From the NCBI GenBank assembly GCA_003151335.1, contig PLXE01000100.1:1-60442 (forward strand): a stretch of 60,442 bases of DNA, in the 5' to 3' direction. The stretch is from Acidobacteriaceae bacterium (lineage in GTDB: Bacteria; Acidobacteriota; Terriglobia; Terriglobales; Acidobacteriaceae). The first letter of the stretch is position 1. Every line of letters begins with the position of its first letter. The notes below the pieces were generated by a model that was not told the origin of the DNA, searched no databases, and saw nothing but the letters and a program-made list of their open reading frames with translations. The position numbers and the translations under genes are program-made. Positions 1 to 60,442 of this stretch are shown piece after piece.

Positions 1-160
1 CTCGGTGCGGAAGCGACGTACCCAAGTTCCTCTCGACGATAAATCGTAAGTCGAGCATGATGGTGATAGTCCATTCGGTCTCCTCGGTAGCTGTTGCTTC
101 GCAACATCAGCTTCCCAGTTCTTGGCCGAATGGACAACAACCTATTGAAACATCACATTT

Positions 161-323
161 AGAGACTGTGTCGCAACCCATATTGGTTTGCGGGAGTGGA
201 AGGAATCACACAAAATTCAGCCCCGAATGGGGCGGAAGAGCTTAGCCCAGCGCTTCAGCGCTGGGTAAAGTGGGAAATGTGACCTAGTCCCGTAGGGACG
301 ACAGAGGTTGCGACACAGTCTCT
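161..323. repeat. Three-hairpin interspersed repeat, copy 1, with 18-bp terminal inverted repeats
   Basis: AGAGACTGTGTCGCAACC at 161-178 is the exact reverse complement of 306-323. Between them lie three successive hairpins: AGCCCCG/GGGGC near 221-235, a CCCAGCGC/GCGCTGGG stem followed by TAAAGT near 245-271, and GTCCC/GGGAC near 289-299. The same order of hairpins and the same linkers recur near 13.1 kb and, in reverse, near 47.6 kb. It encodes no protein. It is either a non-autonomous mobile element or an RNA-level repeat; the sequence alone does not decide which. Confidence 0.7.
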
Positions 324-376
324 TTAGCCCCTGAGGTACCTCGCTTTGGGCCGCACCGGTATTTATGAGATGGCTT

Positions 377-432
377 CTAATCCCTAAACCCCTAGCCCCT
401 AGCCCCTAGCCCCTAACCCCTAGCCCCTGGTT
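377..432. repeat. Heptamer array 1 (CCTAGCC type)
   Basis: Eight consecutive 7-bp units (CTAATCC, CTAAACC, CCTAGCC three times, CCTAACC, CCTAGCC, CCTGGTT). In the sense of the adjacent minus-strand permease gene the array reads AGGGGCT and begins four bases after the TGA stop. It belongs to the family of 7-bp-period arrays found throughout the window. Confidence 0.85.
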
Positions 433-436
433 GCCC

Positions 437-2950
437 TCACTCGCTCCGCAGCGCCTTCATGGGATCTACCAAGGCCGCTCGGCGAGCGGGGATGAGAGCT
501 GCCAGAGAAGCCACAGCGCAGACCAGCAAAGTTCCCAACAAGAGCGTGAGCGGATCGCTGGGGCTGACCCCAAACAGCACGCTGCGCAACAGCCGCGCCA
601 GCAGCAGAGAAACCGGCAGACTTACGGCGATGCTGACGCCGGCAAGCCACAGCACATCCACCAGCACCAGCCGCATGACGCTGCTGCGCTGTGCCCCCAG
701 GGCCATCCGAATACCGATTTCGCGGGTGCGTTGCGCGGTCGCGTAGGCCAGCACGCCGTAGAGCCCGATGGCGGCCAGCAGAATGGCCAGCCCGCCGAAG
801 CTGATGGCCAGCAAGGCAGTCAGGCGCTCGACCGAGAGGTTGTCGGCAATCTGCGCGTCCATGGTCCGCAGATCGCTCAGCGCCAGTTTGGAATCGAGTT
901 GCTGCATGGCGCCGCGGATCCCGGAGAGCGCCGCGTCCGGCGGCTGCCAGGTGCGCACCAGGAAAACCAGCCCGCTGGGATTGTCCAGTTGGAAGCGCGG
1001 GCGGTACACCGTGCGCTTGATGTCGTCGCGCACCCGCGCATGGCGCGTGTCTCCGACGACGCCCACGATCTCGGTGTCCTTCTTCCCTCGCGAACCACCG
1101 AAGCCGATGAAGTGACCAGGAGCGTTCTGCGGAGTACCGAAGAAGTGGCGCGCAAATGCGACGTTCACAGTGGCGACATTTGGTTTGCCCATGACATCGT
1201 CGTCGGTGAAGTCCCGCCCCGCCAGCAGCGGCGTCTGCATGGTGGCGAAGTAGCCGGGAGTCACGGCCGGCTGCTCGACGTCCATGTCTTCGTCTTCGCG
1301 GTCGTTGTATCCGGCGATCACGATGTTGCCGCTGTCATTGTCGTTGGCGAGATCGGGATCGTCGGTACCGGCAACGGCGCGCGTACCCGGCAGCGCCGAA
1401 AGCGTCTGCAACACGCGGCGGTACAAGGGGAAGACCTGATCGGTTTGATAACCCGCCAGGCGCGGGTTGATGCCGAAGCTGACCAGGTGATCGGTGGCAA
1501 AGCCGACATCCAGCGTGCGCAGGTTGTGCAGAGTACGGACGAACAGGCCGGCGCCGACCAGCAGCAGCAGACTGAGTCCGATTTGCACCGCAACCAATGC
1601 GCGGCGAAAGCGCAACTGTCCGCCGCCGGAGGTCGTGCTCTGCTGCTTGAGCGAATTAGCGAGATCGGGATGCAGGAAGCGCAAAGCAGGCGCCAAACTA
1701 AACAGCAAGCTGACGACCAGCGCCAGCGCGAAGGTGAACAGCAGGATGCGCGCGTCCACGCTTGACGAAAACGGCAGGTCGGGGGCGGTGTCGCCGGCAA
1801 TCCGGTGAATCAGCAAGGACGAAACCGCCGGCGCCATGAGCAGACCTAGCGCACCGCCAAGCAGGCCGAGCAGCAGACCTTCGGCGAGCAACTGGCGGAT
1901 GATCTGCCAGCGGCCCGCGCCCATGGCATAGCGCACCGACATCTCGCGTACGCGTCCCGCCGCCCGCACCAGCAGCAGGCTTGAGACGTTCACGCAGGCC
2001 ATCAGCAACAGCAGCACCACCATGCCCATCACGATCATTACTGGCGTGCCGATCTGGTCGCGCAGCGGCGAGAAACCGCGCGCGCTGTCCAGCACCAGAA
2101 TGTGCGATTCGTCCAGATAAGTGCGGCGCAGGTGCTCGGACGCGTTGGGAATCTTGGCCAGCTCAGCCGCGCGCAGTGCGTGCCACAGCGGTTGCAAGCT
2201 GGCTTCCGCCTGGCCGCGACTGACTCCGGGCTTCAGCCGGCCCACGACCATCATCCAGTGCGAATTGAAATCGTCCAGGTCCTGCCAGCGCGGGGTGATG
2301 ATGTTCTTGGTGGTGAGCGGAACAAAGACTTCTTCCGTGGCGCCGGCGACGATGCTGTGGAATCCCGGTGGGGCCACGCCCACGATGGTGAACGGATGCG
2401 TATTGATGAGCAAGGTCTGGTTGATCACGCCCGGATCGGAGCCGAACTGCCGCTTCCAGTAGTTGAAGCTCAGCACGACTACCGGACTGCTGTTGGGTAC
2501 GTCGTCGGCGGGAAGAAACAGGCGGCCCATCGCAGGCTGCAGGCCCAGCGCCTGGAAGTAGTTGCCGGAAGCCAGTTCGCAGCCAACCAGGTCGGGCTTG
2601 TTGTTCCATTGCACGCTCACGTTCTGCAGGTCGCTGGCGATCAGGCTGTCGAACACGCTGCTCTGGTCGCGCAGGTCGCGGTACATGGGATAAGAAAAAT
2701 AGCCGTGATCGTCGCCGCCGAAGGTGTTGAAGTGGCCGCGCGTGGAGCCGGTGAATTGCAGGCGCACCAGTTGCTCAGGATGGCTGACCGGCAAGGAACG
2801 CAACAGCGCTTGGTCCAGCAAGGTGAAGATGGCCGTGTTGGCGCCGATGCCGAGCGCCAAAGTTACGACGGCGACGAGCGTGAAGACGGGCGCCTTGCGC
2901 AGTTGACGCAGCGAGAAACGGAGATCGTGGAGAAGCTGCATTGTTTTCAC
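437..2950 (-). CDS. ADOP-type ABC transporter permease (MacB/FtsX superfamily, duplicated unit)
   Basis: Predicted inner-membrane permease of 837 residues, matching the roughly 800-residue acidobacterial duplicated orphan permeases. It opens with LRFSLRQLRKAPVFT and a first membrane segment (about 20-42), followed by a periplasmic MacB-like core (to about 290), an FtsX block of three membrane segments (about 295-425), a second single segment with periplasmic core (about 450-690), and a last FtsX block (about 715-830) ending ARRAALVDPMKALRSE. No ATPase gene is adjacent, which is normal for this family; the cognate ATPase and substrate are unknown. It lies 73 bp downstream of a second, diverged family member on the same strand, so co-transcription is plausible, although a heptamer array sits between them. 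The family call is secure; the function (export or lipoprotein handling) is inference. Confidence 0.93.
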   Translation of the reverse strand: MKTMQLLHDLRFSLRQLRKAPVFTLVAVVTLALGIGANTAIFTLLDQALLRSLPVSHPEQLVRLQFTGSTRGHFNTFGGDDHGYFSYPMYRDLRDQSSVFDSLIASDLQNVSVQWNNKPDLVGCELASGNYFQALGLQPAMGRLFLPADDVPNSSPVVVLSFNYWKRQFGSDPGVINQTLLINTHPFTIVGVAPPGFHSIVAGATEEVFVPLTTKNIITPRWQDLDDFNSHWMMVVGRLKPGVSRGQAEASLQPLWHALRAAELAKIPNASEHLRRTYLDESHILVLDSARGFSPLRDQIGTPVMIVMGMVVLLLLMACVNVSSLLLVRAAGRVREMSVRYAMGAGRWQIIRQLLAEGLLLGLLGGALGLLMAPAVSSLLIHRIAGDTAPDLPFSSSVDARILLFTFALALVVSLLFSLAPALRFLHPDLANSLKQQSTTSGGGQLRFRRALVAVQIGLSLLLLVGAGLFVRTLHNLRTLDVGFATDHLVSFGINPRLAGYQTDQVFPLYRRVLQTLSALPGTRAVAGTDDPDLANDNDSGNIVIAGYNDREDEDMDVEQPAVTPGYFATMQTPLLAGRDFTDDDVMGKPNVATVNVAFARHFFGTPQNAPGHFIGFGGSRGKKDTEIVGVVGDTRHARVRDDIKRTVYRPRFQLDNPSGLVFLVRTWQPPDAALSGIRGAMQQLDSKLALSDLRTMDAQIADNLSVERLTALLAISFGGLAILLAAIGLYGVLAYATAQRTREIGIRMALGAQRSSVMRLVLVDVLWLAGVSIAVSLPVSLLLARLLRSVLFGVSPSDPLTLLLGTLLVCAVASLAALIPARRAALVDPMKALRSE

Positions 2951-2970
2951 GCCTTTAGCATTTGGTACTT

Positions 2971-3026
2971 TCCACTAACCACTAACCACTAATCGCTAGC
3001 CCCTGGCCCCTATCCCCAAGGCCCTA
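2971..3026. repeat. Heptamer array 2, ending in the stop codon of the upstream permease gene
   Basis: Eight 7-bp units run without interruption (TCCACTA, ACCACTA twice, ATCGCTA, GCCCCTG, GCCCCTA, TCCCCAA, GGCCCTA). The last three bases of the last unit (3024-3026, CTA) are the complement of the TAG stop of the 3024-5558 gene. The heptamer sequence drifts along the array from CCACTA to CCCCTA while the 7-bp register is kept. Confidence 0.85.
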
Positions 3027-5558
3027 CTCCATCCGCAGGGCCTGCATAGGCTCAATGGACGCTGCACGGCGCGCGGGCAGATAACTTGCCAGCAATACTG
3101 TCGCCACCAGGATGGCCATGGCCGCAATCCAAGGCAGAGGGTTCAACATCCCGACCTTAAATAACAGGCTGGAAAAAATGCGGCTGGACGCCAGGGCCGC
3201 CAACCCGCCAAACATTACTCCGACGACGGCGAGCCGCAGACCTTGCAGCAACACCAACTGCATCACCTCGCCACGCTGTGCGCCCAGCGCCAGGCGCACA
3301 CCGAGTTCGCGGGTGCGCATTCGCACCGAATAGCTGATAACGCCGTACAGCCCAAGCGCCGCCAGCAGCAGCGCCAGCCCGGCAAACGTGGTCAGCAGCA
3401 GCACCACAAAGCGGCGTCCGATGAGCGACTCGTCTACGCGCTGCTCCATGGTCTTCACGTCATAGATGGGGACGCTGGATTCCACCGAGCGCACGGCTGC
3501 GGCCAGATCGCCCTTCAAGTCCGCGGACGAGCGCGAACTGCGCACCACAATGGTGGCCGACAACTGCGGGAGCTGCGCGGCGTTAAAGTAGTAGAAGCCC
3601 TCGTTGGTGTCCGACTCTAGTGACGAGGCGCGGGCATGGGCCACCACGCCGACGATGGTGTACCACGGTCCCTTCACACGATCGTCAAAGGAAATATGTT
3701 CGCCGATCGCACTTTTGCCCGGCCAATATTGGCGCGCAAGAACAGTGTCAACGATGGCGACCCGTTCGGTGCCCTGATGATCTTGCGGAGTGAAGTCCCT
3801 TCCCATCATTAGGGGCTCGCGCAAGGTGGAGAAATATCCCGGCGAGACAACGCGGACATTTCCGTGAGGTCCGGGATCGTTCGGTCCTGCGGGGCGGCCC
3901 TCGATGAAAAAGCTGGCGGAGCCACCATTGCTGTCGAAGGGCACGGAGTCGGCGAGCGCCGCGCTGCTCACGCCGGGAATACTGTGCAACCGGTCTTGCA
4001 GTGCGCGGTAGAACGCTGCCACCTTCGCGTCGCTGGCATCTTGCGCTGCCGCCGCTTCCTTGGCCGCAGCTTCCTTGGCGGCTGCATCCTTGACTGCCGA
4101 AGCGCTGGTCACCGGTGGGGTCACACCGTAGATCGACTGCGGCAGCGAGAAGCGCGCCGATAGCAAGCCACTGGGCTGGAAGCCGGTTTCGATTTGCTCC
4201 AGCGCTTTGAGGCTGGTCAGCAGCAGGCCCGCGCCGGTGAGCAGCAAGAGCGAGAGCGCAATCTGCGCCACCACCAGCGACGAGCGCGCGCGTTGATGCA
4301 CCAAGCTGAGGCTGCCAGAACGGCCGCCCTCCTGCAGCGCATTGAACCATCCCGGCTGGGTGCGCTGCCACGCCGGAACCAGTCCGCACAGCAGCGAGCA
4401 CAGCGCGGCAATGCCAGTCACAAACAGCAGCACGGGCCCGCGGAAGGAAGGTTGAATCTGCGTGCCCAGCATGTCGGGCAGATAGCGCAGCAACAGCGGT
4501 GCAGTCGCCATCGCCACCACGAAGCCCAGCGCGACTCCGGCGACGGTCAGCACGATGCTTTCCACCAGCGCCTGCCGCAGCAAGCGGACCCGCTGTGCAC
4601 CCAGGGCAACGCGTATGGCCAAATCGCGCTCGCGCGCCGAGGCCCGCGCCATCTGCAATCCCGCGATGTTGGCGCACGCGATCAGCAGCACCATGCCGAC
4701 CGCAATCAGCAGCATGGTGAGCGGCTTGCGCAGGTTGCCGCCAATGAATTCCGTCAGCGGCATGGCGAACATTCCCCATCCGCTGGCGCGGCCGTAACTC
4801 TTGCTGCCCTCAGAGGCGATGTTCTCTTGGGCTTTGCGATCGAGATAGGCGTTTGCCTGCTGCAGAGTTACGCCCGGCCGCAGTCGCTCCACCGCGAACA
4901 GGTTTTCGTTATAGCGATAGTTGGGATCGTGATAGCGCGAAGGCGGAAATGCAATCGGCACCCAAAGTTCTGCCTGGTTCGGCCAGTTGAATGAAGGCCC
5001 CATCACGCCCACGACGCGATACGCCTGGTTGTTGAGCATCAGCGTCTGGCCAACGATGTTGGGATCGGAGCCGAAGCGTTTCTGCCACGCGCGATACGAC
5101 AGCACGGCTTCGTTCGCGCCGCCGGGCTGGTCCTCTTCCGGGGTGAACACGCGCCCCAGATAGGGGCGGACATCGAAAGTGTCGAACCAGCCGGAGGAAA
5201 CTTGGGCGCCATTCAGCAATTCAGGATTGCTATTTTCGCGGGCGTAGTTGAAGCTGCCGGCCTGCATGACCGCGCCCGACGAGAAGATGTTCTTGCCCTC
5301 AGCCGCGTCGCCGAAGTCCGGCGCCGACAGGCTGATGTTGTTGAGATCGGGCATGGCGCGGTAGCGGGCGCGCAACGCGACCAGTCCGCCGGCATGAGGA
5401 ATGCCGCTGGGATTCAGCAGCACCGCGTTGGTGACGGAAAAAACCGCGATGTTGGCGCCGATGCCCAGGGCCAGCGTCAATACCGAGACCGCGGCGAACC
5501 CGGGCGACTTGCGCAGTTGACGCAACGCGTACCGAACTTCATGCAAGATGGTGTGCAT
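3024..5558 (-). CDS. ADOP-type ABC transporter permease with alanine-rich helical insertion
   Basis: An 844-residue paralogue of the neighbouring permease with the same plan: LRYALRQLRKSPGF-like N-terminus (VRYALRQLRKSPGF), two membrane-anchored periplasmic MacB-like cores and two FtsX blocks, ending ARRAASIEPMQALRME. Between the third membrane block and the second periplasmic core, around residues 485-515, it carries an inserted low-complexity stretch with repeated AAAKE units, which should form a straight alpha helix; the neighbouring paralogue has nothing comparable. No ATPase lies nearby. The TAG stop lies inside a heptamer repeat array. The start at 5558 fits the family N-terminus. Upstream is a leader of about 320 nt with a strong hairpin and a perfect TATAAT. 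Family call secure, substrate unknown. Confidence 0.93.
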   Translation of the reverse strand: MHTILHEVRYALRQLRKSPGFAAVSVLTLALGIGANIAVFSVTNAVLLNPSGIPHAGGLVALRARYRAMPDLNNISLSAPDFGDAAEGKNIFSSGAVMQAGSFNYARENSNPELLNGAQVSSGWFDTFDVRPYLGRVFTPEEDQPGGANEAVLSYRAWQKRFGSDPNIVGQTLMLNNQAYRVVGVMGPSFNWPNQAELWVPIAFPPSRYHDPNYRYNENLFAVERLRPGVTLQQANAYLDRKAQENIASEGSKSYGRASGWGMFAMPLTEFIGGNLRKPLTMLLIAVGMVLLIACANIAGLQMARASARERDLAIRVALGAQRVRLLRQALVESIVLTVAGVALGFVVAMATAPLLLRYLPDMLGTQIQPSFRGPVLLFVTGIAALCSLLCGLVPAWQRTQPGWFNALQEGGRSGSLSLVHQRARSSLVVAQIALSLLLLTGAGLLLTSLKALEQIETGFQPSGLLSARFSLPQSIYGVTPPVTSASAVKDAAAKEAAAKEAAAAQDASDAKVAAFYRALQDRLHSIPGVSSAALADSVPFDSNGGSASFFIEGRPAGPNDPGPHGNVRVVSPGYFSTLREPLMMGRDFTPQDHQGTERVAIVDTVLARQYWPGKSAIGEHISFDDRVKGPWYTIVGVVAHARASSLESDTNEGFYYFNAAQLPQLSATIVVRSSRSSADLKGDLAAAVRSVESSVPIYDVKTMEQRVDESLIGRRFVVLLLTTFAGLALLLAALGLYGVISYSVRMRTRELGVRLALGAQRGEVMQLVLLQGLRLAVVGVMFGGLAALASSRIFSSLLFKVGMLNPLPWIAAMAILVATVLLASYLPARRAASIEPMQALRME

Positions 5559-5572
5559 AGTAACTCTGTCCT

Positions 5573-5625
5573 GTCATCCCGACCGAGCCCGCGGCGGGCG
5601 AGCGGAGGATCCTGCTGTTTCTTTC
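5573..5625. repeat. REP-like palindromic repeat (GTCATCCCGA type)
   Basis: The stretch begins GTCATCCCGACC, passes through a GC-rich palindromic centre (CCCGCGGCGGGC) and ends GGAGGATCCTGCTGTTTC. A clearly related copy in the opposite orientation lies at about 6136-6187, so the two form a long-range inverted repeat across the divergent intergenic region. Confidence 0.6.
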
Positions 5626-5683
5626 CGTTGGATGGTGGGGCCTCCCCGCAGCCGCACCTGTTTGAGTTCCTCACGGTTCTAAC

Positions 5684-5718
5684 AGGCAACTGACAACTGG
5701 CCACTGACAACTGCTGTG
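5684..5718. repeat. Heptamer array 3 (TGACAAC type)
   Basis: Five 7-bp units: AGGCAAC, TGACAAC, TGGCCAC, TGACAAC, TGCTGTG. It lies about 125 bp upstream of the 3024-5558 gene, in its probable leader. It has the same 7-bp period as the other arrays but a different heptamer. Confidence 0.7.
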
Positions 5719-5840
5719 CAAGATGCGGGCCATGCTGGGAGTCGAGTTCTCAGTAACTTAGGAGTGGCCGGGCGGTTGGAATGTCCGCCAGCGCAACGCC
5801 GATGTTCGCAGGCGGACAGCAGTTATCGCCAGAAATACGA

Positions 5841-5864
5841 AAGCCCAGCGGTGAAGCTGGGCTC
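5841..5864 (-). promoter_or_regulatory. Leader hairpin of the permease operon
   Basis: AGCCCAGC (5842-5849) pairs with GCTGGGCT (5856-5863) around a short loop, and on the minus strand the stem is followed by TTCGTATTTC. It lies just downstream of the minus-strand TATAAT at 5888-5893, so it would be at the extreme 5' end of the permease leader. It could be a weak terminator or attenuator, or simply an mRNA-stabilising 5' hairpin. Confidence 0.4.
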
Positions 5865-5887
5865 TTCTCAATCTCAATTCTAAGTAT

Positions 5888-5915
5888 ATTATAGCACATT
5901 TAAGGGGGCAATGAA
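5888..5915 (-). promoter_or_regulatory. Candidate sigma70-type promoter, minus strand
   Basis: On the minus strand a perfect TATAAT (5888-5893) lies 16 bp downstream of TTCATT (5910-5915), a weak -35 match. It faces the permease gene at 5558 and would give a 5' leader of about 320 nt containing the 5841-5864 hairpin and a heptamer array. The assignment rests on the -10 box alone. Confidence 0.4.
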
Positions 5916-6135
5916 CGCGGATTTAGGACTTTATATCGCTTTTTGGTTCATAGGTTTGCAGTCGATTGTTGTGTTTCTCTCTATTGACATGTAAGAACTA
6001 CGTACCAAAGCGTGACAGTAGTCGCACTACCCTCGAAAAATGGCCCGAAACGGGAATTCTGGAACGAGTCAAGTAGCTGATCCTGTTGGAACCTCGGCGG
6101 GGACAGGCCGCGGGAAAAGTGATAGCACGGAAAAG

Positions 6136-6187
6136 AAAAAGCAGGTCCCTCCGCTCGCCCGCCGCGGCCGGCTGGCTCGGGATGACA
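6136..6187. repeat. REP-like palindromic repeat, inverted partner
   Basis: This is the reverse-oriented copy of the repeat at 5573-5625. It reads AAAGCAGGTCCCTCCGCTCG, then a CCGCCGCGGCCGG palindrome, and ends CTCGGGATGAC. By eye the two copies share most positions over about 50 bp. Confidence 0.6.
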
Positions 6188-6314
6188 AACGTAAAGGGAT
6201 GACAAACGTCGGCAGGAAGCGACAATCTCGTTGGGGAACAGCATAGTATTATGAGAAAGTGGCAACCCTAATCCTGCCGACTTCTGCTGCGGAGCACGCC
6301 TAGTCCCGACCCTT

Positions 6315-7694
6315 ATGCCCAGCAAAATGAGCAAGCCCCTCTGTGTATTCCTGTTCTGCCTTCTTACGCTGTGCGCGGCCCTGGCGCAGACTCCTCAGTT
6401 CGTTCCCTTTCAATCGGCCCAGCCCGTTCTCACGGCCATGCGAGACGCGCTGCCGCCCGAGCTGAAAACCACGAATCCAGTCACCGCCGATGCCTGGAAC
6501 AAGTGGGTGCGGGACCGGGACAAGGAAATCCGCGGCCGCATCGAAGGAGGCGAGGCCGAGACGCTCACCAATTTGTTGCGCCTGGGCGTCACCTACACCA
6601 AGGAACCGCGCATTTCTTTTGTGGATTTGCAGAACTACGGAAAGGACCGCGAGGTCAATTCCCTCGCCGAAAAGCGGGCTGACGATCTTATCCGCGCGCT
6701 GGCGGGCCCACGCCTCAGCGAAGGCATGCTGGAAATGCGCGTCTTCCTCGAAAAGAAGGGCTTCAGTCCGGCGACCCCTGACGGGCGAAAGAAGATCAAG
6801 GCCTACCTGCTGGCCAATCTGGCACACCAGCGGGACGACCTAAATAAGTGGGGGGCGGAATTATCGGCAAAGAAGATCAGCATTTACCAGGGCTTCAAGG
6901 ACCGCGACATTTCCACCGACAGCAATCTTTATCCCGACTACACCATCGAGCTGCACTTGCGGAAAATGATGGAACAAGGGCTGCTGAAGCCGGGCAGCGT
7001 GCACCGCGTGGCGATTGTCGGCCCCGGTCTTGACTTCGTAAATAAGAACTTCGGTTCCGATTTCTATCCGCCACAAACCACCCAGCCGTTTGCGCTGATC
7101 GACTCGCTCGCCCGGCTGGGTCTGGCCGATCCGGCTTCGGTCGACGTCTACACTTTCGACATCAGTGCGCGGGTCAACCGCCACATTGAGCGTGCGCGCA
7201 AGACCGCGGCCGCGGGTAAGCCCTATACGATCCAATTGCTGTGCACCCCATTGGAGCAATGGGAGGCCGCGTACCGTGCCGGCTTCCTGGACTATTGGCA
7301 AAAGTTTGGCGACCGGATCGGCAAGCCGGCTACGCGAATTGCGGTGCCCGCGGCGGCGGCCGAAATCTGGAATCGCGCGGTGACCATACGCCCCGGCGTG
7401 GTCATGAGAATTACTCCCGTGGACATGAATGTTGTGTACCAGACTCTGCCGCTGCCGCCGCAACAGCAATTCGATCTGGTCATCGGGACCAACATTTTCG
7501 TGTATTACGGCGCACTGGAGCAGGCGTTGGCGCGCGCCAACCTGGCGACCATGATCAGGCCCGGCGGCTTTCTGCTGACCAACGAGATCTTGCCGGGTAC
7601 CGCTCCCTCAAAACTGGCGGACTCTCTGCAAACTTCAGTCCTGGTTGCACAAGGCGACACCGAGTACGTGTACGGCTATGTGCGGCAGAAGTGA
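6315..7694 (+). CDS. Exported methyltransferase-like protein of unknown function
   Basis: 459 residues. Residues 1-25 form a typical signal peptide (basic start, LCVFLFCLLTLCAALA, then AQ). The C-terminal half resembles a class I SAM-dependent methyltransferase: a glycine-rich strand-loop VAIVGPGLDF near residue 233, an acidic strand end VDVYTFDIS near 277, and FDLVIGTNIFVYY near 386 followed by a helix and RPGGFLLTNE, the layout seen in CheR-like and other small-molecule methyltransferases. The N-terminal half (about 30-225) is helical and unrecognised. An exported methyltransferase would be puzzling because SAM is cytosolic, so the fold may have been reused, or the signal may be an uncleaved anchor. 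It stands alone between repeat-rich gaps. An alternative start is ATG 6327. Confidence 0.72.
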   Translation: MPSKMSKPLCVFLFCLLTLCAALAQTPQFVPFQSAQPVLTAMRDALPPELKTTNPVTADAWNKWVRDRDKEIRGRIEGGEAETLTNLLRLGVTYTKEPRISFVDLQNYGKDREVNSLAEKRADDLIRALAGPRLSEGMLEMRVFLEKKGFSPATPDGRKKIKAYLLANLAHQRDDLNKWGAELSAKKISIYQGFKDRDISTDSNLYPDYTIELHLRKMMEQGLLKPGSVHRVAIVGPGLDFVNKNFGSDFYPPQTTQPFALIDSLARLGLADPASVDVYTFDISARVNRHIERARKTAAAGKPYTIQLLCTPLEQWEAAYRAGFLDYWQKFGDRIGKPATRIAVPAAAAEIWNRAVTIRPGVVMRITPVDMNVVYQTLPLPPQQQFDLVIGTNIFVYYGALEQALARANLATMIRPGGFLLTNEILPGTAPSKLADSLQTSVLVAQGDTEYVYGYVRQK

Positions 7695-8140
7695 GGACAG
7701 ATTTCTCGACGCGTCTTCTAAAAACCTTTATGGTCTGTCACCCTGAGCGACGCGTCCGGTCGCCTTGGCGACCGGACGAGGAGTCGAAGGACCCCTATAC
7801 TTACCCACTCGCTCTCGCCTGGTACGTTCTTCGACGGAGCGACCAGCGTAACGAGGGATGTGTGTTCAGACTCATGCGCAACTCGTGATTCATGAATTGT
7901 CATTACGAGCGCCGGTTTCTGGCGCGAATCATCTGCTTCTTCCATAACCACGCAAAAGCAGGTCCCTCGTTGCGCTCGCCATCACAACCCGATCTCTTCT
8001 CTGTCCCCTCCCCGCCTCTGTGGTGAAGAAGAATTGCGGAGGACATGGTTCAAATCGTGAACAGCACAGCAAATGCTGGGGCCGCGCAGGTTTGACGCTG
8101 GTTTCAGCGTTACCTATGATGAAGAATCCGGTCCACCACC
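7695..8140. other. Intergenic region with REP-like repeat
   Basis: No gene supported. At about 7737-7809 there is a REP-like element: CACCCTGAGCG, a perfect hairpin CGTCCGGTCGCC/GGCGACCGGACG, then GAGTCGAAGGACCCCTAT. A partial GCAGGTCCCTCG element lies near 7960. The last 100 bp before larC shows no clear promoter that I can defend. Confidence 0.55.
7737..7809. repeat. REP-like repeat (CCTGAGCG ... GTCGAAGGACCCCTAT)
   Basis: An imperfect palindrome with a strong central stem around 7754-7782 and the tail GTCGAAGGACCCCTATA. The same tail occurs at 19822-19839 and, inverted, near 19876-19893, with a degenerate version near 30275-30295. It marks a dispersed family. Confidence 0.6.
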
Positions 8141-9439
8141 ATGCGCATTGCCTATCTCGAATGCTTCTCTGGAATCAGCGGCGACATGTTTCTGGGCGCG
8201 CTGCTCGATGCCGGAGTTCCCTTCGAGTTGTTTCAGAAGACTGTAGCTGGACTCAACATCGGCGCTGAGCTGGAGCACTCGCGGGTTCACCGCGGCGGCA
8301 TCTCTGCAACAAAACTCGACGTCGTCGTAAACGGCAAGAAAGACATGCCGCGTGAGGAGTTCTGGGCGCAACAGCACGCCGGCTCGCAAGAATCCGAGGC
8401 GCAACCTGCGCATAAGCATAGCCACGACCATCACCAGGCCCGCCGTCTGAGCGAGATCCTGCACATCATCGCCGCAGCGCCCATCAGCGAGTACGCTCGG
8501 CGGACCGCCGATGAGATCTTCCTGGCGCTGGGCGCAGCCGAGGCCGCCGTACACAACGTCAGCGTGGAGGAAGTGCACTTCCACGAAGTCGGCGCGGCCG
8601 ACGCGATCGTCGATATTGTCTGCGCAGCCGTTGGCGCTGAGGCGCTCGCGGTCGATCAGTTCCTCGCTTCGCCCCTGAATGTGGGCGGCGGAACCGTTGC
8701 CTGCGCGCACGGCGTCATGCCTGTCCCGGCCCCGGCCACTCTCCAACTGCTGAAGAACGTGCCGATTTATTCTGGCGACATTCAGAAGGAGCTGGTCACA
8801 CCGACCGGAGCGGCCATCGTCAAAGTGTTAGTCTCAAAGTTCGGACCTCGGCCGGTCATGGCGACAGAGCGCATTGGTTGCGGCGCAGGAGCGCGCAATT
8901 TTCCCGGCCATCCCAATGTACTGCGGCTCACCATCGGCGAGGCCCAGGAAGCGGTCACTGACGCAGGCAGCACCGGCGAGAGTGACGACGCGGAAGAAGA
9001 GATCGCCATACTGGAAGCGAATCTGGACGACCTTAATCCGCAGGTGATCGGCTATATCGTCGATCTGGCATTCGCCGAAGGAGCGCTGGACGTCTTCACC
9101 GCGCCGGTGCAGATGAAGAAGAACCGTCCCGGCACCCTGTTGACGGTGCTGTCGCGGCCGGAGCACGAAACTAAATTGCGCGCCCTATTGTTTCGCGAGA
9201 GCAGCACGCTGGGCGTGCGCACGCGCCATGAGAAGCGTTATGCCCTGCCCCGTCGGCACGAGGCGGTGGTCACGCCCTGGGGCGACGTGCGCATCAAGGT
9301 CGCGCATCTCAACGGCTCGGTCTCCCAGTACGCACCCGAATACGAAGATTGCCGGCGCATCGCCGTCGAGCATCGCATCCCGTTGAAGACGGTGATGCAG
9401 GAAGCCATCCGCTTGTACCTGGACCAGAAGAATGCATAA
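8141..9439 (+). CDS. larC: LarC, nickel-pincer cofactor biosynthesis protein
   Basis: 432 residues with the characteristic LarC opening AYLECFSGISGDMFLGALLD and the block VHFHEVGAADAIVDIVCA. In characterised systems LarC inserts nickel into the pincer nucleotide cofactor of lactate racemase and related enzymes, using CTP. Here LarC is one continuous frame, unlike the frameshift-split larC1/larC2 of Lactiplantibacillus. A histidine-rich loop (HKHSHDHH, residues 91-98) may bind metal. The partner genes larB and larE and a LarA homologue are not in this window. The stop overlaps the metG start by eight bases, so the two are probably translated from one message, a combination with no obvious biochemical link. 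Confidence 0.95.
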   Translation: MRIAYLECFSGISGDMFLGALLDAGVPFELFQKTVAGLNIGAELEHSRVHRGGISATKLDVVVNGKKDMPREEFWAQQHAGSQESEAQPAHKHSHDHHQARRLSEILHIIAAAPISEYARRTADEIFLALGAAEAAVHNVSVEEVHFHEVGAADAIVDIVCAAVGAEALAVDQFLASPLNVGGGTVACAHGVMPVPAPATLQLLKNVPIYSGDIQKELVTPTGAAIVKVLVSKFGPRPVMATERIGCGAGARNFPGHPNVLRLTIGEAQEAVTDAGSTGESDDAEEEIAILEANLDDLNPQVIGYIVDLAFAEGALDVFTAPVQMKKNRPGTLLTVLSRPEHETKLRALLFRESSTLGVRTRHEKRYALPRRHEAVVTPWGDVRIKVAHLNGSVSQYAPEYEDCRRIAVEHRIPLKTVMQEAIRLYLDQKNA

Positions 9440-11567
9440 TCCCGAGAAGTTCTACATCACGACGCCCATCTATTACGTCAATGCGCGGCCTCACATTGGG
9501 CACACCTATACCACGGTGGTGTGCGATGCCATTGCCCGCCGCCAGCGCATGATGGGGGCCGACACCTGGTTCCTGACCGGCACCGACGAACATGGCCAGA
9601 AGATTGAGCGCTCGGCCGCCGCTGCCGGCTGCTCACCCAAAGAGTTCGTTGCCAAGATCTCGGGCGAATTCCGCGCGCTGTGGGACCGCATGAAGATCTC
9701 CTACGACGACTTTATTCGCACCACGGAGCCGCGCCATGTTCGCGGCGTGCAGGCGTTGTTCACGCGCTTGCAGGAGCGCGGCTACATCTACAAGGGATCG
9801 TACAGCGGGCAATATTGCGTCTTCGACGAACTTTACGTCGATGCTGTCGGCCCCGGGGCTCCCTGCCCCGAATGTGGGCGTCCCACCGAAACCGTGCACG
9901 AAGAGAATTACTTCTTCAAACTTTCGGCCATGCAAGAGCGCCTGTTGCAGTACTACAGCGACAACCCCGATTTCATTCGCCCGGAAACCCGGCGCAACGA
10001 GGTCATCGCTTTCGTGCGCAGCGGACTGCGCGATCTCTCCGTCAGCCGGACATCGTTCAAGTGGGGAATTCCCGTGCCGGGCGATCCTAAGCACGTGATT
10101 TATGTCTGGCTGGATGCGCTGGCCAATTACCTGACCGCGATCGGATTTGGCTCCGACGATCCCGCGGACCAGCAAAAACTGGAGCGCTACTGGCCGGCCG
10201 ATGTGCACATGATTGGCAAAGAAATCGTGCGCTTCCATTGCGTTTATTGGCCGGCATTTCTGCTGGCCGCCGATCTGCCGCTGCCGAAATCCATCATCGC
10301 GCACGGCTGGCTGCTCTTCGAAGAGAGCAAGATGTCAAAGTCGCGCGGCAACATCGTGCGCAGCGAAACCATCCTCGACACGCTTGGCGGCGACGCACTG
10401 CGCTATTTCCTGTTGCGCGAAATTGTCTTCGGGCAGGATGGATCGTTCAGCTTCGATGCCCTGGTGCAGCGCTTTAACGCCGATCTGGCCAATGACCTGG
10501 GCAACTTGTCGAGCCGCACGCTCAGCATGATCACCCGTTATTTTGACGGCGAAGTGCCCTATCCATCGCCCAGCGAGACGTCGCCTGCCGATGAGAGTAT
10601 CGCTGCGCTGGCGCAGAAAACTATTGCGGGCTTCCACGCCCAGTTCGAGCAATTTCAATTCTCGCGCGCGCTGGAAACCGCGTGGTCTTTGGTGGCCGCG
10701 GTCAATAAGTACATCGTCGAGAACGAGCCGTGGGCCGTCGCCGAGCGCGAAGATAGAGACTCGCGTGCCCGCCTCGCCACCATTCTGTACACGTCCGCCG
10801 AGGCGCTGCGGGTGGTCACCGCGCTGGTGCATCCGATTATTCCAGAGGCCACGGCCCGCATCTGGACACAACTCGGGCTGGGTGAGATCAGCCAATTGGA
10901 CCTGCGCACGTTGGCTTGGGGAAACTTGCCGCTGGGCACCAAGCTGGGCAAGGTCGAAGGCGTATTTCCGCGGGCCGACAAGAGCACGGTCGAAAGGATG
11001 CAACAGATGGAACAGCAGCGCTCCGCTGATCTAGCGCAAGCGAGTGAGAAACCGGCAGCGGCGGAAGCGCAGCCCGCCGCAAGCGGCGCGCAGCCGGAAC
11101 GGCCCGCCACCCAAGCAGCCGGAGTGCCATCACCTGCGGCGCCGCCGAAAGAGTCCGGTGCGATCGTCAGTCCGAAGACCACGCCTGCCACAGGCACCCA
11201 GGGCGGAGGCGTGACTGCGGCTGCCGCGGCCAACAACAATCAGATCACCATCGACGATTTCCTGAAAATCGAATTGCGCGTGGGCGAAGTGAAGGTTGCC
11301 GAGCGCGTGAAGGGCACCGACAAGTTGCTTCGTCTGGAAGTCGATATCGGCAGCGAAGTGCGCCAGGTCGTCGCCGGAATTGCCAAAGCTTACGAACCGG
11401 AAAAGCTCATCGGGCGGAAGGTCGTGATCGTAGCCAATCTGCAACCACGCAAGCTGCGCGGGTTGGAATCGAACGGAATGATCGTGGCTGCCTCTGTCGG
11501 CGACGATGGCCAGCCGGTCCTGGCGGGATTCTTGGAGGACGTACCGGCGGGCGCGAAGCTGAAATAG
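9432..11567 (+). CDS. metG: Methionyl-tRNA synthetase with C-terminal tRNA-binding domain
   Basis: 711 residues. It charges tRNA-Met with methionine. Catalytic Rossmann core with HIGH at residues 21-24 and KMSKS near residue 300, then the anticodon-binding helical domain (about 370-530), a long Ala/Pro-rich linker (about 540-595), and an EMAP/Trbp111-type dimerising tRNA-binding domain (about 604-711, containing IELRVGEVKVAERV and VVIVANLQPRKLRGL). The zinc-knuckle region (about 127-150) shows YCVFD followed by CPECG, so the first CxxC pair has lost its second cysteine. The ATG lies inside the larC end. The TAG stop is the first three bases of a heptamer array. Confidence 0.97.
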   Translation: MHNPEKFYITTPIYYVNARPHIGHTYTTVVCDAIARRQRMMGADTWFLTGTDEHGQKIERSAAAAGCSPKEFVAKISGEFRALWDRMKISYDDFIRTTEPRHVRGVQALFTRLQERGYIYKGSYSGQYCVFDELYVDAVGPGAPCPECGRPTETVHEENYFFKLSAMQERLLQYYSDNPDFIRPETRRNEVIAFVRSGLRDLSVSRTSFKWGIPVPGDPKHVIYVWLDALANYLTAIGFGSDDPADQQKLERYWPADVHMIGKEIVRFHCVYWPAFLLAADLPLPKSIIAHGWLLFEESKMSKSRGNIVRSETILDTLGGDALRYFLLREIVFGQDGSFSFDALVQRFNADLANDLGNLSSRTLSMITRYFDGEVPYPSPSETSPADESIAALAQKTIAGFHAQFEQFQFSRALETAWSLVAAVNKYIVENEPWAVAEREDRDSRARLATILYTSAEALRVVTALVHPIIPEATARIWTQLGLGEISQLDLRTLAWGNLPLGTKLGKVEGVFPRADKSTVERMQQMEQQRSADLAQASEKPAAAEAQPAASGAQPERPATQAAGVPSPAAPPKESGAIVSPKTTPATGTQGGGVTAAAAANNNQITIDDFLKIELRVGEVKVAERVKGTDKLLRLEVDIGSEVRQVVAGIAKAYEPEKLIGRKVVIVANLQPRKLRGLESNGMIVAASVGDDGQPVLAGFLEDVPAGAKLK

Positions 11568-11613
11568 TGGCTAGTGGATAGTGGCTAGTGGATAGTGACT
11601 AGCGGGTAGAGTT
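11565..11613. repeat. Heptamer array 4 (TAGTGGC/TAGTGGA), starting with the metG stop codon
   Basis: Seven units: TAGTGGC, TAGTGGA, TAGTGGC, TAGTGGA, TAGTGAC, TAGCGGG, TAGAGTT. The TAG of the first unit is the metG stop. Because 7 is not a multiple of 3, successive TAGs fall in successive reading frames, so any three units close all three frames. Confidence 0.9.
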
Positions 11614-11643
11614 TAGGGTCAACTCTTTGGGGGACTCTCTGAC

Positions 11644-12093
11644 ATGAAGCGATACGCCTGGGGAAGCTTGAATCCTCTCCAGCTCGGGCGATACGCAGAG
11701 TACTTCGTGAAAATGGAATTCACGATGTACGGACTCGACATATACACATCAGAGGTCGACGACAAGGGCATCGATTTCGTGGTGAGAAAAGGAGTAAATC
11801 GGTACTACGATATCCAAGTGAAATCCGTTTACAAAGCGAAGTACATTTTCTTTCCTAAACACGTATTCGAGCTTCGCGACAATCTTTTGACGACTGTGGT
11901 TGTTTTTCGCGACCACGAGGCGCCCAGCATCTACCTAGTTCGGGCGACCCAGTGGCAAACACCTGACAAATTGTTCGTGAGCCGCGATTATGTCGGCAGG
12001 AAGAGCAAGCCGGAGTACGGTGTCCAACTTTCTGGCAGGAACCAGGCTCTCTGGTCTTTGTACGCCTTCGACAAAGTTGTTGGCACGTTGTGA
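11644..12093 (+). CDS. Small PD-(D/E)XK nuclease-like protein (DUF4365-like)
   Basis: 149 residues, basic and aromatic-rich. The pattern E19, then GID with D44, then IQVK with K60 fits the restriction-endonuclease-like fold, with the Q-x-K variant of the catalytic motif seen in DUF4365-type proteins. It could be a nuclease core or a catalytically altered relative. The gene is isolated: metG ends 76 bp upstream and tatD begins 83 bp downstream, and each boundary carries a heptamer array, the two arrays being inverted relative to each other. Codon usage looks less GC-rich than that of its neighbours, which suggests an accessory gene. The start at 11644 (ATGAAGCGA) follows GGGGGACTCTCTGAC; the ribosome site is modest. 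Fold assignment is moderate; biological role unknown. Confidence 0.65.
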   Translation: MKRYAWGSLNPLQLGRYAEYFVKMEFTMYGLDIYTSEVDDKGIDFVVRKGVNRYYDIQVKSVYKAKYIFFPKHVFELRDNLLTTVVVFRDHEAPSIYLVRATQWQTPDKLFVSRDYVGRKSKPEYGVQLSGRNQALWSLYAFDKVVGTL

Positions 12094-12143
12094 GCTTCAA
12101 GCGAGAAAATTTAACCTGATAGCAACGAGGGGGCCAAAACTGG

Positions 12144-12178
12144 AAACTATCCACTAGCCACTAATCACTATCCACTGT
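12144..12178. repeat. Heptamer array 5, running into the tatD start codon
   Basis: Five units: AAACTAT, CCACTAG, CCACTAA, TCACTAT, CCACTGT. It is the reverse complement type of array 4 (AGTGGAT/AGTGGCT), so the two arrays bracket the 149-residue gene as inverted repeats. The GTG start of tatD at 12177 uses the last two bases of the final unit. Confidence 0.85.
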
Positions 12179-12986
12179 GTACACCGACTCCCACGCTCAT
12201 CTCGATGGCAAGCGCTTCGACGCGGACCGCGCCGAAGTCATCGCGCGCGCCAACCAAGCGGGTGTCAGGACCCTGCTCGCGATCGGCAATGGCGACGGAC
12301 CCGGGACGGGCACGCTCGACTGCGCCATCAAACTCGCCCAGCAGTACGACTGGATTTACGCGACGATCGGAGTTCATCCTCACGAAGCCGAGCTGGCCAA
12401 ACCGTCGGACTTTGACGAACTCGAACGCTTGGCGAAATCACCCAAGGTAATCGCCTGGGGCGAGATTGGCCTTGATTATTTTTACGACCACTCGCCTCGC
12501 GATGTCCAGCAACGAGTCTTCCTGCAGCAGATGGAGATGGCCCGCGCCGCCAAGCTGCCCATCATCATTCACTGCCGCCCCTCCAACAACAGCGACAACG
12601 CCTGGGACGACGTGCTGCGCCTGATCGGAGAAAACTGGGCGGCCAGCGGATTTGGCGGCGTGCTGCACTGCTTCACCGGCACTGTCGATCATGCTCGTGC
12701 AGCGCTTGATCTGGGATTCATGATTTCCTTCGCCGGCAACATCACCTTCCCCAAGGCGCAAAGCATTCGCGACGCGGCCAGCATCGTCCCGCTCGATCGC
12801 ATGTTCATCGAGACCGACTGCCCTTATCTTGCGCCGGCGCCCCATCGCGGTCAGCGCAATGAACCTGCCTTCGTGGTTGAAGTCGCCCGCCAGATCGGGC
12901 AGCTACGTAATCTTTCCTGCGAGGAAGTCGGACAGCAGACGACCGCCAATTTCCACAACTTTTTCCGGCTTACAAAATCCGACTGA
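12177..12986 (+). CDS. tatD: TatD-family metal-dependent hydrolase (DNase-like)
   Basis: 269 residues, the normal size for TatD/YcfH. Metal-binding and catalytic motifs of the amidohydrolase-type barrel are all present: DSHAHLD (H6, H8), GEIGLDYFYD, IIHCR, LHCFTG and FIETDCPYLAP. Family members act as 3'-5' DNA exonucleases or D-aminoacyl-tRNA/peptide processing enzymes; the exact substrate cannot be read from sequence. Protein homology begins right at the GTG start (residue 1 precedes the TDSHAHLD strand), yet the bases immediately upstream are a heptamer repeat with no Shine-Dalgarno sequence and an in-frame TAA at 12162. Initiation must therefore be SD-independent, or the natural leader has been replaced. 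Confidence 0.94.
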   Translation: MYTDSHAHLDGKRFDADRAEVIARANQAGVRTLLAIGNGDGPGTGTLDCAIKLAQQYDWIYATIGVHPHEAELAKPSDFDELERLAKSPKVIAWGEIGLDYFYDHSPRDVQQRVFLQQMEMARAAKLPIIIHCRPSNNSDNAWDDVLRLIGENWAASGFGGVLHCFTGTVDHARAALDLGFMISFAGNITFPKAQSIRDAASIVPLDRMFIETDCPYLAPAPHRGQRNEPAFVVEVARQIGQLRNLSCEEVGQQTTANFHNFFRLTKSD

Positions 12987-13057
12987 GGTGCTACGCTTCC
13001 CCACCCGGAAAGTGTGCGAGGACAAAGCTGAAAGCTTGCCACTTGAATTTGCTGACC

Positions 13058-13168
13058 GAAAATCCAGCGCCGCAAGGCGCGGGAGAGTTTAGCCCAGCAC
13101 GGAGCCGCAGGCGGAGTGCTGGGTAAAGTAGGAAATACATCCGAGTCCCGTAGGGACGACACAGGTTC
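13058..13168. repeat. Three-hairpin interspersed repeat, copy 2
   Basis: Same order as copy 1: AGCGCCGCAAGGCGC hairpin, then TTTAGCCCAGCAC pairing with GTGCTGGGTAAAGT across a short GC-rich loop, then GTCCCGTAGGGAC, followed by GACACAGGTTCTTACACAC. The linkers TAAAGTAGGAAAT and CGAGTCCCGTAGGGACGAC are nearly identical to those of copy 1. Terminal inverted repeats are only vaguely visible here. Confidence 0.7.
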
Positions 13169-13244
13169 TTACACACACTCGGAGGTGGCGGGGCCTCTGC
13201 CGCAATTGCGGCAAACGCCGCGTCTCTTGTTACACTTAAACCTT

Positions 13245-13739
13245 ATGGCCGAATCATTCGACATCGTCAGCAAAGTTGATATGCAGGAAGTTTCCAACGC
13301 CGTGCAGCAGGCGTTGAAAGAAATCCACACGCGCTACGACCTGAAAGACTCGAAGTCGGAAATCAAGATCGAGGAGAAGGAAGGTCTGGTGCTTGCCTCG
13401 GCTGACGAGTACAAGCTGAAGGCGGTGAACGACGTGTTGCAGGGGAAGCTGGTGAAGCGCGGGGTCTCGCTCAAAGCGCTCACCTATGGCGCTATCGAAC
13501 CCGCCGCTGGCTCGACGGTGCGCCAGAAAGTCAGCCTGCAGCAAGGTATCCCGATTGAGAAGGCGCGAGAGATCGTTAAGCTGATCAAGAACTCCAAGAA
13601 AAAAGTGCAGGCGGCGATCCAGGGAGACCTGGTTCGCGTCAGCGGCAAAGACCGCGATACACTTCAGGAAATCATTGCGTTGCTGAAGCAGAACGATTTC
13701 GGCATTGACATGCAGTTCACAAACTATCGATCCAACTGA
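13245..13739 (+). CDS. yajQ: YajQ-family nucleotide-binding protein
   Basis: 164 residues from ATG 13245, where the protein begins [19 protein letters not shown], the conserved YajQ (DUF520) N-terminus. The open frame extends upstream without homology, so I set the start here. Other hallmarks: [30 protein letters not shown], and the C-terminal [21 protein letters not shown]. The protein has two RRM-like ferredoxin folds; Xanthomonas relatives bind cyclic di-GMP and act with a transcription factor, but most members are uncharacterised. It lies 14 bp upstream of the prenyl synthase gene and may share its transcript. Annotated family certain, ligand uncertain. Confidence 0.93.
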
Positions 13740-13753
13740 CGGGGCGAATCCGT

Positions 13754-14743
13754 TTGAATACGACTGTAACCCGCACCGCGAAAGAAGTATTCGACTTGCT
13801 GCACGACGACCTGGCCGCCATCGAGCGCGAGTTCGGCCGCGACACCGTGTCCAGCGTGCGGGCGATCACCGAGATTGGCGAGTACCTGCGCGCCGGCGGC
13901 GGCAAGCGGCTGCGGCCTGCGCTGTTGCTGCTCTCCTGCAAGCTGATGAACTACACCGGCCACGGCGCGATCAAGCTGGGGGCGGTGGTCGAAATCATCC
14001 ACACCGCAACCCTGGTCCACGACGACATCATCGACGAAGCCCAGACGCGCCGCGGCCGCCCCGCCGCCAACACGCAATGGGGCAATTCCAAATGCGTGCT
14101 GGCGGGCGACTGGCTCTATATGCAGGCATTCAAAATTGCCGTGCAGGAGCGCAATTTTCACATCCTCGACGCGCTCATCGATTTGACCCAGGCGATGGTC
14201 GAGGGTGAATTGCTGCAGATCGAGCGGCTGGGCAAGGCCATCACCATGGACGAGCACTTCGAACTCATCTACCGCAAAACAGCGTGCTTGTTTTCGGTCT
14301 GCATGAAGATGGGCGGAATTCTCGCCAACGCCAGCGAAGCCGACCAGCAACGGCTGGCCGAATACGGACGCAACCTCGGCATGGCCTTCCAGATCGTCGA
14401 CGACGTGCTCGATCTCACCGCCTCCGAAGAAGTGCTGGGCAAGCCGGTTGCCAGCGACCTGCGCGAAGGCAAAGCCACCATGGCGGTGCTGCACGCGCTG
14501 GAACATTGCACCCAGACGGAGCGCGAGACGATTGAGTCTGTCCTGAGTAACGGTGGCTTCAACGGCATCACGCCTGCCGACATCGTGGCGATCCTGGGCC
14601 GCAACGGCTCCATTGACGCCGCTTACGCGCGGGCGGTGGAGTTCAGCAACAAGGCGCGCGAGGCCCTCTGCAGCTTTTCCGACTCCGAGATCAAGCGCGT
14701 GCTGCTGTGGGTGCCCGAGTTTGTGGTGGAGAGACAGAGCTGA
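13754..14743 (+). CDS. ispB: Polyprenyl diphosphate synthase (long-chain, IspB-like)
   Basis: 329 residues. All-trans prenyl transferase that extends farnesyl diphosphate with isopentenyl diphosphate to make a quinone side chain or similar. The first aspartate-rich motif LVHDDIIDEA with following RRGRPA lies near residues 89-104, the second QIVDDVLD near 213-220; GGGKRLRPALLLLS marks the substrate-binding start. Chain length cannot be fixed from sequence; octaprenyl/heptaprenyl is usual for this size. The start codon is TTG at 13754, 14 bp after yajQ; the ribosome site (GGGGCG) is weak. The gene symbol is by similarity. Confidence 0.93.
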   Translation: MNTTVTRTAKEVFDLLHDDLAAIEREFGRDTVSSVRAITEIGEYLRAGGGKRLRPALLLLSCKLMNYTGHGAIKLGAVVEIIHTATLVHDDIIDEAQTRRGRPAANTQWGNSKCVLAGDWLYMQAFKIAVQERNFHILDALIDLTQAMVEGELLQIERLGKAITMDEHFELIYRKTACLFSVCMKMGGILANASEADQQRLAEYGRNLGMAFQIVDDVLDLTASEEVLGKPVASDLREGKATMAVLHALEHCTQTERETIESVLSNGGFNGITPADIVAILGRNGSIDAAYARAVEFSNKAREALCSFSDSEIKRVLLWVPEFVVERQS

Positions 14744-14760
14744 AAGAGCCCGCGACACGT

Positions 14761-15255
14761 ATGTATTTACTGCGACACATTCAAGGACTGGATCTAATCG
14801 ACAAGGTGGCTATCGTCCTCGGAGTAATGGTAGGTGCTCCGATACTTCTGGGGATTTGGGTCTATTGGTTGTCTCAAGTGACTCCCGCGCGACCCAGAGG
14901 AGTAGCGGCTGATGCCGTGTTCCTGTGGGCGCCTGCGGTCGGTTTTCCAGGTGGGCTCCCAAGGCGAGGGAAGTGACTGAGTTGCTCGTTGAACTTCGAC
15001 GGACGCGATCACTGCAAGCTCAGCGACATCGATGGAAAAACTGAATATGAGGGCGCATTCGTTTCGTACAGCAACCAAGGCTCCTTACCAGCCGATAAGC
15101 TGCATATAGACCCAATTAAGAGCCGCGAACATGAAGTCTGGATCGGAGAGGCTCTCGTCCCGTTAATCTATCTCCGTAGTGGCGAAATTCTCATACCTAT
15201 GAATGCGTATGAACAAGGTGCTGCGGTATTGAGGACTCAGAATCCGCTCCACTAA
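14761..15255 (+). pseudogene. Small membrane protein gene interrupted by one in-frame TGA
   Basis: ATG 14761 opens a protein with a membrane segment (VAIVLGVMVGAPILLGIWVYW) and reads to TGA at 14974-14976. The very same frame then continues without another stop to TAA 15253-15255, giving a hydrophilic domain (FDGRDHCKLSD, EGAFVSYSNQG, EVWIGEALVPLIYLRSGEI). Read through, it would be a 164-residue single-pass protein. The simplest reading is a nonsense mutation; alternatives are two genes (the second could start TTG 14989), a sequencing error, or readthrough. I do not recognise the family. It lies 17 bp after the prenyl synthase gene. Confidence 0.5.
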
Positions 15256-15282
15256 TCTCCCAACGCATCTATACTCGACAAA

Positions 15283-15858
15283 ATGTCCATTCCCCAGGAA
15301 GTTGAAATCAAGTTTCTCGTTTCCGATCTGAAAGCGCTTGAGCGGAAGCTGCGCGAGTTGGGGTTTCACGAACAGACGCCATCTACCCACGAGGTGAATA
15401 CCCTTTACGATCTTCCCGGCCAAAAACTGCGCCGCAAGGGCGAACTACTGCGCCTGCGCGACTACGGCGGCAACTGGAGGCTGACGCACAAGGCCAAGGC
15501 CAAACTCGGAAGGCACAAGTCTCGCGGCGAGTTGGAGACGGGTGTCTCCGATGGCAAGCAGATGGACGCGATCCTGCGCGCGTTGGGTTACTCGCCGTCG
15601 TTCATCTACGAAAAGTTTCGTGCCGAATGGAGTGACCACGCAGGGCATGTCGTGCTGGACCACACGCCCATCGGCGATGTCGCTGAGATCGAAGGCAAGT
15701 CACGCTGGATTGATCGCATCGCTCGCGAGCTGGGAGTGAAGCCAGCAGACTACATCACCAAGTCGTACGCTGAACTTTTCTTCGACTGGAAACGTAGAAC
15801 AGGTTGTAAGGCAGAGAACATGACATTCCGCGAGGTGAAAGGCAGGGCTAGGGGCTAG
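15283..15858 (+). CDS. CYTH-domain protein (class IV adenylyl cyclase / triphosphatase family)
   Basis: 191 residues with the CYTH signature EVEIKF (ExExK) at residues 6-11, followed by the tunnel-fold basic and acidic residues: LRRKGELLRLRDYG, LTHKAK, RGELETGV, YEKFRAEW, LDHTPIGDVAEIEG. These line a tunnel that binds a triphosphorylated substrate with divalent metals. Members range from CyaB cyclase to thiamine triphosphatase; the long ELGVKPADYITKSYAELF end is typical of the CyaB-like branch, but the substrate is not predictable. The last four codons and the TAG stop come from the first units of a long GGGGCTA array, so the C-terminal RARG is repeat-encoded. Confidence 0.88.
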   Translation: MSIPQEVEIKFLVSDLKALERKLRELGFHEQTPSTHEVNTLYDLPGQKLRRKGELLRLRDYGGNWRLTHKAKAKLGRHKSRGELETGVSDGKQMDAILRALGYSPSFIYEKFRAEWSDHAGHVVLDHTPIGDVAEIEGKSRWIDRIARELGVKPADYITKSYAELFFDWKRRTGCKAENMTFREVKGRARG

Positions 15859-15969
15859 GGGCTAGGGGCTAGGGGCTAGGGGCTAGGGGCTAGGGGCTAG
15901 GGGCTAGGGGCTAGGGGCTAGGGGCTGGTTTGAAGTTTCGAGTTTCGAGTTTCAAGTTTCAAGTGAGAA
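15844..15969. repeat. Heptamer array 6: GGGGCTA units fused in register to GTTTCGA units
   Basis: About eleven GGGGCTA units (ten perfect) from 15844 to 15927 are followed, in exact 7-bp register, by GTTTGAA, GTTTCGA twice, GTTTCAA twice and GTGAGAA (15928-15969). Two unrelated heptamers in one uninterrupted register, eighteen units in all, is the clearest sign that the period, not the sequence, is what is maintained. Confidence 0.95.
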
Positions 15970-16076
15970 GCAACTGACCTCAGTCACGTAGCCAGTGCGC
16001 TCGAACAAAAGTTCCGCGGAAGCCTGCGCCGGCTCCGGAGTTTAGACCTTGCCGGGCCTGAACCGGAGCCGGAAAG

Positions 16077-16111
16077 CAGTGATTAGTGATCAGTGGATAG
16101 TGATTAGTTGC
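16077..16111. repeat. Heptamer array 7 (TAGTGAT type)
   Basis: Five units: CAGTGAT, TAGTGAT, CAGTGGA, TAGTGAT, TAGTTGC. It lies between the convergent CYTH and DHS-like genes and is inverted relative to array 8, 25 bp away, so the two could pair in an RNA. Confidence 0.8.
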
Positions 16112-16136
16112 ACACCATCACAAAACCGGAGAAACG

Positions 16137-16171
16137 AAACTATCCACTATCCACTATCCACTAGCCCCTGC
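16137..16171. repeat. Heptamer array 8, containing the stop codon of the DHS-like gene
   Basis: Five units: AAACTAT, CCACTAT, CCACTAT, CCACTAG, CCCCTGC. The minus-strand TAG stop (complement of 16161-16163) lies inside the fourth unit, and the units downstream in that strand run on as AGTGGAT. Confidence 0.85.
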
Positions 16172-17234
16172 CCTTCATCCTCTCCAGCACTGCGCCCGCG
16201 ATCAGCGGTAGTCCCACGGTGGCATCCAGCAGAACTTCGGCGAACCGGCCACCTTCTTCCGGAGGCACGAACTTACCCCACGACACGGCTTCGCTATAGG
16301 TGCATCCCGACAAGCCGCCCCAGTTCACCGGCTCAGGGCAGATGCGCACGCCATAGTGGAAGCGCTTCAATGGCAGGTCCTCGCCGCCGCGGCGATGGCG
16401 CAATTCTATGAATGGCCCAAATTGTTGCGCCCAGTTTCTGGGCACACCACCGCCGATGGTAAAAATTCCAAGGCGTTCCTGCTTTAAGAGTGTTTCCGCG
16501 TAATACTCCAGGTCTTCAAACGGATCGAAGCGCAGCGGCGGAAGGTTGTTTTTGCGGCGCATGCGGTTGTGCAGGGCAACGTCGAGGCCGATCTCCGAAT
16601 CACTGAACGCGGGCACAAACACCGGCACATTTTTCTCGTAGGCCGACTTCAGGATGCCGCGCTCTTTCACGTGCTCGCTCAGGTAGCGCCCGATTTCACG
16701 ATTCAATTTGTACGAGCAGAGCACCTCATTGTGGTCCCAGTCCTTCAGAATGCGCGCGACGATGGTCTCGACGAAATCGAGATTGGTCTCCGGCTCCAGC
16801 GTGTCGTACACGCGGTTATAGCCGGCTTCGTAGAGTTCGGTGTCGTCCATCTTCGGGTCGTAGCGGAAGTGCGATCGCCCGGCAGCCTCGACCAGACCGT
16901 GCGCCATCAGCGCTCCCGTAGAGACGATGGCCTTTACTACCCCATGATCGATCAGGTCGGTGACGATCAGCCCTTGCTTCGCAACCGTCATGGCGCCGGC
17001 CAGCGTCATCACGATGAAGCAGTCCTTGTCGCGGGCCATGGCTTCCAGGACCTCAGCGCCTTCTCCCACCTGCCGCCCGGTGAATGCGGTGTTGCCCATG
17101 GCGCGGACAAGGTCATCCACCGTGTGGATCTTCGAGAGATCGAGTGGCTCCAGCGGAACTAGCTTGTCGGAAATGGGATCGTGGAGTTTGCGATCAATGC
17201 CCGCGCCGTGCGTCTTGTGATGTTCATCGGCCAA
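16161..17234 (-). CDS. Deoxyhypusine synthase-like protein
   Basis: 357 residues, homologous over its length to deoxyhypusine synthase, an NAD-dependent enzyme that in eukaryotes and archaea moves the aminobutyl group of spermidine to a lysine of eIF5A. Bacteria lack eIF5A, so bacterial homologues are thought to act on small polyamines. Visible are VMTLAGAMTVAKQGLIV, STGALMAHGLVEA, PVFVPAFSDSEIG, IGGGVPRNW and the active-site block EAVSWGKF, whose K321 matches the catalytic lysine that forms the imine. Divergent from it are genes that convert agmatine to putrescine, supporting a homospermidine-synthase-like or other aminobutyl-transfer role; this is inference. The last residues RG and the stop lie in a heptamer array. 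Confidence 0.9.
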   Translation of the reverse strand: MADEHHKTHGAGIDRKLHDPISDKLVPLEPLDLSKIHTVDDLVRAMGNTAFTGRQVGEGAEVLEAMARDKDCFIVMTLAGAMTVAKQGLIVTDLIDHGVVKAIVSTGALMAHGLVEAAGRSHFRYDPKMDDTELYEAGYNRVYDTLEPETNLDFVETIVARILKDWDHNEVLCSYKLNREIGRYLSEHVKERGILKSAYEKNVPVFVPAFSDSEIGLDVALHNRMRRKNNLPPLRFDPFEDLEYYAETLLKQERLGIFTIGGGVPRNWAQQFGPFIELRHRRGGEDLPLKRFHYGVRICPEPVNWGGLSGCTYSEAVSWGKFVPPEEGGRFAEVLLDATVGLPLIAGAVLERMKGRG

Positions 17235-17631
17235 GATTCACCTCGATGGAGTTCGACAACGCAGGTGCGTGAATGTCTTTGAAGGGGCGCGCCTTTAGGC
17301 GCGCCGTAGCACCGCCACAACCCGGTGGCTTTAGCCACCGAGAGCAATCGCTTCCAGGCCTACAAACTGCGAGTACCCTCAGAGGCTAAAGCCTAGCCTC
17401 AAGATGCGTAATCGGCGCGGCTGCCGCGCCCCTTCCCTCGAAGCTACGTTCCTCTGCGACAAACCGTGCGCATCTCTTGCCGAACAATCGAAGCTACAGG
17501 CTGAATGCGGCCTCCGTCAATGCGCGGGACGCGTGCGACGAGTTGTCATGGTCAATTAACAATCGAGTCGGTCAATGACCAGCGCGCGCGGGATGCTATT
17601 CTTGAAATGCATTTCGCGCGGGAGCTAAGAA
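17235..17631. other. Divergent intergenic region with a hairpin cluster
   Basis: No gene. Positions 17281-17445 hold four successive palindromes: GGCGCGCCTTTAGGCGCGCC, GGTGGCTTTAGCCACC, AGGCTAAAGCCT and GGCGCGGCTGCCGCGCC. Three have TTTA or TAAA at or near the centre. They resemble a dispersed acidobacterial-type palindrome rather than a terminator, since no T-tract follows. Promoters for the divergent genes must lie on either side. Confidence 0.5.
17281..17445. repeat. Cluster of four palindromes
   Basis: Stems at about 17284-17303, 17323-17340, 17380-17392 and 17414-17430 follow one another within 165 bp. The CTTTAG-centred stems suggest one unit type repeated. No other copy was found elsewhere in the window. 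Confidence 0.5.
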
Positions 17632-18534
17632 TTGGCGGAACGAAACTTCCAGATTGGCATCGTGCAGATGTCGTGCACCCCGGAGCCGGAGCAGAACCTG
17701 GAGCGCGCCATTGCCCACATTCGCGATGTGGCCGCCAAAGGCGCCGAGGTTGTCTGCCTGCCTGAGCTGTTTCAGACGCAGTATTTCTGCCAGCGCGAGG
17801 ACATCGCTCTTTTCGACTTGGCCGAGTCCATCCCCGGTCCCACGACGGCGCGCCTCGGCGATCTCGCCCGTGAACTGAAGATCACAATCGTTGCGTCCCT
17901 GTTCGAGCGCCGTGCTCCCGGCGTCTATCACAATACTGCGGCGGTTCTCAGTGCGGATGGCAAGCTGGCCGGCATTTACCGCAAGATGCATATTCCCGAC
18001 GATCCCCTCTATTACGAAAAGTATTACTTCACGCCAGGCGATCTGGGGTTCAAGGCCTTCGAAACTGGCGTCGGAAAAATCGGGACGCTGGTCTGCTGGG
18101 ACCAATGGTATCCCGAAGCAGCGCGCTTGACCGCGCTTCAGGGCGCGAACGTGCTCTTCTATCCCACGGCAATTGGATGGCATCCTGACGAGAAGGCGCA
18201 GTACGGCGAGGCGCAATACGACGCATGGAAGACCATGCAGCGCGCGCACGCTATCGCCAATGGAGTTTACGTCGCGGTGCCCAATCGCGTCGGCTTTGAG
18301 ACGGGCAACATTCGCGGCAAGGTTGCGCCGGGCAAGGGCCTTGAGTTCTGGGGCGGATCGTTCATCGCCGATCCTTTTGGCCAGCTAGTCGCGCAGGCCT
18401 CGCACGACAAAGAAGAGGTGCTGATCGCGGAGGTGGACCTGCAACGGATCGAGGAGGTTCGCCGCAACTGGCCCTTCTGGCGCGATCGCCGCGTGGATGC
18501 GTACGGCCCGATTACGCAGAGATTCCTGGTATAG
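17632..18534 (+). CDS. aguB: N-carbamoylputrescine amidase
   Basis: 300 residues, a nitrilase-superfamily amidase that hydrolyses N-carbamoylputrescine to putrescine, CO2 and ammonia. The Glu-Lys-Cys triad is visible: VCLPELFQ (E45), YRKMHIPDD (K about 117) and LVCWDQWYPE (C about 155). The spacing and the DDPLYYEKYYFTPGD block are specific to the AguB branch. The start is TTG 17632, preceded by GGGAG at a good distance; homology begins at the next residues. It ends two bases before the agmatine deiminase start, so aguB-aguA are translationally coupled. Confidence 0.94.
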   Translation: MAERNFQIGIVQMSCTPEPEQNLERAIAHIRDVAAKGAEVVCLPELFQTQYFCQREDIALFDLAESIPGPTTARLGDLARELKITIVASLFERRAPGVYHNTAAVLSADGKLAGIYRKMHIPDDPLYYEKYYFTPGDLGFKAFETGVGKIGTLVCWDQWYPEAARLTALQGANVLFYPTAIGWHPDEKAQYGEAQYDAWKTMQRAHAIANGVYVAVPNRVGFETGNIRGKVAPGKGLEFWGGSFIADPFGQLVAQASHDKEEVLIAEVDLQRIEEVRRNWPFWRDRRVDAYGPITQRFLV

Positions 18535-18536
18535 CC

Positions 18537-19673
18537 GTGCGAATGCCCAAGCCTCGGAAATTCTCGCAAACCCCTGCCGCCCTCGGTTACCGTATGCCGG
18601 CCGAGTGGGAAGCACACGAGGCGACGTGGATCGCGTGGCCGCACAATCGAACCGACTGGCCGGGCAGGTTCGAGCCCATCCCGTGGGTGTACGCGGAAAT
18701 CGTTCGGCAGCTGGCGCGGGTGGAGCGCGTCAATGTTCTGGTCGAGGACGTGGAGGCGGAAGCCAGGGTCCGCGAGCTGCTGATTCGCGCCCACGTTCTG
18801 CCGCAAAAATTCGCGACGCCAGGCAAACCTGCTGGTGCGATTCGCTTTCACCCCATTCCTACCAATCGCGGTTGGACACGCGACTCGGGCCCCATCTTTC
18901 TGCGGCGCGATTCCCGCGCGACGAGAGACTTCCCTGCCGTGGCGGCCACCGCATGGCGCTTCAACGCCTGGGCCAAGTACAACGATTGGAAGCTCGACGC
19001 GACCATCGCGGGTGAAATCATCAATCGCCTGCGTGTGCCGGCATGGGAGCCGCAAGTCAAAGTGAACGGGCACCCGCGCCAGGTGGTGTTGGAGGGCGGA
19101 AGTATCGACGTCAATGGATGCGGGACGCTCATCACCACCGAAGAGTGCCTGCTGAGCGACGTGCAGCAGCGCAATCCGGGCGTGACGCGGGAGGAACTGG
19201 AAGAAATTTTCGCCGACTACCTGGGGGTGGAGAAAGTGATCTGGCTGGACCGCGGCATCGCCGGCGACGACACCCATGGCCACGTTGACGACATCACTCG
19301 CTTCGTCACGCCAACGACGGTGGTGACCGCCTATGAGCCTGACCCTGCCGATCCCAACCACGAGCCCTTGAGCGACAACTTCCGCTGGCTGAAGAAGAGC
19401 ACGGACCAGTCGGGCCATCCGCTGCGCGTGGTGAAGCTCCCCATGCCGGCGCCGGTGTACTTTCGTGGACGGCGCTTGCCTGCCAGCTATGCCAATTTTT
19501 ACATCGCCAACCAACTGGTGCTTGCGCCCATATTCAGCGACCCCAATGATCGCGTGGCGCTCAACACCCTGGCCACGGTATTTCCCGATCGCGAGATTGT
19601 CGGAATTTATTGCCGGGACTTGATCTGGGGACTGGGCGCGCTGCACTGCATGACGCAGCAGCAACCGGCGTAA
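18537..19673 (+). CDS. aguA: Agmatine deiminase
   Basis: 378 residues of the peptidyl-arginine deiminase fold. It converts agmatine to N-carbamoylputrescine, the substrate of the product of the preceding gene. Motifs: MPAEWEAHEATWIAWPHN, TNRGWTRDSGPIF, VLEGGSIDVNG, GDDTHGHVDDITRFV, and the terminal GALHCMTQQQP, with the nucleophile C371. Start GTG 18537 or ATG 18543 (two codons later) are both possible. With aguB it forms the plant-type agmatine-to-putrescine route; an arginine decarboxylase to make agmatine is not in the window. The stop is followed directly by a heptamer array. Confidence 0.95.
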   Translation: MRMPKPRKFSQTPAALGYRMPAEWEAHEATWIAWPHNRTDWPGRFEPIPWVYAEIVRQLARVERVNVLVEDVEAEARVRELLIRAHVLPQKFATPGKPAGAIRFHPIPTNRGWTRDSGPIFLRRDSRATRDFPAVAATAWRFNAWAKYNDWKLDATIAGEIINRLRVPAWEPQVKVNGHPRQVVLEGGSIDVNGCGTLITTEECLLSDVQQRNPGVTREELEEIFADYLGVEKVIWLDRGIAGDDTHGHVDDITRFVTPTTVVTAYEPDPADPNHEPLSDNFRWLKKSTDQSGHPLRVVKLPMPAPVYFRGRRLPASYANFYIANQLVLAPIFSDPNDRVALNTLATVFPDREIVGIYCRDLIWGLGALHCMTQQQPA

Positions 19674-19708
19674 CAGTAGCCAGTTGCCAGTAGCCAGTTG
19701 CCAGTTTC
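19674..19708. repeat. Heptamer array 9 (CAGTAGC/CAGTTGC)
   Basis: Five units: CAGTAGC, CAGTTGC, CAGTAGC, CAGTTGC, CAGTTTC. It begins at the base after the aguA TAA stop and is oriented with TAG in the sense strand. Confidence 0.85.
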
Positions 19709-19728
19709 ACGAGGAAGATTGTTGAGCT

Positions 19729-19922
19729 GTCATCCCGAGCAACGAGCACAGAAGGTGTCATCCTGAGCGGAGCGCCCGCAGGGAATTTCTGCCCCGCTGG
19801 TTTTGCGGGTCGGGCGGGCGCGGAGTCGAAGGACCCCTATAGCTGCAAGAGATCACAAAGTGAGTGAGCCGGATAGGGTTCCTTCGACTCCTCGCTGCGC
19901 TCGTCGCTCAGGATGACACTCC
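19729..19922. repeat. Inverted pair of REP-like repeats (TCATCCTGAGCG ... GTCGAAGGACCCCTAT)
   Basis: The left arm reads GTCATCCTGAGCG, an interrupted GC-rich palindrome, then GGAGTCGAAGGACCCCTAT (to 19839). The right arm is its inverse: ATAGGGTTCCTTCGACTCC through CGCTCAGGATGAC (19876-19919). An extra GTCATCCCGAGC half-site lies at 19729. The same motif family occurs at 7737-7809. Confidence 0.65.
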
Positions 19923-20003
19923 AAAATAATCCGGGTTCAACGGGTGCAGGCGTGGTCCACCCACCCCTATACACCAGATGTGAAACTGCTATGCCGGCCC
20001 CTA

Positions 20004-20324
20004 TCATCGCAGTTTCTTCTTCTTCGCAAGCGTGAAAACAAAGTAGCCGCCGGCAGCCACCCCGGCGTAGAGAAACGCGTTGGCGAAGACGATAGTACCC
20101 ACGACCAGCACTAGGGCAAGATCGGAATCCGGAATGGGACCGATCACCAGTGACAACACAAAAGGCGGACAGATGGTCAGCGCGATTGCGGTCAGGAAGC
20201 CGTGGGCCTGAAGTCCTCCCACGTTTAGCCTCCACGCGAAGTAAACCGCCAGGGCCACGGCCATCCCCAGAACGAAGCTGAGGGACAGCACAGTCAGCAA
20301 GTTGTCGTTATCTGTTTTTCGCAA
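20004..20324 (-). CDS. Small membrane protein of unknown function
   Basis: 106 residues with three strongly hydrophobic segments (about residues 9-29, 43-62 and 68-97) and a basic C-terminal tail AKKKKLR, consistent with an integral inner-membrane protein whose tail is cytosolic. No family recognised. The ATG at 20324 is followed by a charged stretch RKTDNDN. It lies between repeat DNA and tRNA-Lys and is convergent with aguA. Confidence 0.6.
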   Translation of the reverse strand: MRKTDNDNLLTVLSLSFVLGMAVALAVYFAWRLNVGGLQAHGFLTAIALTICPPFVLSLVIGPIPDSDLALVLVVGTIVFANAFLYAGVAAGGYFVFTLAKKKKLR

Positions 20325-20377
20325 CGGAGTCGCCGCACACCAGCGTGATCAAAAGGAAGGGTGGATCGCGAACGGCA

Positions 20378-20453
20378 TGGTGAGCCCGGCAGGAATCGAA
20401 CCTGCGACCCACGCATTAAAAGTGCGTTGCTCTACCAACTGAGCTACGGGCCC
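20378..20453 (-). tRNA. tRNA-Lys (anticodon UUU)
   Basis: On the minus strand the sequence folds as a complete cloverleaf: acceptor GGGCCCG with CGGGCTC, D-loop AGCTCAGTTGGTAGAGC, anticodon loop CTTTTAA (anticodon TTT), and T-arm GCAGGTTCGATTCCTGC. Discriminator A and an encoded CCA follow (complement of 20378-20380). Confidence 0.97.
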
Positions 20454-20566
20454 ACACTCACTAATCTACCATAGCGAAAATCGGCGCGGCGGCCAGCGAC
20501 CGGACCCATTGCGCGTTGCTCTGCCAGGGGCGCACAATCGTTTGTGCATGGCACAAGGAGAACGTC

Positions 20567-20980
20567 ATGAAGCGCTATTCCTATTGGGTCCTGATACTTT
20601 GTCTGGCGCTGGTGAGCGTCGCATTCCCCCAGCAAAGCACCAAAGCTGCAGAAGCCGCGGCTACCCACTGGTTGAAGCTGGTGGACTCCGGCGACTACGC
20701 GCAGAGTTGGCAGCAGGCCTCTTCCACGTTCCAATCTGCGATCAGCAAGCAGGAATGGGAGCAAAAGCTGCGGGTGGTGCGGGTGCCGTTGGGCGCGATG
20801 GTCTCACGCGAACTGCAATCAGCGGAGTTCGCTACGCAGTTGCCAGGGGCACCGGACGGCCAGTATGTCGTCATCCGCTATGACGCCAGTTTTGAGCACA
20901 AGAAAACCGCGGTCGAGACGGTTGTTTCCGCACTGGATAAGGACGGCCAGTGGCGCGTGTCTGGGTATTTCATCAAGTAG
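20567..20980 (+). CDS. DUF4019-type exported protein
   Basis: 137 residues from ATG 20567, which has AAGGAG seven bases upstream; this decides the start over an upstream in-frame ATG. Residues 1-20 are a signal peptide ending near AFPQQS. The mature part (THWLKLVDSGDYAQSWQQAS, GAMVSRELQSAEFATQLPGAPDG, EHKKTAVETVV, VSGYFIK) matches the small DUF4019 domain, an NTF2-like helix-plus-sheet fold of unknown function. It stands alone, divergent from tRNA-Lys and 76 bp before NDH-2. Confidence 0.82.
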   Translation: MKRYSYWVLILCLALVSVAFPQQSTKAAEAAATHWLKLVDSGDYAQSWQQASSTFQSAISKQEWEQKLRVVRVPLGAMVSRELQSAEFATQLPGAPDGQYVVIRYDASFEHKKTAVETVVSALDKDGQWRVSGYFIK

Positions 20981-21056
20981 GACCGATTCTCTCAACCTGA
21001 CATTCGATTGACGTTGCTCCCTTGCAGCATAGCCACGCATCTCATCCAGTAGGGCT

Positions 21057-22451
21057 ATGAATACGAAATCGCGCCCGCATGTCATCGTTGTCGGAGGTGG
21101 ATTTGGCGGTCTGGAGACCGCTAAATATCTAGCGCGTCTGCCCGTCCAGATCACCCTGGTGGACCGCAAGAACCATCACACCTTTCAACCGCTGCTCTAC
21201 CAGGTGGCGACGGCCGGACTGTCGCCGGCAGAGATCGCGGCGCCTATTCGCGAGATCCTCGCCAAGCATGAGAATGTCGAAGTGCTGTTGGGCGACGTGC
21301 GCGGCTTCGACCTCGGGCGGCGCATCCTCAAGCTGCATGGATTCGAGCTTCCCTACGATTACCTCGTCGTGGCCGCCGGTGCAACCCACGCCTACTTCGG
21401 GCACGACAAATGGGAGCCGTTCGCTCCGGGATTGAAGACCATCGAAGACGCGCTGGAAATGCGCCGCCGTATCCTGCTGGCATACGAACTGGCAGAACGC
21501 GAAGCAGCGTTGACCGGCCATCATCGCCCGCTGAATTTCGTGGTGGTGGGCGCGGGGCCTACGGGAGTTGAGTTGGCGGGCACGTTGGCCGAGATCGCCC
21601 GCAAATCGCTGCCCGAGGATTTCCGCCACATCGAACCGGCAAAGGCCCGCGTTCTGCTGGTCGAGGCCGGACCTTCGGTGCTGAGCGCTTATCCCGACGA
21701 TCTGCGCCAGAGTGCCGTGAAGCAACTACAACATCTCGGCGTCGAGGTGCGCACCAACTCCGCGGTCACGGACGTACGCGCGGGCGCAGTTTGTATCGGC
21801 GAGGAGGTGGTGCCCGCCGCCGCCGTGCTGTGGGCCGCTGGAGTAGCGGCCTCCCCGCTTGGGGCCGCGCTTGGCGCCCCGATTGACCGCGCCGGACGGG
21901 TGCTGGTCGAACCCGACCTCAGCATCCCCGGACATCGCGAGGTCTTCGTCATCGGCGACCTTGCCAGCATGAAGGACGCAGCCGGCAAGCTGCTGCCTGG
22001 CATCGCTCCGGTGGCCACGCAGCAGGGCAAGTGCGTGGCGCGTCAGATTGCGGCTGACCTGGCCGGACGCTCGCGCCAAACCTTTCATTACGTGGACAAG
22101 GGTTCTCTGGCGACGATTGGACGCGCCGCCGCTGTCGCACAATTCGGCAAGGTACACATCTCCGGCTTCCTGGCCTGGCTGTCGTGGTTGTTCATCCACA
22201 TCCTGTTCCTGATCGGCTTCCGCAACCGTGTCCTGGTGATGCTCCAGTGGGCGTGGAGCTATCTCACGTATGAGCGTTCGGCGCGGCTGATCACCGGCGA
22301 ATCGAGGGTAATCTCCGTTCCGTTGATGGAGCGCGCCGAAAAGGCAGCCGCGCATTTCGATCGCGATGGCAAGGCAGGATCAGGTGACGCACCCATGACA
22401 ACACGAGAGGTTCTGCAGGAAAGCAAAAGTCCGGCTCGCAAAGTGAGCTAA
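21057..22451 (+). CDS. ndh: Type II NADH dehydrogenase (NDH-2)
   Basis: 464 residues. Single-subunit, FAD-dependent quinone reductase that oxidises NADH without pumping protons. FAD-binding VVGGGFGGLETAK (about 11-23), HHTFQPLLYQVATAGLSP, second nucleotide site VVVGAGPTGVELAGTLAEIA (about 163-182), FAD-contact VFVIGDLAS, and the quinone-side block FHYVDKGSLATIGR. A C-terminal hydrophobic region (about 365-400: LAWLSWLFIHILFLIGF) anchors it to the membrane. The short lysine-rich tail is unremarkable. It stands alone as a transcript. The assignment is firm; preference for NADH over NADPH is assumed. Confidence 0.95.
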   Translation: MNTKSRPHVIVVGGGFGGLETAKYLARLPVQITLVDRKNHHTFQPLLYQVATAGLSPAEIAAPIREILAKHENVEVLLGDVRGFDLGRRILKLHGFELPYDYLVVAAGATHAYFGHDKWEPFAPGLKTIEDALEMRRRILLAYELAEREAALTGHHRPLNFVVVGAGPTGVELAGTLAEIARKSLPEDFRHIEPAKARVLLVEAGPSVLSAYPDDLRQSAVKQLQHLGVEVRTNSAVTDVRAGAVCIGEEVVPAAAVLWAAGVAASPLGAALGAPIDRAGRVLVEPDLSIPGHREVFVIGDLASMKDAAGKLLPGIAPVATQQGKCVARQIAADLAGRSRQTFHYVDKGSLATIGRAAAVAQFGKVHISGFLAWLSWLFIHILFLIGFRNRVLVMLQWAWSYLTYERSARLITGESRVISVPLMERAEKAAAHFDRDGKAGSGDAPMTTREVLQESKSPARKVS

Positions 22452-22548
22452 AGTGAACTAAATGCCAAGAGCTGATCCCCCCGCGAAGTTCTAGACGGCA
22501 CGGTCAGAACCTCATCTTCTGGACTGTCGTCGTGAGCGCGGTGCTGGC

Positions 22549-23814
22549 TTATTGGGTGAGACGGAGGAGAATCTTGGCGGCGATAGTCTGAAAGACTTGC
22601 TGCAATTCAGCGCTGCACTGGCTGGATGGGCAGTTGGAGGCAAATACCGCCTGTCCCACCGGCTGGGTCGGATCGTAAGTCGAGCTGGCTGGGTCATTAG
22701 CGATCTGTTGCAGGAAAGCCTGATCAACACTGTTCCCCAACCCAATGGAGTAGATATACATACCGGGATTCTCAGTGCGCATGGCGGTCGCGGTTTGAAG
22801 GGCCCGATACTGGGCGTCCGCGGTGACGTTGGTGCGATTCAGGGACTTTAACTGCCCGTTAATTGCGGAAGTGAACTTGGTCACGTTCTTTAGGCAAGTG
22901 TTCGAGGGTGTCCAACTGGAAACCCCGTCGTAGGTCGCAAGAGAAGTTCCGCTGGTAGGATCGAAAACGTCGACCCAGTTACCGGAGTCGTATTCACCGT
23001 AATTACAAAGAGTAAGCGTTCCAGAGCAAGACAGCTTGTCCTGGATGGTATTGACATATCCGTCCGTGAAATAGACCACTACCTTCACCGTGTTTTGCCC
23101 AGGCAGCACGGCAACGCTGTCGTTCTGGGTCTTCGCGTTAGTCAGTCCGCCCGGACCAAAGGTGCCGCCGGCGATTTTCATGGCGTTGACGGCATTGGTA
23201 ATCGGAGTGATGAAGTTGTAGCCGATGGGCACGTCTATGGTCGCATTGGAGGCGAAGCTGATCATTGCGACCTCGTCGTTGCTGTTGTCGAAGTAGTTTA
23301 TGAACGTCGTGACCGCGGGAGGAAGCGCTGTCGATCCGCCATTACCAGCCATCGAACCTGAGCGATCCAATACCACTGACATCACCAGCTTGCCGCGTGT
23401 CGCCTGCGCGCTATCATTGACGGAGAAGGTCTGATAATTGGGCAACATTCGCATGAAGAAGGTTCGGATGGTGGCTGCGCCGTTGACATTGACCAGGGTT
23501 TGGCCGTAGGAGTCCGTAGTAAAACTTATGGCCACCGTGGGTGGGACCTGGTCAAGACCGGACACCTTGTAGTTGCCATTGAACGAATTGATCGCCAGAT
23601 TCCTGGCTATTGTTTGTCCTTGGGCAAGGTTTCTCATGGCCGTAAGGCAGGCGGCGTCCACCGACTTGGACAGCTTCGCTTTCGTCACATAAGCGAATCC
23701 CACATCAATCGCCAAAGCCATGAACAGCAGCATAACCGTGAAGCATACCGCTACCAGGAGAACCACCTGGCCGCGCTCGTTCTCCCTGCTCCGATTGCGA
23801 CTGAAGCGTTTCAC
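22549..23814 (-). CDS. TadG-like pilus-associated protein with von Willebrand A domain
   Basis: 421 residues. An N-terminal ERGQVVLLVAVCFTVMLL-type prepilin-like helix (about 13-42) matches the TadE/TadG minor pseudopilin anchor. A von Willebrand A domain starts about residue 143 with the metal-ion-dependent adhesion motif DRSGS at 150-154. Such proteins are placed with Flp/tad pili and may act in adhesion. It is the last of three consecutive tad-type genes on the minus strand (gaps of 14 and 16 bp); the tad ATPase, secretin and prepilin peptidase genes are not in the window. The C-terminal half has several Cys pairs and Asn/Thr-rich segments typical of exported proteins. Confidence 0.88.
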   Translation of the reverse strand: MKRFSRNRSRENERGQVVLLVAVCFTVMLLFMALAIDVGFAYVTKAKLSKSVDAACLTAMRNLAQGQTIARNLAINSFNGNYKVSGLDQVPPTVAISFTTDSYGQTLVNVNGAATIRTFFMRMLPNYQTFSVNDSAQATRGKLVMSVVLDRSGSMAGNGGSTALPPAVTTFINYFDNSNDEVAMISFASNATIDVPIGYNFITPITNAVNAMKIAGGTFGPGGLTNAKTQNDSVAVLPGQNTVKVVVYFTDGYVNTIQDKLSCSGTLTLCNYGEYDSGNWVDVFDPTSGTSLATYDGVSSWTPSNTCLKNVTKFTSAINGQLKSLNRTNVTADAQYRALQTATAMRTENPGMYIYSIGLGNSVDQAFLQQIANDPASSTYDPTQPVGQAVFASNCPSSQCSAELQQVFQTIAAKILLRLTQ

Positions 23815-23830
23815 TCTCTCGGCTCCTTAA

Positions 23831-24364
23831 TCAGTAGTACGCCACGTCGTATAACTGTGATGGCAATACGATTCCGACCAAAAACTTGCCGACCGGCGTG
23901 ATCGACTTGTAGGTGTAGAAGACCTCCGTCACATAAACCGTCTGGTTGAGTTGGGGAGTGACCAAGGCTGGAAGGATAGCTGTGCCACCAATGCTATTTC
24001 CGATTTGGCTACTCCCCCCCATGGCACCTTGGGATACTTGTCCGGTGAGCTGAAGTTGATTGTTGTTGTTGAAAACGGACGAAACGATCACTTTCCCACT
24101 GAGACTCAGGTTAAGCGGCGCCGAGGCTGCAACCACGGCGGCGGCGGTATCGGAAAGCGTGGAGCCGCGGGAGGACATGCTCGACCCTTCCCCGGTCAAA
24201 TTTGTGATTACTTCCTTAATGAAGATGGCACGGCTGAAATCCACCACCGCAAACACCAGGGTGAGCATCAGGGTTGCCGATATGGCAAATTCCACCAGCG
24301 CCTGCCCAGAATCGTTCGCCCTTTGCGGGTTGCGCCTTGCGTGATCGCGGCCGGGTGCTGCCAT
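23831..24364 (-). CDS. TadE-like minor pseudopilin
   Basis: 177 residues. After a short basic leader the prepilin-like segment SGQALVEFAISATLMLTLVF (about 19-38) carries the conserved glutamate that follows the TadE cleavage site. The rest is a Ser/Thr/Asn-rich periplasmic region ending in an aromatic patch. It sits between another TadE-like gene and the VWA-bearing TadG gene in one operon. Proteins of this type decorate or initiate Flp pili. No processing peptidase gene is nearby. Confidence 0.86.
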   Translation of the reverse strand: MAAPGRDHARRNPQRANDSGQALVEFAISATLMLTLVFAVVDFSRAIFIKEVITNLTGEGSSMSSRGSTLSDTAAAVVAASAPLNLSLSGKVIVSSVFNNNNQLQLTGQVSQGAMGGSSQIGNSIGGTAILPALVTPQLNQTVYVTEVFYTYKSITPVGKFLVGIVLPSQLYDVAYY

Positions 24365-24378
24365 CGTGATTCGCTCCG

Positions 24379-24873
24379 TTAAACCGTATTGCCTGGCGGG
24401 AAGGCCTCATTCTTGAAGCTTACGGCCACCGTAAATGTATAAGTACCGTTGTTGAAGAACTGGGCAACGATGGGTGTCAGGAGTTTCAGATTGGTGGTCA
24501 GGGAGATGGTTAACGTGTCTTGCGGACCGCCGGCGCTGCCTATTCCCCCGCCGGTGCTGGAGATTTGCATGTTGGAGACATCAAGACCGAGGGCCGCCTG
24601 CTGCGCAATTTGAATCATCGAACTCACGCGCGATAGGTTCTGGCCCGGATGGTTCGGATCGGCAAGGTGGTTTCCTGTGACACCGTAACGTCCCGCCGTG
24701 CGCACCGCGTTCTGAAGCGTCATCTCAACGTAAAACAGACGCGTGAAGTCGAACACGCCAAATAGCAGGAGGAAAACCATAGGGGCAACCAGGGCAAACT
24801 CCAGCAGGGAGGTCCCCCTGGTCGCCCCGCCGCCGCGCTGCTGGAGTCTTACGTCCTCGTTGCGAGTCTGCAC
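24379..24873 (-). CDS. TadE-like minor pseudopilin
   Basis: 164 residues, first gene of the tad trio. RGTSLLEFALVAPMVFLLLF (about 19-38) is a textbook TadE prepilin segment with the +5-type glutamate; next come a helix (LQNAVRTAGRYGVTG) and a beta-rich periplasmic domain with a Gly/Ser loop. The stop is 14 bp before the next gene. The start at 24873 is supported by the basic leader typical of the family. Confidence 0.87.
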   Translation of the reverse strand: MQTRNEDVRLQQRGGGATRGTSLLEFALVAPMVFLLLFGVFDFTRLFYVEMTLQNAVRTAGRYGVTGNHLADPNHPGQNLSRVSSMIQIAQQAALGLDVSNMQISSTGGGIGSAGGPQDTLTISLTTNLKLLTPIVAQFFNNGTYTFTVAVSFKNEAFPPGNTV

Positions 24874-25504
24874 GTAGGGATTATCGGCACAACCTGCGCG
24901 GCGGGTTAGCGCGGTTTCAAGCTACAAGACCGGGTCGGCGCATTCCACGTTTTCATACCATGCGTAGGCTTCCTACAATGGGAACTAATTCACATTTGGG
25001 AACAACCTTATGCTGCTTGCCAATCCACTATGGGAAGCTCACGGGCTATTTACCTAAGCACAAGTGAACCATTATTCCTATGTTATGCAAATATGTGCAG
25101 CACCTGTGAAGGGGATCCTTCCACGCTTTCGTCAAAACAATGACTTGCAGCCCTACTGGCTTGGAACCAATCGTGCACTTAAGACCTGTATCCCTCCCCT
25201 GCTCCAGGAACTGAAGTCGGCCACTAAAGTCAAGCTGATTCCCACTCCTGCACTACTCCGTCAACGGCTCGCGAATGCGGCAGCTCTTGGCGGAATTAGA
25301 GTCGAAGGAAAGAGCCGAGAAGCTCGGTAAGCACCGCAAATTGCTTCACACCTGCCTCGTAGGAGACGTAAGAGTATTCACCCCACATTAAATGCTCCCC
25401 GGTGCTTCTCTGCTCACCTTAAGAGCTTGCTGCCAAGTGGAAAGTTTGATGGGGCATCCCAAACAGGCGAAAGAACGAGAGTTCCAGGAAGGATAGATGA
25501 AAGT
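24874..25504. other. Intergenic region, nothing definite
   Basis: This is the common upstream region of the minus-strand tad operon and the plus-strand PEP-CTERM gene. It is richer in A+T than the surroundings. An 88-codon frame at 25064-25330 lacks a ribosome site and any recognisable pattern. Promoters of both flanking units must be here, but I cannot place them. Confidence 0.5.
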
Positions 25505-26212
25505 ATGAGAGTATTGCGCACACTAGCTTGTCTTGCTGTAGTTTCGATCATGGGTGCTTTGCTGGCTAACGGCGATACGGTACACGGTTACTGCGTATCT
25601 CCAGCGGCTCCTTGCAGCGAAAACGGTACCATAACTCCAACCAATAACAATCCGCCAACGTTTGCCTTCAGCTACGCTGGGAACTTGAATCGTGGACACG
25701 GAGACTTCTGGCTGATTCAGTTAGTACCTGACAATCACAACTCCGGCTTTTCACTCACCCTGAACGGCGGCAACACGGCCAACCCGTCCGAGGCAGCAAC
25801 GTTGTTCAGTTCGACAGAATGGAATAGCGGGAAACTAAGCAGCTATTTGTCAACCTTTGATTTCGGCGGCCCGTCCCATCCGCTGAGCGCTTATTTGCCC
25901 AGCACCCAGTCGGTCGATGCGGGCGCCAACGGCTATTATGTTTACCTCTACGACTTCGGCGCATTTGACTACAAGACGGCGTCCGGAGATCCTATGTTTT
26001 CCGTCAGCAGCGGCGCCGTTCCCCAAGGTTCGGTGTTCCTCTCTGTTCTGACCGACTACAACACCACGAATGTCACGGCTGACACTCCTAACAGCGCTTC
26101 GATTCTGGAGACTGGCTCGCCGTCTTCTGTTCCTGAGCCTTCGTCGATGCTGTTACTGGGCTCCGGCGTCTTAGGATTTGCCGCCGTGATGCGCCGCCGC
26201 CTGAAGATGTAA
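25505..26212 (+). CDS. PEP-CTERM sorting domain protein
   Basis: 235 residues from ATG 25505, which follows AGGAAGGATAG. A signal peptide (LRTLACLAVVSIMGALLA) leads into a secreted, Asn/Ser-rich beta domain. The C-terminus is a complete PEP-CTERM signal: VPEPSSM, a hydrophobic helix (LLLGSGVLGFAAVM) and RRRLKM. Such proteins are substrates of the exosortase system, which cleaves the tail and is linked to exopolysaccharide. No exosortase gene is in the window. The open frame extends upstream without homology, so I chose the start with the ribosome site and signal peptide. A strong terminator follows. Confidence 0.9.
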   Translation: MRVLRTLACLAVVSIMGALLANGDTVHGYCVSPAAPCSENGTITPTNNNPPTFAFSYAGNLNRGHGDFWLIQLVPDNHNSGFSLTLNGGNTANPSEAATLFSSTEWNSGKLSSYLSTFDFGGPSHPLSAYLPSTQSVDAGANGYYVYLYDFGAFDYKTASGDPMFSVSSGAVPQGSVFLSVLTDYNTTNVTADTPNSASILETGSPSSVPEPSSMLLLGSGVLGFAAVMRRRLKM

Positions 26213-26234
26213 TCCTATTGCCAGACAGCAAATG

Positions 26235-26266
26235 ACGCCGGAGCCGCCAGCTTCGGCGTTTTTTTC
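26235..26266 (+). terminator. Rho-independent terminator after the PEP-CTERM gene
   Basis: ACGCCGGAGC (26235-26244) pairs with GCTTCGGCGT (26250-26259) with one mismatch, followed by a run of seven T. It lies 22 bp after the stop and between convergent genes. Confidence 0.85.
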
Positions 26267-26340
26267 TGGGGAGCACGAGGTAGGTTGAGAAGGCTGCCGG
26301 GGCTTCCGATGAACCGCGGGGTGCGACTGCTGACTCCAGC

Positions 26341-27051
26341 CTAGCGCTTCACAATTGGGTTGTAGCCCTCGCCGGTCAGCTTCGCCTTCATCGCCTCGGC
26401 GTCCTGGATCGAGGTAAACGGGCCGACCTGCACGTGGTAGAGCTTGTCGTTGGTGATGGGATTGTTCACCACAAAGACGTTGTAGTTTTTCTTGCGCAGC
26501 GCACCCGCAAGTGCGACAGCGTCGTCTTCCCGGGAAATCGCAGCGATCTGCACGACGATAGTCCCTGGGCCGGTCACGGGAGCTGGGCGGGTCACCTGGG
26601 GCGCCGGGCTGGAGCTAGCCGCACTCGGCGGGGTTGTACTCTTTGCCGTGGTCACGGGCGCCGATTCCGGGGCTGCCGTCGCGTTCGCTGGAGCCGTGGA
26701 AGATGTTTCCTTAGGCGGCAATGGCGCGACGGCTCCCGTCTGCTGCACCGCTTTGTAGAAAGTAAGGTTGCTTTGCCGATTGGAGGTTGCGGACTCCTCC
26801 TGCGGCGCCCGCTCAGCCTCTGCTTTCACCGCCACTACGGCCGAAGGCTTGTTCTGACTGCTTCCTGAGATAATCGCCGCCGGCTCCGTCGCAGCGGTCG
26901 CCGACTGATCATTCAGCGCCTGTTCGCGCCCCGTATTCTTGCCCAGCGAGTAGCCAATCGAAAAGAAGACCCCGCAAATGGCGGCCAGCAGAAAGAATAG
27001 CCCCAGCAGTTTTCCCATGCTCAAGGTTATTTCAGTGTCGTCAGAAGCCAT
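26341..27051 (-). CDS. SPOR-domain membrane protein
   Basis: About 236 residues. One N-terminal membrane anchor (LLGLFFLLAAICGVFFSIGYSLG), a long Ala/Pro/Thr-rich periplasmic linker, and a C-terminal SPOR domain (about 162-236: TIVVQIAAISREDDAVALAG to GFxxx-type PFTSIQDAEAMKAKLTGEGY). SPOR domains bind denuded peptidoglycan glycan strands, usually at the division septum. Start at 27051 (MASDD) has GAGG upstream; an ATG nine bases further up (27060) is possible. It follows the slipin gene by under 20 bp, so it is probably the second gene of a slipin-SPOR unit. Confidence 0.9.
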   Translation of the reverse strand: MASDDTEITLSMGKLLGLFFLLAAICGVFFSIGYSLGKNTGREQALNDQSATAATEPAAIISGSSQNKPSAVVAVKAEAERAPQEESATSNRQSNLTFYKAVQQTGAVAPLPPKETSSTAPANATAAPESAPVTTAKSTTPPSAASSSPAPQVTRPAPVTGPGTIVVQIAAISREDDAVALAGALRKKNYNVFVVNNPITNDKLYHVQVGPFTSIQDAEAMKAKLTGEGYNPIVKR

Positions 27052-27068
27052 GGTCCTCATGTTCCTCG

Positions 27069-27863
27069 CTATTTCTCCGGCGGCCCGGAGCCTGCGATTT
27101 TCGCCGGGGCCGCTTGCACCCGGTTCAGCAAGCCGGCCAGCAAGTCCACCGGCACCGGGAAGATGATGGTGGTGTTCTTCTCCACTCCAATTTCGGTCAA
27201 GGTTTGCAAATATCGCAACTGGATGCTGGTGGGCTCCTGGGCAAGCAAGTGCGCGGCGTCAATCAGGCGCTGGGCCGCGGCAAACTCGCCCTCGGCGTGG
27301 ATGATCTTGGAGCGCTTCTCGCGTTCGGCCTCGGCCTGCTTGGCCATGGCCCGCGTCATGGTCTCCGGCAGGTCCACCTGCTTGACCTCGACGTTGGTCA
27401 CCTTCACGCCCCAGGGATCGGTGTGCTGATCCAGGATGGACTGCAACCGCAAATTGATTTTTTCGCGGTGGGCCAGCAACTCGTCAAGCTCAACTTCGCC
27501 CAGCACCGAACGCAGCGTAGTCTGGGCAAACTGCGACGTCTGGTACATGTAATTGGAAACCGCGACCACAGCCTTGTTGGAATCGACCACGCGCAGAAAG
27601 ATGACTGCGTTCACCTTCAGCGTGACGTTGTCGCGGGTGATGATGTCTTGCGGCGGAACTTCCAGCGCTTCCTGCCGCAGCGAAACCCGCACGATGCGAT
27701 CAATCGGCGCAAACACCAGTATGATGCCTGGGCCCTTCGGCGTCCCCAGCAGGCGCCCAAGACGGAAGATGACACCACGCTCATACTCGGCCAGGATTTT
27801 GATCGAGTTGATGATGTAGAGAGCGACAATGACGATGACAACAATGCCAGCTATACCGGGCAC
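27069..27863 (-). CDS. Slipin (stomatin-like SPFH/band 7 protein)
   Basis: 264 residues. An N-terminal hydrophobic anchor (residues 5-20), then the SPFH domain: EYERGVIFRLGRLLG, GPGIILVFAPIDRIVRVSLR, DIITRDNVTLKVNAVIFLRV, YQTSQFAQTTLRSVLGEVEL, and a helical stretch AMAKQAEAEREKRSKII with the coiled-coil needed to oligomerise. Such proteins form ring-like membrane microdomains. NfeD-type proteases normally act next to slipins, and the nfeD gene lies 184 bp upstream on the same strand. Start is GTG 27863 with GGAGG in range. Confidence 0.94.
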   Translation of the reverse strand: MPGIAGIVVIVIVALYIINSIKILAEYERGVIFRLGRLLGTPKGPGIILVFAPIDRIVRVSLRQEALEVPPQDIITRDNVTLKVNAVIFLRVVDSNKAVVAVSNYMYQTSQFAQTTLRSVLGEVELDELLAHREKINLRLQSILDQHTDPWGVKVTNVEVKQVDLPETMTRAMAKQAEAEREKRSKIIHAEGEFAAAQRLIDAAHLLAQEPTSIQLRYLQTLTEIGVEKNTTIIFPVPVDLLAGLLNRVQAAPAKIAGSGPPEK

Positions 27864-28015
27864 GGGACGCCTCCGCTATTTAGAAGTGTAGAACGGGTAC
27901 TACTGCGGATTGTAGGCCCAAGTGGCGAGGTAACCCAAGTCGGCAACAGGACAGCCGTCAGCTATCAGCCAAAACGCTGGGAGGGGCTGTCCAAACTGCC
28001 GGAGTATGGGAATTG

Positions 28016-28057
28016 CTGATAACCGACAACTGGCTACTGATAACTGACTACTGCTTC
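28016..28057. repeat. Heptamer array 10, containing the stop codon of nfeD
   Basis: Six units: CTGATAA, CCGACAA, CTGGCTA, CTGATAA, CTGACTA, CTGCTTC. The nfeD TAG stop is the complement of 28048-28050, the end of the fifth unit; in the sense strand the array runs on as TAGTCAG, TTATCAG. Confidence 0.8.
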
Positions 28058-29331
28058 TCCACTTCCAATTCCAGACCCTCGACCTTGCGCACCACGACGT
28101 GCTCCCCAAGGCCGACGCGCGAGCGGGCGTGCGCGTTCCACAGCTCGCCCTGGACAAAGACCTTCCCTTCCGGATCGATATCGGTGCGCGCTTCACCCAC
28201 CGCGCCGATCATGCCTTGCAGTCCGGTAACGACTTTGCTGCGTCGCGCTCGCAGGGCAATGGTCATCAGAAACACCGTGATCAGACCCAGCGGCACGCTG
28301 ACCCCGAGCGCCGTCCATAGCTGCACCCTCATTTGCGGAATGGGGCCATCCACCAGCAACAGCCCACCCAACGTGAGCAGAACTATCCCGCCGAGGCCAA
28401 GGATGCCGTGGGTCGCAAATTTGGCTTCCAGGGCAAACAGCACGAATGCGGCAAGGATGAGGGTCAACGAAGCGTAACGCGTGGGCAGCAGGTTGAGCGC
28501 GAACAGCGCCAGCAGAATAAAAACCACCCCCACCACTCCGGGCACGATGGCGCCTGGGTGATTGAACTCGGCGTAGAGCGCGAGCGCGCCGACCGCCAGC
28601 ACCAGGAAGGCAATGTTGGGATCGAGCAGGAAGTTCAGGATTCGTTGCTTCAGCGTCATGGGCAATTCGTCGATCGAGTCGCCGGCGAGATGCAGCTTCG
28701 CCGTCTTGCCATCGAAGCGCTTGATGGTGCGGCCGTCGAGCTGATGGAGCAAGTCGTTCTGATCGCGAGCCACCACGTCGATGAGGTGCTGCTGCAAAGC
28801 TTCCTGGTCGGTCCACGACTTCGACTCGCGCACCCCGGTCTCCGCCAGTTGCACGTTGCGTCCCCGAGGCCCGACGTAGGAGCGCATGAAAGCGGCGGAG
28901 TCGTTCTCGAGCTTGGCCTTCATGGTGTCGTCCATCTTCTCGCCACCGAGGGTGACGGGATGCGCCGCACCGGTGTTGGTCCCCGGAGCCATGGCTGCAA
29001 CGTCGCCGGCTTCGAGGATGAAGAAGCCCGCAGACGCCGCTCGCGCCCCGCTGGGCGCCACGTAGATGATGATCGGGACGGGCGAAGCCAGGATCGTCTG
29101 GATGATCGTACGCGTGGAATCCAGCAGGCCGCCGGGCGTGCTCAGTTCGATCAGCACGGCGTCGGCGTTGGTCTGGCGAGCGTGTTCGATGGCGCGGTCG
29201 ATGTACTCGGCCGTAATCGGCTGAATGGTGTCATCTATGCGGATCTTGACGATGCTGTTCGCTGCAGCCGCGCTGGTGGCGAACAGCGCCACCAGCAGCC
29301 CACAGCAGAGAATGAAACGAATCCGGGACAT
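28048..29331 (-). CDS. nfeD: NfeD-family membrane-bound serine protease (ClpP-like)
   Basis: 427 residues from ATG 29331, which has AAGGAGG close upstream and opens a signal peptide (FILCCGLLVALFATSAAAA). An upstream in-frame ATG (29355) lacks such a site. The ClpP-like domain carries STPGGLLDSTR and APSGARAASAG with the probable nucleophile S100; four membrane segments follow (about 222-345), then a C-terminal OB-fold domain (GMIGAVGEARTDIDPEGKVFVQGELW). Full-length NfeD proteases cleave stomatin C-termini in archaea, and the slipin gene next door is the expected partner. The stop codon lies within a heptamer array. Confidence 0.94.
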   Translation of the reverse strand: MSRIRFILCCGLLVALFATSAAAANSIVKIRIDDTIQPITAEYIDRAIEHARQTNADAVLIELSTPGGLLDSTRTIIQTILASPVPIIIYVAPSGARAASAGFFILEAGDVAAMAPGTNTGAAHPVTLGGEKMDDTMKAKLENDSAAFMRSYVGPRGRNVQLAETGVRESKSWTDQEALQQHLIDVVARDQNDLLHQLDGRTIKRFDGKTAKLHLAGDSIDELPMTLKQRILNFLLDPNIAFLVLAVGALALYAEFNHPGAIVPGVVGVVFILLALFALNLLPTRYASLTLILAAFVLFALEAKFATHGILGLGGIVLLTLGGLLLVDGPIPQMRVQLWTALGVSVPLGLITVFLMTIALRARRSKVVTGLQGMIGAVGEARTDIDPEGKVFVQGELWNAHARSRVGLGEHVVVRKVEGLELEVEKQ

Positions 29332-29461
29332 GTGTGCCTCCTTCCGGAGGGTCATTGCCGCTGGCCACTAAGAGCAGTGGTCCCAGCGCGACAAGCGCGC
29401 CAGCAGCAGTGCCGGGAAATGTGGCGACTACGCCGGCGTTTGCCTCCCGGCGGCACTCTTA

Positions 29462-30139
29462 TCATAAATGATGACCATGCTCCCCTGGCGGCGTGATGAA
29501 CTCGGCTGGAGGCCAGGGCCCGCTCAAGCGAAGCCGGACCCCCTGCGATGGTCCGGCCCCGCGCAGCGACGCGACGAAGCGGTCGCGGCTCTCCCGAGGC
29601 ACCAGCGCGAACCAGCGATGGCTCTTGCGCTCCTGCCGCGCCCGCCACTCGCGCACCGAACCGGCGGTGACGCTTTTCAGCTTGCTATCGATGGCCGCAA
29701 CGCGTTCCGTCGCCTGCGAACGTCGCTGGAGATATTCACGGCCGCTGACCGGTGTCGCCAGGTCAACCTGCTCGTCCTCAGCCCAGCTTGCCACCACCTC
29801 GTACTGCACGGCATCGCCGATCCGCTCCAAGGCCGCGCGATACAGTTCCTGCCCCTCTGCGAGCTGCTGCTCGATTCCGTCTTCGCTTTCCAACAGCGTG
29901 GGAAAACGAAACGGAATCGGGGCGGCTGTCGCCAGAATCTCGCGCAGCACCTGGTGAAATTGCAGCGCCGCTTTTTTCAGCGATTCGGCCGACCCCAGGC
30001 AGGCTTCAGGATTGGCGATCTCGCTCCAGTACACCTGCACTCCCAACATCTCACGCGACTGGACCTCGCCTTCACAGACTCCCGCGGCAATTTTCACGAT
30101 TTGCTTCGGCTGGGTGACGCAATAGAGCAAGCAGGGCAT
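29462..30139 (-). CDS. Orphan GvpL/GvpF-like gas-vesicle family protein
   Basis: 225 residues. The order of elements matches GvpL/GvpF: an N-terminal ferredoxin-like region, a central ALQFHQVLREILATAAPIPFRFPTLL (the family's hallmark stretch before a helix), the long helix with EYLQRRSQ, and the C-terminal VRLRLSGPWPPAEF. In gas-vesicle clusters this protein belongs to the assembly machinery and can nucleate the shell. No shell gene gvpA and no other gvp gene is present here; the neighbours are nfeD and slipin. Orphan members are known in non-floating bacteria with unknown roles. Start codon ATG 30139; the ribosome site is not obvious. Confidence 0.85.
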   Translation of the reverse strand: MPCLLYCVTQPKQIVKIAAGVCEGEVQSREMLGVQVYWSEIANPEACLGSAESLKKAALQFHQVLREILATAAPIPFRFPTLLESEDGIEQQLAEGQELYRAALERIGDAVQYEVVASWAEDEQVDLATPVSGREYLQRRSQATERVAAIDSKLKSVTAGSVREWRARQERKSHRWFALVPRESRDRFVASLRGAGPSQGVRLRLSGPWPPAEFITPPGEHGHHL

Positions 30140-30561
30140 TCAGCAGCTCACGAGGCGTGGTTCTCCACCGCTCACTCTCGCACGCGCCCTGTCATTGCGC
30201 AACAGGGATGAGGAACTCCTTCGGCTGCGGCCCATCCGTCTCTGCCATCTGAGCGAGGTCGCCGCGGCGACCGAGTCGAGGGACGCCCTATACTGCCCGC
30301 GCATTCGAGCGGTTCGACAACGCAGTGCGCCAAGTGCTCACCGTTTCAAAAAGAGGAATTGCTCAGGTGCGAGGCGGGGGAAAAGGAAACGCGGGAGTGC
30401 AAGAGGCGGCGAAAAAGCCGTTAAGACCCGGTTACTTACGACAAGGGGATATTTCACCAGTCACGTCGTCTTCGGGAACATTTTTGCGTCAATTGGAGCC
30501 TAAAATGTTAGGGGCCCGAGATTCTGTGCGGTGATCAGGCCGCATAGCAAGAGTTCAAACC
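30140..30561. other. Intergenic region with degenerate REP-like element
   Basis: No gene. Around 30203-30297 lies a degenerate REP-like element ending GAGTCGAGGGACGCCCTATA. Positions 30440-30560 are A/T-richer and must include the promoter of the plus-strand gene at 30562. The frames open here look accidental. Confidence 0.5.
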
Positions 30562-31356
30562 ATGTCGCGCACACGTCATTTCTTTTTACGGCTAGTAGTT
30601 GCTGTAGTCGCATTCAGCGTAGTGTGTTATGGATCGCTTTGGGCCTACGTTGAATACGAAGCCCATCGTGCAAAATCCATGCTCGCCGAGCTATCCCGCG
30701 TGCAGGTCGGCGATCTGGAAGCGTCTGTCCTTACGTTGACGGGCCGATACGGTGGATTCAAATGGACTCCGGAGCCGTTGTCGCCAAGAGGGCAATGGAT
30801 AGACAAGGAAGAGTACGACTATGAGGTGACGCGACAGAGTGATTACAAGTACGAGCTAGGGGTAAGTCCGTTTGGGACTAGTGTTGCCCGTGTTAGCCGC
30901 TTGGCTCAGGCCCTGCGCGCTGCAAGAGAGGTCGTTCCCATGCGTCTACAACCGTTCTTTGGGTTGCGTGACTGGGGCACTGTGGCCGAATTGTCGATCC
31001 GAAGCGGTCGTGTGCACTCAGTCTCAGCAATGACACTCTTCGAGGGTCGCTCCGAATGGCTCGGCCATAAATGGGAACTTGCCGAGGGCATGCCACGGTA
31101 TCGTATGCCAGCACGAGCGTATGCCATCGGGGCAGCACATCTTACGATGGCCAACGGTGGTGGAGAGATGATTACGAACTTCTACACACCGCGAGCCTCC
31201 GACGAGGAAGTCGACACGGCCCACAGATTCGATTCCAGATCTTTGACCAGCGTAGAAGGTTGCCGTGGGTTGTGCGATGCGGCACCCCGTCCGCTGGCAT
31301 ATCTAAAGCAGCACTCCGATGCAGCTTGGAACATCATTCCACCGCCGTGCAACTGA
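30562..31356 (+). CDS. Membrane-anchored protein of unknown function
   Basis: 264 residues. A basic start and a single hydrophobic segment (FFLRLVVAVVAFSVVCYGSLW, about 7-27) followed by a short heptad-like stretch (EYEAHRAKSMLAELSRVQVGDLE) and an extracytoplasmic domain with several Trp/Tyr and two C-terminal Cys pairs (C246/C250 region, PPPCN end). No family is recognised. Its codon use is less GC-rich than that of neighbouring genes, so recent acquisition is possible. It stands alone on the plus strand. The start is the first ATG with a signal anchor directly behind. Confidence 0.6.
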   Translation: MSRTRHFFLRLVVAVVAFSVVCYGSLWAYVEYEAHRAKSMLAELSRVQVGDLEASVLTLTGRYGGFKWTPEPLSPRGQWIDKEEYDYEVTRQSDYKYELGVSPFGTSVARVSRLAQALRAAREVVPMRLQPFFGLRDWGTVAELSIRSGRVHSVSAMTLFEGRSEWLGHKWELAEGMPRYRMPARAYAIGAAHLTMANGGGEMITNFYTPRASDEEVDTAHRFDSRSLTSVEGCRGLCDAAPRPLAYLKQHSDAAWNIIPPPCN

Positions 31357-31484
31357 CGGTGGATGAGTCACCTGTCGAAATCAGGCGTTATCATAAGCGA
31401 TCCGAATAAGGGTAACGTCCCGCCATCTCCCGCGACCTCCCGTCATTTTGCCAAATATATTATTGCCTCTGAATTTCGCGCCGC

Positions 31485-31841
31485 TCAACTCACCAGGTAC
31501 TCCATCGCTTCTTCCCGGGTGGCGAAGGTCGGGATTTGCCGGGCGGAGAAGCTGAGGATGGAATCATAGAACGCTTTGGGAAGGTTCTCGGTCAGCACCC
31601 AAGCTGACCGCTTCAAGTGAGGGCGATCGAAGACTGCTGAGATCTTAATATGCTCGACTGCGTCGCGACTGAATTGCGCACCGGTGAAATCGCCCAGCAA
31701 CAGCACCGATCCAAGCGGCTCGCGAGTGACAAACTCAGGCATCAGGTCGGCAATCGTGGCTATCTCAGCCGCCGTGCAATGGCTGCAATCCACCAGCAGG
31801 ATGCGCTGCTCCCGATGCGTTATGAACCGAATGCGATCCAA
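31485..31841 (-). CDS. STAS/SpoIIAA-like small protein
   Basis: 118 residues with the alternating strand-helix layout of a STAS or SpoIIAA-like domain: RILLVDCSHCTAAE, GSVLLLGDFTGAQFS, KRSAWVLTENLPKAFYDS, REEAMEYLVS. In stand-alone form such proteins occur in many soil bacteria; the function is unknown, and no kinase or sigma factor partner is adjacent. The typical phosphorylatable serine after the third strand is not evident. Fold call moderate. Confidence 0.65.
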   Translation of the reverse strand: MDRIRFITHREQRILLVDCSHCTAAEIATIADLMPEFVTREPLGSVLLLGDFTGAQFSRDAVEHIKISAVFDRPHLKRSAWVLTENLPKAFYDSILSFSARQIPTFATREEAMEYLVS

Positions 31842-31988
31842 CGGCTACTCCTGTCCAGTGGTTCGGTACAGCCTCGTCTGCTGAAACCCGAGTCTAAGTT
31901 GCGAAGTTTACTTCAGAACGTCTGCTGACTCAAGCGGCTGCGTCCTGCGGCCGTGAATCCCCACCCCGCTTCGTGATAGTTTGGAAGC

Positions 31989-32618
31989 ATGATCCACGAG
32001 ATCTTCCCGGTCGGCCCGCTGCAGTGCAATTGCTCGGTGATCGGCGATGAACAAACCAAAGAGGCCATGGTCATCGATCCCGGCGATGACATCGAAGACG
32101 TGATGTCCGTCATACAACATCACGGGCTGACGGTGAAGCAAATCGTCGTCACCCACGCGCACATTGACCACGTGGGCGGAGCGACCAAGCTGAAGCGTCT
32201 GACCGGCGCGCCCATTCTGCTGAACCAGAACGACAACGCTCTGCTGAAGATGCTGCCGGTGCAGGCAACCTGGCTCGGCATGTCTCCGCCGGAGAAGGTG
32301 GTGATCGACGCCAGCCTCAACACGGGCGACCAAGTCCGCGCGGGCAGCCTGGTTGCGGACGTTCTGCATACGCCCGGTCACACCGAGGGCAGCATCTGCC
32401 TGTATTTCGCGCCCGAGAAGAAGCTGATCGCGGGCGATACTTTGTTCGCGGGCTCGATTGGCCGCACCGACTTGCCGGGTGGCTCCTACAAAAAGATCAT
32501 GCAGTCGTTGCACGGCCCCGTACTGGCGCTGCCCGACGAGACCATCGTGGTGCCCGGACACGGACCGCTCACCACCATCGGCGAAGAGCGCGCCACCAAT
32601 CCTTTCCTGGTGGGGTGA
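31989..32618 (+). CDS. Metallo-beta-lactamase-fold hydrolase (glyoxalase II-like)
   Basis: 209 residues. Two-zinc hydrolase with THAHIDHVGG (HxHxDH, about 56-65), HTPGHTEGSIC, AGDTLFAGSIGRTD and VVPGHGPLTTIGEE. The lack of the extra C-terminal helices of true glyoxalase II places it with the small hydroxyacylglutathione-hydrolase-like or sulfur-dioxygenase-like group; the natural substrate is unknown. It stands alone, and the next gene is convergent. A heptamer array starts five bases after the stop. Confidence 0.93.
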   Translation: MIHEIFPVGPLQCNCSVIGDEQTKEAMVIDPGDDIEDVMSVIQHHGLTVKQIVVTHAHIDHVGGATKLKRLTGAPILLNQNDNALLKMLPVQATWLGMSPPEKVVIDASLNTGDQVRAGSLVADVLHTPGHTEGSICLYFAPEKKLIAGDTLFAGSIGRTDLPGGSYKKIMQSLHGPVLALPDETIVVPGHGPLTTIGEERATNPFLVG

Positions 32619-32622
32619 AACA

Positions 32623-32664
32623 ACTCGCTTCTCGCTATTCGCTTTTCGCTATTCGCTATTCGCC
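32623..32664. repeat. Heptamer array 11 (ATTCGCT type)
   Basis: Six units: ACTCGCT, TCTCGCT, ATTCGCT, TTTCGCT, ATTCGCT, ATTCGCC. It is complementary in type to array 12 about 70 bp away (AGCGAAA), so the pair could form a long imperfect hairpin between two convergent genes. Confidence 0.85.
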
Positions 32665-32716
32665 GGACAGCGCACTTCAAGTTCTTCTACCCTGAATTCC
32701 TAATCTCGGACAAGCT

Positions 32717-34102
32717 TTAGACAAATTTTGCTTTGGCGAGGAGCGAAGAGCGAAAGGCGAAAAGCGCCTCCCCCTCAGCCGCCAGTTCCTGCTTAAACAA
32801 TCTGCGCACAGTAACGCTTTGCGGCACTACGAGCACGAGGAGGTAAGACAAAATCGTTCCGCCAATCACGCCCAGCGAGCCGATGTGCCGCACCAGCGCG
32901 ATGGACAACGCGATATTCACCACCGCCGCCACGATCGACAGTGCGGCCTGCTCACGTATCCGGTTCATGGCCGCCAGCAGACAGGATTCGACGCTCATGA
33001 ATCCGCTGATTAGCGCCCACACTCCCATCGCCAGTAACAGAGAAAATGTCGGCACTGCCGCCGCACCCGCCCACAAGCGAATCAATGCGCGGCCACACAC
33101 GACCAGCACAGCCACGCAGCACAGATTGAGCGCGACCGTGCCCTTCATGGTCAGGGAGAAGGTGCGCCGTATCCAGCCATAGTCGCGTTTGGCATAAGCT
33201 TCTGCGTAGGCCGGCCAGAGCGCGGGAAAGATGAGCGATTGCAGTACCGCGGCGAATCCCACCAGTCGCCAGGTAACGCTGTAAGGCGTGACCTCTGCCG
33301 CTCCCAGATAATGGCTGACGACAATATTGTCGGAGCTGAACACCACCACCGCCGCCACTTGGATCAGAAAAAAGGAAGAGCCGGAGTTAAGCAGTTCCCT
33401 GCTGGTCGAGCGGTCCAGCAGCGATGGCCGGGGCAGGAGCCACGGCTTGTGCCACGTGACCACAAAAATCAGATTAGCCAGGCTGGCAAAAGTCAGGCAT
33501 CCCACCGACATCACAAACAGCATCGGCATCGAGACGCGCAAGACGATGCCCAGAACAAGCCCGAATACGCTGGCTACCGCGCCCGCGCAGACAGCGTAGT
33601 TGTTGCGATGCAGCTCCTGGTAGCCGGCGAGAAGTTTCGCGCCTAAGGTGCACGGCAGGCCAAGCAACATCAGTGCGGCCGCAACCAGCACCGTGCCTCG
33701 CACCTCGGCCGCCGGCACGTTCGCGCTCACGTTGAACAACCTCATCCAGTTCACGCGGGAACAGACGGCGGCGAATGCTCCGCCCACAAACGCTGCAATG
33801 GTTCCGGTGACCAGCAGCGCGTTGGTGAAATAGCGCGCGGCGGAAGCCTTGTCGTCCAGCGCGTACGCTCGCGAGATGCTGTTGGTTAAGGTGTTGGCGA
33901 TGCCGAGGTCCAGCAGGTTGATCCACACTACGGTGGTGGTGATGGTCGCCCACACGCCATAGCGTTCGGCGCCCAGGTAGCGCACGGCGAGGGGCAACGA
34001 CACCAGCGTGATTGCCGCCGACAGCAACCTCGCGGCAGCGCCCGACGACACCGCCTTCGCGATTCGACCGTAACGGGATGCCGGCAAGCACGTTGAGGAC
34101 AT
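32717..34102 (-). CDS. Polysaccharide flippase (MATE/MOP superfamily, Wzx-like)
   Basis: 461 residues from ATG 34102. Twelve or more hydrophobic segments over the whole length, with the N-terminal helix ARLLSAAITLVSLPLAVRYLG and GVWATITTTVVWINLLDLGI typical of oligosaccharide flippases. It would flip an undecaprenyl-linked glycan or a similar lipid-linked unit to the periplasm. It is the last gene of the gmhA-hldE-GT9 operon, 10 bp after GT9, so its cargo probably contains heptose or is part of the same surface glycan. An in-frame start at 34192 would overlap GT9, so I prefer 34102. The last 12 or so residues (ALFAFRSSLLAK) are encoded by a heptamer array and need not be part of the fold. Confidence 0.88.
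   Translation of the reverse strand: MSSTCLPASRYGRIAKAVSSGAAARLLSAAITLVSLPLAVRYLGAERYGVWATITTTVVWINLLDLGIANTLTNSISRAYALDDKASAARYFTNALLVTGTIAAFVGGAFAAVCSRVNWMRLFNVSANVPAAEVRGTVLVAAALMLLGLPCTLGAKLLAGYQELHRNNYAVCAGAVASVFGLVLGIVLRVSMPMLFVMSVGCLTFASLANLIFVVTWHKPWLLPRPSLLDRSTSRELLNSGSSFFLIQVAAVVVFSSDNIVVSHYLGAAEVTPYSVTWRLVGFAAVLQSLIFPALWPAYAEAYAKRDYGWIRRTFSLTMKGTVALNLCCVAVLVVCGRALIRLWAGAAAVPTFSLLLAMGVWALISGFMSVESCLLAAMNRIREQAALSIVAAVVNIALSIALVRHIGSLGVIGGTILSYLLVLVVPQSVTVRRLFKQELAAEGEALFAFRSSLLAKAKFV
32735..32769. repeat. Heptamer array 12, inside the flippase coding sequence
   Basis: Five units: GGCGAGG, AGCGAAG, AGCGAAA, GGCGAAA, AGCGCCT. It lies in the last 20 codons of the flippase and inverts the type of array 11. 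Confidence 0.8.
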
Positions 34103-34112
34103 GGCTGGTCTT

Positions 34113-35453
34113 TCAAAGCAGGTTCGCAGGCCTGTTCCCTGCAAGCCTGGAAAGTTCCGCTTTGCTGAGAGCAACTGCTGCGGCTGGATCAATTACCGGA
34201 GGGGAATCGTCGCCACGCGGAGGCGCCATATTCGTCTGGGTGGCACGCGACGATGAAGAGTGATCTCTCCGCAGCATCTCGCGAGCGGCGGCAACCGCCT
34301 GCTCCACCGACACAGCCGTGATGCAATGCGGCCCAGCGGATAGGCATGCGGCTTTGCAAGCATCCAGCCCAGCCGCTGGTTGCAGGACGCACACGCGATC
34401 GCAATAGGGCGCAAAGCGGATGGGACTGTTGGCATGGTTCGGATCGCCGCCGCTCGGATGCCGGGAAATTACGATGGTCTTGCAGTTCATCGCGCCGGCC
34501 AGATGCGCGCTTCCGCTGTCGTTTCCGATGAAAAGATGGCAGCGCTCCAGCACGGCGCACACCTTGCGCAGCGGAACGCCACTGATGATGATGGCTTCGC
34601 TGCACAGAAGCTTGTCAAGCTTGCAAGCTTCTTCCCATTCGCCGTCTGAGCAAATGATCACCGGCTGCATGCGACGTTCCTTCCAGAGTTGATTCAGGCT
34701 CTGGGCATAGTTTTCCAGCGGCCATCGGCGGCTGGCGCTGCGGCCACCGATACCGACGGCGACCAGGGTGCTCGTGGCGGGTACGTTCGCCAGCAGCTTC
34801 GACGCGAACTCACGGTCGCGCTGGGTCAGGCTGATCTCCAGCTTGCTGTCTTCAACCTTCCCACCCAGGATCCTTACGATTTCAAGGTTGCGCAACACTT
34901 CGTGCTGGACCGGACCCGCCGAAAGGCAGGTGCTGAATGCCGCGTCGAATCCGCGATTGTGCCGCTGCTTGGCGGGCGAGGCCATCTCGGTGTAGCCCAC
35001 CCGCTCCTTGGCATCGACCAGCGAGCACAGAAGTGTCGCCAGCCGGTCATCGACATCCCACCTCGGAGAGATGGCAACGTCGAAGCGCCGGCCGCGCAAT
35101 CGGTGCCAATACAGCCACAGCACCGACAGCAGACTGCGCGCTCGCGCCGGTAGCCACGCAGCGTTGACCGGGCGCAAACTGAGGACCTCGTCAATGTGCG
35201 GATTGGTTACCAGCAGCGGGCGAAAGGCATCTTGCACCACCACCGTGCAGGACGATCCAGGAAAGGCACGCTTCAGTTCCCGGAAAAGAGGCGTAGTCAA
35301 GACCACGTCGCCGAGCCCATCGAGCCGGATGACAAGCAAGGAGAGGGTATCGCGACGAGGAGGGTCGGTGCTGGCTGCCGGCGCCAGATGGGCGCGCCAG
35401 AAGATCGCCAACTTTGTCGGCACACCAACGGACAACAACAGAGGCGGCAGCAT
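34113..35453 (-). CDS. Glycosyltransferase family 9 (ADP-heptose:LPS heptosyltransferase-like)
   Basis: 446 residues. GT-B fold: LLVIRLDGLGDVVLTTPLFR at about 39-58 is the family 9 acceptor-side hallmark, and VAVGIGGRSASRRWPLENYAQ and LFIGNDSGSAHLAGAMNCKT form the donor side. It should transfer a heptose from ADP-heptose to a lipid A core or surface glycan. The operon makes the sugar nucleotide just upstream. AAAGGA lies five bases before ATG 35453, which fixes the start. A C-terminal tail of about 45 residues after EMLRRD is not family-typical and is Pro/Ala-rich. Confidence 0.92.
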   Translation of the reverse strand: MLPPLLLSVGVPTKLAIFWRAHLAPAASTDPPRRDTLSLLVIRLDGLGDVVLTTPLFRELKRAFPGSSCTVVVQDAFRPLLVTNPHIDEVLSLRPVNAAWLPARARSLLSVLWLYWHRLRGRRFDVAISPRWDVDDRLATLLCSLVDAKERVGYTEMASPAKQRHNRGFDAAFSTCLSAGPVQHEVLRNLEIVRILGGKVEDSKLEISLTQRDREFASKLLANVPATSTLVAVGIGGRSASRRWPLENYAQSLNQLWKERRMQPVIICSDGEWEEACKLDKLLCSEAIIISGVPLRKVCAVLERCHLFIGNDSGSAHLAGAMNCKTIVISRHPSGGDPNHANSPIRFAPYCDRVCVLQPAAGLDACKAACLSAGPHCITAVSVEQAVAAAREMLRRDHSSSSRATQTNMAPPRGDDSPPVIDPAAAVALSKAELSRLAGNRPANLL

Positions 35454-35474
35454 CGGTCCTTTCTAACCTGGAGA

Positions 35475-36977
35475 TCAGGCCATGACGGCCGGTGAGGTCA
35501 GCCTCGACGAAGGTTTCGGCCCCGTTCTCGCAATCAATCGTGTGGTGCTGATTCCCTCGACCAAAGGGATGAGTTCGACACGCCCTCCCCAGGCCCGCAC
35601 TTCGCGGGCCCCCACGACAGCTTCTTCGCAGTAGTCGCCACCCTTCACCAACACGTCCGGACGAATCGCCTCGATCAGTTTCAAAGGTGTGCTTTCGTTG
35701 AAGACGATCACCGCGTCCACCGCGCTGAGCGCGGCCAGAATCCGCGCGCGCTCGGGTTCGCCCACGATGGGCCGCAACGGTCCCTTGACCTGGCGTACCG
35801 ACGCATCGCTGTTGAGCGCGACAATCAGGCGATCGCCCTTGCGGCGCGCCGCCTCCAGCAAAGAAATGTGCCCGACGTGCAGGATGTCGAAGCATCCGTT
35901 GGTGAAGACCACGCGGTCGCCGGCCGATCGCCACGTCGCCACGCGAGAAAGCAGCCGCTTCAACGGCAAAATTTTTCCGTCCATGTGCAGGGCAAGGTCT
36001 TGCGATAACGCGCCCAGCAACTCTTCTCGCTGGATGGGAACGGTACCCACCTTGTTGACCACGATTCCGGCTGCCAGGTTCGCCACCTGGGCCGCAGTCT
36101 CGATCTCGACATGGCACGCCAAGGCCAGCGCCAAGACTGCAATGACGGTATCGCCGGCCCCGGAAACGTCGTAAACCTGGCGGACGACGGCGGGGGCGTG
36201 CAGGCGCGAGTCCTGGCGCAAGACAGCAATGCCCTTGTCGCCCAAAGTCACCACCATGAACTCCATATCCAGCGAAGCCAGCGTGGCATGGCCTGCGGCC
36301 AGCACGCGCTCGACGTCAGAGAAAGGCTCGCCGGTAGCTGCCGCCACTTCCTTCAAATTGGGGCAGATGGTAGTGGCGCCGCGATAGCGCGAAAAATCTC
36401 GCTGCTTGGGATCCACCAGTACGGGTATCCCTAACTTCCTGGCTTCCGCAATGATGGAACGGCACACGGCTTCCGTCGCGACGCCCTTGGCGTAATCGGA
36501 GAGCACCACCACATCGGCGTTCGGCAGCGCGGTGGACACGCTCTTCAGCAGGTTTGCATAAGCTGCGCTGGAAACTGGCGGCGCGACCTCGGTGTCGAGT
36601 CGCATCATTTGCTGGTTGCCGGAAAAGATGCGCAGCTTGGTGGTCGTGGGAATGGCCTCAACTGCGGTCAAAGCCGGCTCAACTCCCGCCTCGGCCAGCA
36701 TGGATTCCAATCTTGCCTGCTCTTGGTCGCCGCCGCCGAACCCGACTACGGTGACGCAAGCCCCCAGTCCTGCAAGGTTCATGGCTACGTTGGCGGCGCC
36801 GCCCGGTCGCTCGTTATGCCAGGTAGCGCGGACCACGGGGACCGGCGCCTCGGGCGAAATGCGTTCCACATCGCCCCAGATGTATTTGTCCAACATGACA
36901 TCACCGACCACCAGCACCCGAGCGCTGTGCCAGCCCGACTCCACGAGAGCGACAATGCCAGGCACGTTGCCGATCAT
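35475..36977 (-). CDS. hldE: Bifunctional heptose-7-phosphate kinase / heptose-1-phosphate adenylyltransferase
   Basis: 500 residues. The N-terminal ribokinase-type kinase (about 1-320) phosphorylates D-glycero-beta-D-manno-heptose 7-phosphate; GGAANVAMNLAGLGA, DYAKG and DVSGAGDT (catalytic Asp) are visible. The C-terminal nucleotidyltransferase (about 360-490) has FTNGCFDILHVGHISLLEAA (HxGH) and makes ADP-heptose. The start ATG 36977 overlaps the gmhA TGA as ATGA, which decides it against the longer open frame. gmhB (phosphatase) and hldD (epimerase), the other two pathway enzymes, are not in the window. Confidence 0.95.
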   Translation of the reverse strand: MIGNVPGIVALVESGWHSARVLVVGDVMLDKYIWGDVERISPEAPVPVVRATWHNERPGGAANVAMNLAGLGACVTVVGFGGGDQEQARLESMLAEAGVEPALTAVEAIPTTTKLRIFSGNQQMMRLDTEVAPPVSSAAYANLLKSVSTALPNADVVVLSDYAKGVATEAVCRSIIAEARKLGIPVLVDPKQRDFSRYRGATTICPNLKEVAAATGEPFSDVERVLAAGHATLASLDMEFMVVTLGDKGIAVLRQDSRLHAPAVVRQVYDVSGAGDTVIAVLALALACHVEIETAAQVANLAAGIVVNKVGTVPIQREELLGALSQDLALHMDGKILPLKRLLSRVATWRSAGDRVVFTNGCFDILHVGHISLLEAARRKGDRLIVALNSDASVRQVKGPLRPIVGEPERARILAALSAVDAVIVFNESTPLKLIEAIRPDVLVKGGDYCEEAVVGAREVRAWGGRVELIPLVEGISTTRLIARTGPKPSSRLTSPAVMA

Positions 36978-37594
36978 TGTGCGCCTCCCTCGACGGCCAC
37001 CGCGTCGGTGATGCAGGTGGCTAGCTCGATCCATTCGCACAGAATGTGCCCGCAAAGAATATGGCCTTCCTGGATGCGCGCCGGATCGGTGGCAGGAACG
37101 CGCAGGCAGACATCCGCCAGCGTTGCCATTCGACCGCCGCTGCGCCCAGTCATGGCCACGGTGAAGGCCCCCAGTTCACGCGCTTTGGCCAGGGCGGCGC
37201 AGACATTCTTGCTGTTTCCCGAGGTCGAAATCCCCACTAACACGTCCCCCGCTACGCAAAGAGCTTCCACCTGACGTGTAAACACGTCCTCGTAGCTCCA
37301 GTCATTGGCGATGGCGGTCAGAACAGAGGAGTCGGTGGTGAGGGCGATGGAAGGAAAAGCGCGGCGCGTGCGATGGAAGTGTCCCACCAATTCAGCCGCA
37401 AGATGCTGTGAGTTGGCTGCACTGCCGCCGTTGCCGCACCACAGAACTTTGTTTCCCGCTAGCAGACAGTCGGTGATGCGCGCAGCGGCGCGCTCGAAGG
37501 AGTCTTCCTGCGCCATAAGCTGGTGAATGATAGTCAGGTGTTCGGCGATGGCGTCAGCGAAGACGCCAGATAGGTTCAACGACGAAGATGGCAT
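36974..37594 (-). CDS. gmhA: Sedoheptulose-7-phosphate isomerase (phosphoheptose isomerase)
   Basis: 206 residues, SIS-domain enzyme for the first step to ADP-heptose. Motifs: KVLWCGNGGSAANSQHLAAE, FPSIALTTDSSVLTAIANDW, VGISTSGNSKNV and a C-terminal histidine/glutamate helix (QEGHILCGHILCEWIE) that is part of the active site. GAGGAG precedes ATG 37594. It is the first gene of the heptose operon: gmhA and hldE overlap by ATGA, followed by GT9 and the flippase. Confidence 0.96.
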   Translation of the reverse strand: MPSSSLNLSGVFADAIAEHLTIIHQLMAQEDSFERAAARITDCLLAGNKVLWCGNGGSAANSQHLAAELVGHFHRTRRAFPSIALTTDSSVLTAIANDWSYEDVFTRQVEALCVAGDVLVGISTSGNSKNVCAALAKARELGAFTVAMTGRSGGRMATLADVCLRVPATDPARIQEGHILCGHILCEWIELATCITDAVAVEGGAQ

Positions 37595-37832
37595 TCGCTC
37601 CTCGTTTCGGCCAACGAGTTTCGAGGATCTTCGCAGAACTTTTGGGACTAGCTATTGTGCGGAATTATAGACGATAGGGGCGAGCCTGGCGCCAGCAATT
37701 TTTCCAATATCGACCATGCCTTCCCAAATTGGGACGGGAGTCTGGCCCGCTGTAGCCTTGTCTCTGCCGGACTGCGCGCAACGATATCGCTCCCGCGAAG
37801 CCACGCCTTGAAGTGAAAGAGACTCGACGAAC

Positions 37833-38813
37833 CTAGCGGACAAGCTGTTCGAGCGCCTGGTGCACCACGCTCAGGCTGGCCGGCCAAAGAACCATGATCG
37901 CCAGCGACGCGGCCATAAGCCCCGCGGCCCCGCTTACCAGGGGAATCAATTCCTTCGCCGGCTGGTCGGGAATGGGCTGCGGACGCAGCAGACGATCGAC
38001 CCTCTCCGACAGATCGTGATCGTCGGCCATCAACGAGCTGGACAGATAGGAAAGCTGCGGCCGGTTGCCCATTTTCGCCACTTTCACCAGCGCGTCGGCC
38101 AGGGAAAGAGCGCGCCGGGGATCGCCCGCACTGGCTTGATCGTCGGCCGCCCATTCGATGGCTTTCGCCCAACGCTGTTCCAGGGCGGCAAAACCGCGCA
38201 GGAAAGGCAGAACATCAGGCGCCAGCAACATGAGAAAGCGCTTGAGGTTGTCGCCCGACGCGCGATGAGCACGCTCATGACGCAGGGCAGCGTCAATCTG
38301 TTCCGCGCTAAGCCCGCGCATGACGCGACGCGAAATCAGCAGCCGGGGATGGACCACTCCCGCAACCGCCAACACTGGAGATCTATCTTTGAGCAACAAC
38401 GCCGGAGCGGTTTCTCCCGGCATTTTGATCTGCTTCCCGTGGCGCTCACAGCGATGCAGATAACGCGCCGTGTCACGGACCGCATGGACCACCCGCACGA
38501 TGGCCAGCGTCCAAATGGCCGCTCCCAGCAGCGCCGTTAAAAAGCAAACCAATCCCACTTTTTCGCCGGTCGCTTCCGGCTCCAACCACAGATAACTGGG
38601 AATGCAGAAAGCCAGCACCGCAAACAGTGTCAGCGTAAAGGGAAGCATGCGCACCGCAAATAGAAGGCGCGCCGCGGAACTAGGTTTCAGGCGTTCCGCC
38701 ATGCGCATCGCAGTGCCGGCACTCAATCGGGTGGCAACAGCCAGCGCAACGTGAATCATGAAAAACGAGGCGCAACACAGGCACAGTAATCGCAACGTGT
38801 ACGGAAGACTCAT
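37833..38813 (-). CDS. M56-family membrane metallopeptidase (BlaR1/MecR1-like sensor)
   Basis: 326 residues. Three or four N-terminal membrane segments (about 5-30, 48-72, 84-115), then a cytosolic zinc protease domain with ALRHERAHRASGDN (HExxH) and AIEWAADDQA, and a last membrane helix near the C-terminus (AAGLMAASLAIMVLWPASLSV). The domain lacks a penicillin-binding sensor, so the signal is something other than a beta-lactam or is sensed by the membrane part. ATGA overlap with blaI proves coupling: the protease is expected to cleave the repressor when activated. Start ATG 38813 is chosen because of this overlap. Confidence 0.92.
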   Translation of the reverse strand: MSLPYTLRLLCLCCASFFMIHVALAVATRLSAGTAMRMAERLKPSSAARLLFAVRMLPFTLTLFAVLAFCIPSYLWLEPEATGEKVGLVCFLTALLGAAIWTLAIVRVVHAVRDTARYLHRCERHGKQIKMPGETAPALLLKDRSPVLAVAGVVHPRLLISRRVMRGLSAEQIDAALRHERAHRASGDNLKRFLMLLAPDVLPFLRGFAALEQRWAKAIEWAADDQASAGDPRRALSLADALVKVAKMGNRPQLSYLSSSLMADDHDLSERVDRLLRPQPIPDQPAKELIPLVSGAAGLMAASLAIMVLWPASLSVVHQALEQLVR

Positions 38814-39274
38814 AACGTCCTCCCCGCTAACAGCTCTTTGCGCTTCTTGCGGATCTTCTCTTCCAATTGCTCCAGCAGAACGGCGTCGTGTTGGCCGACG
38901 GCGTCCACCAGCGAGGACAACAACAGTTCGCGGGCGGGTTGCGGACCGGCCAGAAAACCGGCGATCAGGTCGCCGGCACGCTGGCGCTTCCACTCTTGAC
39001 TGGACAAGCGAGGCAAATACAGGAACGCGCGCGCCGACTTCTGCCGATCCAGCATGCCCTTCTTGAAGAGCCGGTCCAGCGTGGTCATTACGGTGGTGTA
39101 CGCCAGCTTGCGGTCCAATTTCTCGGCCACGTCACGTACACTGCTCTGGCCCGCGGTCCACAGCACCTCCATGACGCGAATCTCCAGCGGGCCGAGTATC
39201 GGGTGCCGGTTCGGGCGGGTTATCGCATTGCTAAGCAAACTATCGTTCCTTTCGTAACAGCGTAAGGGCTGCAT
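38810..39274 (-). CDS. BlaI/MecI/CopY-family transcriptional repressor
   Basis: 154 residues. Winged-helix DNA-binding domain in the first 100 residues: LGPLEIRVMEVLWTAGQSSV, LAYTTVMTTLDRLFKKGML, ARAFLYLPRLS; the C-terminal helix pair (LLLSSLVDAVGQHDAVLLEQLEEKIR) dimerises. It would repress its own operon with the M56 protease. The upstream 26 residues are not conserved and the true start may be internal. The exported protein gene 26 bp upstream on the same strand is likely to be under the same control or to be the first gene of the operon. Confidence 0.92.
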   Translation of the reverse strand: MQPLRCYERNDSLLSNAITRPNRHPILGPLEIRVMEVLWTAGQSSVRDVAEKLDRKLAYTTVMTTLDRLFKKGMLDRQKSARAFLYLPRLSSQEWKRQRAGDLIAGFLAGPQPARELLLSSLVDAVGQHDAVLLEQLEEKIRKKRKELLAGRTL

Positions 39275-39300
39275 TGAGGGCTGTCAAATCAGAAATCGCT

Positions 39301-40989
39301 CTACTTTCGTACGGAGCTGTTGGCGGGAAACTCTTGGCCACGCACGGGAGCCAAAAAGGGAATGACGTAGCCCCTTATATCAAAATGGCCGGACTTGATG
39401 GCCTCAACGATGAGGTCGTACTTGAACTCCCCTCGGCTGAACGACCCATCCTTCAAATGAAAAACGATCATCTGGTCTTTGGCGCCTCGCATGGAAACCC
39501 GTTCCGGCGTCATGTTCTTGACCACCAGCAAGATCGCTCCCCCGTTCTTCTCGTCCGCCTCCCGCTGCTCTTTTGACTCATGCTTGTTTTGCGCTTGCCG
39601 CTTCTCGCGCGCCTCTCGATCTTCGCGCGGCAACTGGAATCCGGGTATCAGCTTGTGCGCCTGCTCCAGATTTGTCGCGGGGAAGTTTCCCGCCTGCCAG
39701 GCAGCGTCTGCAATGTCGGACGGGCCGTCCAGGATCGGCCAAGTCACTATAGTCTGACCCGCTTGCAGTTCCCTATCTCCGTTCTTGAGGGTGAACTCGC
39801 CCACTGCCACCGGCAGTGCGACCACCTTTGCGCCCTCCGCAATAAATAAGGGCCGCGGCCCCGGTTCGGTCCGCTCCGGGATGCGGATGTATGCCATATC
39901 GGACGTTTCGGCCACCACCATCGCAGGGCGGTCTTCGAACGCGGCGAAGGTTTTGCCGCCTTCTCCGCGGAACGGTCCGCGAACGGTACACAGTTGCCCC
40001 TTCAGGCATAGCGCCGCCGCCTCAAACCAAGCTGGCGCCTTCTGCTTCTTGACCGCGCTTTGGGGAAAGCTTATTCGCTTGGAAACGGATTGAGCGGAAT
40101 TCCCCGTTTGCTTGAAGGTGATAGTAAGTTCCGCACTGCCACGCGGCACCGTGAAGGCGATCGGTGCGTCGGCGCGCTGCGGGCTTTCGCCGGGCACTTC
40201 GACACTCCAGTCCGCGAGGGTTGAGGCTTCGCCCGCCGATCCGCGCGGCACCGCGACGCGAGTGACCGTTACTTCTGCCATAGGTTCATATTCGGCGGGG
40301 TTTGCGACCATGCTGCCCGATATTCGCTCGCCAGCATAGACCGGCGCCGGCACCACCAACCCGAACTCCTGGTTCGCCGTGGTGGCAGTCGCTTCTGCTT
40401 GCGCCTTCGATTTCACCTTTGGTGCTTCGCCGGCCGCTTTTCGCGCAGTGTCCAGATGTTGCATGACCTCGTCATACGTGAACTTCTTGACCTCTTCCGG
40501 TTGCCCACCTTCCTCGCCCGCCGGACACTCGATGGACTTGTAGGTTTGCGTCGGGGGGTTCCAATCCGCGCAGGTGTACACATTGGTCATGGGTTCGTGG
40601 GTCAACCGATGTCCGCCGATTTGTTTGCCGGCCTCGTCGAAGTCCTGGACGAACTCGCCGGTGAAATTTGCGCTGGCATCGTAGGTGGCCTGGGTAATTC
40701 TGTGGACCTTGCCGTCCGGCCGATAGAACGTGGTGGTTTGGTCAGCAACGTAGTATCCAGGCCGATGCTGGTAATCGACTTTCTGCTGCAGCTTGCCATC
40801 CGCGGCCAGGGTACGTTGCTGCGTCACCTGGCCGGCGGCGTTGTAGTCCAACTCCAGCTTTCTGCCGCCTCCAGCGTCCTGCACCACGGTCTTCTGCGCG
40901 AACAATGATGTTGCACTCCACATCAGGACCGCGACGAAAGCAAAGCTGAGCCCAATTCGCGGTAGGCAGTAGTTATGATTTTGTCGCAC
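39301..40989 (-). CDS. Exported protein of unknown function, upstream of BlaI-M56
   Basis: 562 residues, start GTG 40989 preceded by AAGGGGAAAG. A signal peptide (about 13-31, ending LFAQ) leads into a first region with MORN/YD-like repeats: LDYNAAGQVTQ, FYRPDGKVHRITQATYD, QDFDEAGKQIGG, resembling the wrapper repeats of toxin-antidote or RHS-related proteins. The central and C-terminal parts are beta-rich, with one Cys pair (about C340 and C345) and a highly charged segment (about residue 480-505: EDREAREKRQAQNKHESKEQ). I do not recognise a family for the whole. Its gene is 26 bp upstream of blaI and it may be the protein whose synthesis this repressor-protease pair controls. Confidence 0.7.
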   Translation of the reverse strand: MRQNHNYCLPRIGLSFAFVAVLMWSATSLFAQKTVVQDAGGGRKLELDYNAAGQVTQQRTLAADGKLQQKVDYQHRPGYYVADQTTTFYRPDGKVHRITQATYDASANFTGEFVQDFDEAGKQIGGHRLTHEPMTNVYTCADWNPPTQTYKSIECPAGEEGGQPEEVKKFTYDEVMQHLDTARKAAGEAPKVKSKAQAEATATTANQEFGLVVPAPVYAGERISGSMVANPAEYEPMAEVTVTRVAVPRGSAGEASTLADWSVEVPGESPQRADAPIAFTVPRGSAELTITFKQTGNSAQSVSKRISFPQSAVKKQKAPAWFEAAALCLKGQLCTVRGPFRGEGGKTFAAFEDRPAMVVAETSDMAYIRIPERTEPGPRPLFIAEGAKVVALPVAVGEFTLKNGDRELQAGQTIVTWPILDGPSDIADAAWQAGNFPATNLEQAHKLIPGFQLPREDREAREKRQAQNKHESKEQREADEKNGGAILLVVKNMTPERVSMRGAKDQMIVFHLKDGSFSRGEFKYDLIVEAIKSGHFDIRGYVIPFLAPVRGQEFPANSSVRK

Positions 40990-41703
40990 GTGTCTTTCCC
41001 CTTGGCGAGAACCTTGCGGTTAATTAAAGTTTTGAAAAACTCAGGAGCTGGAATGGCAGCCCTGCGATTGACGCGCGCACGCATTGGGGCTACCCGATAG
41101 CGGTCAATGCTCTAGTCTAGCACGGAGCCCTGCACGCACAGGCTGTCCACAGTCTAGCCACCAGCAGCGGCGCCGAGCGAGAACGGAAAAAACCGTCCTA
41201 TATTTCACTTCTCTCCGCAGCAGGGCAGCGCCCGGGGGTTAGGGTTCACTCCTGACCCTTCCTGGTCACGACAAAGTGCCGCCCAAAAAGGGAATGCGCA
41301 GCAGGCGATTCTCGTATTCTTGCCATTTGTAAAATTTCTGTGACATTTTTCTCATATAGACTGGGCCACGAACGGGCACTCCGATGCCACTTCCGCTTAA
41401 AAGCCCGTGAAGACAGGGGTTTGACTGCACTCCGGCGAAAGCCGGATCGACTTGAAAAAGGGGGGCTGGGCTGGAATGGGGCCTCGTAACTACGTGAATA
41501 ATAGTTGCATTAGCCATTCTAATGTGTTTCAATCTTTTCACCTGCCTAGAAACACTTCAAACAGGTAAGAATCACAATTGCCCAGCTACGAAGACACACG
41601 GAGGACCGTGTTCCAACTAATCACACCTGCCGAGTTGCGAAGACTACTGCGCGCAAGCGATACCCAATGCGCCCGTAGATCAGTTAAGGAGAATGGGATC
41701 GAT
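40990..41703. other. Divergent intergenic region with a possibly structured leader
   Basis: No gene called; a 91-codon minus frame at 41266-41541 shows no family and no ribosome site. Two well-formed hairpins lie on the plus strand (41372-41408 and 41431-41446), about 260-330 bp upstream of the exported-protein start at 41704. The rest is A/T-rich and unremarkable. Confidence 0.5.
41372..41446 (+). promoter_or_regulatory. Two-hairpin element in the leader of the 41704 gene
   Basis: ACGGGC (41372-41377) pairs with GCCCGT (41403-41408), and TCCGGC (41431-41436) with GCCGGA (41441-41446) closing a GAAA tetraloop. A GNRA loop points to an RNA rather than a DNA function. I tried to match known riboswitch patterns (c-di-GMP, cobalamin) and found none. 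Confidence 0.3.
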
Positions 41704-43416
41704 ATGACAAGAAATACCGCGAGAATTATCGGGTCGTCCATGCTCGCCATGGCCGTACTCGCACTCTGTGCCCTGCCGCTCGTTGCGCAGGAAATAACCG
41801 TGAACCACGCGACGGCGTCTGGCGTTACCGCGCGCCTTGGCGAGCTGGCGAAGCTGCCACAGCCGATGCAATACGGCTTCCACGAAGCCAATCCGTATCG
41901 CCGCATTGCAAAACCCGACTTTGGATCTTCCGTGGATCCAGTGGAACAGCGCGGCGCTGCTCCCACATCCAATTACTCAATCATTGCCAACTTCCTTGGA
42001 GTCGGCAACGGCTTCCCGGGATACACCGTTCCTGACGCTCCGCCCGATACGAACATGGCAGTGGGCGACACCCAGGTGCTGCAATGGGTAAACGTTTCCT
42101 ACACAATCTGTTCCAAAACTTCACCTTACACCTGCGGGCCCGCCATCCAAGGCAACACGCTTTGGGCTAACGGCATCCCTGGAACGTTATGCGCCAATCA
42201 CAACGCCGGCGACATCCTCGCGCAGTTTGACCGTAAGGCCGATCGCTGGTTGCTGTCGCAGAATGTCTTTACTTCTCCGTACGCCGTTTGCATCGCCATC
42301 TCCGACACCAACGACGCGACTGGCACCTACCACGTTTGGCAGTTCTCGGTACCGGGTAACGGCTTCCCCGACTACCCGAAAATCGCTACTTGGCCAACCA
42401 CTGGCGTCAACAACGGCTACTATGAAGCCTGGAACAACTTCGGCCCCGGCGGCAGCGGCTTCCAGGGTCCTAAAGTCTGCGCCTATGACCGCGCCGCCAT
42501 CCTGGCGCACGCGGCCAGTCCGACACAGATTTGCTCCCAGTTGACCGCGACCGAGGACAGCCTGTTGCCCGGCGACCTGGATTCCATTCTCGGTCCGCCG
42601 AACACGCCCGCCGGAACTCCGCAAGATGAGTTCTATATCGGCAGCGTAGGCGATGTGGACAACTCTCATTTGTCGCTGTATCAGTTCCATGCGGATTTTG
42701 CGGTTCCCGCCAATTCCTTCGTTCTGGGTAGCCCCAACACAATCCTCCAGACGGTACCCACCTATAGTGGTTCCTGTGGTGGTGGATTCGGTGGCGCTTG
42801 CGTTCCCAGCCTGGGCGGCGCTCCCATGGATTCCCTGGGTGATCGCTTGATGTATCGCTTCGCCTATTGGAATGATGGTATCGCACCCAGCGCCGCACCG
42901 TGCGCCATTTGTGCGGTTCCTCACTTCCAGCACTGGTATGTGAATGGCGACGTGGAATCCTCCGGTGGAGAGATGGGCGTCCGGTGGTATGAGTTCCGGG
43001 CTGCGCCGTCACCCGGTATCGGCACCCTGACGTCTACCACTCTCACCACCTTCCAGGCGGGCACGTTCGCTCCCGACAGCACTTACCGTTGGATGGGCTC
43101 ACTTACCCAGGATAAGGCAGGCGACATCCTGTTAGGTTACAGCCAATCCAGCGCAACTACGCACCCGGCAATTTACGTAGCCGGACGGACCAACAATGAT
43201 CCGGTTGGCCTCAACAATCTGGAATCAGAGTTGTTGGTGGTTCAGGGCACCGGTTCGCAGCCGGATACCTCCAACCGCTGGGGCGACTACAGCTCCATGC
43301 GGATTGATCCGGTTGACAACTGCACCTTCTGGTACACCACCGAATACTACAATGTGACCCAGAGCTTCGACTGGAGCACGCAGATCGCTTCCGTGAAGTT
43401 CTCTAACTGCCACTAG
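41704..43416 (+). CDS. Large exported protein of unknown function
   Basis: 570 residues from ATG 41704 with AAGGAG upstream; upstream codons in the same frame are not signal-like. Signal peptide about 1-28 (SSMLAMAVLALCALPLVAQ). The mature protein is beta-rich with Asp/Asn/Gly loops, several cysteine pairs (CGGGFGGACVPS region; CAICAVPHFQHW) and a conserved-looking end DNCTFWYTTEYYNVTQSF. A sialidase/YncE-like beta-propeller is possible (QWVNVSYTICS, PDTNMAVGDTQ, DRKADRWLLSQNVF) but not proven. Such proteins are common in Acidobacteriota secretomes. A strong hairpin pair follows the stop. Confidence 0.7.
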   Translation: MTRNTARIIGSSMLAMAVLALCALPLVAQEITVNHATASGVTARLGELAKLPQPMQYGFHEANPYRRIAKPDFGSSVDPVEQRGAAPTSNYSIIANFLGVGNGFPGYTVPDAPPDTNMAVGDTQVLQWVNVSYTICSKTSPYTCGPAIQGNTLWANGIPGTLCANHNAGDILAQFDRKADRWLLSQNVFTSPYAVCIAISDTNDATGTYHVWQFSVPGNGFPDYPKIATWPTTGVNNGYYEAWNNFGPGGSGFQGPKVCAYDRAAILAHAASPTQICSQLTATEDSLLPGDLDSILGPPNTPAGTPQDEFYIGSVGDVDNSHLSLYQFHADFAVPANSFVLGSPNTILQTVPTYSGSCGGGFGGACVPSLGGAPMDSLGDRLMYRFAYWNDGIAPSAAPCAICAVPHFQHWYVNGDVESSGGEMGVRWYEFRAAPSPGIGTLTSTTLTTFQAGTFAPDSTYRWMGSLTQDKAGDILLGYSQSSATTHPAIYVAGRTNNDPVGLNNLESELLVVQGTGSQPDTSNRWGDYSSMRIDPVDNCTFWYTTEYYNVTQSFDWSTQIASVKFSNCH

Positions 43417-43424
43417 AAAAAATT

Positions 43425-43510
43425 CCCCGCTGGGCCTGACGGCCCCGCGGGGATGCAGTAACTAACCTCACCACAGGGCATTCCGGCAGCGGGAAGCCCT
43501 GTTTCTTTCT
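43425..43510 (+). terminator. Tandem hairpins after the exported-protein gene
   Basis: CCCCGC/GCGGGG with inner GGGCC/GGCCC (43425-43452) is a very stable stem without a T-tract; ACAGGGC/GCCCTGT (43473-43502) is followed by TTCTTTCT and is the likelier terminator. Confidence 0.6.
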
Positions 43511-43636
43511 CCCCCATTGGTGTTTGTGCGCTTCTGGCCTTGCCAAGAATCAGCGAGCGTGAAATCGCGTGCCGCGAAGGGCTCCCTTGACTATTGCGGA
43601 ACCGCCCTAAACTAGCGCGCTTTCCGTGAAATAGGA

Positions 43637-43713
43637 TGGAGGCCCTGGGCAGAGTTGAACTGCCGACCTTCGGTTTAGGAAACCGCTGCTCTATCCATCT
43701 GAGCTACAGGGCC
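43637..43713 (-). tRNA. tRNA-Arg (anticodon CCU)
   Basis: Minus-strand cloverleaf: acceptor GGCCCTG with CAGGGCC, D-arm AGCTCAGATGGATAGAGC, anticodon loop TTCCTAA (anticodon CCT), T-arm GGCAGTTCAACTCTGCC. CCA is encoded (complement of 43637-43639). The base after the acceptor stem is T. Confidence 0.93.
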
Positions 43714-43883
43714 GTCGCGACGTAACCTCATTATCTCATCTCAGTTGAGAGCGTTTGGGCGGCGACCGATGCATGGTGCGGAGTAAGCTCGATAAATTCC
43801 GACCGCACCTCTGGGATTCACAACCCGACATGGAGTGCCGTTATTTTCCTGACGCCTCCGCAATCATCAAGCTCTGATGCTTC

Positions 43884-44903
43884 TCACTTCCCCGCCGGTT
43901 TTTCCAAGTGGCCGCCGAATTCGTAACGCATCGCCGACAAAAGTTTGTCGGCAAAGTCGGCCTCGCCGCGCGAGCTGAAGCGCTCGTAGAGCGCGGCAGT
44001 GAGGACGGGACTCGGCACCGCCTCGTCGATGGAGGCCTTGATGGTCCAGCGCCCTTCGCCGGAGTCCGACACCCGGCCGGCAAATTTCGTGAGCTGGGGA
44101 TCTGCCGCCAAGGCGGACGCGGTCAGGTCCAACAGCCAGGACGCGATCACGCTGCCTCGCCTCCACACCTCGGTAACATCGGTCAGGTTGAAGTCGTACT
44201 GGTAATGTTCCGGATCGCGCAAGGGAGTGGTCTCGGCGTCGATCGTGTGGGTCTGCTTGCCCACGTTGGCGGAGTGCAGAATATTGAGCCCTTCGGCGTA
44301 AGCGGCCATGATGCCATACTCGATTCCGTTGTGTACCATCTTGACGAAGTGTCCGCCACCGCTGGCTCCGCAGTGCAAATAACCCTGTTCGACCGTGCCG
44401 CCCATGTTCTCGCGTCCCGGTGTCCGCGGTATGTCGCCGATGCCCGGGGCAATGCTTTTGAAGATGGGATCGAGGTGCTGCACCGCCGAATTCGGGCCTC
44501 CGATCATCATGCAGTAGCCGCGCTCCAAACCCCACACGCCGCCACTGGTGCCGACATCCACGTAGTGAATGCCCTTGGGTGAAAGCTGGTTCGCCCGGCG
44601 AATATCGTCGATGTAATAGGAGTTGCCGCCGTCGATGAGGATGTCCCCGGCTTCAAGATAGGGCACGATCCCGGCGATGGTCTGGTCCACCACCGCGGCC
44701 GGGATCATCAACCACACCGCGCGCGGCTTGGTCAGCTTGCTGACAAAATCCTTCAGCGAGGACGATCCCACCGCCTTTTCCTTCACCAACTCTTCCACCG
44801 ACTTCGGGGACATATCGAAGACCACGCATTCGTGGCCCGCTTTCATGAGCCGCCGAACCATGTTGGCGCCCATTCTTCCCAGACCTACCATTCCCAGTTG
44901 CAT
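43884..44903 (-). CDS. gnd: 6-phosphogluconate dehydrogenase, decarboxylating (short NAD-type)
   Basis: 339 residues, the length of the short (YqeC/GndA-like) branch rather than the 470-residue NADP enzyme. NAD fold [18 protein letters not shown] (3-20), [30 protein letters not shown] and [15 protein letters not shown] with the catalytic Lys-Asn region. Converts 6-phosphogluconate to ribulose 5-phosphate, CO2 and NADH. Its stop is at 43884. The start is 35 bp from the glucokinase-like gene, in one operon on the minus strand. Confidence 0.94.
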
Positions 44904-44938
44904 AAATCGCTCCCTCTGCTCAGAAAAATCGTTGGACT

Positions 44939-45751
44939 CTACCTGGCTTTGCCGGTCTTCTTCATCCTCTTGCTGCCCCGCTTCTTTTTCTTTTCGCTTT
45001 GCAGCGAAGGTTCCGCCTCCACTGCAACAGGTGAGGCGAAAAGCGTTGGGGCGACGTTGCCAGGAAGAGGCTCAACCCCGTCTGCCCACAAGCGAAAACC
45101 TCCGAGAAAGGCATTCGCGTTGTTGCCCACCCGACAGCCCGGAGGCAGTTCTCTCAGCTTCTTGACGTTGCCGCCACCCAGCACGATGTCGTCAGGCTCC
45201 AATGCCGCCGCCAAGCGGGCAACCACGTCAAAGACGCAGCGCCGCCACTTTTTCCTGCCTAGCCGCTCGAGTCCGCGCAGGCCAACGTAGTCCTCGTACG
45301 TTGCCTTCTTGTAGGGAAGGTGGGCCAGCTCCATCGGTTGCACCTCTCCGCCCACGATCATCGTGGAGCCCAGACCGGTCCCCAATCCCAGAAACAGCAT
45401 TCGCCCCTTTTGGTAGCTCCCGAGAGCCTGCATGGCGGCGTCGTTAATGACTTTCACCGGGACCCCGAATGCCTTTTCGAACTTGAAACCCACCCATCCG
45501 GACGCCAGGTTGTGCGGCTCTGAGATGGGCCGCCCCTGCATCACTACCCCGGGATAACCAATCGATACCACATCGTACTGCCACTCGTTAGCTAGCTTCT
45601 TGGTTTCGGCAACCATGCGTTGCGGCGTCAACGTCGGGCCCGAGACAAACTTGCGTGGCTGGCCCTGTCCCGCGGCCAGAATTTTGACGTGGGTCCCGCC
45701 TACATCCACCGCCAATACATTCATTACACCGCGCCTTTGGGTCGCCTTCAT
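44939..45751 (-). CDS. ppgK: Polyphosphate-glucokinase-like ROK sugar kinase
   Basis: 270 residues from ATG 45751, seven bases after AAGGAG. ROK fold: [16 protein letters not shown] (phosphate 1), [34 protein letters not shown] (catalytic Asp), [20 protein letters not shown] and [14 protein letters not shown]. The layout and the short form match polyphosphate glucokinases (PPGK), which use polyP and often ATP to phosphorylate glucose; donor preference is inferred from family, not from a diagnostic residue. It ends with a strongly basic tail ([17 protein letters not shown]), which could bind polyP or nucleic acid. Downstream lies gnd, and upstream a phosphofructokinase diverges. Confidence 0.85.
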
Positions 45752-45912
45752 CATTCGTCTCCTTGAATTTACCGCGTTCGAAGTTATCAGCCCTTGCCGA
45801 AACCCACAACTCATAAATTTTGGAGACGGGGCGGGTCTCTGGTCTGGGGCCGGGCTGAAAGTGCAAGAGGCCGGGGTGAAGAGGCACGGCTTCACCGGCT
45901 GCGGAAATTGGT

Positions 45913-46083
45913 CTAGCTTTCCAGTTGTTCCTGGCTCTTCTTGAGCAGTTCCCTCTCCCCTGCCAAGCGAGTCTGGGCCTTCTTCAACTGGGCTTTCGCT
46001 TTGTCGCGGTCGCGTGTCGCCTTCTCCACCCGTTGCTGGGCATTTTTGATCGCAGCCATGGCCTTCTTGTGTGATTGCAGCAT
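45913..46083 (-). CDS. 56-residue coiled-coil protein
   Basis: A short ORF from ATG 46083 to TAG 45913. It is almost entirely Lys/Glu/Gln/Ala with heptad spacing (AAIKNAQQRVEKATRDR, AQLKKAQTRLAGERELLKK), so a single long amphipathic coiled coil. Too short for usual gene finders. No clear ribosome site is present, and other frames are also open, so protein status is plausible but not proven. It lies upstream of the sugar-kinase gene on the same strand. Small helical proteins of this kind have no assigned function. Confidence 0.45.
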   Translation of the reverse strand: MLQSHKKAMAAIKNAQQRVEKATRDRDKAKAQLKKAQTRLAGERELLKKSQEQLES

Positions 46084-46320
46084 GGACCCTAGTGTAGTCC
46101 TGCAGGGTCATGGCACGCTGGGCGAAGACGATGCGATCTGGAAGCGCAATACCGACTTCGCAATTTGGTATTGGTATTTGGCGGCAGCGAACTGGATCGC
46201 GGCTTCCGTCAATGATTCCCCACAAAGTCAATTTTCAACGCGACCGCAATCAATTGAAAGCGCCAGCGACTAAACTGTTGGTGGGCGTGTGTAGCGCAAT
46301 TTCCTGCAAAGGCAATTTCT

Positions 46321-47526
46321 ATGGCTAATGTAGACCCTAAGAAAGGCGCCATCGGAATTCTGACCGGCGGCGGCGATGTGCCGGGCTTGAATCCCGCCAT
46401 CCGGGCGGTCACCATCCGGGCGTTGCGCGAAGGTTACCAGGTCATCGGCCTGCGGCGCGGCTGGGCCAGCCTGGTGGACATGGTCCGGGAAGCGGATTAC
46501 GACAACAGCGACAACTTTCAGCATCTCACCGAAGAAGAGGTCAATCGCTGGGGCCGCACTGGCGGGACCTTCCTGCACACCTCGCGCACCAATCCCGGGC
46601 GAGTCAGCCAAGCCAACGTTCCGGCCCACCTGCAAGGCTCCTATACGGCCCCAGTGAACGATCTCACCGCGGAGGTGCTCAAGAACCTGGACTGGCTGGG
46701 AATCGACAATCTAATCCCCATTGGCGGCGACGACACGCTGAGTTATGGCGTGCGGCTGCACCGCGAGGGGGTAAAGGTAATTGCCATTCCCAAGACCATG
46801 GACAACGATGTGCCCGGGACCGACTACTGCATTGGCTTCAGCACCTGCGTGACCCGCACCATCGAAATGACCAACCGGCTGCGCACCTCCGCCGGCTCGC
46901 ACGAACGCTTGCTGGTGCTCGAAGTCTTCGGTCGTTATGCGGGCTTCACGGCCATGTTGCCCACCATGGCCGGGGCCGCCAATCGCTGCGTGATTCCCGA
47001 ACACAAATTCAACATCGAACGTCTGGCCGAGTTGCTCATAACTGACCGGCGCAAGAACCCCAGCCGGTATTCCGTGGTGCTGATCTCCGAAGGCGCGACT
47101 TTTGAAGGCGGCGAGATGATCTTCTCGCGCGACACCGCAGACGCTTTCGGCCATAGGAAACTGGGCGGCATTGGCAACCTGGTTTCCGACAAGCTGAAGG
47201 AACTCTCGCCCCGATACAACAACGGCAAAGCGGTGGACACCATCAACCAGAACCTGGGCTATCTGGTGCGCTGCGGCGATCCCGACGCCATTGACTCGAT
47301 CGTTCCCATGGCTTACGGAAATCTCGCCCTGGACCTGCTGCTAAGAGGGATTCATGGAAGGCTGGTTGTGCTCAAGAACGGCCGCTACAGCAACGTCCCG
47401 ATTGAGACCGTGGTGGCCTCGAAAAAAGTGGTCAACGTGAAGGAGCAATACAACACCGAAAGGCTGCGGCCATACTACAAGAGTTTTGAGGACAAGCCGC
47501 TTTTCATGATGACCAGCGAGGGTTGA
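46321..47526 (+). CDS. pfp: 6-phosphofructokinase, PPi-type signature
   Basis: 401 residues, PFKA family. GILTGGGDVPGLNPAI at about 12-27; the donor-site residues read GGDD (IGGDDTLSYG, about 135) where ATP enzymes have GGDG, and PKTMDND (about 158) where ATP enzymes have PGTIDND. Both changes are the recognised mark of pyrophosphate-dependent enzymes. TRTIEMTNRLRTSAGSHER and MAGAANRCVIPE follow. It phosphorylates fructose 6-phosphate with PPi in a reversible step. The ATG follows AAAGG at a modest distance. It diverges from the ppgK-gnd operon. Confidence 0.92.
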   Translation: MANVDPKKGAIGILTGGGDVPGLNPAIRAVTIRALREGYQVIGLRRGWASLVDMVREADYDNSDNFQHLTEEEVNRWGRTGGTFLHTSRTNPGRVSQANVPAHLQGSYTAPVNDLTAEVLKNLDWLGIDNLIPIGGDDTLSYGVRLHREGVKVIAIPKTMDNDVPGTDYCIGFSTCVTRTIEMTNRLRTSAGSHERLLVLEVFGRYAGFTAMLPTMAGAANRCVIPEHKFNIERLAELLITDRRKNPSRYSVVLISEGATFEGGEMIFSRDTADAFGHRKLGGIGNLVSDKLKELSPRYNNGKAVDTINQNLGYLVRCGDPDAIDSIVPMAYGNLALDLLLRGIHGRLVVLKNGRYSNVPIETVVASKKVVNVKEQYNTERLRPYYKSFEDKPLFMMTSEG

Positions 47527-47776
47527 CGGGCTTGCTGCAGGGTGCAATGGTACGGGATCTGCGGTTATTCCCGACGGCAGTACGGGCGTGTGAGAACTGT
47601 GCCGTCCCTGAAGGGACTCGTCAATTTTTTCTACTTTACCCAGGGCTTAACCGCCCCAACACGCGCAACAACGCCGCACGTTGGGGACCCCGGTACGCCC
47701 TGGGCTAAAACCAATTCCGCCCCTGCGGGGCTCGATTTTGCGCAATCGTTCCATCGTGCCAACCCAAAGCGATTTC
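47527..47776. other. Intergenic region with the third copy of the three-hairpin repeat
   Basis: No gene. The reverse-oriented copy of the three-hairpin repeat fills 47589-47745; the rest is spacer between two convergent genes. No separate terminator is evident, so the repeat hairpins may serve as such. Confidence 0.55.
47589..47745. repeat. Three-hairpin interspersed repeat, copy 3 (inverted)
   Basis: On the minus strand the order is CGAGCCCCGCAGGGGCGG, TTTAGCCCAGGGCG paired with GCCCTGGGTAAAGTAG, then GAGTCCCTTCAGGGACGGCAC, and finally GTTCTCACACGC. The middle hairpin carries an enlarged, internally paired loop (CCCCAAC/GTTGGGG) not present in copies 1 and 2. Confidence 0.7.
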
Positions 47777-49489
47777 TCACACCGTGGGCCGTTCTGACCC
47801 CAATCTCAGGACGATCTCTTTCAACCCCCGGTGTTGCTGGAGCAGGCGGAGATACTTGCTCTCATCGGCGGCAACCTTGGCGCGGATGATGTCCACCAAC
47901 GCCTGTTTCTGCGGATTCGTCCATTGGCTGAGTTCGGGCGCCAGCGACAAAACCGACGCAAAATCTGCGAACACCGCCTGCTCGAGGGGATTCCACCTTC
48001 GAATATCCACATGCAGCTTTTGGGACAACGCTTCGGTGGCGGCCCGCCGCAGCTTTTCAGGATCGCCACCGAATTCCTCCGCCATCCGTTGCTGCACCGC
48101 CAGACCGATTCTTCGGGTTGAGAAGGTGTCCCATTGTCCGGGTAAGCCGTCGCCAAATTCATAAAACACGTGGTCTGCGGCCAACTGCCGCAGGATGCGC
48201 GCCGAAGTCCGGTGCCCCGGATCGCGCCTCATTTTCGCTTCCTCTTTCCTGGTGATTGCAAGCAGTTCGGGACGTCCGGGGCGAAAACCCAGCTTGCGAT
48301 AAAACCAGAATGCGCCGGACTTGATGGCCTCTTCGTTCTCATGACCGAGCTGATAGGGATAGACGGAAAAACAGGTCACGCCAGCAAGCTGATGCAGGAA
48401 GTGAAGGACCTTGGAATAAATCCAAGCTGTCTCCCCGTCGCGAAAGGCGTAAAAGGTGTTGAACCCAACCTCCATCCACTCAAACAGCGAGATGCCCTCG
48501 ATGTAGTTGATGGGAACGCCATTCTTCAGCGTCAGGCCCGCGTGATAGGCGCGCAGCGGCAAACGCCGCTCGGGGGGCAATCCCCAGAGGAAGATCTGCA
48601 CCCCTCGTCCCACATCCGCCTGAAAAACCTGATTCGGATCGCCACGGGTGGTGCCGTACAGTTCGCGATAGCGGACGGTGAGGGCGGTGCGTGTCATATC
48701 CAGCATGTCTTCGCCTTGACGGCGCGAAAGTTTGCGGACCGGCAGCGGCGGCGAATCCATCTCGCCGGCCAACGACACCTGGTTGCGACGGAGCAGTGGC
48801 TGCCGGTGGTAGAACATCCGCGACACTTTTCGACGGGCGTGCGTCCGGCTGGCCGCGGAATTGCCTAGCTTCCACGTGACGTTGACCGCTAACGAGTCAT
48901 AGAGCGACGTCCTCTGCAAGCGGGTAAGAGGCGTATCGGCGACGCGCTGCAAAAGCCACGGCAGTATTTTTGTCGGGCCACCGGCGGCATTGGCCATCCA
49001 GTCAAAGAAAGGCGTGTCGGCTTCGACGAGCGAATCGTCTTCCAGCAGCGGAATAAAACGAGGCAATGTCACCCCCATCGGGCGACTTTGCTCTTCAAAA
49101 TTCCACTCGACCGTAAGCTGTTGCGGATAGCGCTGCGCCAGCCAGCGGGCCACGTCGTAGGTGAAGTTATCGCTGATGGTGGTGCCCGCGATGCCGGAGA
49201 ATTCCTCGTCGTCGAACTGCTCCAGGTCAGCGCCCGAAGCCTGAAGTCTCTCCACCTGGTGCATGATGCCGGCCAGCAAATCGTCGGCAAGGTAAGCGAC
49301 TTTGCGACTTTGCGGAAACGCCCGCAGAAACAAGAGCAAGTCATGAAAACGGATGAGCGATTCGGCATCGTCGAACTCGACCTGCCCCATCGCAGACAGG
49401 AGCCTCTCGATGGTCTCGGCACACCCGGGCCCGAATTGAGCTTTGGAGGCTTCCAGTTGCGCCCAAGGGGATACCTTGCCGGCCGTCAC
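47777..49489 (-). CDS. Conserved-looking protein of unknown function, coupled to an antiporter gene
   Basis: 570 residues, soluble, mixed alpha/beta. It starts GTG 49489, overlapping the preceding antiporter stop as GTGA. Near residue 400 a short stretch (SGAFWFYRKLGFRP) resembles the end of a GNAT acetyltransferase domain, preceded by an aromatic-rich segment (EWMEVGFNTFYAFRDGETAW); the C-terminal 150 residues are helical. The rest (LARWLAQRYPQQLTVEW, SRRQGEDMLDMTRTALTVRY) fits nothing I know. Translation coupling suggests a role next to the antiporter, or only shared control. Confidence 0.7.
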   Translation of the reverse strand: MTAGKVSPWAQLEASKAQFGPGCAETIERLLSAMGQVEFDDAESLIRFHDLLLFLRAFPQSRKVAYLADDLLAGIMHQVERLQASGADLEQFDDEEFSGIAGTTISDNFTYDVARWLAQRYPQQLTVEWNFEEQSRPMGVTLPRFIPLLEDDSLVEADTPFFDWMANAAGGPTKILPWLLQRVADTPLTRLQRTSLYDSLAVNVTWKLGNSAASRTHARRKVSRMFYHRQPLLRRNQVSLAGEMDSPPLPVRKLSRRQGEDMLDMTRTALTVRYRELYGTTRGDPNQVFQADVGRGVQIFLWGLPPERRLPLRAYHAGLTLKNGVPINYIEGISLFEWMEVGFNTFYAFRDGETAWIYSKVLHFLHQLAGVTCFSVYPYQLGHENEEAIKSGAFWFYRKLGFRPGRPELLAITRKEEAKMRRDPGHRTSARILRQLAADHVFYEFGDGLPGQWDTFSTRRIGLAVQQRMAEEFGGDPEKLRRAATEALSQKLHVDIRRWNPLEQAVFADFASVLSLAPELSQWTNPQKQALVDIIRAKVAADESKYLRLLQQHRGLKEIVLRLGSERPTV

Positions 49490-50760
49490 GTTTCACCCTG
49501 GCTTGCGGCGGAGGCCTTCATGGCAGCAGGAACATCAATCGAGGGCGGTTTTAACTCTTCCATCCCGTAAGGCTTTCCGATTGACGACGGCACGAGGGCC
49601 CACGTCTTCGTCGACCTCACGGCCCCCGCCACAACAAACAGGTTGGTCACCAAAACGACGGTGAACGCCATCGCCGGCAGAAAGGCAAACACCTCCCCAC
49701 GGGCGCTGACGATCGCCAGCGCCAGCACCGCCGTGACCAGCCCCCGTGGCAGCATCCAGAACAACAACTCGGTTTCCCGGCGGGTCACGTCTCGGACCGC
49801 CCATCGGCTGGTCTGCATGGCGAGGAAGCGTGCCAGGAGCAGCGCCGCGAGAATACCGGCGATGGGAAGCAGGTATTTCCGGCTGACAAACTCGGCAACA
49901 AACCCCAGGAGAACGAAGAAGAACGATCGCACCAGAAAACTTAGCTCGGCATGGAAAGCGAGCAGGCGCGCGCCCTGTCGAGCCATGTGGGGTGTACGGG
50001 GCAAATTGGCCAGGGTGATGCCAAAAATCAACACCGCCAGCAGGCCGCTGCCGCCGACGTAGCGCGCCAGCGCGTACACACCAAACACCACTCCCAGGTT
50101 TGCGATGTTAGCGTTGGGATAGCCTGCAATCCGCGGCCACAGTCGAGACCAGATGGCGCCCGCCAGCACGCCCAGAAGTAGCGCGATCACGATGTGCCGG
50201 GAAAAGTCGGCGGCCACCCCGAACAGCAGCGAGTGGCTTACATCCGCATTCAGCAAGCTGCCGATGAGCAAAACGGCGATCACCTCGCCCATGGTGGATT
50301 CCAAAGTCAGGGTGATCTTGACGGATTCAGGAGTAGAAATCTGTTCCAGGGCGGGTATGACAATGGTGCCGCTGGTGCACCCCAAGGCCGCGCCCAGAAG
50401 CACGCAGTCGCTCCACTGGAGGTGCAGCAGTGCCCGGCCCATCAAGGCAATCAATCCCAGGCTCAGTCCATAGCTGACCATCATTAACAACAGTGCAGCG
50501 GGAGCGTAGCGGGCGGCTTGTCGCAACCTGAGTTCGGCTCCGCCGGCGAAAAGAATCAGGATGAGGGCCAGCGTTCCGAGGATATCGATGGCGCCCTGAA
50601 ACATCGCAGGCCGGACCCAATGCAAAATCGGACCAAGGGTTACGCCGATCAACAGCAGCACAACCAAGTCGGGCACACGGGTCAAACGCGACAGCCGGTT
50701 GGCAAGGTACGCCACCACCAGCAGAACGCCAACCATACCGAATATAAGCGTCAATTCCAC
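49486..50760 (-). CDS. Cation:proton antiporter (Kef/NhaP-type, CPA2)
   Basis: 424 residues with twelve or more membrane segments: FGMVGVLLVVAYLANRLS, PDLVVLLLIGVTLGPILHW, LILILFAGGAEL, the unwound-helix region GAALGCTSGTIVIPALEQIS and ESTMGEVIAVLLIG, which hold the Na+/K+ and H+ binding residues. Members exchange K+ or Na+ for protons across the inner membrane. It lacks the C-terminal RCK domain of Kef proteins. The last 25 residues are polar. It is translationally coupled to the downstream 570-residue gene. Confidence 0.93.
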   Translation of the reverse strand: MELTLIFGMVGVLLVVAYLANRLSRLTRVPDLVVLLLIGVTLGPILHWVRPAMFQGAIDILGTLALILILFAGGAELRLRQAARYAPAALLLMMVSYGLSLGLIALMGRALLHLQWSDCVLLGAALGCTSGTIVIPALEQISTPESVKITLTLESTMGEVIAVLLIGSLLNADVSHSLLFGVAADFSRHIVIALLLGVLAGAIWSRLWPRIAGYPNANIANLGVVFGVYALARYVGGSGLLAVLIFGITLANLPRTPHMARQGARLLAFHAELSFLVRSFFFVLLGFVAEFVSRKYLLPIAGILAALLLARFLAMQTSRWAVRDVTRRETELLFWMLPRGLVTAVLALAIVSARGEVFAFLPAMAFTVVLVTNLFVVAGAVRSTKTWALVPSSIGKPYGMEELKPPSIDVPAAMKASAASQGET

Positions 50761-50910
50761 AATGAGGATCTCGCCAGTTCAGCGCCGCACCAGGATTGAT
50801 GGAAGAACACATCATATACGGAAGTCCGGAGATGCCATAGACAGAAAGACTAACTATAGGAAGCTGGATACAACGGCGACGTTCCTCGGTCACCTTGGTA
50901 GCAAAGTCAC

Positions 50911-51318
50911 TTACGCAGCCCTGGTTCGAAATCTTGCCCATCCGATCCATACCAGCGCCAGCAGCGTGAGCACGGCGATAATTCCTTGCGAGATCACGCA
51001 ATAGAGACACCACACCTCCAGAACGCGGGCCTCAATGTTTGTCAAATACAAAGCGAATCCCATCCCAATCAAAACGCAGACCAGCAGCAGCCCACGGCGG
51101 CGCATAAATCCCAAAACGCCGATCAGCAGGTATCCAACGATGCCGATGGCGGCCACCGGCGCGCCGCGGATCACCGCATACGGGCTGTGGTTCACGACGC
51201 CGCAGTCCCACTTGTCATTGATGCTGCACGGCTCGGAACCCGTGTCGTAGTGGACTTTCAGGGCCAGGCCGGAAACCACGATCCCGGCGATCGCCAGCAG
51301 CACAATGAGATAGCGCAC
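50911..51318 (-). CDS. Vitamin K epoxide reductase (VKOR) homologue
   Basis: 135 residues from GTG 51318 (GGGAGAAA upstream); an ATG at 51402 would add an unlikely cytosolic lead. Four membrane helices, a periplasmic loop with two cysteines (GSEPCSINDKWDC) and the active WCLYC motif near the end. Bacterial VKORs re-oxidise a DsbA-like thioredoxin and pass electrons to quinone. The thioredoxin domain often fused to VKOR is absent, so a separate DsbA is needed. Upstream and divergent lies a small Cys-rich exported protein, which would be a likely client. Confidence 0.9.
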   Translation of the reverse strand: MRYLIVLLAIAGIVVSGLALKVHYDTGSEPCSINDKWDCGVVNHSPYAVIRGAPVAAIGIVGYLLIGVLGFMRRRGLLLVCVLIGMGFALYLTNIEARVLEVWCLYCVISQGIIAVLTLLALVWIGWARFRTRAA

Positions 51319-51435
51319 GAAGTTTCTCCCGTGTGGAATTGTAACGTGGAAGTGGCAGCGCGCGGTCTGGCTCCGCCGTCCGCCGGCGGCGGTCGCCATC
51401 ACAAACCATTGTGATGTAGTAGAATTCTGCTGCTC

Positions 51436-51774
51436 ATGCGCCGTCTTGCTGCCAGTTTACTGCTTGTCCTGATGTTTGCGGGACTGGCTCTGCCCATGCT
51501 GCTGGCGCGGGAATCCGGGGTTCCGGCCTGCTGCCGTCGCAGCGGCAAACACCATTGCGCGATGCTTCCGCAAGGCGATGGCTTCCCGACGGTAACAGCC
51601 AATTGCCCATATCGCCGTTTCACCGCTCTGACCTCGCACTCCATACCTCTCGGCGCAGCGGCCACGGTGTTGAGCGTCAGCCTCGACTGCGAAAACTCGG
51701 TTGCTCTGGAATCGCCTGATGTCGCGCTACGCCTTGCCGGCAATGCCCAGAAGCGCGGCCCTCCTCTTTCCTAG
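51436..51774 (+). CDS. Small exported Cys/His protein next to a TonB receptor
   Basis: 112 residues. Signal peptide about 1-24 (LLLVLMFAGLALPMLLA), then ESGVPACCRRSGKHHCAMLP (C32, C33, H39, H40, C41) and a further cysteine each in NCPYRR and SLDCEN. The compact CC...HHC cluster in the exported part looks like a metal site, for example copper, zinc or nickel; this is inference. ATG at 51436 lies 117 bp from the divergent VKOR start. A TonB receptor gene follows 169 bp downstream on the same strand. Confidence 0.65.
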   Translation: MRRLAASLLLVLMFAGLALPMLLARESGVPACCRRSGKHHCAMLPQGDGFPTVTANCPYRRFTALTSHSIPLGAAATVLSVSLDCENSVALESPDVALRLAGNAQKRGPPLS

Positions 51775-51943
51775 TTCTCTTCTCTCGACCGATTTGTACA
51801 CAAGCCAGAGCCGGCTCACGATGCAGGTGAGCGAGTGGTGCTCCGCGTGTCTGCGCTGAATTCGCGACTCAGCGGTGCACGTCATGCGCGGATGATCCGC
51901 CCACGCTCTCGGCCTCACCACAGCTACTACGGGGAGAACCAAT

Positions 51944-54181
51944 TTGCAGCACAGTGCCCGGATTGCGAGGACGGCCGCGCTCATCGTGCTCATCAGCGCG
52001 TTGCTCGCAATGGCAGTCTCGCCATCCGCAGCGACCGTGTTCGGCAATGTGCGCGGGGTTGTCCATGACCCGCAGCACCACCCCATCACTGGGGCCCACG
52101 CCACGCTTCAAGCTGGCGATTCGGACTATTCCATGACGGCGGAGACTGGCGCCGATGGAGAGTTCCACTTCGACGCAGTCCCTCTCGGCCAATATACGGT
52201 CACCGTCGAAGCGGCTGGATTCGCTCCTCAGAAGCAGGCCCTGCTGGTCGTGTCGGGCAGTGCGCCAATCTTGCATTACCAGTTGGCGATCGCCATGGCG
52301 CAAGAGAAGGTCACGGTCACGGCAGCGCCTGAGGACCTGGATCCGGAGTCGCCGCGCAGAGACATCGTGATCGACCAAAAGCAGATCTCGCGCTACGCCG
52401 GTGTGGATGCCAGCAACAGCTTCAAGATCATCACCGAATTTGTTCCCGGAGCGTATATGGTGCACGATCAGCTTCACGTCCGTGGCGGCCACCAGGTCAC
52501 ATGGGCAATCGACGGCGTGCCCATACCGAATACAAACATTGCCTCCAACATCGGATTGCAGTTCAATCCCAAGGATGTCTCCTACCTCCAGGCCGAGACC
52601 GGCAGCTATGCGGCGGAATACGGCGACCGAACTTACGGTGTGTTTAACGTCGCCCCGAACAACGGCTTCGAACGCAATCGGGAAGCGGAACTGATCGCCA
52701 GCTACGGCAACTACAACCAAACTGACGACTGGCTGAGCTTCGGCGACCACACTGCGAAGTTCGCCTATTACGCCAGCATCAGCGGCAATAACACGGACTG
52801 GGGTATGGAGCCGCCCACCAGCATCAATCTGCACAACCATGCGAGTGGAGGCGGCGCATTCACTTCTCTCATCTACAATCCCAATTCCAAGGACCAGTTT
52901 CGTTTCGATGCCGGCCTTCGCCTCGACCACTACCAGGTGCCGAATGGTCCTGACACGCAGGCCGCGGGCGTCCAAGACCGCGAGCGCGAACAGGACATCT
53001 TCGGAACGGCCACCTGGGTGCACACGTATTCCCCCGGGCTCATGCTGATCGCGTCGCCGTTTTATCACTTCAATCGCGCCGCGTATGAGGGAGGGCCGAG
53101 CGACGTTCCCATCGCCACCGACAATCGTAGCTCCAACTATGAAGGCGGCCAGGTAACAGTTTCTGCCATCAATGCCAGGAACAATGCGCGTGTCGGGATC
53201 TATGCCTTCGCGCAGCAGGACAACACATTTTTTTCGGTGATCGCAAACAACGGTTCAGGAGACGCCTTCAGCCAGCGCGTGTCTCCGGGCGGCAACCTGG
53301 AGGCGGTGTTTCTCGAAGACCAGTTCAAGGCGACGTCGTGGCTAACTTTGACGGGAGGGCTTCGGCTTACCCACTTTGCCGGTCAGCTCACTGAGAATGC
53401 CGCCGATCCCCGTCTGGGAGCGGCCATCCGTATTCCTAAGCTCAATTGGGTGCTGCGCGCCGCCTACTCCTATTGCTACCAGCCGCCGCCGCTCGACACC
53501 GTGTCGGGGCCGCTGCTCCAGTTCGCGGCCAGCCAGGGAGTTGCCTTCCTTCCCTTGAAGGGCGAACGCGACACTCAGCAGGAGTATGGGGTCACCATTC
53601 CACTGCACAACTGGGTATCGACCCTCACCTACTTTCACACCGGAGCGCGAAATTTCTTTGACCACGACGCCCTCGGCAATTCGAACATCTTTCTGCCGCT
53701 CACCATTCAAGCGGCCCGCCTCAAGGGCTTGGAAGCAGCCGTCCGCTCGCCTCTGATTCTCAACCATTACCACGCCCATCTGGTGTTCTCGAACCAGCAA
53801 GCCCAGGGGTTTGGAGCCGTAACGGGCGGGCTGACGGATTTTTCGCCTCCGCCTGCGGGAGGTTTTTATCTGGACCACGATCAGCGCAACACGCTTTCTG
53901 CCGGGATGGAAGGCGATCTGCCGTGGCGCAGCTTTGCCGCCCTGACGTTCAACTATGGCTCGGGATTTCTCAATGGCAACGGGCCCAATCACCTGCCGAG
54001 TAATTACACCTTCGATTTGGCGCTGGGAAAGACTTTCGGCGAGAAGATTACGGTCAGGTTGATCGGCGCCAACATCACCAACAATCGCTACCAACTGGAT
54101 AACAGCAACACTTTTGGCGGCTCGCACTGGGCCGATCCCCGGATGCTGTCGGTACAGGTGAAATACCGGTTCCACTACTGA
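51944..54181 (+). CDS. TonB-dependent receptor with carboxypeptidase regulatory-like N-terminal domain
   Basis: 745 residues, outer-membrane transporter. Start TTG 51944 with GGGGAG eight bases upstream; signal peptide about 1-29. An Ig-like/CarboxypepD regulatory domain (about 33-110: GVVHDPQHHPITGAHATLQ, FDAVPLGQYTVTVEAAGF) precedes the plug (about 125-240: GAYMVHDQLHVRGGHQVTWA, VPIPNTNIASNIG, YAAEYGDRTYGVF) and a 22-strand-type barrel ending VKYRFHY. The barrel is shorter than that of the giant Oar-like receptors of Acidobacteriota. Its substrate is unknown; the Cys/His peptide upstream suggests a metal complex. Confidence 0.92.
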   Translation: MQHSARIARTAALIVLISALLAMAVSPSAATVFGNVRGVVHDPQHHPITGAHATLQAGDSDYSMTAETGADGEFHFDAVPLGQYTVTVEAAGFAPQKQALLVVSGSAPILHYQLAIAMAQEKVTVTAAPEDLDPESPRRDIVIDQKQISRYAGVDASNSFKIITEFVPGAYMVHDQLHVRGGHQVTWAIDGVPIPNTNIASNIGLQFNPKDVSYLQAETGSYAAEYGDRTYGVFNVAPNNGFERNREAELIASYGNYNQTDDWLSFGDHTAKFAYYASISGNNTDWGMEPPTSINLHNHASGGGAFTSLIYNPNSKDQFRFDAGLRLDHYQVPNGPDTQAAGVQDREREQDIFGTATWVHTYSPGLMLIASPFYHFNRAAYEGGPSDVPIATDNRSSNYEGGQVTVSAINARNNARVGIYAFAQQDNTFFSVIANNGSGDAFSQRVSPGGNLEAVFLEDQFKATSWLTLTGGLRLTHFAGQLTENAADPRLGAAIRIPKLNWVLRAAYSYCYQPPPLDTVSGPLLQFAASQGVAFLPLKGERDTQQEYGVTIPLHNWVSTLTYFHTGARNFFDHDALGNSNIFLPLTIQAARLKGLEAAVRSPLILNHYHAHLVFSNQQAQGFGAVTGGLTDFSPPPAGGFYLDHDQRNTLSAGMEGDLPWRSFAALTFNYGSGFLNGNGPNHLPSNYTFDLALGKTFGEKITVRLIGANITNNRYQLDNSNTFGGSHWADPRMLSVQVKYRFHY

Positions 54182-54230
54182 GGCAGCTCGATTCGGCAGT
54201 GCAAAACCGGCCTTCGGGGACGCGCACAAT

Positions 54231-54875
54231 TCACAGTATGTTCACCGCCCTCGCCGCCAGCAACACGATGATGGTCAACGAAATGAGCGATTGCAGCATC
54301 ATCAGGGTCTTCGCCCAAGGGGAAAGAATTTGCGTATCCGTCGGCGACAACGCGGTGCTGGTGTTGAACGAGAGAAAGAGATAGTCGATGAAGCGAGGAT
54401 GCCAGCTATCGGGCTTCGCCGGGGATTCCTGGTGAAGGGCCATCTGGGGAAAGAGGAATGCGCCTTGGTTATGACTCCTTGCCTTTTCCCTCTGGTAGGG
54501 GCCTCCTGCATCTAACTTCCAATACCAGGCGGCAAACACCAGCACGTTGCTGATCCAGAGGGAGGCCGCCGATTGCAGGAGATCAAGCGGTGACTCCTTG
54601 TGGGTTGGCAGGAAGCGTACCAGCAGGACCAGGGATGCGATCACGGCCAGAGCAACGGAACTGATCAGAATCAGCCCGCCAACGTACGCAGTCTTCTCAG
54701 CGCCTCTCGAATGAGAAATCGAGACAAACGCGGCGAGCACCGCAAACACTGCAACCAACAGCCAATTGGGCCCAAGGCTGAGGACAGCAGGCAGGGAGAA
54801 ATGAAGAACTACGACGGCCGCTAGCCCAAGAAAGACCGGCCAGCGCGGCTCGACATGACTAGATCGATTGGACAT
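54231..54875 (-). CDS. DUF1345-like membrane protein
   Basis: 214 residues from ATG 54875 (MSNRSSH). Five or six hydrophobic segments, and the signature DYLFLSFNTSTALSPTDTQ between the last two helices, where DUF1345 proteins carry a conserved acidic/Ser patch. The C-terminus ends in a membrane helix (ISLTIIVLLAARAV). Function unknown; possibly a channel-like membrane protein. It is convergent with the TonB receptor. Confidence 0.82.
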   Translation of the reverse strand: MSNRSSHVEPRWPVFLGLAAVVVLHFSLPAVLSLGPNWLLVAVFAVLAAFVSISHSRGAEKTAYVGGLILISSVALAVIASLVLLVRFLPTHKESPLDLLQSAASLWISNVLVFAAWYWKLDAGGPYQREKARSHNQGAFLFPQMALHQESPAKPDSWHPRFIDYLFLSFNTSTALSPTDTQILSPWAKTLMMLQSLISLTIIVLLAARAVNIL

Positions 54876-55025
54876 GCATCCGATAATACTGCGTGTGCGC
54901 CGTTCGGGCGAAGCGATACCGGGCCGCACTACCCGTGCAAGCGGATACACCAATCCTGGAACCGCTCTAAGAAAACCCCATCAACGGAGTTACTGAGGTG
55001 GGACGGAACCGTAAGCGTGAATCAG

Positions 55026-55541
55026 CTACTTGTTCGGAACCAGTCTGGCATTCTCGTACTGGCTAAAGATGGCGTTGGCGCCTTCGTGCGCGGGCGTCCC
55101 GGCCAGCAACTGCTCTTTGCGGTAAACCAGGCTGCTGGCATTGTAAGTCGCCAGTTCGAAGCCGTGACCATGGGTGATTGCGTCCGTGGGACAGGCTTCC
55201 ACGCAGTAGCCGCAAAAGATACAGCGGTTGTAATCGATGTTGTAAACCTTGGCGTAGCGCTCGGCGCCGCTCACGCGTTTCTCGGCGGTGTTCTCGGCGG
55301 CTTCAATGTAGATGCAGTTCGAGGGACAGGCGGCGGCGCACAGGAAACACGCCACACACTTCTCCAGCCCGTTCTCATCGCGCTGCAATACGTGCATTCC
55401 GCGAAAGCGCTCCTGGAACATCGCGCCCCTGGTCGGACCGGGACCATCAGGATAGTTCTCCACGATGGTCGGGTTAAACATTTCCCGGAAGGTCACGCTC
55501 ATGCCTTTGGCGATCGCCGCAATATTTCTAACGATTCTCAT
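55026..55541 (-). CDS. nuoI: NADH-quinone oxidoreductase subunit I (lone)
   Basis: 171 residues. Two 4Fe-4S binding motifs CVACFLCAAACP (62-73) and CIFCGYCVEACP, with GMSVTFREMFNPTIVENYP and a short C-terminal extension. In complex I this subunit carries clusters N6a and N6b to the quinone site. The other nuo genes are not in the window, although nuoI normally lies between nuoH and nuoJ. It could be a relocated or duplicate gene. The start ATG 55541 is directly at the usual N-terminus. Confidence 0.94.
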   Translation of the reverse strand: MRIVRNIAAIAKGMSVTFREMFNPTIVENYPDGPGPTRGAMFQERFRGMHVLQRDENGLEKCVACFLCAAACPSNCIYIEAAENTAEKRVSGAERYAKVYNIDYNRCIFCGYCVEACPTDAITHGHGFELATYNASSLVYRKEQLLAGTPAHEGANAIFSQYENARLVPNK

Positions 55542-55596
55542 GCTTTTTCAGTATAACAATCCAGCCAGTTTGTGGCGCCTCCGCGACGGGCGGCTG

Positions 55597-56136
55597 CTAG
55601 CGGCCTGTTCCGGCCCCTTGGGGGAGACCTGCTTTCAGGGATTCGAAATGGTGTTGCGCGTGGCCGGCGGCAATATACGCCAGCGCGCGGACGGTAACTT
55701 TATTTCCGTTGGCAATGCCAGCGCGCGTCTCGGCCTCCGGAGGCAACGACCCGAACAGAGCGATCGTCGCTTTGCGGATGCTCTCGAATTCGGCGAGCAG
55801 GTCGTCCACACTGCGCGAGTTGGAATGCGCTTCGCGGACGTAATCGTCCTGCTCGAAACCGCGCAGCTCCTCGGCATCGCTGCGCGCAAAGCGCAAAGCG
55901 CGGTATGTCATGACGCGCTCGGCGTCGCACAAGTGCCCGAGCACCTGCTTGATGCTCCACTTCCCCGGCGCAGGCGCCGCGCTGGCTGCCTCGTCGGACA
56001 CGCCCACCAGCAGTTGACGGTAATTGCCAAGCTGTTTGGCGAGAAAATCGAGGACGGAGCCTTCGGGAACGCGGGCAATGTAGTTCTTGTAGAACTCGGC
56101 GTATTCGGTGGGATTGGGACGTGTAAGCATGCTCAT
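55597..56136 (-). CDS. DinB-family protein
   Basis: 179 residues from ATG 56136 or 56130 (MLTRPN). Four-helix bundle with the metal-binding histidines in WSIKQVLGHLCDAERV and GHAQHHFESL, the third ligand probably in YVREAHSNSRSV. DinB/YfiT proteins are thiol-dependent transferases, for example of bacillithiol or mycothiol; the reaction is not predictable. It lies 55 bp upstream of the nuoI start on the same strand. No strong ribosome site is seen. Confidence 0.86.
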   Translation of the reverse strand: MSMLTRPNPTEYAEFYKNYIARVPEGSVLDFLAKQLGNYRQLLVGVSDEAASAAPAPGKWSIKQVLGHLCDAERVMTYRALRFARSDAEELRGFEQDDYVREAHSNSRSVDDLLAEFESIRKATIALFGSLPPEAETRAGIANGNKVTVRALAYIAAGHAQHHFESLKAGLPQGAGTGR

Positions 56137-56372
56137 AACTGTGACACGGACGATATCGGGAAGCAAGTTCGCGAAGGCGGACTTAACCAAGGGCGATCCA
56201 AGAAAGTCTTACGTGTTCATTGCCTCCATGTTGTCCCGGGTCTCGAAGAGCGCGAGACCCGGGGCCCCGGCCGGTTTTGTGAAACACGGAGTTTTTCAAC
56301 AGCCACAGGCGATTTCACTCATTGACCCTCAATGAGCGCTATGGGGATTTCACAACAGCTATCTGCCGCTGA

Positions 56373-57332
56373 CTAGCCCTGAGCTTCCTGAGATGCGCGA
56401 GCGCCCTTGACAAACTCCGCTTGCATCGTTTGCCGCAGGCTTTGGAAGCGGTGGCTGAGTTCCGCAGGATTCGGCCTAAACGTCGGGAGTGGCGACAGCA
56501 TCATATCCAACGCGCAAAGCAAGCCTACGTTCGCTGCCAGCCTGCCTCCGCTCGCCCGGATGCCGTCTAGTAAGGCGTACTGGTCATAGTCCGTGGGATG
56601 CTGCCCCAGTAAGCATTGCAGCATTACTACGCCGAGGGAAAAAACGTCGGAGGCGCACGACAATGCCTTTGTCCCTTTGATCTGCTCCGGCGAAAAGTAA
56701 CCCAACGTTCCGACAGGCCTGGAACGACGACGGTCGCGTCGGTCTAAGGGCTTGAGTGTAAGAATATTGACTTGATCTAAATATTTGGCCGCGCCGAGGT
56801 CGATGAGAACGGCGCTGTCCGCTGAGCCGAACTTGATGGGGCCGCCGGAGTTTCTAAGCATGATGTTCGAGGGCTTGATGTCCCCATGAACAATGCGTCG
56901 CGACCAAATTTCCGCAATTGCAGACGAGACATCGCGCCCGATCGCCAGGACTTCGGACTCCAGCAGCGGTCCGTTTTTCAACAGAACGCTCAGGGTTTGC
57001 CCGTCTATGAATTCCCACGCGACGTATCGCGTGTGTCTACCGGCCACCACGTCACAATCGCCATGCTCGATCATCCGAGCCAAGTTTGGATGCGAGAAGT
57101 TCTCCATCGCGGTGATCTCGGGCTGTACGCGAATGCTCCGTCTGCGATCGAAGCTTAACTTCAGAGCTACACCGTCATTCGCGGCTGTGCCGTCTGGCTG
57201 AGAAGTTCTGGTCGTCCTGAAAACTACTCCCTGGCCGCCAACGGCAATTTCGGAATCAATGATGTAGCGCCGACCCAGCGCAGCTTCTATATCTGCAGGG
57301 ACAAACTTACACATATACTCGTGGACAGCCAT
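56373..57332 (-). CDS. Hanks-type Ser/Thr protein kinase
   Basis: 319 residues from ATG 57332. All catalytic features are present though some deviate: glycine loop VGGQGVVFR, VAIK-like lysine in ALKLS, catalytic loop HGDIKPSNIM, metal-binding DLG (in place of DFG) in VLIDLGAAK, and SPEQIK for APE. It has no membrane segment and no sensor domain, so it is a soluble kinase. The frame is open far upstream (to 57905), but that stretch overlaps the next gene and lacks homology. No target gene or phosphatase is nearby. The C-terminal 25 residues are Gln/Arg-rich. Confidence 0.88.
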   Translation of the reverse strand: MAVHEYMCKFVPADIEAALGRRYIIDSEIAVGGQGVVFRTTRTSQPDGTAANDGVALKLSFDRRRSIRVQPEITAMENFSHPNLARMIEHGDCDVVAGRHTRYVAWEFIDGQTLSVLLKNGPLLESEVLAIGRDVSSAIAEIWSRRIVHGDIKPSNIMLRNSGGPIKFGSADSAVLIDLGAAKYLDQVNILTLKPLDRRDRRRSRPVGTLGYFSPEQIKGTKALSCASDVFSLGVVMLQCLLGQHPTDYDQYALLDGIRASGGRLAANVGLLCALDMMLSPLPTFRPNPAELSHRFQSLRQTMQAEFVKGARASQEAQG

Positions 57333-57658
57333 ACGATCTACCACGTAAGCGCCTGGTCCGCTTACATTTCCCTTTTCACAGAATCTGAGAAAGTTACGAT
57401 CGAGTATACCCGCGAATAGCAACATGCGGAGACGCTTCTTCGGCGGCTGGGGATAGCTGGCGTGAACAGGCGATCTCGTAACCAATCTGAACCGGACAGA
57501 ATGCTCAGCTAAGCATTCGGTCGTCACACGGGCCAGAAACCGGCTTCGGGGAGATCGGAGCGCAAGCGATGCACCGTCACGCCACATTTCCCCGAAGAGG
57601 ACTTCGGGACAAGTTGGCGATCGGCCTCCGGACGATACCCCGTTCTCCTCTGCAGGCC
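57333..57658. other. Intergenic region between kinase and propeller genes
   Basis: The frame of the kinase remains open across these 326 bp, but no start or ribosome site supports coding. I see no repeat or hairpin of note. It should hold the kinase promoter. Confidence 0.4.
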
Positions 57659-60079
57659 CTATGGCGCGAAGTAGCTGGAGATGTCGAGGATCAGTTGCGT
57701 GAGCCCCGACGCATAAGCATCGACCTTGCCATTGGTGCTGGGCACGATCGCCATGTTGGACGAAATTGATCCGTCCAGTGCGTTCAGAGTCGACACCAGA
57801 GGCTGGGTGGTGCCGTCCGGCCACAACGTCAGATAGCCCAGGGCGCCGACGGGCACGACGCTGGCATTGAACACATACGCTTGCGCCAAACTCGAAGCTA
57901 CGCATCCCGCGTCCACCACATCCACCGGCGGACTCAGGGCCCCATTGAAGGCGCCGCTTAGCTGGCGGGTGTCGATCACCCGGCAGGGTTGCACACCGTA
58001 GAGCGACAGCCCGCCCGGACCCGCTGCTGCGAAGTAGCCATTGATGTCAATGACCAAGTCGGTGTCATTGGTGGGGTAAACCGAGACGTTGCCTGTGGTA
58101 CCCGCAACCACAATTGCGGCATTGGCGATGATCGTCCCGGGGATGTCGTTCAAGGTGGAGACCACCGGCCGGCTTTCGCCCGTCGGCCAAACCGTCATAT
58201 AAAACAGCGAGCCGTGCGGCACCACCGAGAAATTCAGCGAATAGGCTTGGGCGCTGGAGGGAATGTTGCAGCTGGTCGCATTCAGTATGGGGAATTGCCG
58301 TTCCTGGCCGGCATTCAAAAACGGCGGTCCCAGGCCCTGGGGATAGCTGCTATTGCGCGTGTCGGCGACCCGGCATGGTGTGAGCGGATAAAACGCCAGT
58401 GTCGAACCCGACACCGGCGCGAAATAGCCATTGATGTCGACGATCACGTTGGTCGTGGCCGCAGGGTACACGCTGATGTCTCCACTGGTGCCCGCCGGGA
58501 TGATTGCCGCATTGGCCTTGATGCGGCCATCCAGCGAGTTCAACGTCGAAGCTAACGGACGCGGCTGCCCCGCGGGCCATACGGTCAGGTAGCCCAGCGG
58601 TCCGTTGGGAACAACTGAGACGTTCATGGAGTAGGCGGCTGCCGACGGCAGATCCGGGCAGCTCCCTGCGCTGGAAATTGGGAAGTTCTGGAAGCTGCCA
58701 CCTTGAATCGGGCCGCCTCCGCCGTGGTCTGGCCGGGTATCGACAGCGCGACACGGCTGGGCCAGTGGAACAAATTGCAGAGCCGTGGGAGGCGGAGTGT
58801 CAGCAATCACCGAGACCGTGCCGTTGTGAGTGCGGCAAGACAGATCGTTGCCGCAATAGTTCGGGACGTAAACTCTGTTGGTCGTAGAGTTGACAGACAA
58901 ACCAAAGGGATTAGCACCAACGAAAATGGTGGTGGTAGCAAGGGTTGCCCCGTCGAGCACCGTCACCGTCCCAGTGTAGGTATTGCAGGCGGGATCGGTG
59001 CCGCATTGGTTGGCAACGTAGATTTTGTTGGTGGCCGAATTGACCGCCATGGTGCTGGGGGCGATCCCCGCGCCAACGCTGCTGTAGGCAAGGGTCCCGC
59101 CGTCAACCACCGAAACGGTTCCGTTAGGGTGGCCGTGGCAGGAAGCATCGCCAAAGCAATAGCTGGGAACGTAAATCTTGTTGGTGACCGAATTGACCGC
59201 AATGGCACGCGGGAAAAATCCGCCGACGGGGACCTGTGTGGTGGCGAGTGTGGTCCCATTGACAACAGTCATGGTGGCGGTGCTGTTGCAGTTGGGGTCG
59301 TCGCCGCAGACATTCGCCACGTAGATCTTGTTCGTCACCGGATTGACATCCAGGGCGAAGGGATAGACCCCGACGTTGACAGAAGTGGGATTGTTGGTAA
59401 CGCCGTCGATCACGGTCACGGTTCCCTGGCTGTAAGGCTGAAAAGGACAGGAGGGATCAGTGCCGCAAGAGTTCGGAACATAAATCTTGTTAGTCGCCGA
59501 GTTGACCACCGGCTGGACAGGGCCAGCCCCAACGTTAACGCTGGCAGTGACGGTATTGCTGGCGCCACTAATCACCGACACCGTCCCATTGTGAGTCTGG
59601 CAAGTGGTATCGTTGCCGCAGTAATTTGTCACGTAGATCAGGTTGGTAGCCGGGTTCACCGCGATGCCGTAGGGTTTGCTCCCGACCGTAACGGTGGCAA
59701 CGACGGTATTGCTCGTGCCGTCAATCACTGTCACCGTGCCGCTGAAGCTACTGCAAAGCAGGTGGTTTCCACACTGATTGGCGACGTAGATCCTATTCGT
59801 CACCGGGTTGACCGCCACGCCGAAAGGAAGGCTCCCCACGGGAGCGCTGGTAGTGGCCAGCGTTGCGCCGTCGATCGCGCTCATCGTCCCGAATCCCGCA
59901 CAATTGGGATCGTTACCGCAAGCGTTGGGCACGTAGATCTTGTTGGTCACCGGGTTGACCGCTGACTTCTGGGGCTGTACACCTACCGGCACCGTCGCAA
60001 TCACTTGCTGCGCGACGACCGGCGACGCCAGTACTGCGAAGCTGAATATGAGAAACCAGCGAAGTCTGCGGTCGGCCAT
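57659..60079 (-). CDS. Secreted YVTN-type beta-propeller protein with Cys-paired blades and C-terminal repeats
   Basis: 806 residues from ATG 60079, six to seven bases after AGAGGA. Signal peptide about 1-23 (FLIFSFAVLASPVVAQ). Residues 24-460 are eight YVTN/NHL-like blades (VNPVTNKIYVPNAC-type), each with a conserved pair CGxDxxC (for example CGNDPNC, CGNHLLC, CGNDTTC, CGTDPSC, CGDDPNC, CGTDPAC, CGNDLSC; one blade reads CFGDASC). The C-terminal half has three about 115-residue repeats starting PCRxxDTR and ending in VIDINGYFAP-like strands. Cys pairs in each blade would brace the propeller outside the cell. Function unknown; perhaps adhesion. Confidence 0.87.
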   Translation of the reverse strand: MADRRLRWFLIFSFAVLASPVVAQQVIATVPVGVQPQKSAVNPVTNKIYVPNACGNDPNCAGFGTMSAIDGATLATTSAPVGSLPFGVAVNPVTNRIYVANQCGNHLLCSSFSGTVTVIDGTSNTVVATVTVGSKPYGIAVNPATNLIYVTNYCGNDTTCQTHNGTVSVISGASNTVTASVNVGAGPVQPVVNSATNKIYVPNSCGTDPSCPFQPYSQGTVTVIDGVTNNPTSVNVGVYPFALDVNPVTNKIYVANVCGDDPNCNSTATMTVVNGTTLATTQVPVGGFFPRAIAVNSVTNKIYVPSYCFGDASCHGHPNGTVSVVDGGTLAYSSVGAGIAPSTMAVNSATNKIYVANQCGTDPACNTYTGTVTVLDGATLATTTIFVGANPFGLSVNSTTNRVYVPNYCGNDLSCRTHNGTVSVIADTPPPTALQFVPLAQPCRAVDTRPDHGGGGPIQGGSFQNFPISSAGSCPDLPSAAAYSMNVSVVPNGPLGYLTVWPAGQPRPLASTLNSLDGRIKANAAIIPAGTSGDISVYPAATTNVIVDINGYFAPVSGSTLAFYPLTPCRVADTRNSSYPQGLGPPFLNAGQERQFPILNATSCNIPSSAQAYSLNFSVVPHGSLFYMTVWPTGESRPVVSTLNDIPGTIIANAAIVVAGTTGNVSVYPTNDTDLVIDINGYFAAAGPGGLSLYGVQPCRVIDTRQLSGAFNGALSPPVDVVDAGCVASSLAQAYVFNASVVPVGALGYLTLWPDGTTQPLVSTLNALDGSISSNMAIVPSTNGKVDAYASGLTQLILDISSYFAP

Positions 60080-60322
60080 CGCGAATCCTCTAACAAATTT
60101 TCCCAAGGTTCTCTTTCCGGTGCTTGAACGCGCCAGAGCAACCTGACACTTTGCCGATTGCTGGCGCGGATAGTAGCACGATTAGACCGCCAAAACTAAA
60201 GCCTTTTTCGCCGTTTCAGTACATCAAGGACGTAGGTAGATTGCGCGAGGCGAGGAGGACAGGTAAAGCTTTGATGCTTCCACCTGCCTTCGTGAATCGG
60301 TCGACCGAATCACGACTTTCAG

Positions 60323-60442
60323 CTACGGCGCGAAGTAGCTGGAGATACTAAGCACGATCTGGGTCAAGCCGCTTGCGTAAGCATCCACCTGGCTGTTGTG
60401 GGTGGAACGATAGCTGTCGTAACCAGATGGGATGAGAAGGCC
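60323..60442 (-). CDS. 3' end of a paralogue of the propeller protein (partial, cut by the window)
   Basis: The last 39 codons and TAG (60323-60325) are visible. The end VDAYASGLTQIVLSISSYFA matches VDAYASGLTQLILDISSYFA of the gene just downstream, so this is a tandem paralogue on the minus strand. Upstream of about 60389 the expected AIVP strand is found in another frame (about 60393-60405), which may mean a frameshift, so the gene could be broken. Only the window end can resolve it. Confidence 0.7.
   Translation of the reverse strand, partial: GLLIPSGYDSYRSTHNSQVDAYASGLTQIVLSISSYFAP

Follow-up and report, generated by a model that had tools for sequence, protein, structure and literature searches.

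Tandem arrays with a strict period of seven bases occur in an Acidobacteriaceae genome well in excess of chance and are located at the edges of genes, where they show a preferred sense when read away from the gene and where, in gaps holding two of them, inverted arms share a unit class more often than expected. In addition, between congeners the arrays are present or absent and their units are replaced, and at one junction of the complex I operon the empty state is most simply the ancestral one. We infer that inserts have originated repeatedly at gene junctions, their arms being later remodelled in 7-base steps. The explanation preferred here, put forward tentatively and with somewhat less than even confidence, is that these arrays form the arms of short foldback-like insertions between genes, which slippage by 7 bases and hairpin copying have since remodelled. 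Previous accounts of such repeats, in the available parts of PMC4692102 and PMC4679880, treat one unit at a time and give it a unit-specific role (quadruplex, translational regulation). The same outward sense is found here in seven classes and in CAGTNNN arrays of other phyla, and the cause is therefore unlikely to lie in one sequence. This would be one route by which bacterial intergenic DNA arises, even between overlapping genes, and the process can be tested at junctions that are filled in one congener and empty in another, a respiratory operon being among them.

The window, meaning the whole stretch of 60,442 nucleotides that was analysed, is an entire contig of a 4.65-Mb genome available in 121 contigs. 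A first-pass annotation had listed 13 arrays with an exact 7-bp period, and Tandem Repeats Finder gave a period-7 row with 0% indels at each of these places, the weakest rows being 32624-32650 (score 33, overlapped by a stronger row at 32632-32663), 2996-3026 and 28016-28053 (score 34 each) and 32742-32766 (score 36). The excess over shuffled sequence, whose absence would have refuted the first-pass annotation, was also confirmed. With a match/mismatch scorer, the window had 8 period-7 segments scoring at least 12 and 100 local dinucleotide shuffles produced none; the other periods from 2 to 30 gave only multiples of 7, plus one segment each at 15 and 17. The analysis was extended to a sample of 836 kb, made up of the window and further contigs or stretches that were picked for carrying a match to the CTAGCCC pattern and are biased to that extent (C69, C22 and C82 being taken as stretches around the matches). 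At a score of at least 12 this sample held 69 period-7 arrays, and the commonest non-multiples among the other periods scored (3-15 and 21) were 9, with 11 arrays, and 15, with 8. Intergenic regions 40 bp or longer (113.6 kb) contained 73 period-7 arrays scoring at least 10, compared with a mean of 0.1 and a maximum of 1 over 20 per-region shuffles, and with 1 to 3 arrays at each of the periods 5, 6 and 8-12.

Outside the genus, 400 kb of the genome G014 contained 20 period-7 arrays as against at most 11 at any non-multiple period, with units that include AGTACCN, GAGCTNN and GTCGTTN. Among single-contig members of the family, the array-poor G056 had no array in 200 kb (score of at least 10), and 100 kb each of G041 and G071 gave 0 and 3, respectively (score of at least 12). 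The family thus includes both array-rich genomes, such as G000 and G014, and array-poor ones, such as G056 and G041. With their strict 7-bp period and about three or more units, the arrays are heptanucleotide repeats in the usual sense. An assembly artefact was ruled out, since separately assembled congeners show a common layout, with arrays at some shared junctions. In Rfam, no gathering-level match was obtained over any array; a match to Acido-Lenti-1 at 219-265 of the window is the one hint of the acidobacterial type named in the first pass.

Gene edges, reading sense and inverted pairs

Gene edges were taken from our own codon-usage caller, or from a bare ORF caller for the named loci, and single edges may be wrong. 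Only 8 of 91 arrays (score of at least 10, 836 kb) lay inside called genes, and 50 of 55 arrays at 3' edges were placed at -16 to 10 bp from the stop codon; like other bacterial heptanucleotide repeats, they are thus intergenic and near start or stop codons. When read outward from a gene of either direction, most arrays show an AG rung every 7 bases; a phase-conserved AG/CT was present in 76 of 91 arrays, compared with 38.9 when columns were permuted, and about seven unit classes recur across the 836 kb. The description of the units as unrelated, given by the first-pass annotation, is therefore not quite right, since most carry the rung and the recurring classes have a preferred sense. The raw AG-outward rule was obeyed by 64 of the 83 arrays not inside genes and violated by 17, 2 being ambiguous; the main violators were arrays distant from edges, arrays filling a whole gap and the class TTCGCTN, which corresponds to TTAGCTN with A replaced by C (one array of G003 passes from TTCGCTN into TTAGCTN). 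With the sense defined for each class, 69 arrays at clear edges were outward and 3 inward, a count that leaves aside the 8 intragenic arrays and 11 whose edge was not clear, and in which the class labels derive from the very same data. Because the classes were defined on these arrays, a class-free test was added, in which the outward sense agreed in 318 of 338 pairs of similar arrays from different intergenic regions. Agreement reached 300 of 311 pairs in the congeners, these pairs being non-independent since orthologs of several species are included, and 9 of 11 in G014. The 72 edge arrays of the own genome included 55 with AG-only and 6 with CT-only ladders in the outward sense; the 71 of the congeners included 40 and 11, respectively. 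This strand sense is also that of the Xanthomonas repeats. As regards gap type, arrays were present in 19 of 94 convergent, 31 of 333 co-directional and 7 of 123 divergent gaps, and the richness of convergent gaps could be explained by constraint alone.

In the window, the AGGGGCT-class array at 377-432 (minus strand) runs right to left in its outward sense, away from the 3' end of gene 437-2941(-), and the AGTGG/AGGGG-class array at 2971-3026 (minus) reads outward from the stop of gene 3024-5558(-). The CAGTTGT-class array at 5684-5718 (minus) is separated from its left neighbour gene by 122 bp and from its right one by 601 bp, its edge being not assignable; it was scored as a violation in the raw AG-outward count. 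A TAGTGGN array (11565-11613, plus) begins on the TAG stop of the methionyl-tRNA synthetase gene 9432-11567(+), from which TAG rungs continue every 7 bases, and an AGTGGAT-class array (12144-12178, minus, with CT on the plus strand) stands directly before the called start of the TatD DNase gene 12177-12986(+). The 12 units of AGGGGCT kind at 15844-15927 (plus) start inside the end of gene 15283-15858(+), with a CYTH domain, and are continued in register by the AGTTTCR array at 15928-15969 (plus); that these two units join in register had been noticed in the first pass and is correct, since a 7-base ladder of AG (once GG) spans the junction. Farther right, a perfect 10-bp inverted repeat, CCGGCTCCGG / CCGGAGCCGG, with a 24-base loop (16029-16072, by eye) is conserved in all five species compared (by eye) and stands between these arrays and an inverted pair; arrays start about 5 bp or less from its right end, as they do at a gene edge. 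The left (AG) arm of this pair is an AGTGATT-class array (16077-16111, plus), for which the right gene is the nearer one and which is outward only relative to the inverted repeat; the right (CT) arm, of AGTGGAT class (16137-16171, minus), overlaps the TAG stop of the deoxyhypusine synthase-like gene 16161-17234(-). A CAGTNGC array (19674-19708, plus) follows immediately 3' of the stop of the peptidyl-arginine deiminase-like gene 18543-19673(+), and a weak CAGTNRY array (28016-28057, minus) reads outward from the 3' end of the NfeD-like gene 28048-29355(-). The last two arrays are TTCGCTN arms, the left one (32623-32664, plus) 5 bp past the stop of gene 31989-32618(+) and breaking the plain AG rule with a C where A is expected, and the right one (32735-32769, minus) within the called 3' end of gene 32717-34051(-). 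The window thus holds one inverted pair by the AG rule (16077/16137) and one of TTCGCTN (32623/32735).

The stop codon itself takes part in some of these ladders. Considering the 494 3' edges with a gap of at least 30 bp, TAG was the stop at 29 of the 54 with an array and at 168 of the 440 without one (p 0.04), and it was in phase as a rung in 16 of 27 scorable TAG cases (1/7 expected, p 8e-8). At C95 76186 the TAG is constant and the units after it differ among the own genome, G008 and G005 (by eye). As the ladder frequently starts with the TAG stop codon itself, it is likely that arrays at 3' ends are seeded or re-seeded from it. Seeding from stop codons was rejected as the complete cause, since arrays are also found in divergent gaps (7 of 123), and is retained as a partial one. 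The provision of stop codons in three frames was likewise rejected as a function: AGTTTCR and CAGTTGY contain no stop when read outward (CAGTAGY has one), and arrays at 5' edges need none.

The two arms of one gap resemble each other when both are read outward. In 22 gaps, the similarity of outward 5-mers was 0.508 within and 0.115 between gaps (permutation p 0.0005), and the value within gaps fell to 0.053 when one arm was flipped. Both arms belonged to the same class in 13 of the 22 gaps, compared with 3.3 expected and a maximum of 9 in 2000 permutations; in congener pairs the figure was 7 of 17 compared with 3.0 expected, the permutation maximum being also 7. Same-class inverted pairs were found for six of the seven classes, and exact 8-mers were shared slightly more within a pair (0.55) than between same-class arms elsewhere (0.44). 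The paired gaps thus have the inverted short-tandem-repeat arms and variable centre of foldback elements. Counting against an account based on inserts, 9 of the 22 pairs are of unlike classes and many arrays have no detected partner.

The filler between the arms ranged from about 15 to 330 bp among the gaps examined. No copy was found in the 836 kb for 16 of 27 stretches between neighbouring arrays, these being any arrays 25-330 bp apart outside genes, not each a proven pair, and stretches of about 30 bp could hardly reach the threshold of the copy search; one 96-bp filler was single-copy genome-wide. A simple MITE with a common interior was ruled out by these copyless stretches and by the 96-bp filler. 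Dispersed palindromes occurred in 21 of 39 array-bearing regions and in 89 of 346 others (at least 100 unmasked bases), and since they are frequent in fillers, the arrays may have no part in some of the inserts.

Junctions compared between congeners

DNA identity over the aligned window was 89.2% for G008, 90.0% for G007 and 87.3% for G003, which allowed single junctions to be followed. At 15858-16161, the own genome carries the 12 AGGGGCT-type units followed by AGTTTCR units, in G008 and G002 just one AAGGGCT precedes AGTTTCR, and G003 and G007 show, within the same flanks, a few AGGGGCT units, a different filler and a CT array; the 12-unit array has therefore most simply expanded in the own lineage. 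The right edge of the gap 2941-3024 is of the AGTGG/AGGGG class here and of the CAGTAGY class in G007, where the other edge is an AGCAATT array. At site 19674, the own genome, G008 and G003 retain CAGT in nearly all units with variation in the subsequent bases, and G007 has no array. The G008 ortholog of the array at 28016-28057 has more regular units, about two units remain in G008 at C95 87807, and arrays of other units stand in congeners at C95 104159 and 105186. The earlier suggestion that the period is fixed and not the sequence was thus borne out in part: other units do occupy the same junctions in congeners (15858-16161, 2941-3024, C95), but an arbitrary choice of units was not supported. 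Placement at gene edges, the outward sense, inverted pairs with matching units and empty sites had gone unnoticed in the first pass.

When 137 orthologous junctions were compared, an array was present in at least one species at 25, in every compared species at 12 of these and in only some at 13. Junctions empty in one species and filled in another were C95 104159, 72930, 29038 and 89270. The site at 29038 is empty here and filled in G001, that at 89270 is empty here and filled in G008, and that at 72930 is empty here and in G008 and filled in G007 and G003 with different content, the filler of G003 containing a 116-codon open frame that extends past the start of the next gene.

One junction lies in the complex I operon, identified by the Pfam families Fer4, Oxidored_q3, Oxidored_q2 and Proton_antipo, between two genes which we take to be NuoI and NuoJ. 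In G003 and G005 these genes overlap by ATGA or GTGA, and in the own genome, G008, G007 and G001 arrays and filler stand between them; L162, from another genus, has a junction array with a unit of its own. Among the 14 readable genomes (family and genus loci), 8 have the overlap, 5 have arrays and 1 has an array-free gap of 19 bases, so that the overlap, i.e. the empty state, is most simply ancestral. RTGA is found on both sides of the insert, which is compatible with a target-site duplication, yet this sequence is needed for the survival of both genes. Since relatives have other units or no insert at some of these places, DNA would seem to be still added and remodelled in steps of seven bases.

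Enzyme profiles and candidate explanations

Candidate machinery was searched for by profile in 198 genomes of the phylum, all at least 85% complete (single misses being possible). A pattern of four CAGTNNN units was present in 55, and the 41 with at least 5 matches, overlapping matches of one array being counted apart, were taken as array-rich; the other 157 may carry other classes, and the Fisher p-values ignore relatedness. Ku (PF02735) was matched in 17 of 41 array-rich genomes and 49 of 157 others (p 0.26), the Y1 transposase (PF01797) in 33 and 92 (p 0.011), and reverse transcriptase (RVT_1) in 23 and 45 (p 0.0015). Canonical Ku end joining was rejected as a requirement, since 24 of the 41 array-rich genomes have no match to PF02735, among them the two richest, G127 and G138. 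So was the RAYT/Y1 transposase, with no PF01797 match in 8 of the 41, including G184 (146 CAGT matches) and G208 (42). Reverse transcriptase, although commoner in array-rich genomes, is not required either, as 18 of the 41 have no RVT_1 match. The reversed pattern TGACNNN, with 8 + 8 matches here and more than the forward pattern in several genomes, was left unused as a control because it is the opposite strand of CAGTNGT arrays and is thus non-independent.

According to the preferred explanation, each insert would consist of an outward-reading heptad array, a short and often unique filler and an inverse array. Such inserts would arise repeatedly at gene junctions, their arms would be reshaped in 7-base steps through replication slippage, and the two arms could template one another via the hairpin that they can form, no benefit to the cell being needed. 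Inverted ends would then account for the outward sense, the pairing and the empty sites, and slippage with hairpin copying for the change of units. Part of this could also be expected from plain simple-sequence repeats, provided that the polymerase favours slips of 7 bases, as proposed by Mrazek's group according to the available parts of PMC4679880 and PMC4692102, and that the products survive only where frameshifts are harmless. The dominance of period 7, the avoidance of genes, the rapid change of unit number and sequence between congeners, the growth of the 12-unit array and the presence of heptads in many phyla all agree with it. Nevertheless, slippage by itself would not lead to a common outward sense at the two sides of a gap, by which this account is already strained, nor to matching inverted arms, few recurring classes or whole inserts within zero-length gene overlaps, and it is regarded as doubtful. 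Selected cis-elements at gene ends, acting as RNA hairpin, terminator, G-quadruplex or protein-binding ladder, would explain why CAGT is kept at 19674 in three species as the subsequent bases change, and why arrays have 4.07 invariant columns compared with 3.31 under random placement. This column bias fits a kept anchor with free bases, yet the copying of mutated units inflates it as well. Rehm et al., in the available part of PMC4692102, found most of their repeats transcribed and a consensus that folds as G4; here, however, four tracts of at least three G on one strand occur only in the AGGGG class (e.g. 377-432, 15844-15927), the other classes having no G3 runs (by eye). Furthermore, the mRNA sense at 5' edges is the reverse of that at 3' edges, two arms that differ in class are unable to pair, and arrays are missing at some orthologous junctions and from the 200 kb of G056, all of which makes such a function unlikely.

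The inverted ends, the empty sites and the insertion at gene ends would also suit a miniature element of REPIN or MITE kind, mobilised by a transposase and carrying heptads as its terminal repeats, and Y1 transposase is somewhat commoner in array-rich genomes. REPINs are small inverted intergenic units with a fixed REP sequence and a RAYT transposase; unlike them, the present arms vary and some array-rich genomes have no Y1 match. As many fillers are without copies and no conserved end beyond the heptads was noticed in an unsystematic look, PF01797 being the transposase profile searched, this possibility is rated as distinctly improbable. The extension of 3' ends at broken gene junctions, both ends being lengthened in 7-base steps and then joined, would account directly for the outward sense on both edges. 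It would also agree with locus L145, where the two arms join at a palindromic AGCT, in register and without filler between them (by eye), and with the higher frequency of reverse transcriptase in array-rich genomes; Ku is not needed by those genomes and many of them have no RVT_1 match, and this local version appears very improbable. In a broader form, which we think unlikely, a widespread and unrecognised bacterial process in many phyla would extend both 3' ends at gene junctions in 7-base steps, each made of a short constant anchor (such as AG, CAGT or AGCT) and one to a few free bases, and would then join them, so that inverted heptad arms are left behind. Such a process might be likened to telomere-like or polymerase-theta-like end addition, but inside chromosomes and without Ku, and the outward sense, the matching arms, the filler-free arms joined at AGCT and the unique fillers are compatible with it.

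Related repeats in other phyla

The STRR of heterocystous cyanobacteria are tandem heptanucleotides with several unit types per genome. A period of 7 and several unit types in one genome are also found here, and the likeness to cyanobacterial heptanucleotide repeats drawn in the first-pass annotation was a fair one, since CAGTNNN arrays were present, among the matches listed, in Microcoleus, Okeania, Scytonema, Calothrix and Microcystis. A report of STRR-type repeats in Calothrix is mentioned in the available part of PMC4692102. In that same part, Rehm et al. (2015) describe GGGAATC / GGGGA(C/T)T heptamers of Xanthomonas and Nostoc, the GGGAATC repeats being located on the antisense strand when they lie up to 50 bp upstream of an ORF, and on the sense strand when they lie up to 50 bp from a stop, so that the outward rule is already published for one unit (PMC4692102). 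Two Xanthomonas species contain 70 and 75 convergent pairs of them, and Nostoc only a few; the repeats are scarcer than expected between divergent ORFs, overlap stop codons in some cases, and differ in length and sequence between species (PMC4692102). As far as this source is available, those repeats resemble the present arrays in period, intergenic location, outward sense and convergent pairs, whereas each genome has one G-rich unit type, treated as a G-quadruplex element; here seven classes, mostly not G-rich, follow one outward rule, and unit swaps at fixed sites, class-matched arms and empty junctions go beyond that account (PMC4692102).

In the available part of MacGregor (2015; PMC4679880), TAACTGA direct repeats are described in Beggiatoaceae, cyanobacteria and Bacteroidetes, mostly intergenic and, in the Maribeggiatoa genome, mostly pointing at the start codon; read outward, this unit becomes CAGTTAT, near the CAGTNRY class found here. 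Relatives with shorter, repeat-free junctions are also reported there, and a translation role is proposed for a single heptamer, in contrast with the several classes and inverted pairs of the present case (PMC4679880). In a Microcystis sample the TAACTGA sets had mixed orientation, eight being reverse to the start codon (PMC4679880), and this, together with the few Nostoc pairs (PMC4692102), is counter-evidence to a universal outward rule, within what these sources offer. Foldback elements such as Galileo of Drosophila are, in the available part of PMC3573991, long and internally repetitive inverted repeats; Galileo has transposase sequence, for which no equivalent was found in the present arrays. 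Among the literature matches listed, mostly outside subscription journals, no paper dealt with heptads in Acidobacteria or brought several units under a single rule.

A search of GTDB for five CAGTNNN units gave, among the matches listed, Cyanobacteria, Parabeggiatoa, Chloroflexi, Planctomycetes, Bacteroidetes, Acidobacteria and others. The sense was determined with a simple ORF caller in 80 GTDB loci among the matches listed and 10 from the phylum genomes, several loci coming from some organisms. This sample contained, among the matches listed, 121 arrays, with 21 beyond 80 bp of an edge and 13 inside ORFs. CAGTNNN arrays of other phyla again show an outward sense and inverted pairing, though not without exceptions: of the arrays at most 80 bp from a gene edge, among the matches listed, 66 were outward and 21 inward (43 vs 10 within 15 bp), and when the 10 phylum loci and six named acidobacterial loci were left out, the counts were 56 vs 19 (38 vs 9 within 15 bp). 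Neighbouring CAGT arrays at most 400 bp apart were, among the matches listed, convergent in 16 cases, divergent in 2 and tandem in 8, and without those same 10 and six loci convergent in 13, divergent in 2 and tandem in 8.

Heptads and an open frame between genes

The gap between the complex I genes NuoK and NuoL (the operon being identified by Pfam matches) consists largely of heptads in four of the loci read, namely L145 (genome G069), L146 (G075), L167 (G081) and L168 (G049), with units such as AGCTNNN in L167 and CCAACGA in L146, and in L145 and L146 the heptads continue directly into the start codon. At the G003 ortholog of the gene junction C95 72930, the filler flanked by TTCGCTN arms contains an open frame of 116 codons (MEKWLVGFG...), which includes hydrophobic stretches, extends beyond the start of the next gene and is found at the orthologous junction neither in the source genome nor in the congener G008.

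Dispersed palindromes

Long dispersed palindromes, of the types GTCATCCTGAGCG...CAGGATGACA and AGCCCAGCGC...GCGCTGGG, occupy many intergenic regions, including window positions ~19720-19990 and many gaps in the stretches L009-L048. Only two Y1 transposase matches were obtained in the source genome that bears them.

RNA genes

Rfam placed two tRNA genes on the minus strand of the window (20381-20453 and 43640-43713). ARAGORN located tRNA-Leu(cag) (L017:1826-1912, plus strand) and tRNA-Gln(ttg) (L023:18517-18590, minus strand), each in an intergenic region with an array. An Acido-Lenti-1 RNA was also matched by Rfam at window 219-265 on the minus strand (49.4 bits against a gathering threshold of 37), ~110 bp from the first array of the window.
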